Origin: Rhodopirellula islandica
Lineage (GTDB): Bacteria; Planctomycetota; Planctomycetia; Pirellulales; Pirellulaceae
Assembly (NCBI RefSeq): GCF_001027925.1
Contig: NZ_LECT01000007.1
Coordinates: forward strand, 124,001-188,000
Length of the DNA: 64,000 nucleotides
Direction of reading: 5' to 3'
Below the pieces are notes generated by a model. That model was not told the origin of the DNA. It searched no databases and saw only the letters and a program-made list of their open reading frames with translations. The position numbers and the translations under genes are program-made. This document shows, piece by piece, positions 1-64,000 of the stretch; the stretch's first letter is position 1; the number at the start of each line of letters is the position of its first letter.

Positions 1-263
1 ATTGGCGAGGGTGACTCACCCACCCAGTGTTCAATGTCCAGCGATGGGGCGGGCGACCCAATGGTCAACACCTTGGGGGCCTCCTGGGCGGTTTCTTTCG
101 AAGGCTGTTTCGCCGGTTTTTCGTCGCCGGGACTCGCTTTGGCCGCGACCAGCTTCTTGGCTTCCACGGGCGGGGGCGTTGTGCGGTCGTCCCCCTTGGC
201 AATCCCGCCGGTACCAATCACAAAGCAACAAACAAACACACGAGCGGTCGAAGAGATTTTCAC
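1..263 (-). CDS. Exported redoxin/thioredoxin-like protein, N-terminal part only
   Basis: The gene runs off the left edge, so only about 87 N-terminal codons are visible. I start it at a GTG (263-261) with a GAGGA-like ribosome site about 7 bases upstream. Residues 1 to about 26 look like a signal peptide (KISSTARVFVCCFVIG), followed by a Lys/Pro/Ala-rich linker. Then comes LTIGSPAPSLDIEHWVGE, which resembles the opening of AhpC/TSA- or TlpA-type redoxin domains in planctomycete exported proteins (G-x-PAP-x-L). The CxxC-type active site would lie outside the window, so the family call is an inference from this opening motif. It is divergent from the downstream IMPase-family gene. Confidence 0.55.
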   Translation of the reverse strand, partial: MKISSTARVFVCCFVIGTGGIAKGDDRTTPPPVEAKKLVAAKASPGDEKPAKQPSKETAQEAPKVLTIGSPAPSLDIEHWVGESPSP

Positions 264-363
264 GACGAAATCCTCGTTGGGCAAATCGGATGAAGAGTCA
301 GTGGGATGACTCCCTCACAATAACAGACTGCCGCCACCTCCAAATGCCGAATGAGACTCAAAA

Positions 364-1206
364 ATGTCCGAGAACGACCTGAGGCGGGCTGACCTGCTCG
401 AGACAGCGATCAAGGCTGCGAAAGTCGGCGGTGAGATTCTCCGTCGCTACTTTGAAAATGGCGTGATGATCCGCGACAAGTCCGTGGATGGGGGCAAGGC
501 TTACGACCTGGTCAGCGACGCGGACTTGGAGAGCGAGCAGGCCGTGGCGACGCTGATCCGAGAGGCCTACCCCGATCATGAATTGCTGGGGGAAGAAGAT
601 CTTCAGGACGGCGATTCCAGTGCGGAGCATTTGTGGGTGATTGACCCGCTCGACGGAACCAATAACTTCGCCCATCACCTGCCTCATTTCGCTGTTTCGA
701 TCGCGTACTACGAGTCCGGCGTTCCGATTGTAGGTGTCGTCTACAATCCGATTCGCAATGATTTGTTCACCACCGTTCAAGGGCAAGGTGCGTTTCTAAA
801 CGGTGAGCGAGTGCATGTCAGCGAGTCCTCTTCGCTGAACCAATCCATGATCGGTTGTGGGTTTTACTACGACCGTGGTGACATGATGCGTGCCACCTTG
901 GATGCGATCGCGGAATGTTTCCAAAACGAAATTCATGGCATCCGCCGGTTCGGCGCCGCTTCGTTGGACCTGTGCGAAGTCGGCTGCGGCGGTTTCGATG
1001 CATTCTTTGAATACAAGTTGTCCCCGTGGGACTTTGCCGCAGGAGCCCTCTTCATCACTGAAGCGGGAGGCCAGATCACCACCGCGACCGGTGACGCTCT
1101 GCCACTGGAAACAACCAGCGTTCTGGCCAGCAACGGGAAGGTCCACTCGGTAATGCTTGAGATCACCACGCGGCATGCTTTGCCGGACAACCAGCAACCA
1201 ATGTAG
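364..1206 (+). CDS. Inositol monophosphatase family protein
   Basis: 280 aa, the usual size for the Mg-dependent FIG/IMPase superfamily, which hydrolyses inositol-1-phosphate or related sugar phosphates in the cytoplasm. The metal-binding signature WVIDPLDGTNNF lies near residue 95, with an acidic GEEDL motif some 20 residues earlier as the first metal ligand. The C-terminal signature SPWDFAAGALFITEAGG is also intact. ATG 364 is the first start giving a normal-length N-terminus; there is no strong Shine-Dalgarno site. Substrate cannot be told from sequence: histidinol-phosphatase-like and 3'-nucleotidase-like members share these motifs. It stands alone, with a long repeat downstream. Confidence 0.9.
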   Translation: MSENDLRRADLLETAIKAAKVGGEILRRYFENGVMIRDKSVDGGKAYDLVSDADLESEQAVATLIREAYPDHELLGEEDLQDGDSSAEHLWVIDPLDGTNNFAHHLPHFAVSIAYYESGVPIVGVVYNPIRNDLFTTVQGQGAFLNGERVHVSESSSLNQSMIGCGFYYDRGDMMRATLDAIAECFQNEIHGIRRFGAASLDLCEVGCGGFDAFFEYKLSPWDFAAGALFITEAGGQITTATGDALPLETTSVLASNGKVHSVMLEITTRHALPDNQQPM

Positions 1207-1212
1207 CGTTGC

Positions 1213-1553
1213 GGCGCAAGCCTGGACTGCTGAATGTTTGGGCTTGTGGCGGCCATGCGTTTGCGCAAGTTTTCATCCCGGTAAGGATGTCAGATGGTAG
1301 CCGTCGGTAAGCGATAGCGCCACCGATGGACACGCCCCCCACGCCGCCACACTCCATCCCGCCGTGGCCTTTGGCCACGGCGGGATGGAGTGTTTTTCTG
1401 GGGCTCGCTTTCCGGGGGGACGCTGCTACGCAGCAACCCCCGGCTACCATCTGAAATCCCTACCGGGATGAAGAAAGACAGAAGCCGGAAGAAAAATTGC
1501 ATTCGCGATCAGAACGCCAAAAGCAAACATTTCGCAGCCCAGCGCAAGCCCAA
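1213..1553. repeat. Family C nested palindromic repeat, full-length copy
   Basis: An imperfect palindrome of about 340 bp. The outer arms hold related text (GCGCAAGCC..GCTGAATGTTTG at the left, the inverse of CAAACATTTCGCAGC at the right). The middle arms are TTTCATCCCGGTAAGGATGTCAGATGGTAGCC-like (1271-1302) and the inverse ending in TACCGGGATGAA (1442-1473). The centre is a perfect hairpin, CCATCCCGCCGTGGCC / GGCCACGGCGGGATGG, at about 1361-1391. Partial copies occur at 35530-35705 and 54545-54638. No coding ORF of interest is inside. The rest of the 1207-1752 gap holds only a family G fragment. Confidence 0.75.
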
Positions 1554-1630
1554 TCCCGCCCAATCGAAAACAAATTTTAGCGGAATGTCGCAAGCCATCC
1601 GGTTTTCCGGTGGTGGAGTTTCCTGCGATC

Positions 1631-1658
1631 CACCGGGCGGCTCGCGCCGCTCCGCTAA
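1631..1658. repeat. Family G short GC-rich repeat
   Basis: CACCGGGCGGCTCGCGCCGC followed by TCCGCTAA. It matches 17123-17150 with two differences. It is self-complementary in part (GGCGGC..GCCGC) and lies between genes both times, so it looks like a dispersed short repeat rather than coding DNA. Confidence 0.55.
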
Positions 1659-1752
1659 CAACGCGAAATTCGATTGAGTGGAATTTGTCGTACGCCCTTC
1701 CTCTATGTCACTTGTGCTTCCCGCGATGCATCACATTGATTGACTCAATCGC

Positions 1753-2619
1753 TCAGTCGATCCACCGTTTGGTGAGATCGCCGTAAGCATCGATGCGACG
1801 ATCGCGAAGGAATGGCCAGTGGGTTCGGACGACGTCCATGTCGGCAAGCTGGCAATCCGCGGAAACGATTTGGTCGCTGGAACAATCACCTTGCGAGAGG
1901 ACCTCTCCCCGGGGTGACGCGATGAAGGACGAGCCCCAGAATTCAACTCGGCCTTCGATCCCGACACGATTGGGGGCTCCCAGGTAGATGCCGTTGGCGA
2001 TCGCGTGGGCTCGCATCGCCGTCATCCAGGCATCGCGTTGGCCCTCGCCAAATTCTTCTTTCTCTTCATCGATCCAGCCGATCGCGGTCGGGTAAAGTAG
2101 GATCTCGGCGCCCGCCAGAGCAAACAGTCGCGCGGCTTCGGGGAACCACTGGTCCCAGCAGATTCCCACGCCCAGTTTGGCGAAGCGGGTGGGGATGACT
2201 TTGAATCCCAGGTCGCCGGGTATGAAATAGAACTTCTCGTAGTACAACGGGTCATCGGGGATGTGCATCTTTCGATACACGCCCGCGACGCTGCCGTCGG
2301 CATCGATCACCACGGCACTGTTGTGGTACACGCCCGGTGCGCGACGTTCAAAGAGGGGAGCCACAATCACGACGCCCAGTCGTTCGGCCACGGGTTGCAG
2401 GGCAGTGGTCGTTGGCCCCGGAATGGACTCTGCCAAATCAAAGTTGCCGTGGTCTTCGCTTTGACACGGGTAACATGTGGCAAACAACTCTTGCAAGCAG
2501 ATCACCTGGGCACCCTCTGCGGCAGCCTTCTCAATCCATTCAATCGATGCTTCGATCGACTTGTCTTTCGACCCCGCATCACGCATCTGAATCAACGACA
2601 ATTTGACCGAAGAACTCAT
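1753..2619 (-). CDS. aguB: N-carbamoylputrescine amidase (nitrilase superfamily)
   Basis: 288 aa, full length for this family. It should hydrolyse N-carbamoylputrescine to putrescine, CO2 and ammonia, in the arginine/agmatine route to polyamines. The nitrilase triad is visible: Glu in CLQELF (about residue 44), Lys in YRKMHIPDDP (about 117) and Cys in GVGICWDQWFPE (about 153). The stretch YRKMHIPDDPLYYEKFYFIP is characteristic of the carbamoylputrescine branch rather than general nitrilases. The start ATG (2619-2617) overlaps the start codon of the divergent bioD, so no separate intergenic promoter region exists. No agmatine deiminase is in the window. Confidence 0.92.
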   Translation of the reverse strand: MSSSVKLSLIQMRDAGSKDKSIEASIEWIEKAAAEGAQVICLQELFATCYPCQSEDHGNFDLAESIPGPTTTALQPVAERLGVVIVAPLFERRAPGVYHNSAVVIDADGSVAGVYRKMHIPDDPLYYEKFYFIPGDLGFKVIPTRFAKLGVGICWDQWFPEAARLFALAGAEILLYPTAIGWIDEEKEEFGEGQRDAWMTAMRAHAIANGIYLGAPNRVGIEGRVEFWGSSFIASPRGEVLSQGDCSSDQIVSADCQLADMDVVRTHWPFLRDRRIDAYGDLTKRWID

Positions 2620-3388
2620 GGCAAGTCTCTACTTTGTTACAGGAACCGGTACCGAGGTTGGCAAAACTTACTGCACCGCGAGGGCGGTGGAACGCATGCG
2701 CGAGTGTGGGCAGCGAGTGGGGATCTACAAGCCGGTGGCCAGTGGGTGTGAAGTGCGGGCTGACGGTGAACGGTATAGTGTCGATGCTGAAACACTCTGG
2801 CAAGCGGCGGGGCGTCCCAAATCTTTGCAGGCGGTTTGCCCGCAGCTTTTCATGGCTCCGTTGTCGCCACCTCGGGCCGCTGCTGAAGAAGGAACCCAGG
2901 TCGATTCGCAGCGATTGCGGGACGGGTTGGCGATTTGGTGCCAAGGTGATTTCGACGTCGTCATGATTGAAGGTGCCGGCGGCCTGTTCAGCCCGATCTG
3001 TGACGATTGGTTGAACATCGATTTGGCGATGGAAATGAAGCGTTGGGGGCAGCGAGAGGGGCACTCACTTCATCTGCTGTTGGTGGCTCCGGATCAGCTT
3101 GGTGTGTTGCATCAGGTGATCTCAACTTCGCGGGCGGCCGAATCCGCTGGGTTACCGATCGGGGGCCTGATTTTGAATCGCTTGGACGACACCGCGGATG
3201 CTTCGGCCCAAACCAACACGAAAGATTTGTTGCAATGGTGCGGTGTGCCGCTGGTGGCGTCGGTGGAGCAATCCGGTGGTCCTTTGTGCGTCTTTTCCGG
3301 TGTCAACGCGAGGGAAGCCGGGGGGGAAACATCCCGTGAAACCGAAGCGAGTGTGGAATTTTTGGCGCAAACGTCGTTTCGGCGTTGA
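2618..3388 (+). CDS. bioD: ATP-dependent dethiobiotin synthetase
   Basis: 256 aa from ATG 2618. It closes the ureido ring of dethiobiotin from 7,8-diaminononanoate, CO2 and ATP, the penultimate step of biotin synthesis. The P-loop YFVTGTGTEVGKTYC is right at the N-terminus (residues 4-18), which fixes the start closely. IYKPVASG provides the substrate-contacting Lys, and VVMIEGAGGLFSPI is the second conserved family motif. A TTG at 2603 would add five residues but overlap the divergent gene more. No other bio genes are nearby. The C-terminal 20 residues (EAGGETSRETEASVEF) are poorly conserved. Confidence 0.93.
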   Translation: MASLYFVTGTGTEVGKTYCTARAVERMRECGQRVGIYKPVASGCEVRADGERYSVDAETLWQAAGRPKSLQAVCPQLFMAPLSPPRAAAEEGTQVDSQRLRDGLAIWCQGDFDVVMIEGAGGLFSPICDDWLNIDLAMEMKRWGQREGHSLHLLLVAPDQLGVLHQVISTSRAAESAGLPIGGLILNRLDDTADASAQTNTKDLLQWCGVPLVASVEQSGGPLCVFSGVNAREAGGETSRETEASVEFLAQTSFRR

Positions 3389-3478
3389 CTTTGATTTGCC
3401 CCCATTGGTACCCCACTCTCACCGGCTTGGGGATTCCTCACGCCCTCCCACCTGTTACCCATCCAAACTTAGGTTTCG

Positions 3479-3507
3479 TTGACAAGAAATCGTTTGCGGG
3501 AATGATT
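3479..3507 (+). promoter_or_regulatory. Candidate sigma70-type promoter for the LRR gene
   Basis: A perfect TTGACA (3479-3484), a 17-base spacer and ATGATT (3502-3507) as a weak -10. An overlapping inverted pair AGAAATC / GATTTCT flanks the spacer. It lies about 150 bases upstream of the 3656 start. This is pattern evidence only. Confidence 0.4.
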
Positions 3508-3603
3508 TCTTCGCGGGTTCCGACCTGCGGAAGCTTTGCACTCGTTGCGACGGTTACTGGGTCAATCGTCTCAGCGTTTTGCTTCTCAACGAAACTTAAC
3601 TGC

Positions 3604-3636
3604 GCACCGGAGCGTCGTTTATCGGCGCTCCGGTGC
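3604..3636 (+). promoter_or_regulatory. Perfect 11-bp-stem hairpin in the 5' leader
   Basis: GCACCGGAGCG and CGCTCCGGTGC form a perfect stem around an 11-base loop, ending 19 bases before the LRR gene start. There is no T-run after it, so it is not an obvious terminator. It could be a leader structure of the LRR gene mRNA or a 3' end for bioD transcripts. Confidence 0.45.
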
Positions 3637-3655
3637 CAGGATACAACTCTTCTTC

Positions 3656-4711
3656 ATGTCATCGATCAAACCATCGGACGACGACCGAGAAGGCAAAGGC
3701 GACTCGATCGCTGACTCGCCGCTCCAGGGCGAGGAAGACGAACTGGGCGATGTCGTTGGAACCGACGACGAGGACCAGTTGGTCGAGCGAGCCAGCCTGA
3801 AAGAGCGGCTGGCAGTGTTTCTCACGCCCGTCAAGCTTGGCATCGGAATCGCCGTGCTGGCGATGATCGTGCTCGGATGGTGGGCCACTCGTCCGATCGA
3901 GGTTCCCAAACCACCGCCCAAGCCACCGGAGCCGGAAGAGCTTTTCGCTTTGCAGATCGAGCAGATTCTCGGCGGGGTCTCCACTCAGTTGCACACGCCT
4001 TCGTACCCGATTGACGATTCCAGTTTGCTGCTCATCCCGTTCGAGGAATTGGAAGCTGCCGCTGAGCAACGTCGCTCGGACCTGGTGGTGGATGAGAGCA
4101 GTCCGGCGTCGGACGATGCGAGCTCATCGGAGTCCGCGCCTCTGCCACCCAGCGATCGGTTCGTTGGGGGAGGAGAGGCAGCTGGCGAACCACTGGTGAC
4201 CGAACTTCCCAAGCTGGACACGGTCTTGATCGATGAGGGAGTGATCACCGACGAGGGCATGAAGACGATCGCCAAGATTCCGGAGCTTCGGCATTTGCGA
4301 TTGAGGCTTTCGCCCATCACGGACGAGGGTCTGAAGCCATTGCTTGGATGCGAAACGCTTTGGTTTCTCAATTTGCCGCACAGCAGGTTGACCGAAAAGG
4401 GAATTCGATCGTTGGCTGCCCTGCCAAAACTACGCCAGCTTCGGGTGGGATCCACGTTGCTAGGAAACGACTTGGGGCGAGCGCTGTTGGAAGTGGAGTC
4501 GCTTCGAGGGCTTCATCTGATCGGTGTTCCGCTCGGGGATGAAGGTTTGAAAGTGATTGTTGAGTTGCCGCATTTAGAATCGCTGTACTTGGACGATTCG
4601 GCGGTCACCGAGTCGGGGTGGGAGTGGTTGTTTCTAAACCACCCTCAACTGCACGTGCACATCAACCAGCGTCACCACGATCGAGACCCACACCATCACA
4701 AGCATGAGTGA
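3656..4711 (+). CDS. Membrane-anchored leucine-rich-repeat protein
   Basis: 351 aa from ATG 3656; an in-frame upstream start at 3536 would pass through the leader hairpin and is rejected. Order: acidic cytoplasmic N-terminus (1-50), one membrane helix at about 61-77 (LGIGIAVLAMIVLGWW), Pro-rich linker (PKPPPKPPEPEE), a Ser/Asp-rich spacer, then about five LRR units (for example ITDEGMKTIAKIPELRHLRL, LTEKGIRSLAALPKLRQLRV, GDEGLKVIVELPHLESLYL). The tail is His-rich (HHDRDPHHHKHE). The LRR type (xTDEGLxxL) is the one common in planctomycete surface proteins, probably for protein binding outside the cytoplasmic membrane. The ligand is unknown. Confidence 0.8.
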   Translation: MSSIKPSDDDREGKGDSIADSPLQGEEDELGDVVGTDDEDQLVERASLKERLAVFLTPVKLGIGIAVLAMIVLGWWATRPIEVPKPPPKPPEPEELFALQIEQILGGVSTQLHTPSYPIDDSSLLLIPFEELEAAAEQRRSDLVVDESSPASDDASSSESAPLPPSDRFVGGGEAAGEPLVTELPKLDTVLIDEGVITDEGMKTIAKIPELRHLRLRLSPITDEGLKPLLGCETLWFLNLPHSRLTEKGIRSLAALPKLRQLRVGSTLLGNDLGRALLEVESLRGLHLIGVPLGDEGLKVIVELPHLESLYLDDSAVTESGWEWLFLNHPQLHVHINQRHHDRDPHHHKHE

Positions 4712-4751
4712 CGGTGCCGTGGCGGGGTTGTGAATTGCCTGCGGCTTCGAC

Positions 4752-4797
4752 TCAGGAGTTGGCCGGCTCAGGAGTTGGCCGGCTCAGGCGTTGCCCG
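4752..4797. repeat. Short tandem repeat, 16-bp unit
   Basis: TCAGGAGTTGGCCGGC occurs twice exactly (4752-4767, 4768-4783), followed by a diverged third unit from 4784. The TGA stop of the RNase D gene (4786-4784 on the minus strand) is formed by the first three bases of the third unit, so the array sits exactly at the gene's end. Confidence 0.7.
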
Positions 4798-6082
4798 AAT
4801 CGGGCTCGCTTTCTTCCCGCTGAGGTGACCCTTCGCACTCGACGAATTCAAGCGGTTGTTGTTCGCTTGTGTCGGCGACTCGGATGGCGAGTTCGCCACG
4901 AAGAATTTTGCGAAAGGCGGTTCCGACGATGTCACCGCGCCATCCTTTGAGCAGCGATGGGGTGGGCGTTCCACGTCGCGGATCCAGCTCGTAAGAAAGC
5001 AGTTCTTTGACATCATCGGAATTACCAACGATGGCGGGTGCCAACTTTTGTTGTCGACTGATGCAAGCGATCGACGTGGAAAGGAATTGGCTCAACATCG
5101 GCGAAGCACTGCGTGAACGGCCGCGATTGCGACGCGGCAGTTGCTCGTCCGGGACATCTAGGGCAGCGGCAATGGCGTCGCCGATTTCTTCGTATTGGTC
5201 GTTGTAACCACGGCGTTCCATCCCGCGAATGTTGCGGATTTTTTTGACGTCGGGTGAGCCACGTTTCGCGAGCTCCACCATCAGATCGTCACGCATCACC
5301 CGCCGGGGCAATCGATCTTTGCTGCGGGCGATCTCTTCGCGCCACCGCCAAAGGTGACGGATGATCTCGAGTTGGCGAGGTTTCAGTCCTGAACTGCCGC
5401 TGACGCGTTGCCAGTTCTCGCTTTCTTCCGCGTCGATGACTTTCTGTTGAAGTCGATCGGTTTCTTCGTCCAGCCAAGCAACCCGATCCAGGGCTTTGAC
5501 ATCCGCGATCAATTTGGTGTGCATTTGTGCCAGCGTGGTCACGTCGTGCAAGGCGTAGGTCAGCTGGTCTTTTGTCAGCGGACGATGCCGCCAGTTCGTT
5601 CGTGTTTCGCCTTTGGGGAGGGTTTGCCCCACCAGTTTCTGAACCAGCGTGGCGAGCGAAGCCGGGTACTCAATGCCGACAAATCCAGCGGCCAACTGGG
5701 TGTCAAACAATCCCGCGATCGGACGGCCTGCGAATCGATAGGCAAACCGAATCTCTTCGCGAGCGGCGTGCGCGATCACGACTCGTTTGCCTGGTTCGAC
5801 TGTGTCGTCGGTCAGGATGTCCCAGAATGGCTTGGTGTCGCCAACGGTGTAGGGGTCGATCACCGCCAGGTGTTTGCCTGCCGCAACCTGGAGCAAGCAG
5901 AGCTCGGGGCGATAGCAGTCTTCAGAGACAAATTCGGTGTCGAAGCCGATCACGGGTTCGTCCGCAATGGCCTCGCAAAAGTCACTGAACTGCGAAGGCG
6001 TTTCGATGGAGTCGTAGTTCACCGCGGCAGATCCGGTGTCTTGTTGGGTGACATTGATTTCACGTAAGTTGCATCCCTGCAA
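4784..6082 (-). CDS. rnd: Ribonuclease D-like 3'-5' exonuclease
   Basis: 432 aa. The DEDD exonuclease domain is N-terminal: Exo I GFDTEFVSED, Exo II around VVIAHAAREEIRF, Exo III YALHDVTTLAQMH (the HDV replaces the common YxxxD form in spacing consistent with RNase D). An HRDC-like helical region follows (LKPRQLEIIRHLWRWREEIARSKDRLPRRVMRDDLMVELAK). In E. coli the enzyme trims tRNA and other RNA 3' ends. The first 20 codons are unconserved, and a GTG at 6022 (VNYDSIETPSQF) is a plausible real start. The C-terminal 90 residues are variable and acidic. It is divergent from the MfnB-like gene. Confidence 0.88.
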   Translation of the reverse strand: MQGCNLREINVTQQDTGSAAVNYDSIETPSQFSDFCEAIADEPVIGFDTEFVSEDCYRPELCLLQVAAGKHLAVIDPYTVGDTKPFWDILTDDTVEPGKRVVIAHAAREEIRFAYRFAGRPIAGLFDTQLAAGFVGIEYPASLATLVQKLVGQTLPKGETRTNWRHRPLTKDQLTYALHDVTTLAQMHTKLIADVKALDRVAWLDEETDRLQQKVIDAEESENWQRVSGSSGLKPRQLEIIRHLWRWREEIARSKDRLPRRVMRDDLMVELAKRGSPDVKKIRNIRGMERRGYNDQYEEIGDAIAAALDVPDEQLPRRNRGRSRSASPMLSQFLSTSIACISRQQKLAPAIVGNSDDVKELLSYELDPRRGTPTPSLLKGWRGDIVGTAFRKILRGELAIRVADTSEQQPLEFVECEGSPQREESEPDSGNA

Positions 6083-6173
6083 CGCTGATTGGATGAAGAC
6101 TGTAACTTGCCAGCCGCTTCGGGTCGATCCGATGGAACGGCAACCTGGATCAGAATGCCCCGGAGAAAATCAA

Positions 6174-6992
6174 ATGGAGTCGTTGTCACCCCGCCAGCGA
6201 TTGGTGTCGGATTGCTGCAAAGACCACCTTCCCGAGGCCGGTGACGCTGAATTGCTGATCAGTGTGCGGGATTTGGAGGAGGCTCAAGTGGTCGTCTCCC
6301 GTGGTGTTCAGATTGTGGACTTCAAAGAACCCTCGCGGGGTGCACTGGCGGCTTGCGACCCCAGCGTTTGGCGAGCCGCCGCCTTGCAATTGGCTGCGTC
6401 TCTGGTTGTTGCTGGGGGGAGCGTTCAGTTGTCGGCGGCGTTGGGGGAATCCGACACCGGGCGGGAGTTGGCGGGGCAGGTTCCCCGCGAATTCTCTTTT
6501 GCGAAAATCGGCCCCAGCGGGTGTCAGACCGCACAAAAACTGGCTTCGGTTTGGGAGGCGATTTGTTTGCCACAATCGGTGGAACTGGTGCCGGTTGCCT
6601 ACGCCGATCATGTCGCGGCGGAAACGATCTGTCCGGAACAGGTTCTGGAGTTGGTGATCGACTCGGGGCGGCGGCGGATGCTGATTGACACGTTCAGGAA
6701 GAATGGACGAACGTTGACCGATCATCTGTCTGTGGAGCAGTTGCGATCGTTGCTGAGAACGGCCGCGAACGCTGGCGTTTGGATGGCGCTCGCAGGGTCG
6801 GTTCGACTCCCGGAAAAGCAATCGCTGGTCGCGGAGGGCGTGCGTCCCAACTGCTGGGGCGTTCGCGGCGACGTTTGCGATCATCGAGATCGCCGCGGTC
6901 GGTTGGATCCAGAGAAAGTCACCGCCTGGCGGGATTCATGCGGGCAGCCCTGCGTTGCGGGGTCTCGAGAGGATGACCGCGAGAATTCGTGA
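6174..6992 (+). CDS. MfnB-like (5-formylfuran-3-yl)methyl phosphate synthase (DUF556/UPF0264)
   Basis: 272 aa from ATG 6174, which has a GGAG site 8 bases upstream; longer in-frame starts back to 6036 overlap rnd and add unconserved sequence. The fold is a TIM barrel. LLISVRDLEEAQ, then IVDFKEPSRGALAA, match the family's opening. The Lys in DFKEP corresponds to the Schiff-base Lys, and DTFRKNG holds the Asp-x3-Lys pair seen in the archaeal enzyme. MALAGSVRL and WGVRGDVCD close the barrel. In archaea it makes the furan precursor of methanofuran; planctomycetes carry methanopterin/methanofuran-type C1 genes, so a similar role is likely. No other C1 gene is in the window. Confidence 0.82.
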   Translation: MESLSPRQRLVSDCCKDHLPEAGDAELLISVRDLEEAQVVVSRGVQIVDFKEPSRGALAACDPSVWRAAALQLAASLVVAGGSVQLSAALGESDTGRELAGQVPREFSFAKIGPSGCQTAQKLASVWEAICLPQSVELVPVAYADHVAAETICPEQVLELVIDSGRRRMLIDTFRKNGRTLTDHLSVEQLRSLLRTAANAGVWMALAGSVRLPEKQSLVAEGVRPNCWGVRGDVCDHRDRRGRLDPEKVTAWRDSCGQPCVAGSREDDRENS

Positions 6993-7062
6993 GTTAGCGA
7001 ATCCTCCTGTCGGTGGGTTTTGGGGCTCGGAAGATCTGCTGCAGCAAGCAGCTCCGCAGCGC

Positions 7063-7099
7063 AAAAAAAACGCCCGGGCGCTGTTGGCGACCGGGCGTT
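7063..7099 (-). terminator. Rho-independent terminator of tig
   Basis: Read on the minus strand, AACGCCCGG and CCGGGCGTT form a stem around a short GC-rich loop, followed by a run of eight T. It lies about 27 bases past the trigger factor stop codon. The same stem lies downstream of the convergent MfnB-like gene but lacks a T-run in that direction. Confidence 0.85.
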
Positions 7100-7125
7100 G
7101 ATTCGTTCGAGGAACTGACTCAGGA

Positions 7126-8646
7126 TCAGTCCTTGTCTTTTTCCTGCTTGTCTTCGGTTTCGGCACCCTTGGGGGTGTTGTCGTCGTACTTGGCTGCTGG
7201 GATCGCTTCGTGATCCTTGGTCGGCAGCACTTCGTGGTCGACAGCGAACTCTTCGTTCTTTTCTTCGGCTTCCTTTTCGACAGGTTCCTCGGCAACCGTT
7301 GCCGCTTCGGTGATCATTTCGATGACCTTGCGTTCGACGATTTGGTTGCGAAGAGCATCCATTTGACCGGTTTTTTCCAATCGAGCACGCACGCGACGTG
7401 GTGAGGAATCGCTTTGTTCGGCGATCAACTGGATTTCGGTTTCGTATTCTTGAGGCTCGGCGTCGACTTTTTCTTCGTCGGCGATTTGCTCCAGGATGAA
7501 GTGTTCACGCAGCGAGGATTCGGTGCCTTGTTGCATGTTTTGCTTGCTGGCGTTGACGAAGCGACGGATCATGTCGTCGTCGAAACCGCTGCGACGGAAC
7601 TCGAGCACTTTGCGATCGAGTTCTCGCTTCATTTGGCGACGAACCAAGGTCGGTGGCAACTCGAAGTCCGCTGAATCCAGCAGTTTTTCGATGATGCTGC
7701 CACGCATCGCTTGTTCGGTGCGGAAGTTGGCTTGTCGTTCGAGCGACGAACGCACGAAATCGCGAAGTTCAGATTCGGACTCGAACTCGCCCAATTCATC
7801 CAAGAATTCAGCGGTCAGTTCAGGCAGTTGTTCTTTCAAGACTTCGACGACCGTGAAGGTGGCGTCGATTTCTTTGCCTTGCATTTCTTCGTTGGGGTGA
7901 CCGTCGCCGAGTTTGACCTTGGTGGTCAGCGAGTCACCTTCTTTGCAGTCCTTCATCAGTTCGCCGAAGTTTTCGCAAACGGCATCGGAGAGGCTGAGGC
8001 GATTGGCCAAGGTGACGCTTTCTTCGTCCATTTCAGAGATGACTTTGTCGCCGTCTTTGAATTTCGCTGTGATCAGCAAGCGATCGCCCAATTCGGCGGG
8101 CGCGTCGCAGGCTTCCAGGGAAGCGTAGCGAGAGAGAACGCGTTGCAGAGCGGCGTCGACGTCTTCTTCCGAGATCGTTTCGACGGGCTTTTTCAGATCC
8201 AGTTTCTTCCAGTCCGGCGTGTCGAATTCGGGGCGAACTTCGATGCTGAACTGGTACTTGAATTCACCTTTTTCAGGCAATTCAATCGACTCGTAATCGA
8301 AATCGGGTTCGCCGATCGCGGAAAATTCAGCTTCTTCGGTGACTTTGGCCAAGCTGTCCATTAACAGCGAGCCTTTGACGCGATCTTCGATTCGGTCCTT
8401 GAATTGCTTTTCAACCAACTTGCGTGGTGCGCGCCCGGCACGGAATCCGGGAACCTGAGCTTCCGGGACGAGTTCGTCGTACGCGTCCTTCATGTAGCGA
8501 TCCACTTCGCCACGAGGGATGGTGACAATGACCTCCCGCAAACAGGCATGAGGTTTGGTAACCTCCATGTTCAACTGCAGCGGGTCTTTGACGGGAGCAG
8601 CCGCGTCTTCGGCGGGCGTGGAATCGGTGTCGAAAGACGTGGACAT
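7126..8646 (-). CDS. tig: Trigger factor (ribosome-bound chaperone / peptidyl-prolyl isomerase)
   Basis: 506 aa, longer than the usual 430-450. It binds the ribosome exit tunnel and shields nascent chains. The ribosome-binding domain is residues 25-150; the signature GFRAGRAPRKLVEKQF (about 67-82) is the loop that docks on L23. The FKBP-like domain follows (about 185-270, ELGDRLLITAKFKDGDK..., EMQGKEIDATFTV), then the helical chaperone domain. An extra low-complexity acidic tail (VEKEAEEKNEEFAVDHEV to EDKQEKDKD) explains the extra length. ATG 8646 leaves a 20-residue acidic lead. It is a single-gene unit with its own terminator. Confidence 0.96.
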   Translation of the reverse strand: MSTSFDTDSTPAEDAAAPVKDPLQLNMEVTKPHACLREVIVTIPRGEVDRYMKDAYDELVPEAQVPGFRAGRAPRKLVEKQFKDRIEDRVKGSLLMDSLAKVTEEAEFSAIGEPDFDYESIELPEKGEFKYQFSIEVRPEFDTPDWKKLDLKKPVETISEEDVDAALQRVLSRYASLEACDAPAELGDRLLITAKFKDGDKVISEMDEESVTLANRLSLSDAVCENFGELMKDCKEGDSLTTKVKLGDGHPNEEMQGKEIDATFTVVEVLKEQLPELTAEFLDELGEFESESELRDFVRSSLERQANFRTEQAMRGSIIEKLLDSADFELPPTLVRRQMKRELDRKVLEFRRSGFDDDMIRRFVNASKQNMQQGTESSLREHFILEQIADEEKVDAEPQEYETEIQLIAEQSDSSPRRVRARLEKTGQMDALRNQIVERKVIEMITEAATVAEEPVEKEAEEKNEEFAVDHEVLPTKDHEAIPAAKYDDNTPKGAETEDKQEKDKD

Positions 8647-8850
8647 CCTGATTTTGAACCTTGTGTTAGAAGAATGAATCGATCGAACCGGAGTTGGCTA
8701 CCGAACATTCAGAAAGCGAAATCGAAAAGGCCGGGGTGATCGGACGCTTCGACCGGGGGGCACCTGCTTCAGGGGCCGTTTCATGCAGCGGCAAAGTGTA
8801 GTGTTTTCCGGCGATGATCGACAAGCGGTTAAAAAACCTTTCAAGTCGAC

Positions 8851-8878
8851 TTGCGACAAATCCGATGGTTCTTATACT
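8851..8878 (+). promoter_or_regulatory. Promoter of the tRNA-Gly gene
   Basis: TTGCGA (8851-8856), a 16-base spacer and TATACT (8873-8878), placing transcription start roughly 15 bases before the mature 5' end at 8899. This is the best sigma70-like promoter in the window. Confidence 0.7.
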
Positions 8879-8898
8879 GTGCCCCACACAACTGAAAC

Positions 8899-8971
8899 GC
8901 GGCTGTAGCTCAGTTGGCAGAGCATCACGTTGCCAACGTGATTGTCGTCGGTTCGAATCCGATCAGCCGCT
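8899..8971 (+). tRNA. tRNA-Gly (anticodon GCC)
   Basis: A full cloverleaf can be folded by eye. The acceptor stem GCGGCTG pairs with CAGCCGC. The D arm is GCTC..GAGC. The anticodon stem TCACG/CGTGA encloses the loop TTGCCAA with anticodon GCC. The T loop is GTTCGAATC, and the discriminator base is T at 8971. The CCA end is not encoded. It has its own promoter and terminator, so it is a single tRNA unit. Confidence 0.96.
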
Positions 8972-8977
8972 CTTGAA

Positions 8978-9014
8978 AACCACGCCTGGATCAAAACAGG
9001 CGTGGTTTTTTTTT
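8978..9014 (+). terminator. Rho-independent terminator of tRNA-Gly
   Basis: AACCACGCCTG and CAGGCGTGGTT form a perfect 11-bp stem with an 8-base loop, running into a T tract (to 9014). It begins 7 bases after the tRNA. Confidence 0.92.
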
Positions 9015-9177
9015 GTCCGTCGGGTGGGTTTTTTTGCCCCGCAAAAGGGCGATTTTTTCATCCCCACCGGGTCGGAGTCTCGTTTGCGAGTTGCCGTTGA
9101 TGCGGAATCGCTGGTACGCTTCTGCCTTCTTTGAATGATCCACGTCAGTTTTCATTAGCCTCTTCGCCGAGTCGAAC

Positions 9178-10188
9178 GTGCCCCACGCCCAGATTGGTCC
9201 CATCTCGGTGCATCTTCCGGAACATGTGGAAGACAATGCGACGCTGAAGGAACAGTTCCCCTCCTGGGATCTCGATTTGATCGCGGAGAAAACGGGGATC
9301 CATCAGCGGCACATCGCTCGGCCAGGTGAGACTTCTGCCGACCTCGCGGTTCAGGCCTGCGAGCAATTGTTCGAACGTGAGAATTTGGATCGGTCGACGA
9401 TTGATTTTGTGCTGCTGTGCACGCAAACCCCCGATTACCCGCTGCCGACCACCGCTTGTTTGTTGCAGGACCGACTGGGACTCCGAACACAGTGCGGCGC
9501 GATCGATTTTAACCTCGGTTGCAGCGGTTTCGTTTATGGCACTGCGATGGCCGATGGCCTGATCCGCACCGGCGTCGCCAAAAAAATCTTGCTGGTGACG
9601 GCGGAAACGTACAGCAAATACATCGATGCCAATGACCGTAGTCTGCGAACCATTTTTGGGGACGCGGCCGCCGCGACCCTGATCACCGCCGAAGCGGAGC
9701 CCTCTTTGTGGGGTTACCAGTTCGGCAGCGACGGAAGTGGTGCCGACATGCTGATCGTTGGCAACGGCGGTGGCCGGCCCGCGGAAGATGCGATTCCGCC
9801 TCGACACCGCAAACGCTGGAAAAGTCGCCTGTACATGGATGGCCCCAGCCTGATCAATTTCACGGTGGATGCGATCCCGCGTTTGGTGGATGAAATCCTG
9901 GAAGAAAACCATTTGTCCGATGACCAAATCGGCCACTATTTGTTTCACCAGGCCACCTGGAAGATGCTGGATCAACTCCGGAAACGAATGGACATCGCTC
10001 CCGAGCGGTTGCCGATCGATCTGGCGGATGTTGGCAACACCGTTTCCTGCACCCTGCCGATTCTGATCGACCGCATGCGACGGCGTGACGAGTTGGGTCA
10101 GGGCTCGACCAATGTCTTGGTTGGCTTTGGCGTGGGGTTGTCGTGGGGCGGATGTCTCTGGCGCGACCAGTACCGAGACCAATCCTAA
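9178..10188 (+). CDS. Beta-ketoacyl-ACP synthase III-like protein (FabH family)
   Basis: 336 aa from GTG 9178, in line with the usual 310-340. The thiolase-fold Cys-His-Asn triad is complete: NLGCSGFVYG (about residue 120), LFHQATWKML (about 260) and VGNTVSCTLP (about 290). FabH condenses acetyl- or acyl-CoA with malonyl-ACP to start fatty acid synthesis, but paralogues without a fab cluster often serve lipid or secondary-metabolite priming. No acyl carrier protein or fab gene is adjacent. It leads a run with the AlgH-like gene 41 bases downstream and the phosphatase behind that. Confidence 0.82.
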   Translation: MPHAQIGPISVHLPEHVEDNATLKEQFPSWDLDLIAEKTGIHQRHIARPGETSADLAVQACEQLFERENLDRSTIDFVLLCTQTPDYPLPTTACLLQDRLGLRTQCGAIDFNLGCSGFVYGTAMADGLIRTGVAKKILLVTAETYSKYIDANDRSLRTIFGDAAAATLITAEAEPSLWGYQFGSDGSGADMLIVGNGGGRPAEDAIPPRHRKRWKSRLYMDGPSLINFTVDAIPRLVDEILEENHLSDDQIGHYLFHQATWKMLDQLRKRMDIAPERLPIDLADVGNTVSCTLPILIDRMRRRDELGQGSTNVLVGFGVGLSWGGCLWRDQYRDQS

Positions 10189-10229
10189 ATTTACGCACGC
10201 AGTTGCCGGTTCTCGAACCCGGGCTTGAG

Positions 10230-11000
10230 ATGAACACGTCCACGAATTGCACCGGTCGCTTCTTGATCGCGTCGCCGTATTTGCACGATGGCAATTTCTT
10301 TCGTTCCGTGGTGCTGATCGTTCGGCACACAGAGGAAGGTGCCTTTGGTGTGGTGATCAATCGCGTGGGGCCACAGCGGTTTGGTGACGTCATTGAAATG
10401 AGTGACCCGTCTTGGCAGCCGGGGACCAAGCCGGAAATTGACTTGGCCTCCGCTGCGTCGAGCGACTCCTCCGGCGGTTCTGCCGACAACCCCGTCGAGT
10501 TGGACCAGCAGATACACCCGGACCAGATTTATTTTGGGGGACCAGTCAACGGTCCGATGTTGGCTCTGCATAACATCGCCGGCATCGGTGATCCGTGTGG
10601 TGTGGACGGAACCGAGGCGGGCGGGAACGATCCGGCTGGATCAACCACTCAACTGCATGATCATCCTGCCGAACCTTGGGGATCCATGTCGATCCAATGG
10701 GCGGATGTTCCCGCGTGGGTCACTGCCGATGAGGATCACTTGCGGTTGCTCGCCCGACGTGACGATGCGAAGTTGCGTTACATCGTTGGCTATTCAGGCT
10801 GGGGGCCGATGCAATTGGAAAACGAATTGGAAGAAGGTGGTTGGTTGGTCACGCCAGCCGACACGGAATCCATTTTTGCTCCTTGCGAAGGGATTTGGGA
10901 AAAGTTGGTGCATCGTTGCGGTCAAGCCATTTTGAAGGATCTGACGCCCGATGTGTCTTTTCCAAGTGAGCAGCAGGGTTTCGACCCAGGTGTGAATTGA
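10230..11000 (+). CDS. AlgH/YqgE (UPF0301) family protein
   Basis: 256 aa from ATG 10230. The family opening GRFLIASPYLHDGNFFRSVV and EGAFGVVINR are clear, as are YFGGPVNG and the C-terminal YSGWGPMQLENELEEGGW. It is longer than the typical 180-190 aa because of Ser/Gly/Asp-rich insertions at about residues 65-90 and 130-150 (EAGGNDPAGSTTQLHDHPAE). AlgH-like proteins have no settled biochemical role; the name comes from an effect on alginate regulation in Pseudomonas. Its stop codon directly abuts the ATG of the next gene, implying co-translation. Confidence 0.85.
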   Translation: MNTSTNCTGRFLIASPYLHDGNFFRSVVLIVRHTEEGAFGVVINRVGPQRFGDVIEMSDPSWQPGTKPEIDLASAASSDSSGGSADNPVELDQQIHPDQIYFGGPVNGPMLALHNIAGIGDPCGVDGTEAGGNDPAGSTTQLHDHPAEPWGSMSIQWADVPAWVTADEDHLRLLARRDDAKLRYIVGYSGWGPMQLENELEEGGWLVTPADTESIFAPCEGIWEKLVHRCGQAILKDLTPDVSFPSEQQGFDPGVN

Positions 11001-11714
11001 ATGGCCCGGTATGTGATCGGCGACATCCACGGATGCGCAAAAGCACTGCGGTCGATGATTCAAGAATTGGCGCCGACAAAAGAGGACGAGCTGATCTTCC
11101 TGGGTGACTACGTCGATCGCGGCCCGGACTCCCGCGACGTCGTGGAGCAGTTGATTGATCTGCAGTCCGTTTGCAAGGTGATTCCACTGCGTGGGAATCA
11201 TGAATGGATGTTGCAAAGCGTGGTGTCACGAGGGATGGACGACTCCATGTGGCTGCGCAGTGGTGGTCGGGCGACGGTGACCAGTTATGGTGGCTCGGTC
11301 CGCAAGATCCCAGAGGAGCACATGGCTTTCTTTGAGTCCTTGCTGGCGTGCTATCAAACCGAAAGCGAGATCTTTGTGCATGCGATGTACGACCCCAGTT
11401 GCGAGGTCGCAACGCAGGATGATGAGTTGACCTACTGGACTCATTTGCCGCCCAGCCTGCCGGCACCGCATCACAGTGGGAAGCGTGTTTTTGTGGGGCA
11501 CACTCCTCAGCCCGATGGCGAGGTTCTTCGTCAAAGCCATCTGGTCTGCATGGACACGTATTGTTTTGGCGGCGGCTATTTGTCAGCGATGGATCTCGAA
11601 ACGGAAACGGTGCTTCAGGTGGACCGCCACGGCCACGTTCGTCGGGTTCCGGTCGAGCGATTTGCGATGTTGCTGAAGGGATGCGTTCACTGGTTTCGGT
11701 CCCGGGATTCGTGA
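11001..11714 (+). CDS. PPP-family metallophosphatase (serine/threonine phosphatase-like)
   Basis: 237 aa. The three PPP signature blocks appear in order: GDIHG (residues 7-11), GDYVDRGPDSRDVV (about 34) and RGNHEWML (about 64), giving the two-metal site. VFVGHTPQ supplies a later metal-binding His. It resembles bacterial PrpA/PrpB-type phosphatases more than ApaH, though a dinucleotide polyphosphate substrate cannot be excluded. It starts at the base after the AlgH-like stop, so the two are almost certainly one transcript. Confidence 0.88.
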   Translation: MARYVIGDIHGCAKALRSMIQELAPTKEDELIFLGDYVDRGPDSRDVVEQLIDLQSVCKVIPLRGNHEWMLQSVVSRGMDDSMWLRSGGRATVTSYGGSVRKIPEEHMAFFESLLACYQTESEIFVHAMYDPSCEVATQDDELTYWTHLPPSLPAPHHSGKRVFVGHTPQPDGEVLRQSHLVCMDTYCFGGGYLSAMDLETETVLQVDRHGHVRRVPVERFAMLLKGCVHWFRSRDS

Positions 11715-11717
11715 ACC

Positions 11718-11746
11718 TCTGCGTGATTTCCTCCCCCTGGTATACT
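11718..11746 (+). promoter_or_regulatory. Candidate promoter of nadE
   Basis: TATACT at 11741-11746 with a poor -35 (TCTGCG, 17-base spacing). It lies just after the phosphatase stop and about 150 bases before nadE, which argues that nadE has its own transcript. Weak evidence. Confidence 0.3.
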
Positions 11747-11897
11747 GTTCGATGAGTGCATGCTGTTTCGGCACGGGGTGTTGTTGAGCACGGTTGATAG
11801 CGTGAACAGGCTGTCGGTTGGCTGTCTCTCGCCGGTGCGGATGGCGGCTCTTATTTCTGCTGTTGTTGTGTCCTTGGATTGGTGAGACCCACGCGTT

Positions 11898-13991
11898 TTG
11901 AATGCTTCGAACGAACTGACGTTTCCAACGCAGCGACGGCAGCACGGCTTTTACCGGGTTTCAGCCGTCTCGCCGAAAGTTTTGGTGGCCGATCCTGCAG
12001 CAAACGCCGCCGAAACAATTGCCTGCATTGAAGCGACGGAACGAGAATCTGGCTCGGATCTGATTCTGTTTCCGGAGCTCGGGCTGTCTGCCTACACCTG
12101 CGGTGATCTGTTTGCGACCCATACCTTGCTGGACGCAAGCCTGGACGCACTGGAATCCATCGTGCTTCACAGTCGCTCTTGCCAGGCCACGGTGATTGTT
12201 GGTTTGCCACTTCGAGTGGGCACCAGTGTGATGAACGTTTCCGCGGTGGTCCGAGGGGGGCGTCTCCATGGTTTGGTCCCCAAGACGTTTCTGCCGAACT
12301 ATCGCGAATTTTATGAGGCGCGGCACTTTCGCGCCGCGTCCAAAACAGATCCACCCACCGTCCAAATCGGTTCGAGCGACGTCCCCTTTGGGACCGACCT
12401 GCTGTTTCGAGATGGCGCGGCGACCCTCGCTGTTGAGATCTGCGAAGACCTTTGGGTGCCGGTTCCGCCGAGCAGTCACGCGGCGTTGGCCGGTGCCAAT
12501 GTGGTGCTGAATTTGTCGGCCAGCAATGAGCTGATTGGCAAGGCCAAGTGGCGTCGTGATTTGGTGGTCAGCCAATCCGGGCGTTTGATGGCAGCGTACG
12601 CGTATGCGTCGGCTGGCGGTGGGGAATCGACCAGCGATTTGGTCTTTGGTGGCCACTGTTTGATCGCTGAGAATGGCGCTCTGATCGGTGAGTCTCGCAG
12701 GATCGGTGACACCGATGACGAAGACTTGCCCGTGCAAACCGCAGTGACACGCGACGTGGATCTCCAGCGACTTGACCACGACCGACGCGTGGTTGGTTCG
12801 TTCGATGACTTTCAGGCCTCGCTGCCTCGGCCCTATCGAACGATCGAATTGGGTTGCCGTGAACAGGAGCAAACCGAAGCGGCGGCGGAGAGGTTGGAGT
12901 CGGGTTCAGCAACCCTTGGTGGTGCTGGCAAGGATCGATTGATGCGCCGCGTCGACCCACATCCATTTGTCCCGGATGATGTGTCCCAACGCGAGGAGCG
13001 ATGTGCCGAGATTCTCGCGATTCAAACAGCGGGATTGGTCAAACGATTGCGGCAGTTGCCCGCCGATTTGCCGCTGACGATTGGCATTTCCGGTGGGTTG
13101 GATAGCACGTTGGCGCTGTTGGTGGCGGTCTCGGCGGTCGATCAATTGAAGCGAGATCGCAAGGTCATTGATGCGATCATCATGCCTGGTTTTGGGACCA
13201 CGCAGCACACCAACGACAGCGCGAATCAGCTTGTCCAGGGATTGGGAGTGGCGTCCGAAAGCATCGATATCCGGCCGCTCGCATTGCGAACGTTTTTGGA
13301 CATCGGGCATGCGCCCTTGGGGCTGGCAATTGATTCCTCCACTGAGGTGGAGGCGCTTCAGCAGCGGCTTCAAAAGGTCGATGCCAGCGCCGGGGATTTG
13401 AGGTTCGAAAACGTGCAGGCTCGGATCCGCACGATGCTGTTGATGAGTCGCGGGTTCGTGCTCGGTACCGGTGACTTGTCCGAGCAAGCGTTGGGGTGGA
13501 GCACTTACAACGGCGATCACATGTCGATGTACAACGTCAATGCATCTGTGCCCAAGACGTTGGTTCGCTACTTGGTGCAATTCGCCGCGGATCACCGCTA
13601 TCGCAAGGCGCTGCATGAGACGTTGCATCGGATCGCTGACACACCGATTTCGCCGGAGTTGATGCCGCCCACCGAAGAGGGCGAAATTCGCCAAAACACG
13701 GAGGCCTCGATCGGCCCCTATGAATTGCACGATTTCTTTCTCTATCACTTTGTGCGAGGTGGTTGCGATGTCGCGAAGATGTGTTTCTTGGCGAAGCAAG
13801 CCAAGTTCCGCGAGTCGCATTCGGAGGGCGTGATCGAAGCGACTGCCCAGACGTTTGTACGGCGATTCTTTCAGAATCAGTTCAAACGCAATTGTGTTCC
13901 CGACGGACCCAAGATTGGTTCAGTCAGTTTGTCGCCACGTGGCGATTGGCGGATGCCAGCGGATGCCTCCAGTGCCGCCTTCCGGGATTGA
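11898..13991 (+). CDS. nadE: Glutamine-dependent NAD+ synthetase
   Basis: 697 aa, matching the large two-domain type. The N-terminal nitrilase-like glutaminase (about 25-300) shows Glu in LFPELGLSAY, Lys in VPKTFLPNYREFYE and Cys in AVEICEDLWVP. The C-terminal ATP-pyrophosphatase domain starts near residue 390 with the P-loop GISGGLDSTLAL and includes LGTGDLSEQALGW. It amidates nicotinate adenine dinucleotide to NAD with ammonia channelled from glutamine. The only reasonable start is TTG 11898; the nearby ATG at 11902 is out of frame. Confidence 0.95.
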   Translation: MNASNELTFPTQRRQHGFYRVSAVSPKVLVADPAANAAETIACIEATERESGSDLILFPELGLSAYTCGDLFATHTLLDASLDALESIVLHSRSCQATVIVGLPLRVGTSVMNVSAVVRGGRLHGLVPKTFLPNYREFYEARHFRAASKTDPPTVQIGSSDVPFGTDLLFRDGAATLAVEICEDLWVPVPPSSHAALAGANVVLNLSASNELIGKAKWRRDLVVSQSGRLMAAYAYASAGGGESTSDLVFGGHCLIAENGALIGESRRIGDTDDEDLPVQTAVTRDVDLQRLDHDRRVVGSFDDFQASLPRPYRTIELGCREQEQTEAAAERLESGSATLGGAGKDRLMRRVDPHPFVPDDVSQREERCAEILAIQTAGLVKRLRQLPADLPLTIGISGGLDSTLALLVAVSAVDQLKRDRKVIDAIIMPGFGTTQHTNDSANQLVQGLGVASESIDIRPLALRTFLDIGHAPLGLAIDSSTEVEALQQRLQKVDASAGDLRFENVQARIRTMLLMSRGFVLGTGDLSEQALGWSTYNGDHMSMYNVNASVPKTLVRYLVQFAADHRYRKALHETLHRIADTPISPELMPPTEEGEIRQNTEASIGPYELHDFFLYHFVRGGCDVAKMCFLAKQAKFRESHSEGVIEATAQTFVRRFFQNQFKRNCVPDGPKIGSVSLSPRGDWRMPADASSAAFRD

Positions 13992-14042
13992 GTTCCGTCC
14001 CACCCATTCGCATCGGCGCGGTGGCGTGCACAATGGGCCCTC

Positions 14043-14066
14043 GCGGTCTGTTTTGGAGACCGCCTT
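14043..14066 (+). terminator. Possible terminator of nadE
   Basis: GCGGTCT and AGACCGC form a 7-bp stem with a 7-base loop, followed by CTTTCT. The tail is short on T, so it may be weak. It lies 51 bases past the nadE stop. Confidence 0.45.
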
Positions 14067-14101
14067 TCTGACGCGTGCTTTGTTCCCTGGGACCCTGATT
14101 G

Positions 14102-14446
14102 ATGTCAAACGATTCCGCCCTTCCCATCGAAATCACGGTGGCCGATTTGGACGCGATGCGTGCTCGCGGCGACAACTTTGTGTTGCTAGATGTCCGTGAA
14201 GCGAGCGAGTATGAAACCGCTCGTATCGAGGGTTCCAAGCTGTTGCCGATGAGCGAAATTCAGCAGCGACTGTCTGAACTAGACGAGCATCAGCAGGACC
14301 ACATCGTCGTGCAGTGTCATCACGGTGGCCGAAGCATGCAGGTGACTCAGTTTTTGCGTTCCAAGGGGTTCGGCAAGGTGCAGAACTTGGCCGGTGGAAT
14401 TGACCAGTGGTCGTTGCAAATCGACGCTTCCGTGCCCCGCTATTGA
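14102..14446 (+). CDS. Single-domain rhodanese-like protein
   Basis: 114 aa from ATG 14102, one rhodanese domain. FVLLDVREASEYETARIEGS is the substrate-side motif. The active-site loop VQCHHGGRSMQV carries the catalytic Cys followed by HHGGRS, the standard six-residue loop of single-domain sulfurtransferases. LAGGIDQW is the C-terminal family motif. Such proteins carry persulfide sulfur between partners; the partner is not evident here. No signal peptide, so cytoplasmic. Confidence 0.9.
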   Translation: MSNDSALPIEITVADLDAMRARGDNFVLLDVREASEYETARIEGSKLLPMSEIQQRLSELDEHQQDHIVVQCHHGGRSMQVTQFLRSKGFGKVQNLAGGIDQWSLQIDASVPRY

Positions 14447-14612
14447 GCCGGTGGATTCGGGCTTGGTGGGTGCCGTTGGGGGGATTTGACGTCTTGGCAA
14501 GATGCGCAGCCTGAGGGTTCTTTGCATGTCGTTCGGATTGTTTTGGTCCTGACGATCATGCTTCGTCGATAAGCGATGTCAGTCATCCAAAATTCGACGG
14601 AGAAAGAAGCTG

Positions 14613-15704
14613 ATGTCTTGGACCCTTTCAAAGAAACGACCAGTGTCTGATTTGTGCCTCGCACCCCGTTTGCAGCTCGGTCGATGGAGTGTCGTCGTCC
14701 GTGTCATGGCAGCGTGGGCCATGATCGCTGGGATCGTTTGCGTCGGTTTGAGTCACGCGTCGGCCCAGTCCTGCGGATGCGGTGAACCCGCCTGCGGATT
14801 GGAACCCGCTTGTGGCTGCGAAGCCCCGCTGGCGTTTCCTGCTCTTCGGGCTCGGATGGGCGTGTCCTGTGGTTGTGAAACCAAGTGTTCGTCCACCGTG
14901 GAGCCCGTTTGCGGCGCGGAACCGGTGTGCGGTGTCGAGCCGTTCTTCGCCAGCGAACCAAGCTGCGGCTTGGATGTGACCTGCGGATGCGAGACCGCCG
15001 GGTGTTCGAGTTGTCGCAAAGCAGACAGCGGAGGATTCCTAGGGCGTCACAAAGTTCAAAAGTGCAATCCGATCTACCAAACGTTGGATCTGGCTGCGTG
15101 CAGCGTGGAGCGAGTGTTGGAGGTTGGGGCGAACTTGGTGTGCGGTCCTCACCGCCATCGTGGTTGTGAATCGGGATGCAAAACGTGCAGTCACTGTGAA
15201 TCTTCCATGGCAGGAATCGGGGCTCACGAGACGCATTCCTATGGGCACCACACCGTGATCGAAGCACCCGTCGTGATCGATTCACATTCGATGCCGCACG
15301 CTTCGAATTCGACGGTGACGGAGGTGATGCCCTACGCTCAGCATCAACCCAGCGTGCAAGCGATCCCAACCCCCGCACCCCAACTGCAGAACACCCCTCT
15401 GACAGACGGAACTAAAACGACTATCCGTAAATCAGCCAATGGTTTGCCAGCGATTCCTAAGCCTGTGCCAACGCAGTCAGCACCCACCCGAGGGTCCAAG
15501 GAACGCGCCGGATCGCTGTTTGATGAAATGCGGAATCCGTTCGAGGACGATTCCGCCCGAGTGAGCCGGCGTCGCGTCAACGTTCGGCAGACCTCCTTCG
15601 AAGGTGGCGAGCCTGAATCGGTGCGTCGGACTTCCCGTCCGGTCCGCAAGGCAGCAACGCAACCCTCCGAAGCAGATGACTTTGCTGATTACTTCCGAAA
15701 GTAG
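14613..15704 (+). CDS. Secreted Cys-rich repeat protein of unknown function
   Basis: 363 aa, no family I recognise. The first 51 residues form a long signal peptide (VMAAWAMIAGIVCVGLSHASAQ). Residues about 52-130 are a Cys-rich tract built on repeats of the type CG-x-EP-x-CG-x-EP with CGCE variants, about 20 Cys in 80 residues. A second Cys/His part follows (CGPHRHRGCESGCKTCSHCE, about 175-195), then a His-rich stretch and a Pro/Arg/Ser-rich tail ending DDFADYFRK. The pattern suggests an exported, disulfide- or metal-rich structural or surface protein. A GGAG-like site precedes ATG 14613. A strong terminator follows at 15841. Confidence 0.75.
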   Translation: MSWTLSKKRPVSDLCLAPRLQLGRWSVVVRVMAAWAMIAGIVCVGLSHASAQSCGCGEPACGLEPACGCEAPLAFPALRARMGVSCGCETKCSSTVEPVCGAEPVCGVEPFFASEPSCGLDVTCGCETAGCSSCRKADSGGFLGRHKVQKCNPIYQTLDLAACSVERVLEVGANLVCGPHRHRGCESGCKTCSHCESSMAGIGAHETHSYGHHTVIEAPVVIDSHSMPHASNSTVTEVMPYAQHQPSVQAIPTPAPQLQNTPLTDGTKTTIRKSANGLPAIPKPVPTQSAPTRGSKERAGSLFDEMRNPFEDDSARVSRRRVNVRQTSFEGGEPESVRRTSRPVRKAATQPSEADDFADYFRK

Positions 15705-15840
15705 CCGGCAGGCTGCCGGGATGGACCGAAAACCAAGATCGGCAATCCTGGCTGACTGACTGGCGGCGTCTCTGGCTGGCAGCGTTTCGGGCTGCGAATT
15801 ACGAGGCGACGGATTCGTTGACATGATTTGGATGGTCTAC

Positions 15841-15877
15841 AATGGTGACGAGCGGCAAGCTCGTCGCCATTTTTTTT
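15841..15877 (+). terminator. Rho-independent terminator of the Cys-rich gene
   Basis: AATGGTGACGAGC and GCTCGTCGCCATT form a 13-bp stem with one wobble and a GGCAA loop, followed by a T run. It lies 137 bases after the stop codon. The ATG at 15842, which would lengthen the next ORF, falls inside this stem. Confidence 0.88.
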
Positions 15878-15949
15878 GGGTGGACTCGCACGCGAGGTTT
15901 CTCGTGGCAAGTTCGCTACCGATCGTCGTCCCCCTTGGATTTGTTTGTT

Positions 15950-17059
15950 GTGGCAAGACGCACTGTATCAATCTTCTTTGCCGCGCTGATTGCTTGGGCC
16001 GTGTTGATTGATTGGGGAGGTACCGTCGGTTCGCTCGCGTTCGCGGATATCATCACCTTTGAAGACGGAGCGGACGAGTCAACCAAGAGCGAGCGAACCA
16101 TCGACGCGGAGATTTTGGTGGAGGCTGCTGATGGTGGGGTCCTGGCTCGATGCGATGCCGGTCGGTTGTGGACGATTCAGCCGGACATGATTGTCAAGCG
16201 AACGGAGCAACCTGCCGGGCCGCCGGTCGATCAGGAGACCATGGCTCGGCGGATGCTGAAGGAATTGCCAGCGGGGTTCCAGGTTTACCGAACGGTGAAC
16301 TACTTGATTCTCCACCAGGGCAACGAAGCCTACGCTCGAGATTGCGGCGTTCTGTTTGAACAACTGCACCGAGGCTTCTTCACTTACTGGAAAAACCAGC
16401 ACGTTGACCTGGAAGAGCCTCGGTATCCCCTGGTCGCTTTGGTGTTGGCCAACCACGACGAATTCTTGAAGTACGCCGGCCAGGAAATTGGTGACACGGC
16501 GAAGAGCGTCATCGGTTACTACCACTTGGAAAGCAACCGGATGACAACGTTTCGGGTGCCTAATATTGAACGCAACATTGCGACCATCATCCATGAGGCG
16601 ACCCACCAGTTGGCTTACAACTGTGGTCTGCAAACTCGGTTCGCCGACAATCCGATGTGGGTCAGCGAAGGGATGGCGATGTTCTTCGAGTCGCCCGATT
16701 TCAGCAACCCTCGGGGATGGCGAGGGATTGGCCGAGTCAACGTGGTCAACCTGGGACGCTTTCGGCGATACCTCCCGTTGCGACCGGAGGATTCTCTGGT
16801 GACGCTGTTGTCAGACGATTCGCGTTTCCGTTCCGCATCGACTGCGGAAGACGCCTACGGAGAATCGTGGGCACTGACCTACTTTCTATTGAAGACTCAG
16901 CGAAAAGAGTTTGTGGCTTACCTGCAAAAGCTCAGCGAATCCAAGCCGCTCGACGAACGAACGCCACGGGAGCGAATCGAGGACTTTGAGAGTTCCATGG
17001 GCATGGCGTTGGACGAACTCGATCGCAAGTTCCTGACTTACATGCGACGCGTTCGTTAG
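15950..17059 (+). CDS. Exported DUF1570 protein with HExxH metallopeptidase motif
   Basis: 369 aa from GTG 15950, chosen because the longer ORF begins inside a terminator stem and because VARRTVSIFFAALIAWAVL then reads as a signal peptide. The conserved block TIIHEATHQLAYN (about residue 210) holds HEATH, the zinc-binding and catalytic motif of gluzincin-type peptidases, with WVSEGMAMFFESP downstream supplying the likely third ligand (Glu). DUF1570 proteins are expanded in planctomycetes; their substrates are unknown. C-terminal residues form a helical tail. Peptidase activity is inferred from the motif alone. Confidence 0.8.
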   Translation: MARRTVSIFFAALIAWAVLIDWGGTVGSLAFADIITFEDGADESTKSERTIDAEILVEAADGGVLARCDAGRLWTIQPDMIVKRTEQPAGPPVDQETMARRMLKELPAGFQVYRTVNYLILHQGNEAYARDCGVLFEQLHRGFFTYWKNQHVDLEEPRYPLVALVLANHDEFLKYAGQEIGDTAKSVIGYYHLESNRMTTFRVPNIERNIATIIHEATHQLAYNCGLQTRFADNPMWVSEGMAMFFESPDFSNPRGWRGIGRVNVVNLGRFRRYLPLRPEDSLVTLLSDDSRFRSASTAEDAYGESWALTYFLLKTQRKEFVAYLQKLSESKPLDERTPRERIEDFESSMGMALDELDRKFLTYMRRVR

Positions 17060-17122
17060 CGTTCTGTGGAAAGAGACGAGTTCGCTGCGTCGAGGTTCCG
17101 CGTGAGCCTTCTGTCATCGCGG

Positions 17123-17150
17123 CACCGGGCGGCTTGCGCCGCGCCGCTAA
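17123..17150. repeat. Family G short GC-rich repeat
   Basis: CACCGGGCGGCTTGCGCCGC followed by GCCGCTAA, a near copy of 1631-1658. Here it leads straight into a family A palindrome. Confidence 0.5.
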
Positions 17151-17200
17151 GCAGGTACGCAAAAATGATTGGGTCTAAATTAGTGAGCCGTTTGGGCGTT
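17149..17200. repeat. Truncated family A palindrome arm
   Basis: AAGCAGGTACGC ... GTGAGCCGTTTGGGCGTT matches one arm of the complete family A element that starts at the next base. It looks like a partial tandem duplication or a nested insertion. Confidence 0.65.
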
Positions 17201-17326
17201 AAGCAGGTCGGCAGGAATGACCACGCACAACCATGTGAGCCGTTTGGGCGTTAGCCCCGGTTGCGCGTGAAAACCGTGGCTAACGCCAACGGCTCACATA
17301 CCCGATGACACCTGCCTACCTGCTTA
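17201..17326. repeat. Family A palindromic repeat (about 126 bp)
   Basis: Ends AAGCAGGTCGGCAGGAATGA and GCCTACCTGCTTA are inverted copies. The core GTGAGCCGTTTGGGCGTTAG / CTAACGCCAACGGCTCAC forms a long stem around GCGCGTGAAAACC. Near-identical copies lie at 43796-43921 and 54411-54536. It sits between the convergent DUF1570 and DUF1559 genes. Confidence 0.85.
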
Positions 17327-17360
17327 ACAGAGGAGGTTCTTCCCGGACGGTTCCTTTTCC

Positions 17361-18599
17361 TTAGAACTCGCCGTCGATGACTTCGCGAGACGCACGCGTG
17401 CCGAGTGATCCCCACAATCCGTAGGGGCTTTCGGATCCCGCGGGTGTGGCGCTGTTGGTTTGCCCTGAGAGGGCCTTGCAGTACACGCAAGCGACACGCG
17501 AGTTGCCGGCTTCAATCGAGTCCGTGATGAACTTGACTGCGCCATCGGACATCGCAACATGCACCCCGCCGACGTGATAGCTGCTCGGTGGAGCAATGCC
17601 ATAGGTGTCGGAGTGACCGACCAGGCACAGTTCCGAGTTGGGGCCGAGGATGGTGTTGAATTGGGACTGAAGCGTGTGAAAGTCGGCCCATCGCAATCCA
17701 CGTTGAGAGATTGGGGCATACACGTTCGCGGCGTCGGTCCAGAAGTTGGGACGCTCTGGGTCGATGAATCCAAGATCAAAGCAGCGTTTCGGATTGTTCG
17801 CGATTTGAAAGAAGCCGCCTTTTGCATTCGTGAATCCGATCGTTCGGTTGTCTCGGTCATTGAGTCCCGTTGCGATTTCGCCGACCGCGATGGTGTTGCT
17901 CAGTCCGTCGGTGAAATCGCGAAACCGCATCGCTTTGCGAGGTACGAAAGCGCCGCGAAGGCCACAGCGGGCTCGTTGAGTCGCCAGCGATTGGTCGTAC
18001 TCCCAGCGATTCGAACTGGAATTCCAGACCGTCACCCCGTGTTCGGCTTCGTAAAACCCGTCCCCCGAGCAAGCCGCATAATTGGTGCGGCCTAGTCCGG
18101 GCAGTCCATAACCTGGATCACTTGGGCATCGGTAGGTGGGGATCTCGGTCGCCCAGGGCGGATACTGGATCGTCCAAGGTCGCGGGCCAAAGGCGGGCCA
18201 GATGTCGCCATCGGCTTCCTGCAAGGGGTTGCTCACCATGGACCAGATGGATTGCTGTTCCACAAAGGGCAACAGGCCGACCAAGAAGGTCAATTCCATT
18301 CGTGTGAAGCCTGTTCCATCGTTGGCACTGCCGCGGGCCGCGGTGTTGTCGTTTTCGTCCGTGGGGCCGACGCCATGGATGGGCAGCTGGTTGAACGCGG
18401 CGTGGTAGTTGTGTAGCCCCAATCCAATCTGCTTCATGTTGTTGCCACAACTCATTCGCCGCGCCGCTTCGCGGGCGGATTGGACGGCTGGCAATAGCAA
18501 GGCGACCAAGATGCCGATGATCGCGATCACCACCAGCAACTCCACCAGCGTGAATGCGTGCGGCTGGTGTGGGCTGCGAAGCGAACGATTGAGATGCAT
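17361..18599 (-). CDS. DUF1559 protein with type IV prepilin-like N-terminus
   Basis: 412 aa from ATG 18599; the ORF extends 64 codons further but without conservation. The prepilin-type signature [20 protein letters not shown] (residues 16-35) gives a leader-peptidase site and one hydrophobic helix. [20 protein letters not shown] and LGLHNYHAAFNQLP follow, the standard DUF1559 opening. HVGGVHVAMSDGAVKFITDS marks the C-terminal domain. DUF1559 is greatly expanded in planctomycetes, with presumed pseudopilin-like or surface-fibre roles. The GspD/E/F-like genes at 44-50 kb could provide an assembly system. Confidence 0.9.
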   Translation of the reverse strand: MHLNRSLRSPHQPHAFTLVELLVVIAIIGILVALLLPAVQSAREAARRMSCGNNMKQIGLGLHNYHAAFNQLPIHGVGPTDENDNTAARGSANDGTGFTRMELTFLVGLLPFVEQQSIWSMVSNPLQEADGDIWPAFGPRPWTIQYPPWATEIPTYRCPSDPGYGLPGLGRTNYAACSGDGFYEAEHGVTVWNSSSNRWEYDQSLATQRARCGLRGAFVPRKAMRFRDFTDGLSNTIAVGEIATGLNDRDNRTIGFTNAKGGFFQIANNPKRCFDLGFIDPERPNFWTDAANVYAPISQRGLRWADFHTLQSQFNTILGPNSELCLVGHSDTYGIAPPSSYHVGGVHVAMSDGAVKFITDSIEAGNSRVACVYCKALSGQTNSATPAGSESPYGLWGSLGTRASREVIDGEF

Positions 18600-18894
18600 G
18601 ACGAATCCACCGTGAAGCGTGGGATGTGATGTCAATGCTTCCTTGCAAGTGCCGAAATGGTTGTACGCACTGCCCAAGTTGGGGGCAAGTAAAAATTTGC
18701 AGCCGTCCGGTGGATCCTCGACGACACACCGGTGCCTGAGCCTCTCGCGACGGTTGGCTGCTGTTCCCAGAGCGTTCTGTCTCAGTGCCACTCTGACTCG
18801 GTTTGGTCATCTAGTTGACTGTCATCTAGCTGACCGACCTCGAAGACGCGACAATGGGGGTTTCGCCCGTTACCGCCTCCACCGAGAGATTGTC

Positions 18895-19290
18895 ATGCGT
18901 TTGTTGTCAGGTTTAGGACTTTGTTTGGCTGTCGCCGCGATCATGCAGTTGTCAGCCACGGGAGCTGAAAAGGAAACGCCCAAAAAACTGCTGCGGCACG
19001 TCGTGATGTTTGGGTTCAAAGAAACCAGCTCGGAAGCAGAAGTGCAGGTCGTCGTGGACGCCTTTCGAAATTTGCCCAACGAGATTCCCGAGATCTCGGG
19101 CTTTGAGTTCGGAACGAACAACTCACCCGAAGGACTCAACGATGGTCTGACGCATTGCTTCCTCGTGACTTTCGAAAGCGAAGCCGACCGTGAAGCTTAT
19201 CTGCCTCACCCAGCCCACAAGGCCTTCGTGGAAGTCCTCAAGCCACACCTCGAAAAAGTGGTCGTGATCGACTACTGGGCCGATAAGTAG
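18895..19290 (+). CDS. Exported Dabb (stress-responsive A/B barrel) domain protein
   Basis: 131 aa from ATG 18895. Signal peptide at residues 1-22 (LLSGLGLCLAVAAIMQLSATGA), then a single Dabb domain starting LLRHVVMFGFKETSSEAEV and ending HPAHKAFVEVLKPHLEKVVVIDYW. These ferredoxin-like dimeric barrels have been tied to stress and to aromatic polyketide chemistry, but exported planctomycete forms have no assigned role. It is divergent from the DUF1559 gene with about 295 bases between starts. Confidence 0.85.
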   Translation: MRLLSGLGLCLAVAAIMQLSATGAEKETPKKLLRHVVMFGFKETSSEAEVQVVVDAFRNLPNEIPEISGFEFGTNNSPEGLNDGLTHCFLVTFESEADREAYLPHPAHKAFVEVLKPHLEKVVVIDYWADK

Positions 19291-19408
19291 TCCGGGTGAT
19301 GGCGCTCCGGATTGGTCGCTTCCGACTGGTCGATGAGCGGCCGCCAGCTCGAAATGGCGGATCGAAAGCTGCCCACAGGGCATCCCGCTCTGCTGGGCCT
19401 TGGTTCAT

Positions 19409-19452
19409 AAAAAGCCCGGCATTTGCGGTCTCAAACCGCTGCTGGGCTTTTT
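19409..19452 (+). terminator. Rho-independent terminator of the Dabb gene
   Basis: AAAAAGCCCGGCA pairs with TGCTGGGCTTTTT, with an inner GCGGT/ACCGC hairpin in the loop. The A and T tracts make it work in both directions. It ends the Dabb transcript and isolates the LysR-gltBD block. Confidence 0.85.
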
Positions 19453-19577
19453 CGTTGACGCTGGGAAAGCGGCGGCAGCAGCAGAACGCTTGACCAAATT
19501 TGCTTCCGTGGCTATCCTCCGTCATCAATCCGGCTGAAAGTGGCCGGGCGCATCATAAGGAAATTTAATACAGCAGG

Positions 19578-20555
19578 TTGTCGTTGCAGTTTCGTACGCT
19601 TGAATTGTTCTGTCGTGTCGCCGATCTCCGCAGTTTTTCGAAAGCTGCGGCTGATTGCGGTTTAACTCAAAGCGCGGTCAGTCAAGCCATCAGCGGGTTG
19701 GAAGAATCCGTTGGGGCCAGTCTGATCGATCGCTCCAGTCGGCCGTTGGGTTTGACGGAAGCGGGCGAGATTTACTTGTGTGGCGTCCGCGATGTGATTC
19801 GCCAGTACAATGAACTGGAACAACGGGTCCGCTTCCGGGGCGAACGCCTGACCGGCAGCGTGAACGTCGGTGCGATTTACTCTGTCGGGCTGAGCTACAT
19901 GCCCGAGGCCACCAAGGTCTTCGAGACTCAGCACCCCGACGTCAAAGTCCGAACGGAATTTGGCAGCAGCCAACGCGTCGTGCAGATGGTGCTCGACGGC
20001 GGTGTCGAATTTGGGCTGGTCAGTTTCCCTCGGACCACCAAGGCATTGGGAACGATCCCTTGGCAATCTGAACCGATGCGTCTGGTTTGTTCCGCCGACC
20101 ACCCTTTCGCAAAGCGAACGGAAGTCTCGGCATCGGAACTCAGCGGCATGGAAATGGTTGGTTTCGAACGCGGGTTGGTGCTCCGTCAGGCGATCGACCA
20201 ATGTCTGAAACGCGCCGGCATCTCGGTGGTCACTCAGATGGAATTTGACAACGCCGACTCAATGGTTCGTGCGATTCAGGCGAACCGTGGGTTGGGGATT
20301 GTCCCCGAGGCGGCGGTCCGCCGCGAAACGGCCAACGGAACCCTGCGGGTGGTCGCTTGCCCCGAAATTCAGATGGTCCGGCCGCTCGGAATCATCTTTC
20401 GTCGCAGCGGCAAACTCAGCCGTGCTGCGATTGAACTGGGATCGCTTCTCTTGGGCCGGGAAATGGAACCTGAACTGAGAACAAAGTCCGAAGCCGCCAA
20501 GGCGGACCGGAAGAAAAACCAAACCAAAGATCGGGCGGTCTCTGTCGTCGCATGA
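19578..20555 (+). CDS. LysR-family transcriptional regulator
   Basis: 325 aa. The N-terminal winged helix-turn-helix covers residues 4-65 (FCRVADLRSFSKAAADCGLTQS, then ISGLEESVGASLIDR), followed by a type 2 periplasmic-binding-like effector domain (about 92-290, GSVNVGAIYSVGLSYMPEAT). Start is TTG 19578 or TTG 19584; no ATG fits. The Lys/Arg-rich tail after residue 298 is unusual. It precedes gltB in the same direction by 67 bases, so it may regulate glutamate synthase as GltC does in Bacillus, although there the regulator is divergent. The effector is unknown. Confidence 0.88.
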   Translation: MSLQFRTLELFCRVADLRSFSKAAADCGLTQSAVSQAISGLEESVGASLIDRSSRPLGLTEAGEIYLCGVRDVIRQYNELEQRVRFRGERLTGSVNVGAIYSVGLSYMPEATKVFETQHPDVKVRTEFGSSQRVVQMVLDGGVEFGLVSFPRTTKALGTIPWQSEPMRLVCSADHPFAKRTEVSASELSGMEMVGFERGLVLRQAIDQCLKRAGISVVTQMEFDNADSMVRAIQANRGLGIVPEAAVRRETANGTLRVVACPEIQMVRPLGIIFRRSGKLSRAAIELGSLLLGREMEPELRTKSEAAKADRKKNQTKDRAVSVVA

Positions 20556-20622
20556 AGCACGACCCAGACTCCAACGCCCTTTGCCTGTCCACACATCCCC
20601 TCATCCCCAAGTTGTTTTATTT

Positions 20623-23600
20623 ATGACCAAGCAACCTTTGTATCACCTGCCACCGGCCCAAGGACTGTACAACCCTGAGCACGAAAAGGATGCGTGTGGC
20701 GTCGGATTCGTTGCCCATATCAAAGGGGCTCCCAGTCATCAAATCGTGATCGATGCCGACACGATTCTGCAAAACATGGATCACCGCGGAGCATGCGGTT
20801 GCGAACCGAACACCGGTGACGGATCGGGGATCATGTGTGGCTTGCCTCATAAGTTTCTGCAAAAGGTTGCCAAGGCTGATCTCGGTGTGGAACTGCCCGA
20901 AGAAGGAAAATTCGCCGCCGGATTGATCTTCTTGCCAACCGATGATGCGGAGCGGAAAACCTGCAAGGAAACCATCGCGCGTCTCATCGAAGAGACTGGG
21001 CAAAATTTGATCGGTTGGCGGGATGTGCCTCAAGAAACCGATGCCGCTGACGTCGGGCCAACCGCTCGTCAAAGCGAACCTCGCATTGAGCAGTTGTTCG
21101 TCGGTGCGGCGGATGGACTTTCCAACGAAGAGTTTGAACGTCAGCTCTACTTGATCCGCAAGCAAGCCAGTCACGAACTGCGCGGCGGCACCAAGATCGA
21201 ACAAGCGTTGATGTTCTACGTCTGTTCGTTGTCGACCAAGGTCATCATCTACAAGGGGATGCTCACGCCTGCCCAGGTGATGCCGTATTTCCCCGATTTG
21301 CGTGACGAGGATTTCGAAACGCACTTGGCGATGGTCCACAGCCGTTTCTCGACGAACACGTTCCCCAGTTGGGACCGTGCTCAGCCCCTGCGTTTCATGA
21401 GCCACAACGGCGAAATCAACACGCTCCGCGGCAACGCCAACTGGATGCGTGCTCGCGAAGGCACGGCCGCCAGTGAAATTTACGGCGATGAACTGAAGAA
21501 GTTGTTCCCCGTTGTCGAGCCTCACTTGAGCGACTCGGGTACCTTCGACAATGTGCTTGAGTTCTTGTTGATGAACGGCCGCACGCTGCAAGAAGCCATC
21601 ATGATGATGGTGCCCGAAGCTTGGCAAAAGCACGAAACCATGCCCGAAGAAAAGCGTGCTTTCTATGAGTACTTCAGCTGCCTGATGGAGCCTTGGGACG
21701 GCCCCGCGTCGATTGCCTTCACCGACGGGAAGTGCATCGGTGCGACGCTGGACCGAAACGGTTTGCGTCCCAGTCGTTACTACATCACGCACGACGATCG
21801 CGTGATCATGGCCAGCGAAGTGGGCGTGTTGCCGGTTGACCCCTCGATCGTTCGTGAAAAAGGTCGCCTGCAGCCGGGCAAGATGTTCTTGATTGACTTC
21901 GAAGCGGGACGCCTGATCCCCGATGAAGAACTCAAGGCCGACTTCGCTCGCAAAAAGCCTTATGGCAAATGGCTCAAGCAACAACGCATTCGGTTGGCAG
22001 ACCTGCACCCTGAAGCCGAGGGGCACGGGTTCGACGGCGAGACGTTGCTGCCACGCATGCAAGCGTTTGGCTACACCGCCGAAACGATGAACTTCATGCT
22101 CCGTCCGTTGGTGGAGCAACTGCGTGACCCCGTCGGTTCGATGGGCAATGACTCGGCGCTGGCCTGTTTGTCCGACAAACCGCGGATGATCTACGATTAC
22201 TTCAAGCAATTGTTCGCCCAGGTGACCAACCCCGCGATCGATTCGATTCGCGAAGAAGTCATCATGTCGCTGGAATGCTACATCGGCCCCGAGCAGAACT
22301 TGCTGGCAGCGACGCCGGAGCACTGTCACCGGTTGTTGATCGATCATCCGATTCTGACCAACGAAGAAGTCGCGGCTCTCAAGCACGTGGACCACGAGCG
22401 TTGGCATAGCCGCGTGATTGACACCACGTTTGATCGCGCCGACGGCAAAGCTGGTCTGACACAGACGCTCGACCGAATTTGTGCCGAAGCTGAAGCCGCT
22501 GTCGACGAAGGTTTGCAGATCATCGTCCTGAGCGATCGCAACGTGTCGCACGATCGTGTGCCTGTCAGCATGCTGTTGGCAACCGGTGCGGTTCACCATC
22601 ACTTGGTCGCCAAGGCCAAGCGAACTCGAGTGGGCATCGCCGTTGAAACCGGTGAAGCTCGCGAGGTGCACCATCACTGCTTGTTGATTGGCTACGGTGC
22701 TGATGCGATCAACCCGTACCTGGCGTTCGAAGCCCTGTGGCAAGCCCACCGCGACGGATTGATGTCCTCGACATTGGACGACGACAAAATCGTCGCCGCG
22801 TATCGCAAGGCTGTCGCCAAGGGCATGCTGAAAGTCATGGCCAAGATGGGCATCAGCACCCTGCAGAGTTACAAGGGGGCTCAGATTTTCGAAGCCTTGG
22901 GCATCCGTGATGAAGTCATCAAACGCTGCTTCGTCGGCACCGCCAGCCGTATTCAAGGGGTGACCTTCGACGTCATCGCAGAAGAAACGCTGCGTCGTCA
23001 CAAACTGGGCTTCCCGGACAAGAATTCGGATCGTCTGACTCAATTGCCAAACCTAGGTGAATTCCACTGGCGCGCCGAAGGTGAAAAGCACGCTTGGAGT
23101 CCTCAGGCAATCAGCACCTTGCAAAATGCCGCTCGCAACAACAACGAAGACGCGTACTGGAAGTTCTCGCACGAAATCAACGAGGACAACCGAACCCGCT
23201 GCACGTTGCGTGGTTTGTTGGACTTCAAAGAAGGCGTCGGCGGCCCCGCGTTGCCTCTGGATGAAGTCCAATCCGCTCAGGACATCGTCAAGCGGTTCTG
23301 CACCGGTGCGATGAGCCTCGGCAGCATCAGTGCGGAATCGCACGAGACGCTCGCCATCGCGATGAACCGCTTGGGTGGCAAGAGCAACACGGGCGAAGGT
23401 GGCGAAGACCCCAAACGCTTCCAACCGCTTCCCAACGGCGACACCAAGCGATCTGCCATCAAGCAAATTGCATCGGGACGCTTTGGTGTCACGATTGAAT
23501 ACTTGACCAACGCGGACGAGTTGCAAATCAAGGTTTCGCAAGGTGCCAAGCCTGGCGAAGGTGGTGAGTTGCCCGGCAAAAAGGTCGACAACTACATCGC

Positions 23601-25188
23601 CAACATTCGCTACAGCACACCCGGCGTGGGGCTGATCAGTCCTCCGCCTCACCACGACATTTATTCGATCGAGGATTTGGCTCAGCTGATCCATGATTTG
23701 AAGAACAGCAACCCATCGGCACGCGTCAGCGTGAAGTTGGTTAGCGAAGTGGGGGTGGGTGTGATTGCATCCGGCGTTGCCAAGGCACACGCCGACCACA
23801 TCCTGATCTCCGGTGACACCGGCGGAACCGGGGCATCGCCACTGACCAGCATCAAGCACGCTGGATTGCCGTGGGAACTCGGGATCGCTGAAACGCACCA
23901 GGTCTTGGTGCTCAACGACCTGCGCAGCCGCGTGGTGTTGCAAACCGACGGTGGCTTGAAAACCGGACGTGACGTTGTCATCGCAGCGTTGCTGGGTGCC
24001 GAAGAGTTCGGTTTCTCAACCGCACCGTTGATCACGCTCGGTTGCATCATGATGCGGAAGTGTCACTTGAACACTTGCCCCGTTGGCATCGCGACTCAGG
24101 ACCCTGAGCTCCGCAAAATGTTCTCGGGCAAACCTGAGCACGTGGTGAACTACCTGTTCTTGGTTGCCGAGGAAGCTCGCCGCATCATGGCACGACTCGG
24201 TTTCCGCACGATCGATGAAATGGTTGGCCGCAGCGATGTGTTGTCGACCGATGACGCGATCAAACACTGGAAGAGCGATGGGTTGGATCTGACCTCCGTG
24301 CTCAGTCCCGCGCAGCGTCCTCACGACAAGGTCGAAGTGATCTGCACGCGTGGCCAAGATCACGGTTTGGAAAAATCGCTCGACATGACCAAGTTGGTCG
24401 CCGAAGCGATGCCAGCCATCGAAAACGGCGAATCCGTCCGCATCACGTCGCCGATCATCAATATCAACCGGACCGTCGGAACGATTCTGTCGCACGAGAT
24501 TGCCAAGCGGCACGGACAAACCGGTTTGCCCGATGACACCATCCACATCGATCTGACTGGTTCAGCAGGGCAAAGCCTCGGTGCTTTCCTTGCTCACGGT
24601 GTCACGATTGAACTGGAAGGTGACGCGAACGATTACGTCGGCAAGGGATTGTCGGGCGGACGCATCATGGTCTACCCGCCTCGCGAAAGCACCTTCGACG
24701 CGGCCAACGAAATCATCGTTGGCAACGTGTGCTTGTACGGTGCGACCAGCGGCGAAGCGTACTTCAGCGGCCGCGCCGCAGAGCGTTTCTGCGTTCGAAA
24801 CAGTGGTGCACGCACCGTTGTCGAAGGCGTGGGGGACCACGGGTGCGAATACATGACCGGTGGACGAGTGGTCTGCCTCGGCGAGACCGGACGCAACTTT
24901 GCGGCTGGGATGTCGGGCGGCATCGCTTACATCTGGGACCGCAAGGGTGACTTCAATCTTCACTGCAATCTGGCCACCGTTGAGTTGGAAAAGATCGAAG
25001 ACGAAGCGGAGCTCGCGGATGTCAAAGGCATGATCCAGAAGCACCACGACTACACCAAGAGTGCGTTGGCTGCGGAAGCTTTGGCGGACTTTGACACGTT
25101 TGTGTCGCAGTGCGTCAAAGTCATGCCCACGGACTACAAACGCGTGCTGGCCGAAATGGCTGCCGAGAAAGACGCGGTCAGCGTCTGA
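20623..25188 (+). CDS. gltB: Glutamate synthase large subunit
   Basis: 1521 aa, full length. It makes two glutamates from glutamine and 2-oxoglutarate with electrons from the small subunit. The N-terminal class II amidotransferase domain begins at Cys in KDACGVGF (about residue 26), implying a short propeptide is removed. A central domain follows, then the FMN/TIM-barrel synthase domain (STPGVGLISPPPHHDIYSIE; SGDTGGTGASP). The 3Fe-4S cluster motif is CIMMRKCHLNTCPVGIATQ (about 1143), and the C-terminal GxGxG beta-helix domain ends the protein. ATG 20623 is the only start that gives a normal propeptide. GltD follows 144 bases downstream. Confidence 0.98.
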   Translation: MTKQPLYHLPPAQGLYNPEHEKDACGVGFVAHIKGAPSHQIVIDADTILQNMDHRGACGCEPNTGDGSGIMCGLPHKFLQKVAKADLGVELPEEGKFAAGLIFLPTDDAERKTCKETIARLIEETGQNLIGWRDVPQETDAADVGPTARQSEPRIEQLFVGAADGLSNEEFERQLYLIRKQASHELRGGTKIEQALMFYVCSLSTKVIIYKGMLTPAQVMPYFPDLRDEDFETHLAMVHSRFSTNTFPSWDRAQPLRFMSHNGEINTLRGNANWMRAREGTAASEIYGDELKKLFPVVEPHLSDSGTFDNVLEFLLMNGRTLQEAIMMMVPEAWQKHETMPEEKRAFYEYFSCLMEPWDGPASIAFTDGKCIGATLDRNGLRPSRYYITHDDRVIMASEVGVLPVDPSIVREKGRLQPGKMFLIDFEAGRLIPDEELKADFARKKPYGKWLKQQRIRLADLHPEAEGHGFDGETLLPRMQAFGYTAETMNFMLRPLVEQLRDPVGSMGNDSALACLSDKPRMIYDYFKQLFAQVTNPAIDSIREEVIMSLECYIGPEQNLLAATPEHCHRLLIDHPILTNEEVAALKHVDHERWHSRVIDTTFDRADGKAGLTQTLDRICAEAEAAVDEGLQIIVLSDRNVSHDRVPVSMLLATGAVHHHLVAKAKRTRVGIAVETGEAREVHHHCLLIGYGADAINPYLAFEALWQAHRDGLMSSTLDDDKIVAAYRKAVAKGMLKVMAKMGISTLQSYKGAQIFEALGIRDEVIKRCFVGTASRIQGVTFDVIAEETLRRHKLGFPDKNSDRLTQLPNLGEFHWRAEGEKHAWSPQAISTLQNAARNNNEDAYWKFSHEINEDNRTRCTLRGLLDFKEGVGGPALPLDEVQSAQDIVKRFCTGAMSLGSISAESHETLAIAMNRLGGKSNTGEGGEDPKRFQPLPNGDTKRSAIKQIASGRFGVTIEYLTNADELQIKVSQGAKPGEGGELPGKKVDNYIANIRYSTPGVGLISPPPHHDIYSIEDLAQLIHDLKNSNPSARVSVKLVSEVGVGVIASGVAKAHADHILISGDTGGTGASPLTSIKHAGLPWELGIAETHQVLVLNDLRSRVVLQTDGGLKTGRDVVIAALLGAEEFGFSTAPLITLGCIMMRKCHLNTCPVGIATQDPELRKMFSGKPEHVVNYLFLVAEEARRIMARLGFRTIDEMVGRSDVLSTDDAIKHWKSDGLDLTSVLSPAQRPHDKVEVICTRGQDHGLEKSLDMTKLVAEAMPAIENGESVRITSPIININRTVGTILSHEIAKRHGQTGLPDDTIHIDLTGSAGQSLGAFLAHGVTIELEGDANDYVGKGLSGGRIMVYPPRESTFDAANEIIVGNVCLYGATSGEAYFSGRAAERFCVRNSGARTVVEGVGDHGCEYMTGGRVVCLGETGRNFAAGMSGGIAYIWDRKGDFNLHCNLATVELEKIEDEAELADVKGMIQKHHDYTKSALAAEALADFDTFVSQCVKVMPTDYKRVLAEMAAEKDAVSV

Positions 25189-25332
25189 GAGTGACGGCAA
25201 ACATCGCTTGATTGAGAAGCGAGTGAAAACGATCGGGCGAAGCAATTCGCTTTGCCCGGCACGCGTGGCCATCGCCGCGAAAACCCCATCCCACATCCAC
25301 CGAACACATCACCCCATTTTGAGGACTCTGCC

Positions 25333-26835
25333 ATGGGCAAGCCCACTGGATTCAAGGAATACGATCGCGAAAAAGTGGCTTGGCGTCTGCCTGTCATCCG
25401 GATCAACGATTACGACGAGATCTACACCGAACCCAAGACTGAGCACCTGCAACGTCAGGGCGCTCGCTGCATGGACTGTGGCGTTCCGTTTTGTCAGTCG
25501 GCCACTGGTTGCCCGATCGACAACTTGATTCCCGAGTGGAACGACCTGGTCTACAACAATCGCTGGAAAGAAGCGATCGAGCGTCTGCACAAGACCAACA
25601 ACTTCCCCGAGTTCACCGGCCGCGTTTGCCCGGCGCCTTGTGAGGGCTCGTGCGTCCTGGGAATCACCAACCCGCCTGTGACGATCAAGAACATCGAAAA
25701 CGCGATTGTCGATCGTGCCTGGGAAGAAGGTTGGATCGTTGCGGAACCGCCCGAAGAACGAACGGGCAAAAAGGTCGCTGTCATCGGCAGTGGTCCCGCC
25801 GGTTTGACCGCCGCGGATCAGCTGAACAAAGCCGGCCACTTGGTCACTGTCTTCGAACGAGCCGATCGCATCGGTGGTTTGTTGCAGTACGGCATTCCCA
25901 ACATGAAGTTGTCGAAGAAAGCGATCCAGCGTCGCGTCGACAAAATGACCGAGGAAGGCGTGACCTTCAAAACCGGCGTGAATGTTGGCAAAGACATCTC
26001 GCCCAAGGACTTGCAGAGCGAGTTCGATGCTGTGCTGCTGGCCTGTGGTGCCACCAAGCCACGTGACCTGCCCATCTCGGGGCGCGAAGCCAAGGGCGTG
26101 CATTTCGCGATGGACTTCCTGACCTCCAACACCAAGCAACGTGTGCATGGTGACAATCTGGCGGCCGAGTTCATCAGTGCCGAAGGCAAGGATGTGATCG
26201 TCATCGGCGGTGGTGACACCGGGACCGACTGCATCGGAACCAGCCTCCGTCACGGTTGCCGCAGCATGGTCAACTTCGAGTTGCTGCCCCAGCCACCCGC
26301 CGAGCGTGCCGCCGACAACCCGTGGCCAGAATGGCCCCGTGTCTTCCGTGTCGATTACGGTCACGAAGAAGCTGAAGCGAAGTTCGGCAAGGACCCTCGC
26401 GAATATCAGATCCTCAGCAAAGAGTACCTGGTCGACGACGAAGGCAAGCTGAAAGGCATCAAGACCGTCAACGTCGAATGGACGAAGAACGACGAAGGCG
26501 GCTGGCAAATGGCCGAAGTCGAAGGCAGCGAGAAAGAGTGGCCAGCCCAACTGATCTTGTTGGCGATGGGCTTCTTGGGACCAGAGCAAACCGTTGCGGA
26601 AGCGATCGGTCTCGAAACCGATGCTCGCAGCAACTTCCAAGCAGAACATGGCAACTACGCGACGAACATCGACGGCGTCTTCGCCGCAGGTGACTGCCGC
26701 CGTGGCCAAAGCCTGGTTGTCTGGGCAATCAACGAAGGGCGTGGCGCCGCCCGTGCCATCGACATCTTCTTGGAAGGTTCCAGCAACCTGCCCGCACCCG
26801 GCCAAACGATGGGCACCTCCATGTCCGCCGTCTGA
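25333..26835 (+). CDS. gltD: Glutamate synthase small subunit
   Basis: 500 aa from ATG 25333. It takes electrons from NAD(P)H through FAD and 4Fe-4S centres to GltB. Cluster cysteines are in [16 protein letters not shown] (about 46-61) and [12 protein letters not shown] (about 98-109). The FAD Rossmann motif [15 protein letters not shown] is near 155, and the NAD(P)H motif [15 protein letters not shown] near 292. [17 protein letters not shown] is the C-terminal FAD-binding motif. A family D hairpin lies 38 bases after the stop and may form the 3' end of the gltBD mRNA. Confidence 0.97.
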
Positions 26836-26873
26836 GCCTAGTGGTCCGTCAAAGTTAAAAGTGAGGGTTGATC

Positions 26874-26939
26874 GTAGTGGACGAGGCCACGAGTCCTTGG
26901 ATTTGACGCCGGTTCAGGACTCGTGGCCTCGTCCACTAC
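26874..26939. repeat. Family D hairpin repeat (24-bp perfect stem)
   Basis: GTAGTGGACGAGGCCACGAG plus TCCT pairs perfectly with its inverse at 26916-26939 around a 19-base loop containing ATTTGACGCC. Related copies are at 37205-37260 and 58412-58478, with conserved flanks (AGTGAGGGTTGATC before; CTAA..CAAGTC..TGACAGACCA after). Without a T tract it is not a classical terminator, but it sits just after gltD. Confidence 0.8.
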
Positions 26940-26984
26940 CCTAATAACAAGTCCTGACAGACCAGTAGGCCATTTGGCTTTAAT

Positions 26985-27345
26985 TGTTCCGCCGGGCAGG
27001 TTGCATTCGTGATGGCGTTCCACAAGTCGGTCCATTGGAAGTCGTTCGCGTGGTGCTGCTCGACGACAGTGGCCGGGCACGCAAACATTTGGGGACAAAT
27101 GTTCTACTCTTCCAGGTTTGACTTGTTCTGAGAGTTCGTTTTGGGCGGGGAGTGTGACCGAACCTTTGCGTCCAACTGTTGGGGCGGGCAGATCGCACTT
27201 GTGATGGCTTGTTGCGAGTCAGTCCATTTCAAATCGTTCGCGTGATGTTGCTCGACGACGGTAGCCGGGCACGCAAACATTTGGGGACAAAGGTTCTACT
27301 CTTCTAGGTTTGACTTGTTGCGAGAGTTCGTTTTGGGGGCGGAGC
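26985..27345. repeat. Tandem duplication, 192-bp period
   Basis: Two diverged units offset by 192 bases share stretches such as CGGGCACGCAAACATTTGGG and GGTTTGACTTGTT. Both units can be read on the minus strand as a short similar peptide (SPNVCVPG followed by an Arg-rich run), but the unit reading frames are interrupted. It most likely represents a duplicated relic of a coding or repeat sequence. Together with the family D hairpin it fills the gltD to NagB gap. Confidence 0.65.
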
Positions 27346-27349
27346 GGGG

Positions 27350-29278
27350 CTACGGACGGGGTTTGTATTGCACGAAGCCTTCGATGGCTTGGTATTGTGC
27401 CAGCCCGAGTTGGTCGTAGGTTCGCGCGGTGGAGGCGTTGCGGGCTTCGGCTCGCTGCCAAAATTCGCGGGCGTCGGCTCCTGGAAAGAGCGCCCGGTCT
27501 TTTTGTGATTCGTGCTTGAAGATGGCGGTTCGTTTGCGGTCGACTTCTTGTGGACTCAGCGGAACCGCCATCTCAATCTCATGCGGCGCCCATTCTTGCC
27601 AGGCTCCGCGATACAACCACACCACACATTCTTTCATCCAGTCATCGTCTCGGCATCGTTCCACCGCCGCCAAGAGAATGTCGAGGCAAGTTCGGTGAGT
27701 TCCGTGTGGGTCGCTGAGGTCACCCGCCGCATAAATTTGATGCGGTTTGACCTCTCGCAGAAGCTGGACCGTGATCTGAATGTCTTCGTCACTGATGGGT
27801 TTCTTGCGGACGACACCAGTCTCATAGAAAGGCAGCTCCAAGAAATGCAGACGCTCGGCGGGGACACCGCACACGATAGCGCCCTCTTCTGCTTCGCCGC
27901 GGCGGATCAAACCTTTGAGGCGTTGCATTTCGGGGATGTCCACTTCGCCCGCGTCTTTCTTTTTCAAGAACTCGATCATGCGTTCGGTCAGGTCGACCAC
28001 AGGAGGCGTCAGCAGCCCAAACTCCTTGCAAAACTCGCGTGCGAATTTGGCAAAGCGAATGGCATCTCCATCAAACACGGCAATGTTGCCGGACGTTTGA
28101 TAGGCCACGTGCACCTCATGGCCTTGGTCGGCCAGCCGTGTCAGGGTTCCTCCCATCGAGATGACGTCGTCATCGGGGTGCGGTGAAAACAGCACGATGC
28201 GTTTGGGGAACACAACATCGGGCTGGTTGGGTTTCCCGGCGGGCCAACCCGTGATCGTGCTTTGAAGATGCCGAAAGACTCGCAAGTTGATTTCATAGGC
28301 AGAACCGTATTCCGCCAATAGGTCTTGAAGACCGTTTTCGTTGTAGTCACCATCCACCAGCATCAACACGGGCTTTTGCAGTTTCTGCGACAGGTCGATG
28401 ACGGCGCGACGAACCATGGTGTCGTCCCAGGTCACGTGCTCGACCAACCAGGGTGATTGGATCACGGCCAGCTTGGCGGCCGCGGCGTGATCCAGGATCA
28501 ACTCGGCATCGGGATGTTCTTGCAAAGAGGTGGCGGGGACCGTGGGCGCGAGCTCACCTTCGATGGTTCGCGCGATGATCGATGATTTGCCTTCGCCGAA
28601 AGCAAGCAAGAAAATTTTACGAGCCTGGAGGATGGTGCCGACACCCATCGTGATCGCTCGTCGCGGGACGTTTTCAACACCAAAGAAGTGGCTGGCTGAG
28701 TCGATTCGAGTCATCCCATCGAGGGTGATCATTCGCGTTCGGGATTCGGTACCCGACCCGGGTTCATTGAACCCGATGTGTCCGGTTCGCCCGATCCCGA
28801 GCAATTGGATGTCCACTCCACCCGCGTCCGCCATCTGTCGCTCGTAGTCGCGGCAATTGTCCGAGATGCTTTCGACGGGCTGCGTTCCATCAGGAAGATG
28901 AATGTTCTCGGGTCGAATATCAACGTGATCGAACAGATGCTCGTGCATGAACCTCGCATGACTCTGCAAACAATCCGGAGCCATGGGGTAGTATTCGTCC
29001 AAGTTGAAAGTGACGACGTTGGCGAACGAAAGCTGTTCGTCACGATGCAACCGAACAAGTTCCGCGTACACGTTGACCGGGGATGATCCCGCGACGAGCC
29101 CCAGGACGGCCACTCGCGAATCCGCGGCTCGCGCACGGATGAGGTCGGCTATTTCTCGAGCGATCGCGGCGCTCGCGTCGGTGGACTCGGGATAGACTCG
29201 GTAAGCAATCTTTTGCTTGGACGATTGCGGGACAAGTTGGATGGCGTCCGTTCCAGACATGATGTTTCTCTGGTTCAT
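27350..29278 (-). CDS. Glucosamine-6-phosphate deaminase fused to a PIG-L/LmbE deacetylase
   Basis: 642 aa from ATG 29278; GTG 29290 and ATG 29260 are alternatives. Residues about 10-270 are a NagB domain: VTFNLDEYYP holds the catalytic Asp, and LLGIGRTGHIGFNEPGS the loop motif. It converts glucosamine-6-P to fructose-6-P and ammonia. After a linker, a PIG-L domain starts at about residue 365 with LFSPHPDDDVISMGG (metal-binding H-x-DD) and has DPHGTHRTC later. PIG-L enzymes remove N-acetyl from GlcNAc derivatives, so the fusion may deacetylate and then deaminate one amino sugar. Similar fusions are known in Bacteroidetes. The ROK kinase upstream supports an amino-sugar pathway. Confidence 0.88.
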   Translation of the reverse strand: MNQRNIMSGTDAIQLVPQSSKQKIAYRVYPESTDASAAIAREIADLIRARAADSRVAVLGLVAGSSPVNVYAELVRLHRDEQLSFANVVTFNLDEYYPMAPDCLQSHARFMHEHLFDHVDIRPENIHLPDGTQPVESISDNCRDYERQMADAGGVDIQLLGIGRTGHIGFNEPGSGTESRTRMITLDGMTRIDSASHFFGVENVPRRAITMGVGTILQARKIFLLAFGEGKSSIIARTIEGELAPTVPATSLQEHPDAELILDHAAAAKLAVIQSPWLVEHVTWDDTMVRRAVIDLSQKLQKPVLMLVDGDYNENGLQDLLAEYGSAYEINLRVFRHLQSTITGWPAGKPNQPDVVFPKRIVLFSPHPDDDVISMGGTLTRLADQGHEVHVAYQTSGNIAVFDGDAIRFAKFAREFCKEFGLLTPPVVDLTERMIEFLKKKDAGEVDIPEMQRLKGLIRRGEAEEGAIVCGVPAERLHFLELPFYETGVVRKKPISDEDIQITVQLLREVKPHQIYAAGDLSDPHGTHRTCLDILLAAVERCRDDDWMKECVVWLYRGAWQEWAPHEIEMAVPLSPQEVDRKRTAIFKHESQKDRALFPGADAREFWQRAEARNASTARTYDQLGLAQYQAIEGFVQYKPRP

Positions 29279-29337
29279 TTTCTCAGGCACGCCACAGCAC
29301 TGAAAGCAGGTGCGGCGAACGAAGTTTGGGAGGGGCT

Positions 29338-29465
29338 AAGCAGGTCGGCAGGAGTCTTTCGGCGTTTGAAATGTCTTGGCAAGCGTGGTTGCTTCCACGT
29401 ACAACCGGGGCGAACGCCCAAACGGCTCACATGGTTCTGCTCGATCATTCCTGCCGCCCTGCTTA
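29338..29465. repeat. Family B palindromic repeat (reverse orientation)
   Basis: AAGCAGGTCGGCAGGAGTCT at the left and ATTCCTGCCGCCCTGCTTA at the right are inverted ends. The inside includes CACGTACAACCGGGGCGAAC and CCCAAACGGCTCACATGG. It separates the NagB fusion and ROK genes, which are transcribed in the same direction. Confidence 0.75.
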
Positions 29466-29551
29466 TCTTATCGCTGTTCAACGCCATGAATTCTAGGCGT
29501 TGTCGAGCCCTGCGAAAACAACGGCTTGATTCGTCCGCTTGTGCCATGCTG

Positions 29552-30595
29552 CTATGCATTCAAAGCTTGCCGGGCTTCGTTGGCGAGGCGAGCGTAGTGT
29601 GCGGCACCAACGATCCCAGCATCATTGCCCAGCGTTGCAAATTCAATCTTCAGATGGGAACTGATCTGGACGAGTGTTCGCGGATAGCATTCCTCACGGA
29701 TGGATTGCAAGAACCGTTTCCCGGTGTCGGTACCGGGGCCACCGAAGGTCATTGCGCCGCCGAGCAAAACGACATCGGGGTCGACCACGTGAGCGAGCAT
29801 GGCAATGGCTCGTCCAATCAAGACTCCGGTTTGGTGAATGACATCCATCGCAATGGCATCGCCGTCAGCCGCCGCGTTGGCGATCGACAGCGGAGTGATT
29901 GGATCCAACTTTCGCAGTGCGCTTGGATCGCTCGACCGAGCCAAAGTTTCGATTGCGGTTTGGATGACGCCGCCCGCCCCCGCGTAGGCTTCGAGATGCC
30001 CTGGGAACCCGCACCCGCACTGGCGAGCCGCGTCGCCGAATTCGATCGTGGCATGGCCGATCTCGCCGCCACAACCGTTGGCACCGCGGACAGGCCGCCC
30101 ATCCAGAATGACTCCTCCACCGACACCGGTGCCGAGTGTCATCAGCACCAATGAATCCGCACGGCACAGGCCGTGTGCCGACTCAGCCAGCGCGGCGGCA
30201 TCGGCATCGTTCAGCAGGAAGACCGGCTTTTGAAAGACGCTGGAGAGCTGTTGGCGAAAGTTCAATTGATGCCAACGATGGAGGTTGGCGGTCTCGGCGA
30301 GTTCTTCTGCCTTGGGGTCCAGCACCCCCGCCATTGCCAACCCAATCGCTTGCAGGTCATCGAGCGACTGCGACGACTCCTCCAGCGTTCGCTGCACACT
30401 GTCACGGCAAGATTCGAAGGCAGCCTCAGGCGATTCATAGTCGTCGGTGCGGATGTGGTTGCGCCAAATCAGCTGGGGACCGCGAAACAGGCCAAACTTG
30501 ATCGTGGTGCCGCCCAGATCGATCCCGAGAACCCACGAAGCCTGCTTGGCTTGCTCACTGTTCTGAGACGACTGTTCGGTGGAGGAGAAATTCAT
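29552..30595 (-). CDS. ROK-family sugar kinase (glucokinase-like)
   Basis: 347 aa. ATP site WVLGIDLGGTTIKFGLF near residue 27; GTGVGGGVILDGR (about 155) and GCGGEIGHATIEF hold the sugar-contacting Glu and His. The ROK zinc motif is CGCGFPGHLEAYAG, where the usual third Cys is His, an unusual but possibly metal-binding change. Substrate may be glucose, GlcNAc or ManNAc; the NagB/PIG-L fusion downstream on the same strand favours an amino sugar. There is no clear ribosome site before ATG 30595, as for many genes here. Confidence 0.88.
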   Translation of the reverse strand: MNFSSTEQSSQNSEQAKQASWVLGIDLGGTTIKFGLFRGPQLIWRNHIRTDDYESPEAAFESCRDSVQRTLEESSQSLDDLQAIGLAMAGVLDPKAEELAETANLHRWHQLNFRQQLSSVFQKPVFLLNDADAAALAESAHGLCRADSLVLMTLGTGVGGGVILDGRPVRGANGCGGEIGHATIEFGDAARQCGCGFPGHLEAYAGAGGVIQTAIETLARSSDPSALRKLDPITPLSIANAAADGDAIAMDVIHQTGVLIGRAIAMLAHVVDPDVVLLGGAMTFGGPGTDTGKRFLQSIREECYPRTLVQISSHLKIEFATLGNDAGIVGAAHYARLANEARQALNA

Positions 30596-30912
30596 GTGCG
30601 TCGGGGAGGATGGTTCAAATGGGGATAGTTGGATTGGGGCTGGATTTCGGGCCTGGTGATTTTGTCAGCTGGAACGTGATTGGGTTGAGGTCGTCTCTGG
30701 GAACCATGGGCGATCGCCCTGCGGCTGATCACGCCATCTGCGAGATGCATTGACTCAACAGCGTGGTGGGTTTCGGCGTTGGGAAGGCACGTGGCTCTGC
30801 TTTCTCAACTCGATGCTTGGCTTCAGGGTTCGGCTGGTCGGATCCATTCTAGTTGGAACTGCGGCCGACCTCGTTCGATTTGCATCGACTACACTTGGCA
30901 TCCCCCCTGCCT
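30596..30912. other. Intergenic region between divergent genes
   Basis: No coding ORF stands out. GGGCGATCGCCC, a perfect 12-base palindrome, is at about 30709-30720. The region should hold promoters for the ROK kinase and for the exported hydrolase, but I see no convincing -35/-10 pair. Confidence 0.5.
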
Positions 30913-30999
30913 AAGCAGGTCGGCAGGACCACATTCAACCGTGACTGAGGCCCAGACGGGTCACATGGTGATGTCTGATGGTTCCTGCCCTTCTGCCTA
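30913..30999. repeat. Diverged, shortened family B repeat
   Basis: AAGCAGGTCGGCAGGACCAC at the left, an internal CCCAGACGGGTCACATGGTGA and TTCCTGCCCTTCTGCCTA at the right. The central segment of family B is missing. It lies just upstream of the hydrolase gene. Confidence 0.6.
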
Positions 31000-31030
31000 C
31001 CCATCGCCCCGCCATTCGTTGGAGATTTTG

Positions 31031-31918
31031 ATGCGTCGATTGCTTTCGTTTACCTTCCGTGCGTTGCTGCTTTCACTTTGTGTTGCAATCCCCTCGATAG
31101 GCATTGCTGAGGATTCGCCGCAAAGGATCCCGCTTTGGGACGACGGCGCACCGGGTTCGGAAGCACGCATGCACGAACCCGAAGTCTTGACCGGGACAAA
31201 TGTGTCCAACGTGCATCATCCGTCGATCACGCCCTACTTGCCAGCGAAAGACAAGGCCACCGGAACGGCGATCCTGATTGCACCGGGTGGAGGCCACAGC
31301 AAACTCTGCCTGGGACACGAGGGCGATTCGCTGGCACAGTGGTTGGCCGACCATGGCGTGGCTGCGTTTGTGATGCGTTATCGACTGTGTCGGGAACCCG
31401 ATTCGGAGTACACCCTCGATGGGCATGCGATGGATGACACTCGGCGAGCCATTCGCATGATTCGTTCCCATGCCGAGGCTTGGAACGTGACGCCCGATCG
31501 CATTGGCATCCTCGGGTTTTCGGCAGGCGGTGAACTGGCGGCTTACTCTGCGATGAATCCACTGCCAGGTGACCTTCAATCCGAGGACCCCATTGAGCGA
31601 GTGAGCAGCCGGCCCGATTTCCAAGGTTTGATCTATCCGGGAAAGTCCAGCACCTTCACCGTTTCGCCAGGCATGCCTCCGGCCTTCATTGCCTTTGGGT
31701 ACCACGATCGAGAAGACATCGCGTACGGGATGGCCAAGGTCTACTTGAAGTACAAGGAAGCAGAAGTACCTTGCGAGATGCATGTGTACAGCGAAGCGGG
31801 ACACGGTTTCGGGTTTCGAGCCAACAGTCAGACGGCGGCAGGACGTTGGCCAGAACGCATGTTGGAATGGCTGATCGATCGGAAGTTGCTGTCCGAGAGT
31901 CCGGCTGCAACGGACTGA
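31031..31918 (+). CDS. Exported alpha/beta hydrolase (acetyl-xylan esterase-like)
   Basis: 295 aa from ATG 31031, with GGAG 6 bases upstream. Signal peptide at 1-25 (LLSFTFRALLLSLCVAIPSIGIA). The alpha/beta fold shows an oxyanion motif ILIAPGGGHSKL, nucleophile GFSAGGELA (about 165) and a C-terminal His in SEAGHGFG (about 265). FGYHDRED likely supplies the acid. The family includes deacetylases acting on xylan or other sugar esters, consistent with polysaccharide breakdown; the true substrate is not evident. It faces the AraC regulator convergently. Confidence 0.85.
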   Translation: MRRLLSFTFRALLLSLCVAIPSIGIAEDSPQRIPLWDDGAPGSEARMHEPEVLTGTNVSNVHHPSITPYLPAKDKATGTAILIAPGGGHSKLCLGHEGDSLAQWLADHGVAAFVMRYRLCREPDSEYTLDGHAMDDTRRAIRMIRSHAEAWNVTPDRIGILGFSAGGELAAYSAMNPLPGDLQSEDPIERVSSRPDFQGLIYPGKSSTFTVSPGMPPAFIAFGYHDREDIAYGMAKVYLKYKEAEVPCEMHVYSEAGHGFGFRANSQTAAGRWPERMLEWLIDRKLLSESPAATD

Positions 31919-32104
31919 GGCAAGCCGTCGGTCCGTCGGGGGCGACTTTGAAGTGGGTTGAGGTTGGCCTTTGGCCAACAAAACCGACTGCAAATTCGCA
32001 GCTTCAAAACGGGTGAACGAGGAATCGGGATGGCTGGTTCCTTGCTGACGCTTCGGGATTCCATTGTGCGGGGACCGATGGGTTTGTTTGCGCCGAATCC
32101 ATGT

Positions 32105-32968
32105 TCAGCTGGATCGTTTCATTTGGCTGGGTGGCACACCGTAGACGCGTTTGAACGCGCGCGAGAACTGGAACGCGTCGGCGAACTGAAGCTTCTCGGC
32201 AACATCGCGAACCTTCATTCCTTGGGTGAAGAGCAATTCGGCGGCGTAGTTCATTCGCAATCGCAGCAGGTACTGATACGCGCCACGCGAGGCAAACCGT
32301 TTGAACAATCGCGAAACATAAACCGTGGTGTAGCCACACTGCTCGGCGACCTGCCCAATGGATGTCAAGTCGTGGAAGTTATCCTCCATGTATTGGCGGA
32401 TGTCTTCGTAGACCTCAAATGCCTTGGGTGAGTCGCTGATGACCGTGGATTTGCGTTGCGCGATTTTGATGATCATGGCTCGCGTCATCAACGACACGAT
32501 GTCGCGCGATCGAAACTGGTCGTCCTTTCCTTCCGTGGAAATGATGGAGAACAGGTCCGTCAATTCCTTCACATTTCGGACTTGAAGAGGACGCCCACGC
32601 AGCAAGTTGGCCTCCAGCAGCAGGCTTCTCGCATCCGTCCCGTACATGTCCAAGTAGTACTTGCGCATGCCGCTCTTGGAACGGTTTTCGATTCGGTGGC
32701 GGACCCCGGGGCCATAGGCAAAGACGGTTCCCCGCTTGAGGTCAAACCATTCATTTTCGAGCTGCAGCTTGCCTTCGCCTTGTTCAACGAATTCAAGTCC
32801 CCAGAAAGGAAAGTTGCTCCGTTCGATCACGTAGTCCAGCGACGTCCGCTCCATCCCGCCACAGACGACCGTGAACCGACTGGAGCGGTCCGGATCAAGG
32901 TCCAGATAAAAATGCGAAGCCTCGACCGTCTGCTTCGAGACAAACTCTGGCTCTTGAAATTGTTCCAT
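32105..32968 (-). CDS. AraC-family transcriptional regulator
   Basis: 287 aa from ATG 32968; a TTG at 33037 would add 23 unconserved residues. The N-terminal cupin-like sensor (about 40-115, EFVEQGEGKLQLENEWFDLKRG) probably binds a sugar. The C-terminal pair of helix-turn-helices (about 185-285) reads YMEDNFHDLTSIGQVAEQCG and later KVRDVAEKLQFADAFQFSRAFK. The typical F-K-x2-G-x2-P end is present as VYGVPPSQMK. Genes of this kind often control nearby carbohydrate operons; the long upstream gap of about 880 bp could hold its targets. Confidence 0.9.
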   Translation of the reverse strand: MEQFQEPEFVSKQTVEASHFYLDLDPDRSSRFTVVCGGMERTSLDYVIERSNFPFWGLEFVEQGEGKLQLENEWFDLKRGTVFAYGPGVRHRIENRSKSGMRKYYLDMYGTDARSLLLEANLLRGRPLQVRNVKELTDLFSIISTEGKDDQFRSRDIVSLMTRAMIIKIAQRKSTVISDSPKAFEVYEDIRQYMEDNFHDLTSIGQVAEQCGYTTVYVSRLFKRFASRGAYQYLLRLRMNYAAELLFTQGMKVRDVAEKLQFADAFQFSRAFKRVYGVPPSQMKRSS

Positions 32969-33039
32969 CGCGTATCCAAGGGTATTCGAGACCGAATGGT
33001 CGTTGGTTCCCGAAACCCCAAATTTCCTGTCAACCAATT

Positions 33040-33917
33040 TGTTTAGGAAATGAGGTCCAGAGGCGTCTGCCGATCGTCTTCGTGCCTCATCTCATCCCCC
33101 AAACCCCTCGTGCAACACGGTTTCATTGGAATCGACGAATTTGGCGATGAGGCCACGCTGTTTAAGTCCTGCTATTTGGCCAACATACTATACACCCATT
33201 CAATACGTTGCCACGCAAAAACGCACCGGTCGGATGGGCAGGCGGTTCGGCCACCACCACAAGCCTGCAGTGGCAATGTCTGAAACGTCCCCCAACCTGA
33301 CGAAGATTCTCGGAAAAAGATGCGTTTCCCCGCAAAAAAAGTCGGCGAAGGAGCGAACTGGCTGTCTTGGGGTGCTTCTCACCCAAAGTTTCGTGATCGA
33401 GCCCGTCGGTTTGAAACTCAGAGACTTCTCACCGATTGATGGGGCACGAGTCAAAGCTGACTGGCAGGCCGCCTGAGCAACGGAGTGCTCGCTGATCATT
33501 CCCTCGCAGTGGCACAGTCCCCGTTGATCCCGGCGAGCGGAGGTCGTGCAGGCTGTCGCCACCGGATGTGGTTAAGAATCGTCACGCCACCGAATCACCT
33601 GAATGATTGCGCCAGCGAAAAACGCCTTAATCAATAGAGTCTACAGAGTTCCCGGAACGACGTTTTTCAAAATCGCCACCTGTGCACTTGTTTAATAAAC
33701 GGCATGCTGTGGCATTTTGGCTATGTTCGCACCGCCCGAGAGAGGAAGAATGGCTTCCGTTGAAGGTCAGTAGTCGCCCTCACGGCCCCGTAAGCGTGAT
33801 TCCGCCATCCCAGCGAATCCAACGACGGGAAGGATTGCGATTGCTTTGCTTCACGTCTCTTCCCGCTTCTGGATTGGTTTCTCAATCCAACTAAATTCTC
33901 GTTTGGAGTTCTTTGTC
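33040..33917. other. Long intergenic region with no convincing gene
   Basis: Between AraC and the DUF1559 gene, divergently transcribed. ORFs up to 116 codons exist but have no ribosome site, no similarity I recognise and no codon bias like the neighbours. AT-rich patches occur at 33175-33215 (CATACTATACACC) and 33600-33710 (TTTAATAAACGG), the likeliest promoter zones for AraC and DUF1559. No family A-D repeat is present, which is unusual for a gap of this size here. Confidence 0.5.
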
Positions 33918-35150
33918 ATGCTCAAGTCCCCCCCGCAACGCTCGGGCTTCACGCTCGTCGAGCTGCTGGTCGTGATTGCGATCATTGGTGTTTTGGTTGG
34001 ATTGTTGTTGCCTGCGGTACAAGCCGCTCGTGAAGCTGCGCGCAGAATGAGTTGCAGCAACAATTTCAAACAAATCGGCCTCGCGATCCACAACTACCAC
34101 AGTGCCTACAACCAGTTGCCGATTCATGGCGGCGGCACCAACGACCCGTACTCCGCCAACATTTGGCGTCCATCAGAGGTGTCGAATAACGGGCGTCTGA
34201 GCTGGTTGGTCGGGTTGACCCCCTTCATCGAACAACAGGGTTTATGGGAAATGATTTCCAACCCGCTGAACGAAGATTCGCGTGGCGCCATTCCACCGGC
34301 AGCCAGCGGAAATGGCGGTGTCAGCGGCGGCGCAACTCGCAACGGCGGCCCTTTCAGTTCCATGGGACCAACGCCGGACGAGATTCTCTACACGCCATGG
34401 GTCACTCAAATGCCAACGTTCCGTTGCCCGAGCGATCCAGGTGTTGGGCTGCCTTCGCTTGGCCGGACGAACTACGCCGCCAACTTGGGTGACTCGGCAG
34501 AGCGTGCCCATCAAGGCGACTGGAACAACAGCGCACCGATTGGCTATGGCAACATCAACACGACTCTGGCCACTGAAATCCAAGGTGCCGGCCGAGGATT
34601 CTTCACTGTCCACAAAAGCCGTCGTTTCCGTGACGTGTTGGACGGTCTGTCGAACACGGTTGCTGCAGGTGAGATTGCGACGGACTTGGGTGACAAAGAC
34701 GTTCGCACATCACCACTGAGTCGAGGTTGGTCATTCGTTCGCCAGTACCCACCGAGCGATTGCAACAACTTGGTCGATCCCACTCGCCCTCAATTCTGGG
34801 ATGCGTCGCAGAACACGGTTGGTGGTGTCAACGGACGCGGATTCCGTTGGGCGGAACACTTGCCCAACTTCAGCGGATTCTTCACCGCACAACCGCCGAA
34901 CAGCCCCATCTGCAACGAGCAGAATGCAGGCAATTCCGGTTGGTACTCCGCGTCGAGTCGTCACCAAGGTGGCGTCCACGTGTTGATGGGGGACGGAGCT
35001 GTGAAATTCATGACCGACTCGATCGACGCGGGCAACCAGAATCACCTGAGCGTCAACGCTTATCGTACCCCTGGTGCAAAAAGCCCTTACGGAGTCTGGG
35101 GTGCCTTGGGAACGCGTGCCGCAAAGGAAGTCATCGAAGAGGCATTCTGA
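33918..35150 (+). CDS. DUF1559 protein with type IV prepilin-like N-terminus
   Basis: 410 aa from ATG 33918, with GGAG 9 bases upstream. [20 protein letters not shown] (residues 9-28) is the prepilin-type cleavage and helix region. [20 protein letters not shown], then [17 protein letters not shown], mirror the other DUF1559 protein at 17361-18599. The C-terminal motif is [20 protein letters not shown]. The two proteins are clear paralogues over their full length. A small lipoprotein gene follows 111 bases downstream, probably in the same transcript. Confidence 0.92.
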
Positions 35151-35261
35151 TTTCAAATGACTCACAGGTGCGGCCGGTTCTCTATCGATTCGGCTGCACC
35201 ATTTCTCCAACCAATCACTCAGAACTCATTGTTCTGAAAGCACACCTTCTCTGATCGAACC

Positions 35262-35462
35262 ATGAAAAAACGATTTACCTTGTTCGCGTGCTGTGCCTTG
35301 CTCGTCTTGTCCGTCGGGTGCACTGAAAGCCAACCCACCAACCTTGCCGGCGACATCAGCGACAGCGAATTCGATGAATACAACCGGATGTTGCAAGAAT
35401 CGCAGCAACAAATGGTCGAGGCCGACAAAGCCATGGCCAAAGAGATGAAATCCAAACGCTAA
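35262..35462 (+). CDS. Small lipoprotein downstream of DUF1559
   Basis: 66 aa. Residues 1-20 form a lipoprotein signal with lipobox LSVGC (Cys 20). The mature part of 46 residues is hydrophilic: TESQPTNLAGDISDSEFDEY and a charged amphipathic helix ending MAKEMKSKR. ATG 35262 follows a stretch rich in A/C without a clear ribosome site. I know of no defined family, but small lipoproteins next to DUF1559 genes recur in planctomycetes, so it may help anchor or assemble the partner. Confidence 0.75.
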   Translation: MKKRFTLFACCALLVLSVGCTESQPTNLAGDISDSEFDEYNRMLQESQQQMVEADKAMAKEMKSKR

Positions 35463-35476
35463 TCGAAACGCCTGTC

Positions 35477-35529
35477 AAGCAGGTCGGCAGGATGGAACCG
35501 TCAGAACCATGTGAGCCGTTTGGCGTTCG
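35477..35529. repeat. Family A/B left arm only
   Basis: AAGCAGGTCGGCAGGATGGA then CCATGTGAGCCGTTTGGCGT, cut off where a family C copy begins. The junction suggests one repeat inserted into or replaced part of another. Confidence 0.6.
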
Positions 35530-35705
35530 CCTGGTCTGCTGAATGTTTGGTGTTGTGACGCACGGTGTTTCCGGGGGGGTGCTGCTACGCAGCAACCCCC
35601 CGGGCTACCATCTGACTTCCCTACCGGGATGGAGAAAGACAGAAGCCGGAAGAAGAATTGCATCCGCTATTCGAGCGCCAAAGGCAAACGCTTCGCAGTC
35701 CAGCG
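35530..35705. repeat. Family C repeat, shortened copy
   Basis: Shares GCTGAATGTTTGG at the left with the copy at 1213, and GCTACCATCTGACTTCCCTA then AGACAGAAGCCGGAAGAA at the right. A central hairpin GGGGGGGTGCTGCTACGCAG.. remains, but the GCCGTCGGTAAGCGATAGCG section is missing. Confidence 0.7.
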
Positions 35706-35758
35706 TTTGCCCGGTTGGACGCACGTCTTGACGCCTCAGATCCCAGAGGCGGGTCGCA

Positions 35759-36655
35759 CTATGTCCACTGATAGCTAGCTTGACGCACGAAGCCTTTGAT
35801 CTGGATGGTGCCGTCCGGATGAATGTCCATGAGAGAGTAGCCGTTGCTTTCTGGTCCGGATCCTTCGACCATGGCAGCCAAGGTGCAGTAGTGAATCCCA
35901 CCAATGTCCTTCAAGTCATTCTGGTGGCTGTGCCCTTGAAAAACAGCTAGCACGTTGCCTGATTCTTCGAACGCCTTTCGAACCTCCGCGTTGTTCTTGA
36001 CGCCATGATAGTTGCTGACATCGAGACGTTGATGGGCAAAGACAACCGTCGGCTTTGGGTTGGACTTCAAATCGCCACGCAACCACTCCAACTCTTCCGC
36101 CGAGACATTCGCATCGGTCCATTGGAAATTCCGGCGTCCGTAAGACTCCCCATCACTTCGGAAGCACGAATCCAAGACGATGAAGTGAATGCCCTGGCGG
36201 TCGAACGAATAGTACGAGTCTTCCTTTTCGACTCCGGCCAAGAACTCTTCTTTAGTCAACGTGTCGACGCAATGATTGCCAAGCACATAGTGTCGGTCGT
36301 CGGTAATCGCAGCGAATTCTTTGTTGATGGTTTTGAGGTACCGTTGCTCGACCTCGACAGAATCCGCTGCGTCGATGAAGTCTCCCAACTCGACCAGAAA
36401 ATCAGGTTGGTCGCGCGCAAATTGTTCGCTGGCGGTTTCCAGTTTGCCAATCGATTCGCGGTAATGACGTGAGCCGGCGGGAGACTTGTCCGCGTAGTGC
36501 AAATCGGTGACCATCCCCACACGCACTGCCTTGGCTGAGTCGTCCGCGAATGATGGGTTCTTGATCAACAGAGACGGTGTGATGGCGGTCGCCGCCAGGA
36601 CCAACGAGCCATCTCGGAGGAAAGTTCTTCGGCCAATGTCGTGCGGATTGAGCAT
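35759..36655 (-). CDS. Tat-exported calcineurin-like phosphoesterase
   Basis: 298 aa. Twin-arginine signal GRRTFLRDGSLVLAATAITP at residues 8-27. Metallophosphoesterase motifs: MVTDLHYAD (D-x-H), VELGDFIDAAD (GD), YVLGNHCVDT (GNH), VFAHQRLD (H) and VFQGHSHQND (GHxH). This gives the usual two-metal site. Substrate may be a nucleotide, phospholipid or sugar phosphate outside the cytoplasmic membrane. It converges with the lipoprotein gene, with repeats in between. Confidence 0.9.
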   Translation of the reverse strand: MLNPHDIGRRTFLRDGSLVLAATAITPSLLIKNPSFADDSAKAVRVGMVTDLHYADKSPAGSRHYRESIGKLETASEQFARDQPDFLVELGDFIDAADSVEVEQRYLKTINKEFAAITDDRHYVLGNHCVDTLTKEEFLAGVEKEDSYYSFDRQGIHFIVLDSCFRSDGESYGRRNFQWTDANVSAEELEWLRGDLKSNPKPTVVFAHQRLDVSNYHGVKNNAEVRKAFEESGNVLAVFQGHSHQNDLKDIGGIHYCTLAAMVEGSGPESNGYSLMDIHPDGTIQIKGFVRQASYQWT

Positions 36656-37090
36656 GTTGTTTCCAAAGTTGTACGAGCAAGAGCAGGTGCGCAGGCGACG
36701 TTCATTTTGCGCGTCGTCGCTTTCAATCTAGCGACTGGGAGGATGCGGGAAAGGGAAGCCCGGCCCCCGAAGCCAATCAAAACCGGAATCGCGACGAATC
36801 TCGAAGATTGCATGAAGAACCAATGAATGAACGGTTGAGCAGTCCTCATGCAGCCCCCGCCGATGAGAACGTGCAGAATATCGACGCCGCTTTTGAGTGG
36901 GTTCTTGCATGCTGCACCTCCCTCGAAACGAAGTTTTGGGGAGCGACGCCGTTCCGACGATCGCGAGGGAAGAGGCCTACTCTGGGAAGTGATGTGTTTT
37001 CCCCTCCCCCGGAAATCACGCTGAACGCCCGCGTTCCGAACCCTCGACATCGGTTGAATGGATGACGGCTGTTTTGGGTTCAAAATTCCT

Positions 37091-37139
37091 TGTCCCCAGG
37101 CTCTGCCTGGGAACACACTGTCTTGGAGGCTCCGCCTCC
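37091..37139. repeat. Family E palindromes
   Basis: Two adjacent short palindromes, CCCAGGCTCTGCCTGGG and GGAGGCTCCGCCTCC. An inverted, slightly diverged copy of the first lies at about 37341-37360, flanking the family D hairpin between them. The composite looks like a small non-coding element with inverted ends. Confidence 0.6.
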
Positions 37140-37204
37140 CAATTCTGTCTCAGCAGGCGGGGGATGTCGATTGATGAAGGGCAGCATTTGGTAGTGGACG
37201 ATTG

Positions 37205-37260
37205 GTAGTGGACGAGGAAACGAGTCCCTTGCGTGGGGGAGGACTCGTCGCCTCGTCCAC
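37205..37260. repeat. Family D hairpin, diverged copy
   Basis: GTAGTGGACGAGGAAACGAG then TCC pairs with GGACTCGTCGCCTCGTCCAC. The loop is shorter (about 13 bases) than in the other two copies. A second GTAGTGGACGATTG lies just before it at 37191, a partial duplication of the left arm. Confidence 0.65.
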
Positions 37261-37368
37261 GACGGTTCAGGTCCTGGGCGAAGGACACCTCGAAGAACGT
37301 CAGTGATAAAATCGACGTCCCGAGCCTGCAGTGCATTGCGTTCCCAAGCAGAGCCTGGGAACGAGAAT

Positions 37369-37476
37369 GAGTCGGCATTGGAACTGTTTTGGTTGGCGTT
37401 GTTGCTCCCACGTACAACCGGGGCGAAGGCCCAAACGGCTCACATGGTGATGCCGATCATTTCTGCCGACCTGCTT
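37369..37476. repeat. Family B repeat lacking its left end (reverse orientation)
   Basis: AGTCGGCATTGGAACTGTTT, CCCACGTACAACCGGGGCGA and TTCTGCCGACCTGCTT match family B on the opposite strand. The missing terminus abuts the family E sequence. Confidence 0.65.
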
Positions 37477-37586
37477 GGCCTTGGTTGGGTGTGGGAACCG
37501 TGGCGTTGGGAAGGCGGCTCATCAACCCAAGCAATTCACCCGCAGGTGCTTCCGCGAGCAAAGTGCCTTGCATCCTGACGACCCGA

Positions 37587-39224
37587 TCAACGGACGCCCA
37601 CCGGCGTTGTGATGTTGGACGGCCTCGCATTGCTCAGACCGCTTGGCGGACGCGGGAGTTGCAATCGTTCATCGCTCACGTCCAGTCGATACATCAATTG
37701 GTTGTAGTTGTACCGTGGCACGGCAACCGTTGTCCCTGAAAAAGTGTTCACGAACGTGCCTTCAAAGTAGATGACACGGCCGTCTTCACGCAACAGTTCA
37801 GGATGTTGCATGGGATTGTAGAAATCCATGTTCTGCCCCGGACGAGCGTGCGTCGCGATCTTTTGGCAAACAACCCAGGGACCTTCGGGTGCGTTGGCGA
37901 CGGCAAACCAAACTTCACCCAGGAAACTGTCACCGCCCTGTTCACAGAACAATAGCGTCCACTGCTTCAAAAATGGATTCCAAGCCACGGAACCATTGCC
38001 CACACGAACGGGTTTGTTCGTTTGAACCTCCCGCAGGGCAAACGGTGCCTCCTCAGGGAGCAGTTGGCCTTCGCGAATCAGACCTTCGATCTGGTCCGAG
38101 GTGATCGGTTGCTGCCCTTGTCGCCAAGTGAAGCGAATGCCACCAGTTTCATCACGCCGGATGGTTCCGTCTTCAGCCAAGCAACTCAAACCTTGGTAGC
38201 GGCTCGGTGACAAAGTGGATTCCATGTCCGCAGGAACTCGAACGGTCGGTGGCGTTCCGAAATAGAAATGGTCCGTGCCGTCCACGCTGACACGAACCGG
38301 ATGGTCCCTGGGAAACAAACGCGATTCGGTTGGCAACGGAAGGCGGCTGTGTTCCAGGAAGACCTCCTCGGAATCGTCGTAGATCATCAACCCCATCTGG
38401 GCCACCGAAAAGTCATGGCGGGCCGCGACGTAGCGGGCCACCAAACGCTCCTGTTGTTGTTCGTCACGCACGACCATCAAACCGTCCACCCAAATGGGAT
38501 GCTTGGCATCCTGTTCCACCCGAGCCATCTCTTTCGCGAATCCGTTCGGTTCACGGACAAAGTATTCCAGCGGAACACCGATGTCTGCGTTCAGCTCGTG
38601 GGGCAACGGCGAGGTTGCGCCGGTCATGCTGAAACTCCCCAGTGGAAACTTGACCTGGTTCGTGTCTTGCCAGAACCATCGCATTCGGTCCCGATAGATC
38701 ACGGTTTGCACCGAATCACAACCTGTCACCTGGGCGTTGACCAGAGGCACCTGCCATGGCGGTGTTTTGCCTAGCAAGACGGTGTCTCGGTAGATGCCGA
38801 CTCCGGTTTGTCGATACAACCGCTCGGCCAAGTTTTTGCGAGGCAGTTCCAACAACGCTTCCGTGCCCGGTGTGGTATTCCAGGCAATTCCCGTTGTCCC
38901 GAAGGGTCCCGCGGGACTCTCGTATCCCCAACTTCCGACGTCGAACCAAACCAGTTGGTCCATCAGCCCGGGTTCCAAGAACGCGACATACCCGTTGCTG
39001 TCCGTGAAGTGACGATTTTGATCGGTCGTTCGCAACTCGACCAACGGAATGCCTCTCCCCGTGGCTGCGTCAACGATACGAATCGCGAAGTAGTCGTCTG
39101 GTTCGGCAGAGTGGATGACGGATGGGGCAATCACGAGCGACCACCAGCACGCCAAGCGAATCAAGCGAGGAAATCGAAACGCCCCAATGCCCCACGGCAC
39201 TCGAATTTGAACGCATGAGACCAT
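37587..39224 (-). CDS. Secreted protein with beta-propeller-like repeats, possibly a glycosidase relative
   Basis: 545 aa. Signal peptide about residues 18-40 (LIRLACWWSLVIAPSVIHSA). Residues 45-150 look like a carboxypeptidase-regulatory-type beta domain (IRIVDAATGRGIPLVELRTT). The rest has blade-like segments: TVIYRDRMRWFWQDTNQVKF, LMIYDDSEEVFLEHS, GSVAWNPFLKQWTLLFCEQG, EVWFAVANAPEGPWVV and NPMQHPELLREDGRVIYFEG. These resemble GH43/DUF4185-type five-bladed propellers, but I cannot identify catalytic acids. An exported carbohydrate-binding or hydrolysing role is an inference. Confidence 0.65.
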   Translation of the reverse strand: MVSCVQIRVPWGIGAFRFPRLIRLACWWSLVIAPSVIHSAEPDDYFAIRIVDAATGRGIPLVELRTTDQNRHFTDSNGYVAFLEPGLMDQLVWFDVGSWGYESPAGPFGTTGIAWNTTPGTEALLELPRKNLAERLYRQTGVGIYRDTVLLGKTPPWQVPLVNAQVTGCDSVQTVIYRDRMRWFWQDTNQVKFPLGSFSMTGATSPLPHELNADIGVPLEYFVREPNGFAKEMARVEQDAKHPIWVDGLMVVRDEQQQERLVARYVAARHDFSVAQMGLMIYDDSEEVFLEHSRLPLPTESRLFPRDHPVRVSVDGTDHFYFGTPPTVRVPADMESTLSPSRYQGLSCLAEDGTIRRDETGGIRFTWRQGQQPITSDQIEGLIREGQLLPEEAPFALREVQTNKPVRVGNGSVAWNPFLKQWTLLFCEQGGDSFLGEVWFAVANAPEGPWVVCQKIATHARPGQNMDFYNPMQHPELLREDGRVIYFEGTFVNTFSGTTVAVPRYNYNQLMYRLDVSDERLQLPRPPSGLSNARPSNITTPVGVR

Positions 39225-39332
39225 CTCGGCGGCTTCCCAATGAGCTGAAACTTGGTGTCGGTTTCATTGTGCGAAACGCCCACTGGGACGCCCCGGCAAC
39301 CGCTACGAAGCAATCTTGTCCCGACCAATTCC

Positions 39333-39680
39333 TTACAAAGCGACCACGAACGTCTTGAGCTGCTGCAGCCGTTCTTCGTTGATGCAGTAACAGACCTTGG
39401 GCCCGTCCACTTCCCCTTGGATCAATCCCGCTTCCTTCAAGATCTTGAGGTGCTGAGACACGGTGGATTGAGCCAACGGCAACTGATTGACGATCTCACC
39501 ACACATGCAGGCTTCGCGACCGATCAAGAAACGCACGATTTGCACACGCGCCGGATGCGCAATCGCCCAGGCGAGTTTGGCAAAGTCCTCTGCCGTGGGA
39601 TCGTCTTTCAATTTCACGGGCGCGGTATCGCAGCACTTCTTGGTCGTCTTTGCCAAATCAGAATCCTCAGGGAAATCCAT
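39333..39680 (-). CDS. ArsR-family metal-sensing repressor
   Basis: 115 aa from ATG 39680; a TTG at 39755 would add 25 residues. The winged helix core includes FAKLAWAIAHPARVQIVRFL and LPLAQSTVSQHLKILKEAGL. Cys pairs are present: KKCCDTA near the N-terminus and ACMCGEIV just before the recognition helix. A CxC at that place is the arsenite/cadmium-type sensing site in ArsR proteins. VDGPKVCYCINEERL forms the wing and has two more Cys. No ars or metal-efflux gene is adjacent, so its target is not evident. Confidence 0.87.
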   Translation of the reverse strand: MDFPEDSDLAKTTKKCCDTAPVKLKDDPTAEDFAKLAWAIAHPARVQIVRFLIGREACMCGEIVNQLPLAQSTVSQHLKILKEAGLIQGEVDGPKVCYCINEERLQQLKTFVVAL

Positions 39681-39803
39681 CGTCGATGAGCGATTGACGA
39701 TAACTCCCTGCCGACGCTTGGTCAACGGTTTCAGACGCTCGTTTTGAGTCCCCAAGAGGATCGAAACGCGAGTCCGGCTCAGTTCGCGAGCCCGAGGTTT
39801 GCG

Positions 39804-41078
39804 TCACGGAAGGTACGGCCAGTAAGTCAGCTGCCCGTTGTGATGAGCCACAAAACGGACGTCGCCATCCTGCGAGACCACGACCGCGATCGCACGGTTC
39901 AATCCGTTGATCAATCGGTAGGCAGACCGATGCCGAGTCCCCGCCGAATCGGCTGGTTCCACCACGGTTTGGTGGCCCTCAATGTCGGTGGCACGATGAA
40001 TGTTTTGGACCGGTGTGTCGCCCAAAATCTCGCCACCAAAGCCAATCAATCGAAAGCTGTGATCAAGAATCAAGGCACCATCGACCGTCATCATGTCCGC
40101 GAGAAAGTGGCTGAAATCGATCAACTGATCATCCAAGCGTCGCAACTCTGCGTCGCGAAATTGCTGATAGTCACTCCAGGTCAAAACGGCCAACTGCCGC
40201 GTCGTGGCGACCGCCAATGCCCGAGCCATCAAACGCTGCATCATCTCGCGATAGAGCAGGGTCGAATCATCGGACTGAAATTGCACACGGAACCGCAACC
40301 ATTGTTCACAGGTTCCATCGTCGTGCGCCCCGTTTGGCAACACGACCATCAAACCACCATGGCGACGGTTGCGAACCAGCCGAAGCACCCGCCGCACCAC
40401 ACTTTGAGCGAGGTCACGCACGAATGATTCGCAGACTCTGGTTTCGCCTGCCTCACTCACTTGCTCGTCAGGAACGCGGCGTAGGAGTTCTTCTCGGACG
40501 TTCGCAAACCGGCTTGAGATCCAGGTCGACCGAAAGGGATCAAACCCGTCAATCAACAATTGGCCCTGGTTGGTTTCCAGAACACGCAGGTAACCTGACG
40601 AGGCCACCAGGTGCCCCGGTCGAATCGCATGAACGACCAAGTTGGGCGGCAAGGAAACACCATCGAACCGGCTGCCTTCGACGCGATTGACCCATTCCGT
40701 CCCAGTGACCACCAACCCCCAGATCACCAGGGTTCCGTCATCATCGGTGGTGACTGCCAAGGCGGCGCGATAGAAGTCCGCTGCCGCGTAGAGTTTCCTC
40801 AAATTATGCGGGCTGAGCGTCGCAGGCTCAGAAAACGACAAGACGTGCGGTCGCGGTTGTTCCGTCGTGACGGACTGCAAATGCGTGCGACTGGCGTAGA
40901 TCACCCGACAACGAACGGGCGAGTCCTCTTCCCGCAACAAGCTGGCCTGGTAGCAAACGTCCAGGAGCGAAACCAAGGACGCGTTCGGCGGGAGCAAATC
41001 CGAGGGGAAACCTCGCGATTCCCATTGCTTTGAGAGCACCGATGCCATTTCAGCGGGGTAAGAAGAAAACTGATCCAT
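39804..41078 (-). CDS. Diadenylate cyclase-domain (DAC) protein with N-terminal sensor
   Basis: 424 aa from ATG 41078. The C-terminal 110 residues carry DAC landmarks: TVDGALILDHSFRLIGFGGE (DGA) and SAGTRHRSAYRLINGLNRAI (GTRHR). In DisA/CdaA enzymes these bind ATP and form c-di-AMP. The N-terminal 300 residues are not DisA-like (no DNA-binding helix-hairpin-helix) and fit a DACNV-type variable sensor region, with RHGGLMVVLPNGAHD in the middle. So it may make c-di-AMP or a related dinucleotide in response to an unknown ligand. The ORF extends to 41330 without conserved sequence. A second DAC gene lies at 51238. Confidence 0.82.
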   Translation of the reverse strand: MDQFSSYPAEMASVLSKQWESRGFPSDLLPPNASLVSLLDVCYQASLLREEDSPVRCRVIYASRTHLQSVTTEQPRPHVLSFSEPATLSPHNLRKLYAAADFYRAALAVTTDDDGTLVIWGLVVTGTEWVNRVEGSRFDGVSLPPNLVVHAIRPGHLVASSGYLRVLETNQGQLLIDGFDPFRSTWISSRFANVREELLRRVPDEQVSEAGETRVCESFVRDLAQSVVRRVLRLVRNRRHGGLMVVLPNGAHDDGTCEQWLRFRVQFQSDDSTLLYREMMQRLMARALAVATTRQLAVLTWSDYQQFRDAELRRLDDQLIDFSHFLADMMTVDGALILDHSFRLIGFGGEILGDTPVQNIHRATDIEGHQTVVEPADSAGTRHRSAYRLINGLNRAIAVVVSQDGDVRFVAHHNGQLTYWPYLP

Positions 41079-41339
41079 GCTGTTCGCAGTCCCCGACAAG
41101 GCATTTTCATCTGAATGGCATCCATGCGCGTGCGCGCCAACGTTGAGAATGTCCAAAACGGCAACCATTCCACCGTCTCCACGCGGCGAATGCGAGCGAC
41201 CATTCCGATCTGGTTGGCCTGCGTCAGCAACGGTACCAACGACATTTTCTCCAAGCCCTCCGGGATCGCGTTCCAATTGGCGGAACCAAAACATCGCGAA
41301 GTGGGGCGTGAAAAACACATCCCTTCGCATCGTCGATTG

Positions 41340-42221
41340 TCACTCGTCTCTCCATCGCGACGGCGGCGAGAACCCGAGCCATTGCTTTGCCTTGTCGATG
41401 GAATAGAACGTCTCGAATTCGCCCAACTCACGTCGTTGGGGGACGCCGGGATAAAACTGCCTGATCACATCGGAGCTCGAGATCCCAACCGACGAATCTT
41501 CGTTGGCAACGTTGAACACTTGGTAGCCGAGTCCATCGGTGGAGAGCGCACAGTCCACGAAGTGACTCAGATCACGAGTGTCGATGTAAGCGAAGAGGTT
41601 GCGACGCCGGCACGCCGGATCGCCGCTCCATTGCGGGACCAGGCTCGCGTACTCGTGAGGCTCGATCACGTTGTTGATTCGTAGGGCGTAGATGTCGGTG
41701 CCTGACCGAGCATGAAAACTGCGTCCGCAGGCCTCGTTGCAGACCTTCGACATCGCGTAGGCGTCGTGCGGGACCGTGGGATGCTGTTCATCAACGGGGA
41801 TGTACTCCGGTTTGACTTCCCCGTGAGCAAAGCAAACCCCATAGGTGGTCTCCGACGAAGCCATCAGGATCTTGGGAATGCCGAGCTTCACCGCGGCCTC
41901 CAAGACGTTGTAGGTCGACGCTGTGTTGACACGGAAACACTCCGGATCGGGCCGTAACTGAATGCGAGGCACCGCTGCAAAGTGAACCACAGCATCAAAT
42001 TTCGGTGCAGAGTCGCCCGCGTCCAAGTCATCGAAACCAACGATCCCAGACATCGCCGAAAAGACTTGTCCAGCATCCGTGAGATCAACCGTCATGTCCC
42101 AGACGCCATCGATGTTTGCGGGCACGAGGTCCAGATTCATCACCGTGTGACCTTGATCAGCAAGGTGAGTCACAACGTGACGCCCCGCTTTGCCTGAACC
42201 ACCTGTGAATAGGATTCGCAC
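41340..42221 (-). CDS. NAD-dependent epimerase/dehydratase (extended SDR)
   Basis: 293 aa from GTG 42221, one base after the stop of the preceding small ORF. Rossmann motif LFTGGSGKAGRHV (residues 4-16). The Asp in MNLDLVP favours NAD. VVHFAAVPR and the catalytic YAMSK (about 160, with Ser in ASSETTYG) are intact. Substrate is probably a nucleotide sugar or a sugar lactone/uronate; the family cannot be narrowed further. It follows rbsK and the 59-codon ORF in an operon-like run on the minus strand. Confidence 0.87.
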   Translation of the reverse strand: MRILFTGGSGKAGRHVVTHLADQGHTVMNLDLVPANIDGVWDMTVDLTDAGQVFSAMSGIVGFDDLDAGDSAPKFDAVVHFAAVPRIQLRPDPECFRVNTASTYNVLEAAVKLGIPKILMASSETTYGVCFAHGEVKPEYIPVDEQHPTVPHDAYAMSKVCNEACGRSFHARSGTDIYALRINNVIEPHEYASLVPQWSGDPACRRRNLFAYIDTRDLSHFVDCALSTDGLGYQVFNVANEDSSVGISSSDVIRQFYPGVPQRRELGEFETFYSIDKAKQWLGFSPPSRWRDE

Positions 42222-42222
42222 T

Positions 42223-42402
42223 CTATTTCTCGCTGTTGAAAGTCGATGGTCGGTGGGAACCGGCCTTGCTGCTGAAGTCCCGTGAGTCGCCGTCGATGCC
42301 GGTCAACACCACCATCCGCGTCTTCGATGCTGCCCCGTCATCGGCGATCACAATGGAAGATGCAAGCATCCGAATCGTGAACAGGCTGAAGAGGTTGTTC
42401 AT
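42223..42402 (-). CDS. Small ORF coupled to rbsK and the epimerase
   Basis: 59 aa from ATG 42402. Its ATG overlaps the TGA of rbsK in a four-base ATGA, and its TAG stop lies one base before the GTG of the epimerase. The peptide begins MNNLFSLFTIRMLASSIVIA, a short hydrophobic stretch, and ends hydrophilic (SHRPSTFNSEK). No family recognised. The precise packing on both sides is the main support for it being translated; it could instead only serve to couple translation. Confidence 0.5.
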   Translation of the reverse strand: MNNLFSLFTIRMLASSIVIADDGAASKTRMVVLTGIDGDSRDFSSKAGSHRPSTFNSEK

Positions 42403-43346
42403 CCAGTTTGCTCCGCTTGATTCCACCGATTGATCTCTTCGAGCGATGGAAAGGACGTCTGCGTGCCGACGCGTGTGACCGAAATGGCCGCAACGATCCC
42501 AGCGCGGCTGGCAGCACTGGCCAACGACATCCCTTCGGCGAGAGAGACCGCCAATGCTCCGGTGAACGCGTCGCCCGCACCAGTCGTGTCGACCGCTTTG
42601 ACTTGAGTCGCAGGGATGAGAGACATCCCCGTTTCGTCGAGCACCAAAACGCCTTCCTCGCCCATCGTCAACGCAACCTGTCGGACGCCACGTTGTCTCA
42701 ATTTCTCAGCGGCGGTGACGCAGTCCGCTTCGGTCTCCACACCGCATCCGGTGATCGCAGCGATTTCCGTTTTGTTGGGAACACAGACGTCGCAAAGCGA
42801 AAGCAACTCGTCCGTGACCAATTCCGCGGGCGCCGGAGTGAGCATCGTCAGAACGTTGGCTGCACGAGCCAACTTGAATGCCTCCAGGGCCGCTTCAACG
42901 GGAGTCTCCAACTGGCAGATCACCACATCGGATTCGGTGATGATTGCCTTGGCCGATCGGACATCGTCCGCGGTCAGTTCCGCATTTGCTCCGGCGACAA
43001 CGATGATGCAGTTCTCTGCTTCATCATCCACCAGAATCGCCGCGGTGCCCGTCGGCTGGTCATCGGAGTGTCGAATGAACGTCGTGTTGATTCCGTCTGC
43101 TTGGTAGGCGTCGATGGCCTGAGTCGCAAAGCCATCGTTTCCGACACGCGCGACAAAGGCAACTTCGGCGCCCAGTCGAGCCGCGACAACCGCTTGGTTC
43201 GCCCCTTTGCCGCCCATCCCTTGATGCAACGAATGCCCCGCAAAGGTTTCGCCAGGAATAGGAAGCCGCGGCGTGCGAAACGTGAGGTCGACGTTGGCCG
43301 AACCAACGACAGTGATCTTGGGGCGGGAGCTCGTGTGAATGTTCAT
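42399..43346 (-). CDS. rbsK: Ribokinase (PfkB family)
   Basis: 315 aa. VVGSANVDLTFRTPRLPIPG is the N-terminal PfkB signature, and HQGMGGKGANQAVVAARLGA holds the GGKGAN sugar-contacting loop. The C-terminal signature VDTTGAGDAFTGALAVSLAE includes the catalytic Asp and the anion hole. The order and spacing fit ribokinase rather than fructokinase. It phosphorylates ribose to ribose-5-P. No ribose transporter is in the window. Confidence 0.93.
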   Translation of the reverse strand: MNIHTSSRPKITVVGSANVDLTFRTPRLPIPGETFAGHSLHQGMGGKGANQAVVAARLGAEVAFVARVGNDGFATQAIDAYQADGINTTFIRHSDDQPTGTAAILVDDEAENCIIVVAGANAELTADDVRSAKAIITESDVVICQLETPVEAALEAFKLARAANVLTMLTPAPAELVTDELLSLCDVCVPNKTEIAAITGCGVETEADCVTAAEKLRQRGVRQVALTMGEEGVLVLDETGMSLIPATQVKAVDTTGAGDAFTGALAVSLAEGMSLASAASRAGIVAAISVTRVGTQTSFPSLEEINRWNQAEQTG

Positions 43347-43795
43347 GCAAGCGGCATCGAGGTATCAGACGGTTGACGGCAACAGCGGAAAGGTTCGCAT
43401 ATCAATTCTCCACTGGATCTCTTAATCGGGAAACGTTTACCAGAAACAAGCCGTTGTTCAAGAGATCGATGCGGACGCACCATGTTACCGAGCTCGCGGC
43501 AAGATTTCGTTCTCCTTCGACAAAAAAAGCATGCCCGGATGCGACAAGGGAAGACGATCGATCGGCAGGGTGGACAACGCGTCTTTCGCGAACAACTTCC
43601 CACTCGAACCGCCAGACACACTTTGAAAGAGCCGTTGAGCTGCACATTCCATGGGTGCGCTCCCCAACCCCTGCTCGTTTCCCACGAGGAAACTTGCGAG
43701 TCACGCCGGACAACGTCGCCGCCGAGAGCCCAGCGATCGTCTCCGCGGTCGGGATCGATCATGAAGTTTCATGCCAGGCCGCTGCCCAGCCACTC
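43347..43795. other. Intergenic region
   Basis: Upstream of rbsK. Short overlapping ORFs in all frames have no support. No repeat of families A-D is seen until the family A element at 43796. The rbsK promoter should lie near 43350-43450, but I see no strong match. Confidence 0.45.
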
Positions 43796-43921
43796 AAGCA
43801 GGTCGGCAGGAATGATCAAGCACAACCATGTGAGCCGTTTGGGCGTTAGCCCCGGTTGTGCGTGAAAACCGTGGCTAACGCCAACGGCTCACATACCCGA
43901 TAACACCTGCGGACCTGCTTA
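43796..43921. repeat. Family A palindromic repeat, overlapping the gspF stop
   Basis: AAGCAGGTCGGCAGGAATGA to CACCTGCGGACCTGCTTA, nearly identical to 17201-17326 and 54411-54536. Its last bases TTA (43919-43921) are the TAA stop codon of the GspF-like gene on the minus strand. Confidence 0.88.
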
Positions 43922-45133
43922 GAGGCTGGTGCTGCTCTTGAGGACAGGCACGAGCAATGCCATCACGACACCGAGAACCAGAATTGCCATCACCAGCAAC
44001 ATGATCGGCTCGAGCAATCGCACGAACAAGTCCAGACGCCGGAACGTTCGCTTTTCCAGGGAGTCTGCGATTTCAGGCAGCACTCGGTCCAACGAGTTGC
44101 TCTCTTCACCCACGCTGATCATCTCCACCACCGAAATCGGAAAGTATCCCGACTGGCGGAGTGGTTTCGCGAGGCTTTCACCGCTGCGAATGTTTTCACT
44201 GGCGTCCGCGATCGATCGACTGAGCAAGCGATTGCCGGTTGCGGTCCGACTGATATCCAACGATTTCAGAATCGGCACGCCGTTGGCCAGCAAGGTTCCC
44301 AACACCCGGCAGAACCGAGCGACGGAAAGATTCATGAGAATGTCACCCAGGACGGGGACCTTCAGTTTGATCTTGTCAAACAAGTCTTGCCCGCGATCGG
44401 TCTGCAGTTGCTGGCGAATAAAGATGATCAATCCCACTGCCACCACAATCAGGATCCATCCGTATCCCTGGAGGAAGTTGCTGAAGCCCAGCAAGGCCTC
44501 TGTCATGGCAGGCATCTCGCCCTTTTGCCGCAATCGATCAAACAGCATGTCGAACTTGGGCACGAAGAAAACCAGCAAGGCCGAGATCACAACACTTCCG
44601 ATCGTGAACAAGAACACAGGGTACGCCATCGCGCTGACCGTGCGTCCCTTGAGGTCTTCTTGCAGTTCGGTGAAAACGCCAACGCGGTCCAAGGCGTCTT
44701 CTAGAAAACCACCTTCGGTCCCGGCACGCACCATGTTGACGGCCATGTCGCTGAACACGCCGGGATAGCGAGCCATGGTGTCACCGATGGGTTCGCCGTC
44801 CTCGACCCGACCTCGAATTTCGGCCAAGACTTCCCCGAGGACCGGCGTGCTGGATTGCTCACCAAGAATCGTGAGCGACCGAATCATTGGCACGCCACTT
44901 CGCAGCAACGACGCCATTTGGCCGTAGAAGGTGGCCATGATTTGACCTTTGACCTTCTTGCGTTTGGTTCCAAAGATCGCAAACGCGGAACCGGAGGTTT
45001 GTTCCGTGATTTTGGTTGGGAACAAATCACGTCCAGTCAGTTGCGACGTCGCTTCACGCTGCGACCCGGCCTCGAGCGTTCCTTGGACGCTCTTTCCAGT
45101 CATGTCTCGGGCGGTGTATTGAAACGTTGGCAT
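43919..45133 (-). CDS. gspF: Type II secretion / type IV pilus inner-membrane protein (GspF/PilC)
   Basis: 404 aa from ATG 45133 (MPTFQYTARDMTGKSVQGTL is the classic start); the ORF opens 26 codons earlier without conservation. Two GspF domains: about 60-185 (FYGQMASLLRSGVPMIRSL) and 265-390 (FCRVLGTLLANGVPILKSLD), with membrane helices near 170-195, 220-240 and 370-395. It is the polytopic platform that couples the ATPase to pilin assembly. Stop TAA is shared with a family A repeat. The gene is third in the D-E-F run, 105 bases after gspE. Confidence 0.93.
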   Translation of the reverse strand: MPTFQYTARDMTGKSVQGTLEAGSQREATSQLTGRDLFPTKITEQTSGSAFAIFGTKRKKVKGQIMATFYGQMASLLRSGVPMIRSLTILGEQSSTPVLGEVLAEIRGRVEDGEPIGDTMARYPGVFSDMAVNMVRAGTEGGFLEDALDRVGVFTELQEDLKGRTVSAMAYPVFLFTIGSVVISALLVFFVPKFDMLFDRLRQKGEMPAMTEALLGFSNFLQGYGWILIVVAVGLIIFIRQQLQTDRGQDLFDKIKLKVPVLGDILMNLSVARFCRVLGTLLANGVPILKSLDISRTATGNRLLSRSIADASENIRSGESLAKPLRQSGYFPISVVEMISVGEESNSLDRVLPEIADSLEKRTFRRLDLFVRLLEPIMLLVMAILVLGVVMALLVPVLKSSTSL

Positions 45134-45238
45134 AGTGACAGAGCGGCGGGAAGCAGGTGGGCGTGATGGAAGGCGATGCGCGTTTTGGTGTCGGGCGAGA
45201 AGCCCAGACAACCTGGATGACGGTCAGCAAGTCGCGGG

Positions 45239-46930
45239 CTAGAGAGCCTCGCCCTTGGTAACACGAAGGACTTCGTCAACGCTGGTCACGCCGGCGACGA
45301 CTTTGTCCCAGGCATCCATCCGAAGCGTTCGCATGCCTTCCTTGACAGCTTGTCGACGGATGTCCCAGCTGCTGGCACGGTTCTGAGCCATCTCGCGAAT
45401 TTGCTCGCTGCTGACGAGCAGTTCGTAGATCCCCAAACGACCGGAGTAACCAACATTGCGGCACTCCCGACAACCGACGCTGCGAAAGATCTCTTTGCCT
45501 GCGATCTCATCCCAAGGAAAATCCTTGGGCAAATCGTCTTGTTCGGGAATGAATGACTCCTTGCAGTGCTGGCACAAACGTCGAAGCAGTCGCTGAGCCA
45601 TCACGGCCTCCACCGTCCCTGCGACCAAGAACGGTTCCACGCCCATGTCGACCATCCGCGTGAACGCACCAGCGGCATCGTTGGTGTGCAAGGTGCTGAA
45701 CACCATGTGACCTGTCAGCGATGCCTGGGTGGCATTCTCTGCCGTTTCCAAGTCGCGAATTTCGCCGACCAGCACGATGTCCGGGTCGTGACGCAGAATG
45801 CTTCGAAGCGAAGCAGCGAAGGTCAATCCGATCTTGGAGTGAACCTGGATCTGGTTGATGCCATCGAGCTGATACTCAACGGGATCTTCCGTCGTGATGA
45901 TTTTGTTTTCGGGGCTGCGGATCTCCAACAAACTGCTGTACAGCGTCGTCGTTTTACCACTCCCGGTCGGTCCGGTGACCAACACGATGCCGTGTGGCAA
46001 TTTGATCAGCTGGCTGAACCGATCGTAGATTTCCTTGGACATCCCCAGTCCCTGCAGATCAAACACCATCGACGATTTGTCGAGGACACGCATGACCAGG
46101 CCTTCACCGTGGATCATGGGGATCACGCTGAGACGAATGTCGACCTCGCGGCCGTGCACACGGAGTTTGATCCGGCCGTCTTGTGGCAGTCGCTTCTCCG
46201 CGATGTTCAACCGGGCCATGATCTTCAAGCGGCTGATCATCGCGGCTTGGAAACGGTTGATTTCGGGTGGCACAGGTTGAGGGTGCAAGATCCCGTCGAT
46301 CCGGTACCGAATCACCAGCCCATCCGACTGCGATTCGATGTGAATGTCACTGGCACGCGAATCAACGGCTTCAATCAGAATCTCGTTGACCAGCCGAACA
46401 ACCGAGGCTTCTTGAGCCATTTCGGAGAGTTCACTGCCATCGGTTTCGATGCCTTCGAGCAATTCGATTTCATCATCGCCGGCGGCTGCGACCAAGCCTT
46501 CCACCGTTTCACTACCGACACCGAGGTGTTTCTTCACCAAACGGCTGATTTCGGCACGCTCGGCAACAACGGGAACCACCGTTTTGCCAGTCGTCGCGCA
46601 GGCTTCATCCAGCGGGTACAGGTCAAACGGGTCGGCGGTCGCAACCAGCAACGCCCCGTCTTCCCAACCAATTGGGAACATGGAATGGCGATAGATCAGT
46701 TTCTGTGGAAAGCCCTCGAGGGCAGACAGATCGATTTCCGATGTTCGCAGGTCGCGAAATTCCAGCCCAACCTCATCAGCAATCGCCGACAAGGCATCTC
46801 GCGCCGAGACGTATCCCAATGTGACCGCATTGTCGACGACCGACTGAGGGTCGCCGTTGCGGCTTTGCTCCAATTGCTGGGACGTCAGCAGTCCGCGTCG
46901 TTGCAGAATCTCGCCAGCATGCATGATCAT
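45239..46930 (-). CDS. gspE: Type II secretion / type IV pilus ATPase (GspE/PilB)
   Basis: 563 aa. The N-terminal MshEN-type domain starts AGEILQRRGLLTSQQLEQS. Walker A GPTGSGKTTTLYSSLLEI (about 318), Asp box ITTEDPVEYQL, Walker B DPDIVLVGEIRDLETAENA and His box STLHTNDAAGAFTRM are all present. A four-Cys zinc site reads LCQHCKESFIP and CRECRNVGYSGR. It powers pseudopilus/pilus assembly at the cytoplasmic face. ATG 46930 overlaps the TGA of the secretin-like gene in ATGA, so the two are translationally coupled. Confidence 0.95.
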   Translation of the reverse strand: MIMHAGEILQRRGLLTSQQLEQSRNGDPQSVVDNAVTLGYVSARDALSAIADEVGLEFRDLRTSEIDLSALEGFPQKLIYRHSMFPIGWEDGALLVATADPFDLYPLDEACATTGKTVVPVVAERAEISRLVKKHLGVGSETVEGLVAAAGDDEIELLEGIETDGSELSEMAQEASVVRLVNEILIEAVDSRASDIHIESQSDGLVIRYRIDGILHPQPVPPEINRFQAAMISRLKIMARLNIAEKRLPQDGRIKLRVHGREVDIRLSVIPMIHGEGLVMRVLDKSSMVFDLQGLGMSKEIYDRFSQLIKLPHGIVLVTGPTGSGKTTTLYSSLLEIRSPENKIITTEDPVEYQLDGINQIQVHSKIGLTFAASLRSILRHDPDIVLVGEIRDLETAENATQASLTGHMVFSTLHTNDAAGAFTRMVDMGVEPFLVAGTVEAVMAQRLLRRLCQHCKESFIPEQDDLPKDFPWDEIAGKEIFRSVGCRECRNVGYSGRLGIYELLVSSEQIREMAQNRASSWDIRRQAVKEGMRTLRMDAWDKVVAGVTSVDEVLRVTKGEAL

Positions 46931-49896
46931 CTTCCTCTTCCTCCGCCTGTTTGTCCGCCGCGACCACCGCGACCTGTGTCACCTCCTCCTCCGCCTCCGA
47001 GTCCCGTTCCACCGCGGCCTGCATCACCTCCGCGTCCCCCGGTGCCTCCAGCAGCTCCTCCTCCGCCGCCAAATCGCGATCGGAAGAACTCAATTCGCCG
47101 CTGAACATCTTCGGCTGACGAGCCAGTTGGTGCAGACCCCGAAGCTCCACTGCTGGAACTTCCTGAGGTTGAGGTTGCTGTGGTGGCTTTCACACCCAGC
47201 ATGGACTCCAACGCTTGTTGTAACACTTCTGCGCGGACACCACCTGCGATTGGCATCACCACCGTTTGTTCTTCTTGTTCCATCCCTTGTTGATCCAAGA
47301 TCTCAACGAGTTCCTGAACCTGTTGGAAATCTTGCGGTGTGGCCGTCACGACCAAAGAGTTGCTGCGTTCGTCCACGGCGACAATGATTTTTGTCGGTTC
47401 GCTCTTGGCTTTCTCGGCTGTTCCGCCACCGCCGCCTCCTCGTCCTCCGCGCCCACCGCCACGCAGTGCGTTGATGATGTCTTCCGGTGAAGATTGACGG
47501 CCACCGCCACCTCCGGCGCTTTGCTCTTGAAACATTTTCTCAGCGAACACGGCCTTCACAAGCGTCGCGACATCCGATGCTTCTTGATAGATCACAGGAA
47601 TCAACCTGGGTTGTGGCACCGTGCGAACCAACTCCGGACTTTCTTCTTGATCAATTTCTCGAATGACCAAGCGGATGAATTCCAAGTCCGCCGGACTGGC
47701 CTGGACGATCAGCGAATTCAGGTGCCCATCGGCGACAATGTTGACGCTGCCGCGACTGGTCAAAATCGAACGACTGCTGGAGACCTCTTCGCCTCCACCG
47801 CCGCCCATTCCCAGCAAACCGCCGAGCATCCCACCGCCGAGACCACCCATCACCGACTCGGTGAGAGATCCGGAGGAGGATTCTGAGCCGCCGAGCACGC
47901 TGGCAACCAATTCCGAAGCCACTTCGGCTTTGATGTATTTTAAACGGAAGATGGTCGGCAGATCGCTCGCCATTCCTGACGATGTGCTGATGGAACTGAG
48001 CAACTGTTCAAAGGCATCGAGAGCTTCGCTGTCTTTGGATGCAATGACCAAACCCGCGGGAGTCATTTGCACAACAATCTCAGCACCGGCGTTTGGATTC
48101 GCGAACTCGTCTTGCAACAAGGTGGGACCAGCGACCGCTGCTTCGGAATCCAGCTCAGAAGGATCCGCACCGGACGATGCGTTGACGTCGAAATCGTCAA
48201 ATGCACGAACCAAGTATTGGTCATCCGCACGGGAATCCCGGCGATTCCAGGACGCCTCTTGATCCAGAACACGTTGCCTCGGTTGGCCGATGGGTTGTGT
48301 GTCTCGGCCCCCTTCTTGCAGCTGTTCGTCCTCCGAAGAGGTCGGCACGATCACTCGCAAGCGATTCTCACGCCCGGTCATTGGCCACAAACTTTCCAGT
48401 TGCCGCAACGTTTGATTGGCCGACGATCCCGTCATTGGCAGAACGCGAACGTTTTCACCCAAGCCGCCTGCCAGTGGATCGTTTTCCAGTTCATCAATCA
48501 GCCGTTTCACAGTTTCGATTTGGGCTGTCGTTCCACGAACCCAGAGCCGTCCTGTTTCCGGATCGCCGTCGACGGTGGGACCTTGCCCGCCAGCCTCGGT
48601 GACGCCGAAGAATTTATTGATTGTCAGCAATGCGTTGGCTGGTTCCAACCGACGCAGATTGATGATGGCGAAGTTGTCGCCATCACCTTCCAGTTCCGCG
48701 ATTGTTTCGGCGATCAGAGCCTGAGTTTCCGGACGAGCGGAAGCGACAATCACACCGCGTTTGGTATCCAACGCGATGCGAGTCTCGGGCGTCCCAGCCA
48801 ACATGGTTTGCAGCACATCAAACGCGGTTTGCATGTTGGCCGAAGCGACCGCGTGGGTCTTCAACACTGGTTTGATGATTTCGACCTCTTCCGCGTCTTC
48901 GCTGCCCGGCATCGCCTTGTCGGCTTTGGTGAAGATGCTTTTCAGCAGCGACAACTTGGCGGGTGAGCCAGTCGCAAAGACTCGGTCGCCGTACAGCGAC
49001 ACCGAAATGCGAAGGTCATCACCGAGGTTCACGCCGGGTTCCAATCCAACCAACGGACGAGCGACTTCGAGAATTTCTTCTGCGGCGCGGTGTTGGAGCG
49101 TGATTTCAACCACGCTGGACTGAGCTTCCTCCGCCGCGGACAACACGGACTCAATGGTTCTTAGCTTCCCAACGGTCTCGGTCACGACGACTTGGCGTGC
49201 TCCGGCGAGAACGTTGATTCGTCCCCATGGACCAATGATCTGCGCCAGCTCTTCACGAGCTTCCTCGGGCGACAATCCGCCGAGGGGGAAGACACAGCGA
49301 ACGATGTCGCTGTTGCCGCGTTGATCGAATGTATCGGGAGTGACCAATTCGGCCATTTCGCTGATCAGCTTCTCTGCGTTTTCTGCTTCGAGGTCAACGA
49401 GCAGCAGCATGCGTCCTCGGCGAACCACGGCCCATCCTCGGTCCAGCAGCAGACGATTGATCAGGTCCAGACCTTCCCCGACGGAATAGGTTTGAGTGGG
49501 GTCACTGAAGTTGACCGTCCCAGCCGGCGACCCGTCCATTTGCAAGGACAAATCAGCTTGTTCGGAGAACCAGCGAAGCACATCCGACCACGGTGCCCCC
49601 GAGAAATTGAAGCTCAATTCCTTGTCGGCGCTGGGAACCGTGGTTGCCGGAGCCGATGTGATCGGGCCAGCGGGGACGTCAACGCTGGCGTCCTGTGCTA
49701 CGGCCGAACCGGATGCCAGCACCAAGATCCCGGCCACAGCCACCCCTCGGATTGCGAGCTGCTTCCAGTGAGATCGCTTGCGACCGGCTTGACTAAGGGC
49801 GATGTCGATCGGCGAAGGGTTCCGTCCACTGGAATCGGAACTTCGGGAAGACAAAGCGTTCGCGGCTTGCGTCGCGTTGGGAACAATTCGATTCAT
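46927..49896 (-). CDS. Secretin-like protein with repeated N-domains and no visible beta-barrel
   Basis: 989 aa. Signal peptide up to about residue 68 (GVAVAGILVLASGSAVAQ). An STN/N0-like domain (LSFNFSGAPWSDVLRWFSEQ) is followed by about six N1/N2-type repeats, for example EITLQHRAAEEILEVARPLV, FAIINLRRLEPANALLTINK, FRLKYIKAEVASELVASVLG and IPVIYQEASDVATLVKAVFA. It ends in VAVDERSNSLVVTATPQDFQ, a short domain and a Gly/Arg-rich tail. The GspD C-terminal secretin signature (VPxLGDIPxLGxLF) is missing. So it may line the periplasm and pair with a separate pore. First gene of the D-E-F operon. Confidence 0.82.
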   Translation of the reverse strand: MNRIVPNATQAANALSSRSSDSSGRNPSPIDIALSQAGRKRSHWKQLAIRGVAVAGILVLASGSAVAQDASVDVPAGPITSAPATTVPSADKELSFNFSGAPWSDVLRWFSEQADLSLQMDGSPAGTVNFSDPTQTYSVGEGLDLINRLLLDRGWAVVRRGRMLLLVDLEAENAEKLISEMAELVTPDTFDQRGNSDIVRCVFPLGGLSPEEAREELAQIIGPWGRINVLAGARQVVVTETVGKLRTIESVLSAAEEAQSSVVEITLQHRAAEEILEVARPLVGLEPGVNLGDDLRISVSLYGDRVFATGSPAKLSLLKSIFTKADKAMPGSEDAEEVEIIKPVLKTHAVASANMQTAFDVLQTMLAGTPETRIALDTKRGVIVASARPETQALIAETIAELEGDGDNFAIINLRRLEPANALLTINKFFGVTEAGGQGPTVDGDPETGRLWVRGTTAQIETVKRLIDELENDPLAGGLGENVRVLPMTGSSANQTLRQLESLWPMTGRENRLRVIVPTSSEDEQLQEGGRDTQPIGQPRQRVLDQEASWNRRDSRADDQYLVRAFDDFDVNASSGADPSELDSEAAVAGPTLLQDEFANPNAGAEIVVQMTPAGLVIASKDSEALDAFEQLLSSISTSSGMASDLPTIFRLKYIKAEVASELVASVLGGSESSSGSLTESVMGGLGGGMLGGLLGMGGGGGEEVSSSRSILTSRGSVNIVADGHLNSLIVQASPADLEFIRLVIREIDQEESPELVRTVPQPRLIPVIYQEASDVATLVKAVFAEKMFQEQSAGGGGGRQSSPEDIINALRGGGRGGRGGGGGGTAEKAKSEPTKIIVAVDERSNSLVVTATPQDFQQVQELVEILDQQGMEQEEQTVVMPIAGGVRAEVLQQALESMLGVKATTATSTSGSSSSGASGSAPTGSSAEDVQRRIEFFRSRFGGGGGAAGGTGGRGGDAGRGGTGLGGGGGGDTGRGGRGGQTGGGRGR

Positions 49897-50218
49897 TTCG
49901 ATAGATAAGATTTAGGATCGAGCTGGACGAAGCGGAAATCGTTTGCCTGGACTCGGGTGTCAGGATAGTTGCCCGAAAAGCAACGGCACGAGTAAATGGT
50001 CCCGTTCCGTCATGAACTAACCCCTCCCGGCCACAAAAGTTCCGACGGGGAGCGTTCCTGCTCAAGCAAATCGCCGGATTGTGCCAATCATTCCGCCTCA
50101 GGTCCCCCCACCGGCTGGCATCTGATGTCAGATTGGGTTTGCCGCCTCTCTAAACCTGCTATGCTGGCAACTCGCCTCTGACGGCCCACCATCAACCGAT
50201 CCAGCACCACTTAGAAGC
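49897..50218. other. Divergent intergenic region with promoters
   Basis: Between the secretin-like gene and map. TTTGCC (50138-50143), a 16-base spacer and TATGCT (50160-50165) form a plausible promoter for map. The partial palindrome ATCTGATGTCAGAT at about 50120-50133 could be an operator. The secretin side shows no clear promoter. Confidence 0.45.
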
Positions 50219-51016
50219 ATGCTGACCAAGCAACGAAAACTGATCCTCACTGACATTCAGCGCGACATGATGCGGGCCGCAGGCCAAGCCAATGCCGCCC
50301 TGATGGACTTCATCCGGCCGCATGTCAAACCCGGCATCACAACGGGCAAAATTGACCAAATGGTCCACGACTGGACCTACGGGCACGGGTACCGAGCAGC
50401 AACCCTGGGGTATCAGAAGTACCCGAAAAGCTGTTGCACCAGCGTCAACGAAGTGATCTGCCACGGGATTCCCGATGATTACGAGCTGTGCGAGGGCGAC
50501 ATCATCAACGTCGACATCACCACCGTCGTGGACGGCTGGCACGGTGACCAAAGCGAGACGTTTTTGTTGGGCGAAGTCAGCGATGAGAAGCGGGCGGTGA
50601 CCCAGTGTGCGTTTGATTGCATGCACTTGGCCATCGATGCTCTGACCCCCGGTTGCCGGGTGGCAACCATCGGCGAAGCCGTCGTTCCCGAATCCGAAGG
50701 ACGTGGATTCACGGTCGTTCGCGAATACGTGGGTCACGGGTTGGGCAAACAATTTCACCTCGACCCTTCGATTCCTCACTTCCCGAACCGCCAAAGCCGA
50801 ATCGATCGCTTGTTCCCCGGCATGTGCTTCACGATCGAGCCCATGATCAACGCCGGTTCACGTTACACCCAGTGTGACAAAGCAGACGGCTGGACAGTCC
50901 GAACGAGAGACGGACGCCCCTCGGCTCAGTTCGAACATTCGATCCTGATGACCGAAGAAGGCCCCGAGATCCTGACGCAAACGCAAGACGGTCCCCGCAA
51001 AGGGCACCAGTTCTGA
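50219..51016 (+). CDS. map: Methionine aminopeptidase type I
   Basis: 265 aa. It removes the initiator Met from new proteins. Metal ligands of the pita-bread fold are in order: NVDITTVVDGWHGDQSETF (Asp and Asp), YVGHGLGKQFH (His), MCFTIEPMINAG (Glu) and SAQFEHSILMTEEGPEILT (Glu). CCTSVNEVICHGIPDD holds the substrate-side His. The length matches the type Ia/Ib core without insertion. A family palindrome-free gap follows with the convergent DAC gene. Confidence 0.95.
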   Translation: MLTKQRKLILTDIQRDMMRAAGQANAALMDFIRPHVKPGITTGKIDQMVHDWTYGHGYRAATLGYQKYPKSCCTSVNEVICHGIPDDYELCEGDIINVDITTVVDGWHGDQSETFLLGEVSDEKRAVTQCAFDCMHLAIDALTPGCRVATIGEAVVPESEGRGFTVVREYVGHGLGKQFHLDPSIPHFPNRQSRIDRLFPGMCFTIEPMINAGSRYTQCDKADGWTVRTRDGRPSAQFEHSILMTEEGPEILTQTQDGPRKGHQF

Positions 51017-51237
51017 GCATTCGAGGTTGTCCCTTGCACACCAGGCTGTTGGTCGAGTGTGTTTCGCAGATTGAGCGATCAGCCGACGGGCGGTAGCCCA
51101 CGGTTACCGAAGACGAACCGGACGCGATCGCGTTCCGGCTGACTCAATCAACAGCCTGTCACGCTTCGAGTTGTGATGTTGGTCACGGGAGTGTCGACAC
51201 AGCGAATCGAAGCTGGGAACCGAGTGCGAGCGGTGTT

Positions 51238-52185
51238 CTAGTTTTCGTCCGCTGATTGTTGCGGTGGCTCGAACGCGAATTCTTGCCACTTGATCGCCTT
51301 GTCCATGGGCACAATCTGCAGGATCAAGAACCCGTTCTGATACAGCCTCACCGTGCCGGTGGATTGGCTGACGACGACCGAGACCGCCTTCGTTTTTCGC
51401 GTGATCGCGGCCGCGGCCCAGTGCCGGGACCCGAGCCCCTTGGTCATTTTCAGGTCTTCGTGAGAGACCTCCAACATTTGGCGGCTGCGTTCGATGATGC
51501 CGTCCGCGGTGACCACAAACGCGCCGTCCAGCTGGGCGATCTCTTTCGCATCTTCCTGCACCTTGGGGTCCAAGATGTTGCGGTGTTTTTTGTTGTATCC
51601 GCGAAATGGATCGGCTCCGCTGTCGCTGGCGTGTTCCAGCACTCGGCGGCTGTCGCCGACCACGAACATGGTTCCAACGGCCTTGCCCTCGCGACCTTCT
51701 CGGCCAATTTGCGATGCCAAGTCGACGACCGCTTTGATGGTCTTCAAAGGGACGCTGCTTTCGAGCGTCTGCAGATCGCGAACGGTGAACCGACGCATCC
51801 GCTCATCCAGCTGCAGGTGGCTGATCGAGTCCAGCCGGCCCTGTTGAAATCCACTGTAGACCGCAACGACTTCTCCGTTGGTCCGGATCAACTCGTCGGC
51901 AGCGGCTTCCAACAATGCCTCTTGCAAGCGTTCCAGCAGCGGAGCCTTTTCCTTGTTCAACGCCAGCGGTTTCAAGCCCGCTTCGGCGGCACCGTCCAAG
52001 TCCCCGATGGTATCGACCGCGACGATCACCATGTTTTTGCTTGCTTCGGTCAGCTCCGAAATTCGTTTCCAATCGGTGCTGCCATCCAGCAACAACAGCA
52101 GGGCGTCAGCATTTCGATCCGCTCGGAGCGCCACGGCGGCCGAAATCATCGCGGCATTCTGCTTGGTCAAACGTTGCGTGGCCAT
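51238..52185 (-). CDS. DisA-type DAC-domain protein with atypical RHW motif
   Basis: 315 aa. The C-terminal half carries IAQLDGAFVVTADGIIERS (DGA) and TKGLGSRHWAAAAITRKTKA, then VSVVVSQSTGTVRLYQNG. In DisA/CdaA the second motif is GTRHR; here it is GSRHW, so the second Arg is lost, which may reduce or change cyclase activity. The N-terminal half (SKNMVIVAVDT, LKPLALNKEKAPLLERLQEA) resembles an alpha/beta pyruvate-kinase C-terminal-like sensor domain rather than a DNA-binding one. It could be a c-di-AMP synthase or a nucleotide sensor. The membrane protein gene lies 185 bases upstream on the same strand. Confidence 0.8.
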   Translation of the reverse strand: MATQRLTKQNAAMISAAVALRADRNADALLLLLDGSTDWKRISELTEASKNMVIVAVDTIGDLDGAAEAGLKPLALNKEKAPLLERLQEALLEAAADELIRTNGEVVAVYSGFQQGRLDSISHLQLDERMRRFTVRDLQTLESSVPLKTIKAVVDLASQIGREGREGKAVGTMFVVGDSRRVLEHASDSGADPFRGYNKKHRNILDPKVQEDAKEIAQLDGAFVVTADGIIERSRQMLEVSHEDLKMTKGLGSRHWAAAAITRKTKAVSVVVSQSTGTVRLYQNGFLILQIVPMDKAIKWQEFAFEPPQQSADEN

Positions 52186-52370
52186 CGATTCTCAAGCAGC
52201 TCCGAATTCAATGCGGTTGACCAAGGGGGACTTACAATGCGTCCCCACTTTAGTCCACCGAGGTCATCGCCCAAAGAGGACCGAGCCCCGTTGAGCCACG
52301 ATTTAGGCTGACTTTCACGACATTTTTCAAGCCGAGGTCATCCATCGATGCTGGGCGATGCTCCACGGCC

Positions 52371-53660
52371 TCAAGCGAACTCCACCGCGGAGTCACGCCG
52401 TTTGGACTCGTTCGAAGCCGCCTGTTCTTCCACGTGTTCCCTCAAACCACATTGCTCCAGCACAATCGTCAGATGCGCGTCATGCCGACGACTGACCTTT
52501 AACAACACCACCGCATCGTCTCCCGAATCCGCATGGATCGAGTGCGTCAACCAACCGCGAATCAGCCGAGGTGAGGCTTCGCAACGAAGAACGTGCCCGT
52601 CCCGGCCCAACCCCCACGACAAGGGCGACCAGGGGGTGGCCGGCGTCAACAACCAACCTTCGTCATCGCGACGCAAACGCAAACAACTTTTCGCAGGATA
52701 GGGCCCAATCGAGTCTTGTGAAAACACGATCACGCCACGTGGGTCGGGGGTCGCGAATCCCGGCCAAATCCGAGCCAAAACGGGATCCAACAACATCGTC
52801 CGATAGAACTTCACCCGCCGGCCGGCCCAGCGGAAGATCAACGCGGCGACCAAGAGGATCGCAAAATTGAACACCGTTGCCAGGGTCGGACTGAGCGCGT
52901 ACACCGCCATCAGTCCGGCACAGAGTGATTTGTTGCAAACCTCAAAGATGGCGTCGACAGTCGGAAAGGGCGTCAGCCAGACCAGGAATTCGAAGAAGAA
53001 TTTGACGCTGTTGATGACCAACATGTTGACCGTCATGGCAATCAAAATCAGCGTGTTGGCGGTGAAGCTGAAGATCCCCGCCGTGTAGACCGGCAACGTT
53101 TCCATTGCCAGCTGCGTTTCGTCGGTGCCAACCGAATCCGCGGTCATGGACGCCGTGATCTTGATCGCCAACAAAATCACAATCACCGAATACGCTTCCA
53201 GCTGATCCATCGCCTGTGCAAACGGTTTGCTGACCTTGGACAATCGCGGGACGCTGGTCACCACTGCAAGAACCGCGAAAACGCAGAACAGCGGGACACT
53301 ACGGAGCGGCCCCGCTGACCCCAACAACGCGTTGTCCGTGATCCAGTCCGGTCCCCACAAAGCCAAACCCGATAGACAAGCGACACCGAAAAACGGAGAC
53401 AAGGCCAGTGGAGCAAGCGGCCCCAACCAATCCGCCAGGTGCAGTTGGTCGGCCCAGGCCGTCGCCGCAGCGATGTCTCGCGTGTCGAACTCACCCTCGA
53501 GTGCCTGCGGAACGTCTTCCGGATTCACCGCCGATTGCGTCCGAGCAGGAACGGCTGCTGCCTCGTCCGTTTGGCGGACGACATCGCTTTGCCCCGTCGC
53601 TTGGACCGCCAGCCCGATGATCAGCACCACGGTCAACGTTGTCTTTGCAATCCAATTCAT
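52371..53660 (-). CDS. Multi-pass membrane protein of unknown function
   Basis: 429 aa. The N-terminus looks like a signal peptide (LTVVLIIGLAVQATGQ), then an exported acidic linker (25-75) and about five to six membrane helices, for example FFGVACLSGLALWG, LFCVFAVLAVVTSV, VIVILLAIKITASM, LILIAMTVNMLVI and FNFAILLVAALIF. After residue 290 the tail is soluble (FSQDSIGPYPAKSCLRLRRD ... LEQCGLREHVEEQ). No known family, transporter motif or catalytic site is visible. It is divergent from aroK and lies upstream of the DAC gene on the same strand, so the two may be co-transcribed. Confidence 0.7.
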   Translation of the reverse strand: MNWIAKTTLTVVLIIGLAVQATGQSDVVRQTDEAAAVPARTQSAVNPEDVPQALEGEFDTRDIAAATAWADQLHLADWLGPLAPLALSPFFGVACLSGLALWGPDWITDNALLGSAGPLRSVPLFCVFAVLAVVTSVPRLSKVSKPFAQAMDQLEAYSVIVILLAIKITASMTADSVGTDETQLAMETLPVYTAGIFSFTANTLILIAMTVNMLVINSVKFFFEFLVWLTPFPTVDAIFEVCNKSLCAGLMAVYALSPTLATVFNFAILLVAALIFRWAGRRVKFYRTMLLDPVLARIWPGFATPDPRGVIVFSQDSIGPYPAKSCLRLRRDDEGWLLTPATPWSPLSWGLGRDGHVLRCEASPRLIRGWLTHSIHADSGDDAVVLLKVSRRHDAHLTIVLEQCGLREHVEEQAASNESKRRDSAVEFA

Positions 53661-53713
53661 CTCATTCCCTTCGGACTTCTCAATCGAACCGTTGGCTGGT
53701 AGCGTTTCGCGTC

Positions 53714-54277
53714 ATGAACATCGACGCAGTGAAACCTCAGCATCTCTATTTGACCGGCTACCGCGGGTGCGGCAAAAGTACGCTTGCGAAACTTTTAGCG
53801 CAGCGGTTGTCTTTGCCGGTCGTCGACTTGGATGATGTGATCGAATCGACGGCAGGGAAATCGATCGCGGAAATCTTCGCCGCTGAAACCGAGTCCGGTT
53901 TTCGCGACCGCGAAGAAGCCGCGTTGGTGGAAGTCGCCCAGCGGCCAACGCATGTGATCGCTCTCGGTGGTGGCACAATCCTTCGCCAGGCCAACCGGAA
54001 TCTGATCGCCAATTCGGGCTGGTGCGTTTGGCTGGACGCTGAACCTGAAATTCTGATGGCTCGATTGGCTGGCGATGAAACCACGGCCGATCGACGTCCC
54101 TCGCTGACGGATCAATCGGTCTTCGATGAAGTCAAAACGGTGATGACCCACCGCGAACCGCTCTACCGTGAATCGGCGGACCTACGAATCAACACCAGTC
54201 ATCAAACGATGGACGACATTGTCACCGAAGTTTTGAAGGCTTGCCCGCCCAGCATCGGAGAAGTCAAACCCAGCTAG
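53714..54277 (+). CDS. aroK: Shikimate kinase
   Basis: 187 aa from ATG 53714; the ORF extends 25 codons upstream into the neighbouring gene's start region. P-loop LTGYRGCGKSTLAKLL (residues 12-27), shikimate-binding VVDLDDVIE and FRDREEAAL, and IALGGGTI (Walker B region) are all present, as is the lid Arg in TTADRRPSLTD. It phosphorylates shikimate in the chorismate pathway. It is an isolated aro gene, with repeats right after it. Confidence 0.93.
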   Translation: MNIDAVKPQHLYLTGYRGCGKSTLAKLLAQRLSLPVVDLDDVIESTAGKSIAEIFAAETESGFRDREEAALVEVAQRPTHVIALGGGTILRQANRNLIANSGWCVWLDAEPEILMARLAGDETTADRRPSLTDQSVFDEVKTVMTHREPLYRESADLRINTSHQTMDDIVTEVLKACPPSIGEVKPS

Positions 54278-54338
54278 ACTTCGACCGGAGGGGCTCGGAA
54301 GCCTTTTTATACCCCACATCTCGAAACACCAAAGATTA

Positions 54339-54409
54339 GTGTCCGATCAGAGTGGATTAGTGTTCCGCCAGAGCGGCCAAGGGAACACTAATCTCCGCTG
54401 ATCGAACAC
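54339..54409. repeat. Strong 71-bp palindrome
   Basis: Two nested stems: GTGTCCGATCAG (54339-54350) with CTGATCGAACAC (54398-54409), one mismatch pair, and GATTAGTGTTCC with GGAACACTAATC (54382-54393). The loop is GCCAGAGCGGCCAAG. No T tract follows. I do not see another copy in this window. It lies 61 bases past the aroK stop. Confidence 0.75.
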
Positions 54410-54410
54410 G

Positions 54411-54536
54411 AAGCAGGTCGGCAGGAATGATCAAGCACAATCATGTGAGCCGTTTGGGCGTTAGCCCCGGTTGTGCGTGAAAACCGTGGCTAACGCCAAC
54501 GGCTCACATACCCGATGACACCTGCGTACCTGCTTA
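54411..54536. repeat. Family A palindromic repeat
   Basis: Third near-identical copy (AAGCAGGTCGGCAGGAATGA to CACCTGCGTACCTGCTTA), placed one base after the 71-bp palindrome and 8 bases before a family C fragment, making a repeat cluster between aroK and the OsmC gene. Confidence 0.88.
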
Positions 54537-54544
54537 AAGAGTAT

Positions 54545-54638
54545 TGTCGCTTGCCCAAGTTTTCATCCCGATAGGGATGCAAGATGGTAGCCGTCGGTAA
54601 GCGATAGCGCCACCGATGGACATGCAACCCCCACGCCA
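54545..54638. repeat. Family C repeat, left arm only
   Basis: TTTTCATCCCGATAGGGATG, ATGGTAGCCGTCGGTAAGCG and ATAGCGCCACCGATGGACAT match the left half of the 1213-1553 copy. The right half is missing. Confidence 0.75.
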
Positions 54639-54796
54639 GAGCTCAACGCGAACGTGTAGGCGTCTTCTCCAGCCATCGGATGGTCGACATAGCCATTCCC
54701 CATGTCGACGAAGCCGTAGCCACGCAGGGGACACATGTCTTCGATTTCACAGAGCACGTCGGTGGTTCCGGCTGTCGTCCCCTTTTCGAAGTCCAC
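54563..54796 (-). pseudogene. Possible gene remnant ending inside a family C repeat
   Basis: A 77-codon frame reading MDFEKGTTAGTTDVLCEIED and then CPLRGYGFVDMGNGYVDHPM looks protein-like up to about residue 52, after which it runs into family C sequence and stops. An in-frame stop lies just upstream. It may be the middle of a gene cut short by the repeat. No family recognised; weak evidence. Confidence 0.25.
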
Positions 54797-54936
54797 GCTG
54801 ACTCAACCACCCGTCCGTCGTACAACCACCGTGGCAGGCTCACCGGCACCGTGCGGTGTCAAACGCATTGACCAACGTGTGCTCATCACGTGATGATTCT
54901 CTGAAACCTCTTTTCACTCCAGCCGGAAGTTCACCG

Positions 54937-55509
54937 ATGGGCACAGACGAATCCGCCACGCCGATTGTTCGCAAAGTGGAAGAACTCTCCAATCCCGACG
55001 AGCATGGATCCAGTCTCGCGCCGGTTCAGAAACGCGAAGTCGTGTTGCGGTTGGAGGCAGAATCACTGGACAACATGAGGAAGCGGGCAACGGTTCGAGT
55101 CGATCAACCTCAAGGCAGCACGTTCGAAATCATTTGCGATGAAGGCCCATACTTGGGCGGGGACGATTCCGCACCACCGCCACTGGCCTACTACAGCGCC
55201 AGCATCGCGTTTTGCCTGCTGACTCAGCTCTCTCGCTACGCCTCCATCAAGAAACTCAAAATCTCCCGGTTGAAGCTCTCGCAGGAAACCCGGTTCTCGA
55301 TGGAAGGATCGGTTCTCAAAGGCACGCTGACTGGCCGAGGCGTCGAAGTGATCACTCACTTGGAGATCGAATCGGAGGAATCCGAAGAAACCATTCGGAA
55401 GATGATTGAAGTCGGCGAGAACAGTTGCTTCATCCACCAGTCGATCATGCATCCCGTGCCATCGACGATTCAAGCGAAGTTCAATGGCCAGAGCCTTGGT
55501 CCTGCCTGA
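54937..55509 (+). CDS. OsmC-family protein
   Basis: 190 aa from ATG 54937, with GGAAG 8 bases upstream; a GTG at 54856 is an alternative. The OsmC fold is suggested by GSTFEIICDEGPYLGGDDSA then PPLAYYSASIAFCLLTQLSR, where the Cys on the central helix (about 91) is the peroxidatic-type Cys. ITHLEIESEESEETIRKMIE and a second Cys in GENSCFIHQSI (about 167) complete the redox pair. Such proteins reduce organic hydroperoxides using thiols; the subgroup here is uncertain. Confidence 0.82.
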   Translation: MGTDESATPIVRKVEELSNPDEHGSSLAPVQKREVVLRLEAESLDNMRKRATVRVDQPQGSTFEIICDEGPYLGGDDSAPPPLAYYSASIAFCLLTQLSRYASIKKLKISRLKLSQETRFSMEGSVLKGTLTGRGVEVITHLEIESEESEETIRKMIEVGENSCFIHQSIMHPVPSTIQAKFNGQSLGPA

Positions 55510-55629
55510 ACTTTGCAAGCTCACAAAGAGATTGTCATTGCTTCGGCAGAATGTCGCGTGATGCCAATCACTTTTGCGTGACAGAAGCGTTCCCGTTCAA
55601 TCAGCTCGACGGGCGTCTTCGAGTGTGTG

Positions 55630-55727
55630 AGACCTTTGGCGTTCGCCAAGGCTCCCATGTACAAACGGGGCAAACGCCCAAACAGCTTGCATGCTTGCTC
55701 CCAATCAATCCTGCGGCCCCGCTTAGT
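55630..55727. repeat. Degenerate family B repeat (reverse orientation)
   Basis: GGCTCCCATGTACAAACGGG, GCAAACGCCCAAACAGCTTG and AATCCTGCGGCCCCGCTTA are diverged family B text; the left end is missing. It ends 24 bases before the sulfatase start. Confidence 0.55.
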
Positions 55728-55750
55728 TGTATGTTCGAGGGGGGAGTGAT

Positions 55751-58231
55751 ATGAATAGGCTCTCAACCGAATGCAGTCGCCCGCATTCGATCCCCGTTGT
55801 TTCCTGGTTCTGCTGGATTGCTTCCATGAAGTTCGATCAAAAACAATCACCTGTCATTCGGAACGTGATCCAGTGCCTGGTGTTGGCGGGAGTCGTGCTT
55901 CATGCACAGGCAACCGAGGCACAAGAGTCTGACCGAGAAGTGCCAGTCAACCGACGTGTGCTGCCCATCGCGGCGCCATGGCAACCACCGATCAAAACGT
56001 TGGACGCCCGCGATGCCACAGCTCCGCCAGTGTTCAAGGTCGAAGCGCCCCAGGATGCGCCCAATGTGGTGGTCATCATGATTGATGACCTTGGTTTTGG
56101 TGGCACTAGCGCGTTCGGCGGCGTCACCCCAACGCCCACCTTCGATCGACTCGCAAAGAATGGGTTGCGTTACAACCACTTTCATTCAACAGCGTTGTGC
56201 TCGCCCACACGTCAAGCTTTGTTGACCGGTCGGAATCACCACAGCGTGAACATGGGGTCGATCACGGAAATTGCGACCTCCTTCCCAGGCCAAACAGGCA
56301 AGCTCCCAGACAGCTGCGCCAAGTTGCCTGAAATCCTCCGACTCAACGGTTACAGCACGGCCCACTTCGGCAAGTGTCACGAAGTCGCTGTTTGGGAGAT
56401 CAGTCCCAGCGGTCCGCTGACTCGTTGGCCAACGCTCTCGGGATTCGACAAGTTCTACGGCTTCCTGGGGGGAGAAACCAACCAGTGGGCACCTGCGATC
56501 TACGACGGCATCACCCCCGTGGACAACCCGGCGAAGGGCGACCCCGATTATCACTTCATGAACGACATGACGACGCAGGCGATCAACTGGATTCGAGCCC
56601 AGCAGTCGCTGACCCCGGAAAAACCGTTCTTCACCTACTTTGTCCCCGGTGCAACGCATGCACCTCACCATGTTCCCGAATCGTTTATCAAAAAGCACGA
56701 AGGCAAGTTCGACGCTGGCTGGGATGTCATTCGGAAGCAGATTTTCGACAACCAAAAACGCTTGGGAGTGATTCCGAAAGACGCGGTGCTGGCCGACAAG
56801 CCCGAGGACATCAAAGACTGGGACGATCTTTCGCCGAAAGAGCGAAAGCTGTTCTCGCGTCAGGCGGAGGTCTTTGCAGCATTCTTGGACATGGCGGACT
56901 TTGAAATCGGCCGACTCATCGATGCGATTGAAGAACTCGGCGAACTCGACAACACCATGATCGTCTTCATTGCCGGTGACAACGGCACCAGTGCGGAAGG
57001 CGGCATGAACGGCATGTACAACGAGATGACGTACTTCAATGGAGTCGAGGAAACGGTCGACGACATGCTCCAGCACTACGACGATTGGGGCAGCGCCAGC
57101 ACCTACCCTCACATGGCAGCCGGCTGGGCCGTGTGCTTTGATTCGCCCTTCACCTGGACCAAACAAGTCGCGTCCAACTATGGCGGAACGCGTCAGGGAA
57201 CCGTGATCCACTGGCCGGCAGGGATCAAAGCGAAGAACGGTTTGCGTCAGCAGTGGCACCATGTGATTGACATTGCCCCCACGGTCTTGGAAGCCGCTGG
57301 CCTGCCCCAGCCGCGAATCGTCAATGGCGTCGGGCAACGTCCGATGGAAGGCGTCAGCATGCTGTATTCCTTCGACGACGCCCAAGCCGCTGACCGGCAT
57401 TTGGTGCAGTACTTCGAAATCATGGGCAATCGAGGCGTGTACTACGATGGTTGGTTCGCCGGCACCGTTCACATGTACCCCTGGGCTCCACCAAGGAACA
57501 AACTCCTCGACGATGTTTGGGAGCTGTATCATGTGGCCGAAGATTTCAGCATGGCAAACAACCTGGCAGCGAAGCATCCTGAAAAGCTGAAAGAGCTGCA
57601 GGAAGTGTTTTTGTCCGAAGCGGTGAAATACAAGGTGTTGCCGATCGACGATCGACGCCAATTGCGACTCAACGCCAAGCTGGCCGGACGGCCAACCTTG
57701 ATGGGAGATCGCACCTCGCTGACCGTCTATGAAGGGCTGGGATTTTTGCCTGAAAACGATTTCATCGACACCAAGAACCGTTCCTTCGAAATCGTCGCGG
57801 AAATCGAATCACAGGGCAAAGCAACCAACGGGGTGATCGTCAGCCAAGGCGGTCGTTTTGGTGGATGGAGTTTGTACTTGAAAGAAGGCAAGCCGGTTTA
57901 CACGTACAACTACCTCGGTTTGGAAAGCTATTCGGTGACATCGAAGGACGTTCTGCCTGTCGGCAAATCAACGCTCCAACTCGAATTCGCGTATGACGGT
58001 CAATCGGCCGATGGCCAACCCAAACTTGGTGCGGGAGGCACGGCCACGCTGAAGGTCAACGGCCAACCGGTTGGTTCAGGCAAGGTCGAGAAAACCCAGT
58101 TCGCGATTTGGTCGGCAGATGAAACCGCCAATGTCGGCCTCGATCGCGAGACCTCCGTGTCGCCTGACTACACCGAGGAATCAAGCAAATTCACGGGCAA
58201 GATCGACAAGGTCACCTTGACCGTGAAGTAG
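55751..58231 (+). CDS. Type I arylsulfatase, exported
   Basis: 826 aa from ATG 55751, which has a strong GGGGGGAG ribosome site. The region around residues 32-58 (IRNVIQCLVLAGVVLHAQAT) is a signal or anchor. The sulfatase core starts VVVIMIDDLGFGGTSAFGG (metal Asp pair). The formylglycine motif is CSPTRQALLTGR (about residue 150), where Cys must be converted by an FGE enzyme. FIAGDNGTSAEGG gives later metal ligands. A C-terminal beta-sandwich region (about 680-826) may bind substrate. Planctomycetes use such enzymes on sulfated marine polysaccharides. No FGE is in the window. Confidence 0.95.
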   Translation: MNRLSTECSRPHSIPVVSWFCWIASMKFDQKQSPVIRNVIQCLVLAGVVLHAQATEAQESDREVPVNRRVLPIAAPWQPPIKTLDARDATAPPVFKVEAPQDAPNVVVIMIDDLGFGGTSAFGGVTPTPTFDRLAKNGLRYNHFHSTALCSPTRQALLTGRNHHSVNMGSITEIATSFPGQTGKLPDSCAKLPEILRLNGYSTAHFGKCHEVAVWEISPSGPLTRWPTLSGFDKFYGFLGGETNQWAPAIYDGITPVDNPAKGDPDYHFMNDMTTQAINWIRAQQSLTPEKPFFTYFVPGATHAPHHVPESFIKKHEGKFDAGWDVIRKQIFDNQKRLGVIPKDAVLADKPEDIKDWDDLSPKERKLFSRQAEVFAAFLDMADFEIGRLIDAIEELGELDNTMIVFIAGDNGTSAEGGMNGMYNEMTYFNGVEETVDDMLQHYDDWGSASTYPHMAAGWAVCFDSPFTWTKQVASNYGGTRQGTVIHWPAGIKAKNGLRQQWHHVIDIAPTVLEAAGLPQPRIVNGVGQRPMEGVSMLYSFDDAQAADRHLVQYFEIMGNRGVYYDGWFAGTVHMYPWAPPRNKLLDDVWELYHVAEDFSMANNLAAKHPEKLKELQEVFLSEAVKYKVLPIDDRRQLRLNAKLAGRPTLMGDRTSLTVYEGLGFLPENDFIDTKNRSFEIVAEIESQGKATNGVIVSQGGRFGGWSLYLKEGKPVYTYNYLGLESYSVTSKDVLPVGKSTLQLEFAYDGQSADGQPKLGAGGTATLKVNGQPVGSGKVEKTQFAIWSADETANVGLDRETSVSPDYTEESSKFTGKIDKVTLTVK

Positions 58232-58289
58232 CTGGCAAGCAAGCACGTTCACCAACAGTGTCACAGGCTCCTGGTGGTCTGTCACAGCG

Positions 58290-58396
58290 AAGCAGGTCGG
58301 TAGGAATGATCGGGCATCATCATGTGAGTTGTACGTGGGAGCAACGACGCTTACCGAAACAGTCCAAATGCCGAAAGACTCCTGCCGACCTGCCTG
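58290..58396. repeat. Family B palindromic repeat
   Basis: AAGCAGGTCGGTAGGAATGA to CTCCTGCCGACCTGCCT, with a shortened centre (GTGAGTTGTACGTGGGAGCA). It lies 59 bases after the sulfatase stop and abuts a family D copy. Confidence 0.82.
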
Positions 58397-58411
58397 AAAG
58401 TGAGGGTTGAT

Positions 58412-58478
58412 CGTCGTGGATGAGGCGGCGAGTCCTTGGATTTGACGCCAGTTCAGGACTCGTCGCCTCGTCCACTAC
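58412..58478. repeat. Family D hairpin repeat
   Basis: GTCGTGGATGAGGCGGCGAG plus TCCT pairs with AGGACTCGTCGCCTCGTCCA plus CTAC. Its downstream flank ...CAAGTCATGACAGACCA matches the flank at 26949-26964 and contains the ATG at 58493, which is therefore repeat-derived and not a natural start of the next gene. Confidence 0.8.
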
Positions 58479-58546
58479 CCTAAGATCAAGTCATGACAGA
58501 CCACGAGCCTGGGGTGGATCTCCGCCCCGAATTCATCCGAAAAACC

Positions 58547-60304
58547 ATGCCTGAATCATTCGTCTTCGCTGCACGTCCAACCGACTCAGGCAGCTTCAAG
58601 CGTCGTGACTTCCTTGAGTTCGCTGGTCTGGTGGCCGCATCCTCTTGCCTGCCAAAAATCGCTGCCGCGGCTGATGCCGCCGGGGCAACCCCCGCAGACG
58701 AAATGGCGGTGGATGTCGTCATCGTTGGCGGTGGTCTTGGCGGTTGTGCTGCGGCGTTGGCAGCCACCCGGATGGGCAAGCGTGTGCTGATGACTGAGCC
58801 CACCGATTGGATTGGTGGACAACTCAGTCAACAAGGTGTGCCGCCCGATGAACACAGCCACATCGAAACACATGGTTGCACCGCCAGCTACCGAGAATTT
58901 CGCGAGAAGGTTCGCGACCATTACAGAAGACACTCCCCGCTCACCGAGGCCGCCCGACAGAACGCTCGCTTGAATCCTGGCAATGGAAGTGTCTCGCGGC
59001 TTTGTCATGAGCCTCGTGTTGCCGTCGCGGTCCTGGATGCCATGCTGGCGCCTGCAGTCAGCGCAGGCCGACTGACCGTGCTGCTCGATACCGAACCGAT
59101 CCAAGCTGATGTCGATGGCGATCGCATTCGATCGCTCACCTTCCGCAACAGAGCGGGGACGGCGGTGACCGTGACGGCACCGATGTTCGTCGACGCCAGC
59201 GAACAAGGGGACGTGCTGCCACTGACCAACACCGAATATGTCACCGGCTTCGAATCTCGAGACCAAACCGGGGAACCACATGCCCCTGACCAAGCCGCCC
59301 CGAAAAACATCCAATCGTTCACGTGGTGCTTCGCGATCGATCACCTGGACGGAGAAGATCACACCATCGATCGGCCCCAACAATACGGATTCTGGAAAGA
59401 GCACACACCTGACTTAACGCCACCCTGGCCCGGCAAGTTGCTGTCGCTTCAGTATTCCAAGCCGAACACGCACAAGCCCCATGACCTCGCCTTTGTCCCG
59501 CCAAGCAACGGACAGCCACCAGCGAAAACACAAGCCCTGAACTTGTGGCTGTATCGCCGCATCCTGGACCCAGCCAACTTTGTCCCTGGCACCTACCCAA
59601 GCGGTGTGACCATCGTCAATTGGCCGCAGAATGATTACATGCTGGGGGATTTGATGACTGGCGATGAACAGGAAATCGCCAAGCATTTGGAAGGATCCCG
59701 GCAACTGAGTTTGTCGTTGCTGTACTGGCTGCAGACCGAAGCACCACGTCCTGACGGCGGAACGGGATGGAAGGGACTCCGCTTACGGAAGGACATCATG
59801 GGCACGGAGGATGGCCTGGCCAAGTATCCTTACATCCGTGAGTCGCGAAGAATCGAAGCCGAGTTCACCATTCTCGAACAACACATTTCACGTGCCGAGC
59901 GTGAGACGCTGGTGAAGAGCCCAACGGACAAAGTTCGGGCGGCATCCTTTCACGATTCGATCGGGGTTGGCTACTACCATCTCGATCTGCACCCCAGCAC
60001 CGGTGGCGACAACTACATCGACTTCGCCAGTGTTCCGTTTCAAATTCCCCTGGGCGCATTGATCCCCAAGCGAATGAAGAACTTGATCGCTGGGTGCAAG
60101 AACATTGGCACCACTCATCTCAGCAACGGTTGCTACCGCCTGCACCCAGTCGAATGGAGCATCGGCGAAGCCGCGGGTGCCTTGGCCGCTCATTGTCTCG
60201 ATCAACACGATCGACCAAGCGGAGTTCGGAACGATCCCCAGTCACTGGCCGAGTTCCAACGCCTCCTCACACGGCAAGGTTTTGAACTGGCGTGGCCGTC
60301 CTGA
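58547..60304 (+). CDS. Tat-exported FAD-dependent oxidoreductase
   Basis: 585 aa from ATG 58547 (MPESFVFAARP); the 58493 ATG lies in a family D repeat. Twin-arginine signal KRRDFLEFAGLVAASSCLP at about residues 17-35. FAD-binding DVVIVGGGLGGCAAALAATR follows, then TEPTDWIGGQLSQQGVPPDE. TWCFAIDHLDG and FQIPLGALIPKRMKNLIAGC mark the FAD_oxidored (PF12831-type) family, with CKNIGTTHLSNGCYRLHP near the C-terminus. The substrate is unknown; neighbours suggest a sugar or sugar derivative. Confidence 0.85.
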   Translation: MPESFVFAARPTDSGSFKRRDFLEFAGLVAASSCLPKIAAAADAAGATPADEMAVDVVIVGGGLGGCAAALAATRMGKRVLMTEPTDWIGGQLSQQGVPPDEHSHIETHGCTASYREFREKVRDHYRRHSPLTEAARQNARLNPGNGSVSRLCHEPRVAVAVLDAMLAPAVSAGRLTVLLDTEPIQADVDGDRIRSLTFRNRAGTAVTVTAPMFVDASEQGDVLPLTNTEYVTGFESRDQTGEPHAPDQAAPKNIQSFTWCFAIDHLDGEDHTIDRPQQYGFWKEHTPDLTPPWPGKLLSLQYSKPNTHKPHDLAFVPPSNGQPPAKTQALNLWLYRRILDPANFVPGTYPSGVTIVNWPQNDYMLGDLMTGDEQEIAKHLEGSRQLSLSLLYWLQTEAPRPDGGTGWKGLRLRKDIMGTEDGLAKYPYIRESRRIEAEFTILEQHISRAERETLVKSPTDKVRAASFHDSIGVGYYHLDLHPSTGGDNYIDFASVPFQIPLGALIPKRMKNLIAGCKNIGTTHLSNGCYRLHPVEWSIGEAAGALAAHCLDQHDRPSGVRNDPQSLAEFQRLLTRQGFELAWPS

Positions 60305-60361
60305 CATCCAACGCCAACCCGATCAGGCCAACACGAAAACAGTGACGCGGAGTTCACTCCG

Positions 60362-60490
60362 AAGCAGGTCGGCAGGAACGATCAGGCAGAACCCGGTGAG
60401 CCATTTGGGCGTTGGCCCCGGTTGCACATGGGAGCAACAACGCTCCCCCAAACAGTTCAAATGCCGAAAGACTCCTGCCGACCTGCTTAA
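60362..60490. repeat. Family B palindromic repeat
   Basis: AAGCAGGTCGGCAGGAACGA to CTCCTGCCGACCTGCTTA, with GTGAGCCATTTGGGCGTTGG and CCGGTTGCACATGGGAGCAA inside. The most complete family B copy in forward orientation. It lies 58 bases after the oxidoreductase stop. Confidence 0.85.
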
Positions 60491-60566
60491 GTTGGCATGC
60501 CACACCTCATCGGTGTAAGTTGGGCAGCCCTGAAATTGCTCCGTTCCCCTTTCGAAGGAAGCCTCC

Positions 60567-61436
60567 ATGTCGTTGGATCGCCGTCAATTTATCGCTCGTT
60601 CGGCATTGGGACTTGCTGCTCTCTCCGCTTCTGATGTCCGAGCTGACAAAGCATCCCCAAAGTCATTGCGGCTCGGGCTGGTCACTTACAACTGGGGCAA
60701 GGACTGGGATCTGCCAACCATCATCAAGAACTGCGAAACAACCCAATTCGCTGGCGTTGAATTGCGAAGCACCCATCAACATCAGGTTGAAATCACGCTC
60801 AACTCAAAGCAACGGGAGCATGTTCGCAAACAATTTGCGGATAGCAACGTGACGCTTGTGGGACTCGGCAGCGCATGTGAGTATCACGCGATTGACTCTG
60901 CGGAGCTCAACAAGAACATCGAAGAAACCAAGCAGTTCGTGAAGCTATGCAGTGACGTCGGTGGCAGCGGCGTTAAAGTTCGCCCCAATGGCTTGCCTGC
61001 CGGACGCCCTGTCGAAAAAACCCTGGAACAGATTGGGAGATCGCTCAATGAGGTCGGACGCTTCGCTGCCGAATACGGCGTCCAAATCCGAGTCGAAGTG
61101 CACGGCAAAGGCACGACGGAGATCGCTCACATGAAGACGATCATGGACATCGCTGATCACCCGAACGTGGCCGTTTGTTGGAACTGCAACCCACAGGACT
61201 TGCACGGGGAAGGTTTGGCGCACAACTACAACCTGCTAAAAGATCGGATGGGCACGATTCACATCCATGACCTCCGAAACAACCATTATCCGTGGGACGA
61301 ACTATTCCCGATGCTCCTCGACACGGATGCCAAAAGTTTTACGGGATGGACCTTGATCGAAGAGGGAACTGTTCCCAAAGAACTCCTGCCCGCGATGAAA
61401 GAGAACCGAATTCGCTGGGAAGAACTCACCGGCTAA
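60567..61436 (+). CDS. Tat-exported sugar phosphate isomerase/epimerase-like TIM barrel
   Basis: 289 aa. Tat signal DRRQFIARSALGLAALSASD at residues 4-23. The xylose-isomerase-like barrel begins LRLGLVTYNWGKDWDL, with Glu in FAGVELRSTH and VGLGSACEYHAI. Metal-site residues are likely the Glu in IRVEVHGKGTTEIAHM, the CWNCNPQD Asp region, IHIHDLRNN and LIEEGTVPKE. This family isomerises or epimerises sugars or their acids. An exported form next to a sulfatase and oxidoreductase suggests extracytoplasmic sugar turnover. Confidence 0.85.
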   Translation: MSLDRRQFIARSALGLAALSASDVRADKASPKSLRLGLVTYNWGKDWDLPTIIKNCETTQFAGVELRSTHQHQVEITLNSKQREHVRKQFADSNVTLVGLGSACEYHAIDSAELNKNIEETKQFVKLCSDVGGSGVKVRPNGLPAGRPVEKTLEQIGRSLNEVGRFAAEYGVQIRVEVHGKGTTEIAHMKTIMDIADHPNVAVCWNCNPQDLHGEGLAHNYNLLKDRMGTIHIHDLRNNHYPWDELFPMLLDTDAKSFTGWTLIEEGTVPKELLPAMKENRIRWEELTG

Positions 61437-61735
61437 AAGACGGTGACGCCTTCGGCGTTATGAAAATCGGTTTAGATCGAACTCTCGGCCAAATGGCTGA
61501 ATCGTTACCATTCGTCGTGCGACCTGGGGTGGGACGCTAGGCCGAGCATGACTGATTTGGGGTGGCCTGCCAGTTCGGCCCTGCCCCGGAAATCTCGCTG
61601 AACGCTCGTTTTCCGCTCCCTCCCCAACTGTGTTCAGGAGGGTGAAGTCGAGTTCGTAAGTGCTGGCAAAAGCAGCCCGACCTCCCCTGCGGCTATGCCA
61701 CGCTGTGGCGACGAATCAGCACCCTGGCGGTCGGG
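61437..61735. other. Intergenic region with short repeat relics
   Basis: Between convergent genes. It contains CCCCGGAAATCTCGCTGAAC (about 61586 on), a diverged match to 37007 on, here called family F. No clear terminator with a T run is visible for either gene. Confidence 0.45.
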
Positions 61736-63187
61736 TTACCGGGTCCAGATGATGCCGCCGGTGCCGGTGTGGAATCGGTTGCGGTCGTTGGCTTGCAGGT
61801 CGTAGTTGGCGTACAACGACAACGCTCCGTTGCGGTTGCCTTGCATGCCGACACCCAGCAGTGCCCAGTCGCGGCCCATGTCCAAACCGTTGGTTGCGAA
61901 ACTTGATCCGCTTTGCGTTCCCGTCACACTCGTTGATGGGTCCAAGAATTCGTGCATCCATGACGCACGAGCGTTCGGTGTCCAGCCCCAACCCAGCGGA
62001 CCGTGGAAGTGACGGCTGCCATAGAAGTTCGATCCGATCATGCTGCGAAGCGAATGGGCATCGACGTCGTCGATCGACGCGCCGCCGGATTCCACATGGT
62101 CGTCTTGATGTACCCAGACGTATTGCAGGGCAACATTGGGCTGGACCGTCACGCCACCGAGTGTGCGATTCCACCCTCGTTCCAGGTACGTGCCCGTTTG
62201 CACGCCGTCAAAGTTGCCGGTGATTCCACCGGTGCGAGACGTGTCGTAGTCATCGTAGTTTGCGTTGCCAGCCAGTGTGTAGTAGTTGCCTTCGTGGTCG
62301 TGGCGATGCAAGAACGCGCCGACCATGCCGCTGTTGACGTTGGCTTCCGAACCGGCATCGGTGTTGACGTTTTGATAGCCGTAGGCACCATAGAATCCAA
62401 CCATCGTGTGAGCGTCGACGTGGCGGAACAGTCCTAACTGAGTCCCGCCGCCGCCGTAGTCGAATCCCGACACACCGGCGTGACCATCGGCGCTACCGCC
62501 GACGCCGTAGCCTTGCATCCATCCACCCCATCCGCCGCGTGTCAGTGGCAAGCTGTGGTTGTTGATTTGACGGGCGGCACCCGTTTGATAGCTGACCTGA
62601 TCAACGGCTGGCTCTTCGTAACTGACCAAACGAATGGGTGCGTACTCACCGTCGGCGGTGCGGGGTGGAGGGGTCAGCGAGGCCAAGCCCATCGATCCGC
62701 CACCGCTGGTGTAGGTGCCCGCCATGTTGCGAACTTGACTGCTGAGCGATTGGAATTGGTAGCTCTGATTTTGGAACTGAGCCTGCGACGTGCTGCCGAG
62801 CAATTGCCCTGCTTCAAACGAGGCGAGAGCAAATATGAAGTCGATGGTAAAGTCACCTCCGAAACCAAAATGATCGTCCCATAAGAAGCTGTACATTCCG
62901 GGAGAAACCGTGTCAGGGCCTCCATGATCTAGCAGGTTACCACTTTCAGCAAACCAACTTTTACTCCAAAATTCACCTTCGCCATTCAGACGCGTGTAAA
63001 GCTCATCACCCGCATTGCTAACGTTGATGGCCGAGATTGACTCGCCTGCCCCCACGTTGACATCGACGATATCAAATTGGCCGTCGGCTTGCGTGATTCT
63101 GGTATTGGACGAGCTGATGATCGGGCCCGCTGCGTGTGCAGTGGTCACACACGCGATGAGAGCCCAGGTGGTTAAGTGCCGAAGCAT
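61736..63187 (-). CDS. Autotransporter-type outer membrane beta-barrel protein
   Basis: 483 aa. Signal peptide at 1-19 (HLTTWALIACVTTAHA). A short passenger (20-215) includes DGQFDIVDVNVGAGESISAI. The barrel starts near residue 225 with GGWMQGYGVGGSADGHAGVS then DYGGGGTQLGLFRH, alternating strands through VGFYGAYGYQNVNTDAGSEA, and ends ANYDLQANDRNRFHTGTGGI-IWTR. Its terminal aromatic/charged residue pattern is that of autotransporter barrels. It implies an outer membrane. A decayed relative lies directly upstream on the same strand. Confidence 0.85.
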   Translation of the reverse strand: MLRHLTTWALIACVTTAHAAGPIISSSNTRITQADGQFDIVDVNVGAGESISAINVSNAGDELYTRLNGEGEFWSKSWFAESGNLLDHGGPDTVSPGMYSFLWDDHFGFGGDFTIDFIFALASFEAGQLLGSTSQAQFQNQSYQFQSLSSQVRNMAGTYTSGGGSMGLASLTPPPRTADGEYAPIRLVSYEEPAVDQVSYQTGAARQINNHSLPLTRGGWGGWMQGYGVGGSADGHAGVSGFDYGGGGTQLGLFRHVDAHTMVGFYGAYGYQNVNTDAGSEANVNSGMVGAFLHRHDHEGNYYTLAGNANYDDYDTSRTGGITGNFDGVQTGTYLERGWNRTLGGVTVQPNVALQYVWVHQDDHVESGGASIDDVDAHSLRSMIGSNFYGSRHFHGPLGWGWTPNARASWMHEFLDPSTSVTGTQSGSSFATNGLDMGRDWALLGVGMQGNRNGALSLYANYDLQANDRNRFHTGTGGIIWTR

Positions 63188-63247
63188 GGTATTCTTCCTT
63201 TTTGAGTTTGATTGGTTGTTTGAGAATCTTCTTCCCTTCGACGGGGC

Positions 63248-63726
63248 TTACCAGACGTAGCTGACGGAGCCTGATCCGACGTGGAAGACTTGGTGATCGT
63301 TGAACTGTGCGTCGTCGTCGGCTCGCAGTTCCTAGCGGTCGCTCGGTCGAGCCGCGAAACCGCCAGCGGCGATCGCCCAGTCTCGACCCAGGTCCAAGCC
63401 GTTGGCCGTGGAGCCTGCCCCGCCCACGCCAGCGAACTGGGCATTGACGATGGCGCCCGTGTTGACGAAAAGAGCACCGCCAGCCCCAGCGTCTCCTCCG
63501 CCTCCTGCATAGCCATCGCCACCGTCACCGCCGTCGGCTCACCCCTCTTTCAGCGTCATGTTAGCGATCGTGACATCAGCCCCGGCACCATTGGAGCTTT
63601 CAATCGCGGCGCGCAGCGACCCGGCCCAGAATCATTGTGGTTGCTGACGTCAAAATCAGCGGCGTTGGCAGAAGGACTGGCGAAAATCGCCATCAACAAC
63701 GCAAGACGTGCGGTTCGTTTTTTCAT
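63248..63726 (-). pseudogene. Decayed, internally deleted autotransporter gene
   Basis: It begins MKKRTARLALLMAIFASPSA (signal), then ADFDVSNHNDSGPG. A one-base frameshift near 63618-63625 separates this from SLRAAIESSNGAGADVTIAN. In that frame a TGA (63541-63539) is followed by Gly-rich passenger-like sequence, then STANGLDLGRDWAIAGG and a TAG (63334-63332). The last part, HVGSGSVSYVW and a TAA, is the end of a barrel. NGLDLGRDWA matches NGLDMGRDWA in the intact gene next door. Most of the passenger and barrel are missing. Confidence 0.8.
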
Positions 63727-64000
63727 CACATGCAGCGGAATAAGCGTACACAGAGGCACGCCAAATCCCCCATCATCGCATTCATGCGATGTGCCCCTGG
63801 GTGATCTGCAACGTTTCAACAAGTCGCGATGGAAACCGCCGCCTTCACGGTTCCCAAGCACGCGACCGAGTGCCCCTCGTATGTCGTACATCGTCGCAAG
63901 CCGGCTCGTTCGATAATCGCCAGTGAACAAACGTCACAACTTGCCACTTGACGTATTTCCCAGCCGACCCGATTCTTTGCCGTCTAGCCTCAATGCGCTG
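63727..64000. other. Window edge, no supported gene
   Basis: Upstream of the decayed autotransporter gene. A GTG at 63923 on the plus strand opens a frame that stays open to the edge (26 codons), but it is too short to judge. Several ORFs in the minus strand only extend the pseudogene's frame. Confidence 0.4.

Follow-up and report, generated by a model that had tools for sequence, protein, structure and literature searches.

The closest known case to the elements described here is that of the pneumococcal repeat RUP and the insertion sequence IS630-Spn1. As set out in parts of PMC2229807 and PMC3049150, RUP is a 107-bp intergenic element which targets TA and is over-represented between convergent genes, with IS630-Spn1 as its proposed mover. 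Passages of the same two sources describe ERIC, or IRU (127 bp), and Correia, or NEMIS, as small mobile elements with long stem-loops and 5'-TA-3' termini (PMC2229807), and Nezha as a cyanobacterial MITE with an ISNpu3-like proposed IS partner (PMC3049150). MITEPsy1 of Pseudomonas syringae, listed as 'IS5?' in a section of PMC3189936, is a 100-bp MITE with CTAG or YTAA targets and a 4-bp duplication. Elements of the IS630 family and the Tc1-mariner group, such as IS630 of Shigella sonnei and ISY100, are moved in a cut-and-paste manner by a single transposase, targeting and duplicating TA (part of PMC2170065).

The stretch of Rhodopirellula islandica DNA analysed here (64,000 nucleotides, hereafter the window) contains a series of short palindromes that are very probably MITEs, non-autonomous transposons, belonging to the IS630/Tc1-mariner superfamily. 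Set against these accounts, and by description rather than by sequence, they resemble RUP in the likeness of their ends (here the left ones) to an IS630 element that the host genome also carries, and in having a TA target, an intergenic location and a bias towards convergent genes; they differ in their unrelated host, their length of about 125 bp, their two versions of the right half and their preference for CTAG. With IS630/Tc1-mariner elements they have in common the TA target, its duplication, the CTAG preference and, through their candidate partner, an NCBIfam IS630 match, but the MITEs themselves are without a gene. On descriptions alone, ERIC/IRU and Correia/NEMIS are alike in size and TA termini and different in their hosts, whilst Nezha is alike as a MITE with a proposed IS partner; MITEPsy1 also uses CTAG, although its 4-bp duplication differs from the TA duplicated in Rhodopirellula. 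The copies in the window, from a scan for the element ends unless another comparison is given, are as follows.

17149-17200, forward strand: half of a related but older element, immediately beside the copy at 17202 (sequence comparison).
17202-17324, forward strand: complete family A MITE, with TA flanks at 17200-17201 and 17325-17326.
29339-29463, reverse strand: complete family B MITE with TA on each side and a precise empty site in the relative G012 (end scan and G012 comparison).
30913-30996, reverse strand: B-type fragment with a single end.
35477-35538, forward strand: half element with a single end.
37371-37476, reverse strand: family B copy without one end; G012 also has an element here (end scan and G012 comparison).
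43797-43919, forward strand: complete family A MITE, at the stop codon of the reverse-strand gene 43919-45211.
54412-54534, forward strand: complete family A MITE, fused to another repeat at 54298-54412.
55601-55724, reverse strand: decayed A-like copy; G012 also has an element here (G012 comparison).
58291-58394, forward strand: family B copy of 104 bp with an internal deletion.
60363-60487, forward strand: complete family B MITE, both ends exact.

The left end, AAGCAGGTCGGCAGG, is exact at 17201, 29338, 30913, 35477, 43796, 54411 and 60362 and has one mismatch at 58290; the right end is found with 0-3 mismatches at 17311, 29450, 37462, 43906, 54521, 55710, 58381 and 60474. A sequence-only reading of the window had named ten sites that all use common ends, which holds for the six at which both were found (17201, 29338, 43796, 54411, 58290 and 60362); at the same mismatch cut-off the right end was not found at 30913 or 35477, nor the left end at 37369 or 55630, so 'all' was an overstatement. 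The two centres that it distinguished are both real: in the consensus, families A and B have the left 75 bp or so in common and different right halves, the A centre occurring at 17201, 43796 and 54411 and the B centre at 29338 and 60362 and, in shortened form, at 37369 and 58290. It was also right that the three A copies are near-identical (93-97% alike), and that the window copies lie between predicted genes in both orientations; for the two transposase families searched, Y1_Tnp and DDE_3, the window gave no match. Complete copies, typically of 123 bp (family A) or 125 bp (family B), have inverted ends, start with AGCAGG and finish with CCTGCT inside the duplicated TA; elements of this size leave no room for a transposase gene. 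The sequence of the A palindrome reads as though its left arm had been duplicated in inverted form.

The elements occur well beyond the window and lie mainly in non-coding DNA. The core end GCAGGTCGGCAGG has 170 exact matches in the 7.4-Mb genome compared with none for the reversed pattern, which excludes a chance repeat, and there are 40 near-complete family A copies with 94-100% identity (40 of 332 candidates scored). Overlap with predicted coding sequence is 20% or less for 68 of 70 elements or fragments, where 81% of the sampled DNA (680 kb) is coding. Of the 63 non-coding elements for which genes were called on either side, 28 are flanked by a convergent pair.

Three sites that are empty in G012 reveal precise insertion with duplication of TA, a target-site duplication being something the sequence-only reading had suggested seeking. 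Their filled partners lie at C7:153338 (29338 in the window), C17:183594 and C17:101080 of the source genome, the last reading AGGTGC-TA-GGCG when empty in G012 and AGGTGC-TA[element]TA-GGCG when filled; what is duplicated is TA, not CTAG. Among the 76 copies with both ends placed, TA flanks both sides in 41 and at least one side in 67, with 35 lacking it on one or both sides, whilst an A precedes the element in 71 and a T follows it in 68. The target was CTAG in 13 of the 23 family A copies of the source genome with TA on both sides (these 23 being among 33 A copies in all), against 3.6% of background TA sites. IS630 itself reportedly prefers CTAG, to go by the title of a 1991 paper by Tenzen and Ohtsubo. 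The candidate empty site at C7:3206, which is unreadable, a G012 array at 4225479 and the neighbourhoods of 30913 and 58290 were not clean and were left out as empty sites, as were several other site pairs between the two genomes that were repeat-driven or unclear.

Left-end matches with at most two mismatches number 182 in the source genome, 149 in G012 and 29 in G003, and are absent at this threshold from seven of the 13 genomes of the genus; matches also occur in ten genomes of the family outside the genus. A scan of named host genomes, a set from which near relatives of the source genome are possibly absent, gave one locus, in Rhodopirellula europaea 6C. The 33 A copies of the source genome, made up of 26 from loci L009-L038 (of these 30, the four without a match over the full 125 bp were dropped) and seven from fetched stretches, have a mean identity of 94.5%; loci L137 and L151-L156 enter no count. 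Nearest neighbours fall within the same species in 41.6 of 49 cases, compared with 27.0 when labels are shuffled, and none of 2000 shuffles was as high. The amplification of family A is lineage-specific, with copies grouped by species, and the earlier suggestion of recent activity is borne out by these figures.

Most likely the elements are moved by a transposase of the IS630 family whose gene lies at some distance from them. One such gene lies outside the window in a 1191-bp element on contig C44, which starts with AAGCACGTCTGCAGGAGTCATTGGGCACAAC, finishes with CATGCCGACGTGCTT and is flanked by CCT and AGG; the other DDE_3 locus of the source genome has no such ends. Its frame is broken by an in-frame stop in the source genome; the G012 copy has an open frame of 341 aa, which scores 203 bits against NCBIfam transpos_IS630 (cut-off 100) and matches Pfam DDE_3. 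Candidate catalytic residues, chosen by motif, are D177, D256 and E289 or E294, a gap of 32 or 37 residues that departs from the DD34E triad of the IS630 family. Searched against the PDB sequences, the transposase had no match at E<=0.01. Over the left 30 bp, the IS630 elements of the source genome and G012 agree with the B left end of the MITEs at 24 and 25 positions respectively, where the best background score was 21 (400 kb outside elements, both strands); the right ends compared alone give 18-21 of 30, within that maximum. The extreme ends of IS and MITE differ, in AAGCAC as against AAGCAG and more, and their terminal 14 bases never agree at more than 13 positions. Since the TA evidence is independent of shared ends, the partial agreement of the ends leaves unchanged how probable it is that the elements are MITEs.

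The transposase would recognise the MITE ends in trans, excise the element and paste it at TA, often within CTAG, its source being either the 1191-bp IS630 of C44 type, whose frame is open in G012, or a closely related element with the exact ends that has since been lost. Copies would then survive mainly where they are least harmful, in intergenic DNA and above all between convergent genes. That the donor was a lost relative with exact AAGCAGG ends, rather than the C44 type, is a serious contender that we put somewhat below an even chance. In its favour, exact AAGCAGGTCGGCAGG ends were on no IS among the related elements whose ends were inspected (the closer ones have ends of the AAGCAC type, a 40%-identical element of G115 has AAGCAGGTGYTCAAA), related transposases occur in nine of 199 family genomes (E<=1e-60), and G002, G003 and G004 carry MITEs yet have no related transposase at E<=0.001. 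This last observation also counts against the main account, as does the converse one in G009 and G011, which have related transposase genes and no matches to the MITE pattern. Against a lost donor, the C44-type IS and the MITEs have sub-terminal sequence in common at their left ends, the right end of the G012 IS and the MITE left end agree at 13 of their 14 terminal bases, and other MITEs offer familiar cases of transposases that act on diverged ends.

The MITE-type label given in the sequence-only reading was therefore correct, specifically as an IS630/Tc1-mariner type with TA duplication, often at CTAG; the REP and structured-RNA labels offered alongside it have fared badly. Short intergenic palindromes are indeed REP-like, the genome has 11 Y1_Tnp matches and one of these loci, L040, has an element nearby, so that spread of REP or BIME elements by a RAYT (Y1 tyrosine) transposase might be considered. 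However, the MITEs have IS630-type left ends and duplicate TA at precise G012 empty sites; REP elements moved by RAYTs are not known to make a target-site duplication. The association with TnpA_REP genes which that reading had raised is at about chance level, an element lying near one of the eight Y1_Tnp loci whose neighbourhoods were covered compared with about 1.7 expected from the density on C7 (L046, with a single end and three mismatches, is uncounted). We accordingly rejected this origin as extremely improbable. Hardly less remote is a conserved structured RNA, whether small RNA, riboswitch or terminator, repeated by happenstance. The three window A copies are predicted to fold stably, at -68.5 to -77.0 kcal/mol on both strands, paired columns vary somewhat less than unpaired ones (5.2% and 7.6%), and convergent gene pairs are where terminators occur; the convergent bias is, however, likewise reported for RUP and IS elements in part of PMC3049150. 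The Rfam search of the window gave no match in the elements, its sole match being a tRNA, and among 1702 pair cells from 37 distinct sequences 134 were broken, with 25 changed on one side and seven on both, so there is little compensation in the hairpin. The insertions, besides being precise, are for the most part lineage-specific. The A palindrome shows little evidence of being maintained as RNA, and this candidate too was rejected.

MITE insertions also bear on gene ends. Since an A follows the duplicated TA at the start of the element, whichever strand is read, a stop codon TAG or TAA that is hit at its TA would be rebuilt as TAA. The stop codon of gene 43919-45211 is TAG in G012 and TAA in the window, the protein end being identical. 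The neighbour's stop codon is supplied by the element in 12 of 40 copies in the source genome. For comparison, the share is 8.3% for TA sites at large (p=9e-5), 14.3% for YTAR sites (p=0.02) and 18.3% for CTAG-matched sites that are non-coding or stops (Fisher p=0.13), the copies not clearly exceeding the last. A specific enrichment was rejected, and the excess put down to target choice and selection. It is unlikely, though conceivable, that the ends are so constructed that an insertion repairs the site it hits, with the CTAG preference making gene ends a landing niche and copies now serving as working 3' ends, stop codon and hairpin together, of many genes.

This MITE family looks new to description, the kind of element being well known. 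The analysis names an apparently undescribed and recently active family, counts about 180 matches to its left end in a single planctomycete genome and offers a plausible partner transposase. Annotation of these palindromes as RNAs or REPs is unwarranted, and individual copies are possible strain markers. The stop codons that they supply, albeit not clearly beyond the CTAG-matched expectation, provide a simple example of a transposon at gene ends.

The sequence-only reading had placed the same two ends at ten palindromic sites in the window; both were found at six of these, and not both at the other four. The repeats extend well beyond the window, which is 64 kb of contig C7 in a genome of 7.43 Mb and 55 contigs: the core GCAGGTCGGCAGG has 170 matches genome-wide, against none for its reversed control. 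Searching with one family A copy gave at least 40 near-complete copies of 94-100% identity, a minimum because only 40 of 332 candidates were scored. A longer left-end pattern, allowing up to two mismatches, was counted across 13 genomes of the genus and 186 family genomes outside it. This matched 182 times in the R. islandica genome, 149 in its closest relative, G012, and 29, 17 and 15 times in the congeners G003, G002 and G004 respectively, while G001 had 17 matches of variant sequence; none was found in the other seven genus genomes (G005-G011) at this threshold. Outside the genus, 10 of the 186 genomes had between one and three matches. Reversed controls gave none, save one each in three genomes. 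Two genomes from another genus of the family carry the related ends TAAGCAGGTAGGCAGG and TAAGCAGGTCGACAGG, two of them facing one another around 128 bp apart at one locus (L163), with a single end seen at the other (L164); on these end sequences, similar MITEs may exist outside Rhodopirellula.

Profile searches detected 70 elements or fragments in 680 kb of the R. islandica genome (26 of them in a contiguous 400 kb, the remaining sequence being fourteen 20-kb stretches picked around known copies), 35 in 540 kb of G012 and 28 in 240 kb of G003, again picked around copies. Both ends could be placed in 76 of these 133. Measured from AGCAGG to CCTGCT, family A elements are mostly 123 bp long (36 of 42) and family B elements mostly 125 bp (23 of 34). 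The left 75 bp or so are common to both; on our reading of the sequences, the right arm of A looks like its left arm inverted and slightly shortened, and the right arm of B has diverged.

TA lies on both sides of 41 of the 76 delimited copies and on at least one side of 67, with A preceding 71 and T following 68. The target-site duplication suggested for checking by the sequence-only reading was borne out in G012, the nearest of the relatives seen, which is 91% identical across the first block of the alignment. When the places of R. islandica copies were looked up there, three copies arranged as TA-element-TA corresponded to a clean, single TA.

Clean empty sites in G012, by position of the R. 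islandica copy
C7:153338 (window 29338): single TA
C17:183594: single TA; adjoining bases differ
C17:101080: single TA

At a further position, C7:3206, the G012 counterpart is too diverged to judge as an empty site. The duplication at the three empty sites is 2 bp long, which does not fit the 4-bp CTAG duplication given for the Pseudomonas syringae element MITEPsy1 in the relevant part of PMC3189936. CTAG is the favoured context: of 33 R. islandica A copies, 23 have TA on both sides, and 13 of these 23 lie in CTAG, a context that accounts for 3.6% of the TA sites sampled (binomial p = 1e-13). An element or fragment occupies the same place in both genomes at C7 positions 2080, 11365, 104909, 161371 and 179601 and at C17:142555, hence some insertions are older than the species split.

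The R. islandica genome has two DDE_3 transposase loci. One, on contig C44, is interrupted by a single in-frame stop and lies within a 1191-bp element that has CTAG as its insertion site, begins with AAGCACGTCTGCAGG and ends with CATGCCGACGTGCTT. Ends of this type are absent from the second locus. The G012 copy, to which the C44 copy is 94% identical, has an open frame of 341 aa from ATG, matching Pfam DDE_3 and NCBIfam transpos_IS630 (203 bits; cut-off 100). Its candidate triad is D177, D256 and E289 or E294, a spacing of 32 or 37 that differs from the DD34E of the IS630 family. The left 30 bp of this candidate partner match the B left end at 24 of 30 positions in R. islandica and 25 in G012, and the A left end at 23 and 22 respectively; the remaining end pairs match at 14 to 23, with right end to right end at 18-21. 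As the best background match outside elements was 21 of 30 (400 kb, both strands), the left ends stand out, whilst the right-right pairs do not. Related transposases (E ≤ 1e-60) occur in nine of 199 family genomes. None of the loci whose ends were inspected has exact AAGCAGGTCGGCAGG ends; the closer ones have AAGCACGT-like ends, and a 40% identical element in G115 has AAGCAGGTGCTCAAA and AAGCAGGTGTTCAAA. MITEs are present in G002, G003 and G004, where no related transposase was detected, and G009 and G011 have the transposase without MITEs. The R. islandica genome also contains eleven matches to Y1_Tnp, the RAYT-type transposase (e.g. L039-L046).

Gene calls made with a home-made program based on codon usage put 80.7% of the sampled R. 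islandica DNA in coding sequence, and 68 of 70 elements overlap coding sequence by 20% or less, the exceptions being 21% and 96%. Of the non-coding elements with both neighbours called (n = 63), 28 lie between convergent, 30 between tandem and 5 between divergent genes, against 55, 132 and 64 among background gaps above 130 bp, element-bearing gaps included (convergent vs divergent, p = 6e-5). The same convergent bias is seen in pneumococcal RUP and IS elements, where the pertinent section of PMC3049150 explains it as tolerance of insertion downstream of genes.

Some elements supply the predicted stop codon of a gene, formed by the flanking dinucleotide together with the base that follows it, in 12 of 40 copies in R. 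islandica, 5 of 24 in G012 and 2 of 12 in G003; such codons are nearly always TAA. At window 43797 the element-free G012 gene ends ...SSTSL followed by TAG; the R. islandica gene keeps these residues, and its TAA comes from the element. The R. islandica rate, 30%, is above the 8.3% of all TA sites and the 14.3% of YTAR sites (p = 0.02); over CTAG-matched sites, at 18.3%, the excess is not clear (p = 0.13). This is most simply read as targeting of CTAG combined with the loss of those insertions that do harm. A putative local effect on the 3' end of the adjoining transcript is possible. Comparison of A sequences lends little support to an RNA role under maintenance for the hairpin: among 37 distinct sequences, 134 of 1702 stem pair cells are broken, with 25 one-side and 7 both-side changes, and variation is somewhat lower in paired than in unpaired columns (5.2% vs 7.6%). 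No element in the window matched Rfam.

Other repeats and arrangements were also noticed. A distinct palindromic repeat of about 112 bp, at window 54298-54412, is fused to an A copy; the composite recurs on C16 (twice), C35 and C17, and the repeat without A has many listed matches in G002, G003 and G004. Another, of about 107 bp, has two copies 92% alike (window 58397-58503 and 26858-26964), one directly adjoining the B copy at 58291, and two adjoining copies of a unit of about 180 bp, 82% alike, occupy 26973-27344. In G012 one B and three A elements form a row (L099, C1:4225479-4226267), the A copies being spaced at 212 bp with a repeated spacer, an arrangement that suggests tandem duplication.

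No description of MITEs or IS630 elements of Rhodopirellula, or of palindromic intergenic repeats of R. baltica, was found in the open-access literature searched; the relevant passages of a study of tandem satellites do not treat such elements (PMC6749651). The family is thus provisionally undescribed, as the search covered open-access literature only. Mean identity among A copies is 94.5% within R. islandica (n = 33), 91.1% within G012 (n = 16) and 90.7% between the two, whose majority base differs at seven positions. Of 49 A copies, 41.6 (ties shared) have their nearest neighbour within their own genome, vs a mean of 27.0 and a maximum of 38.1 in 2000 label shuffles. The pattern suggests that, apart from some older copies, the elements spread in separate bursts once the species had split.
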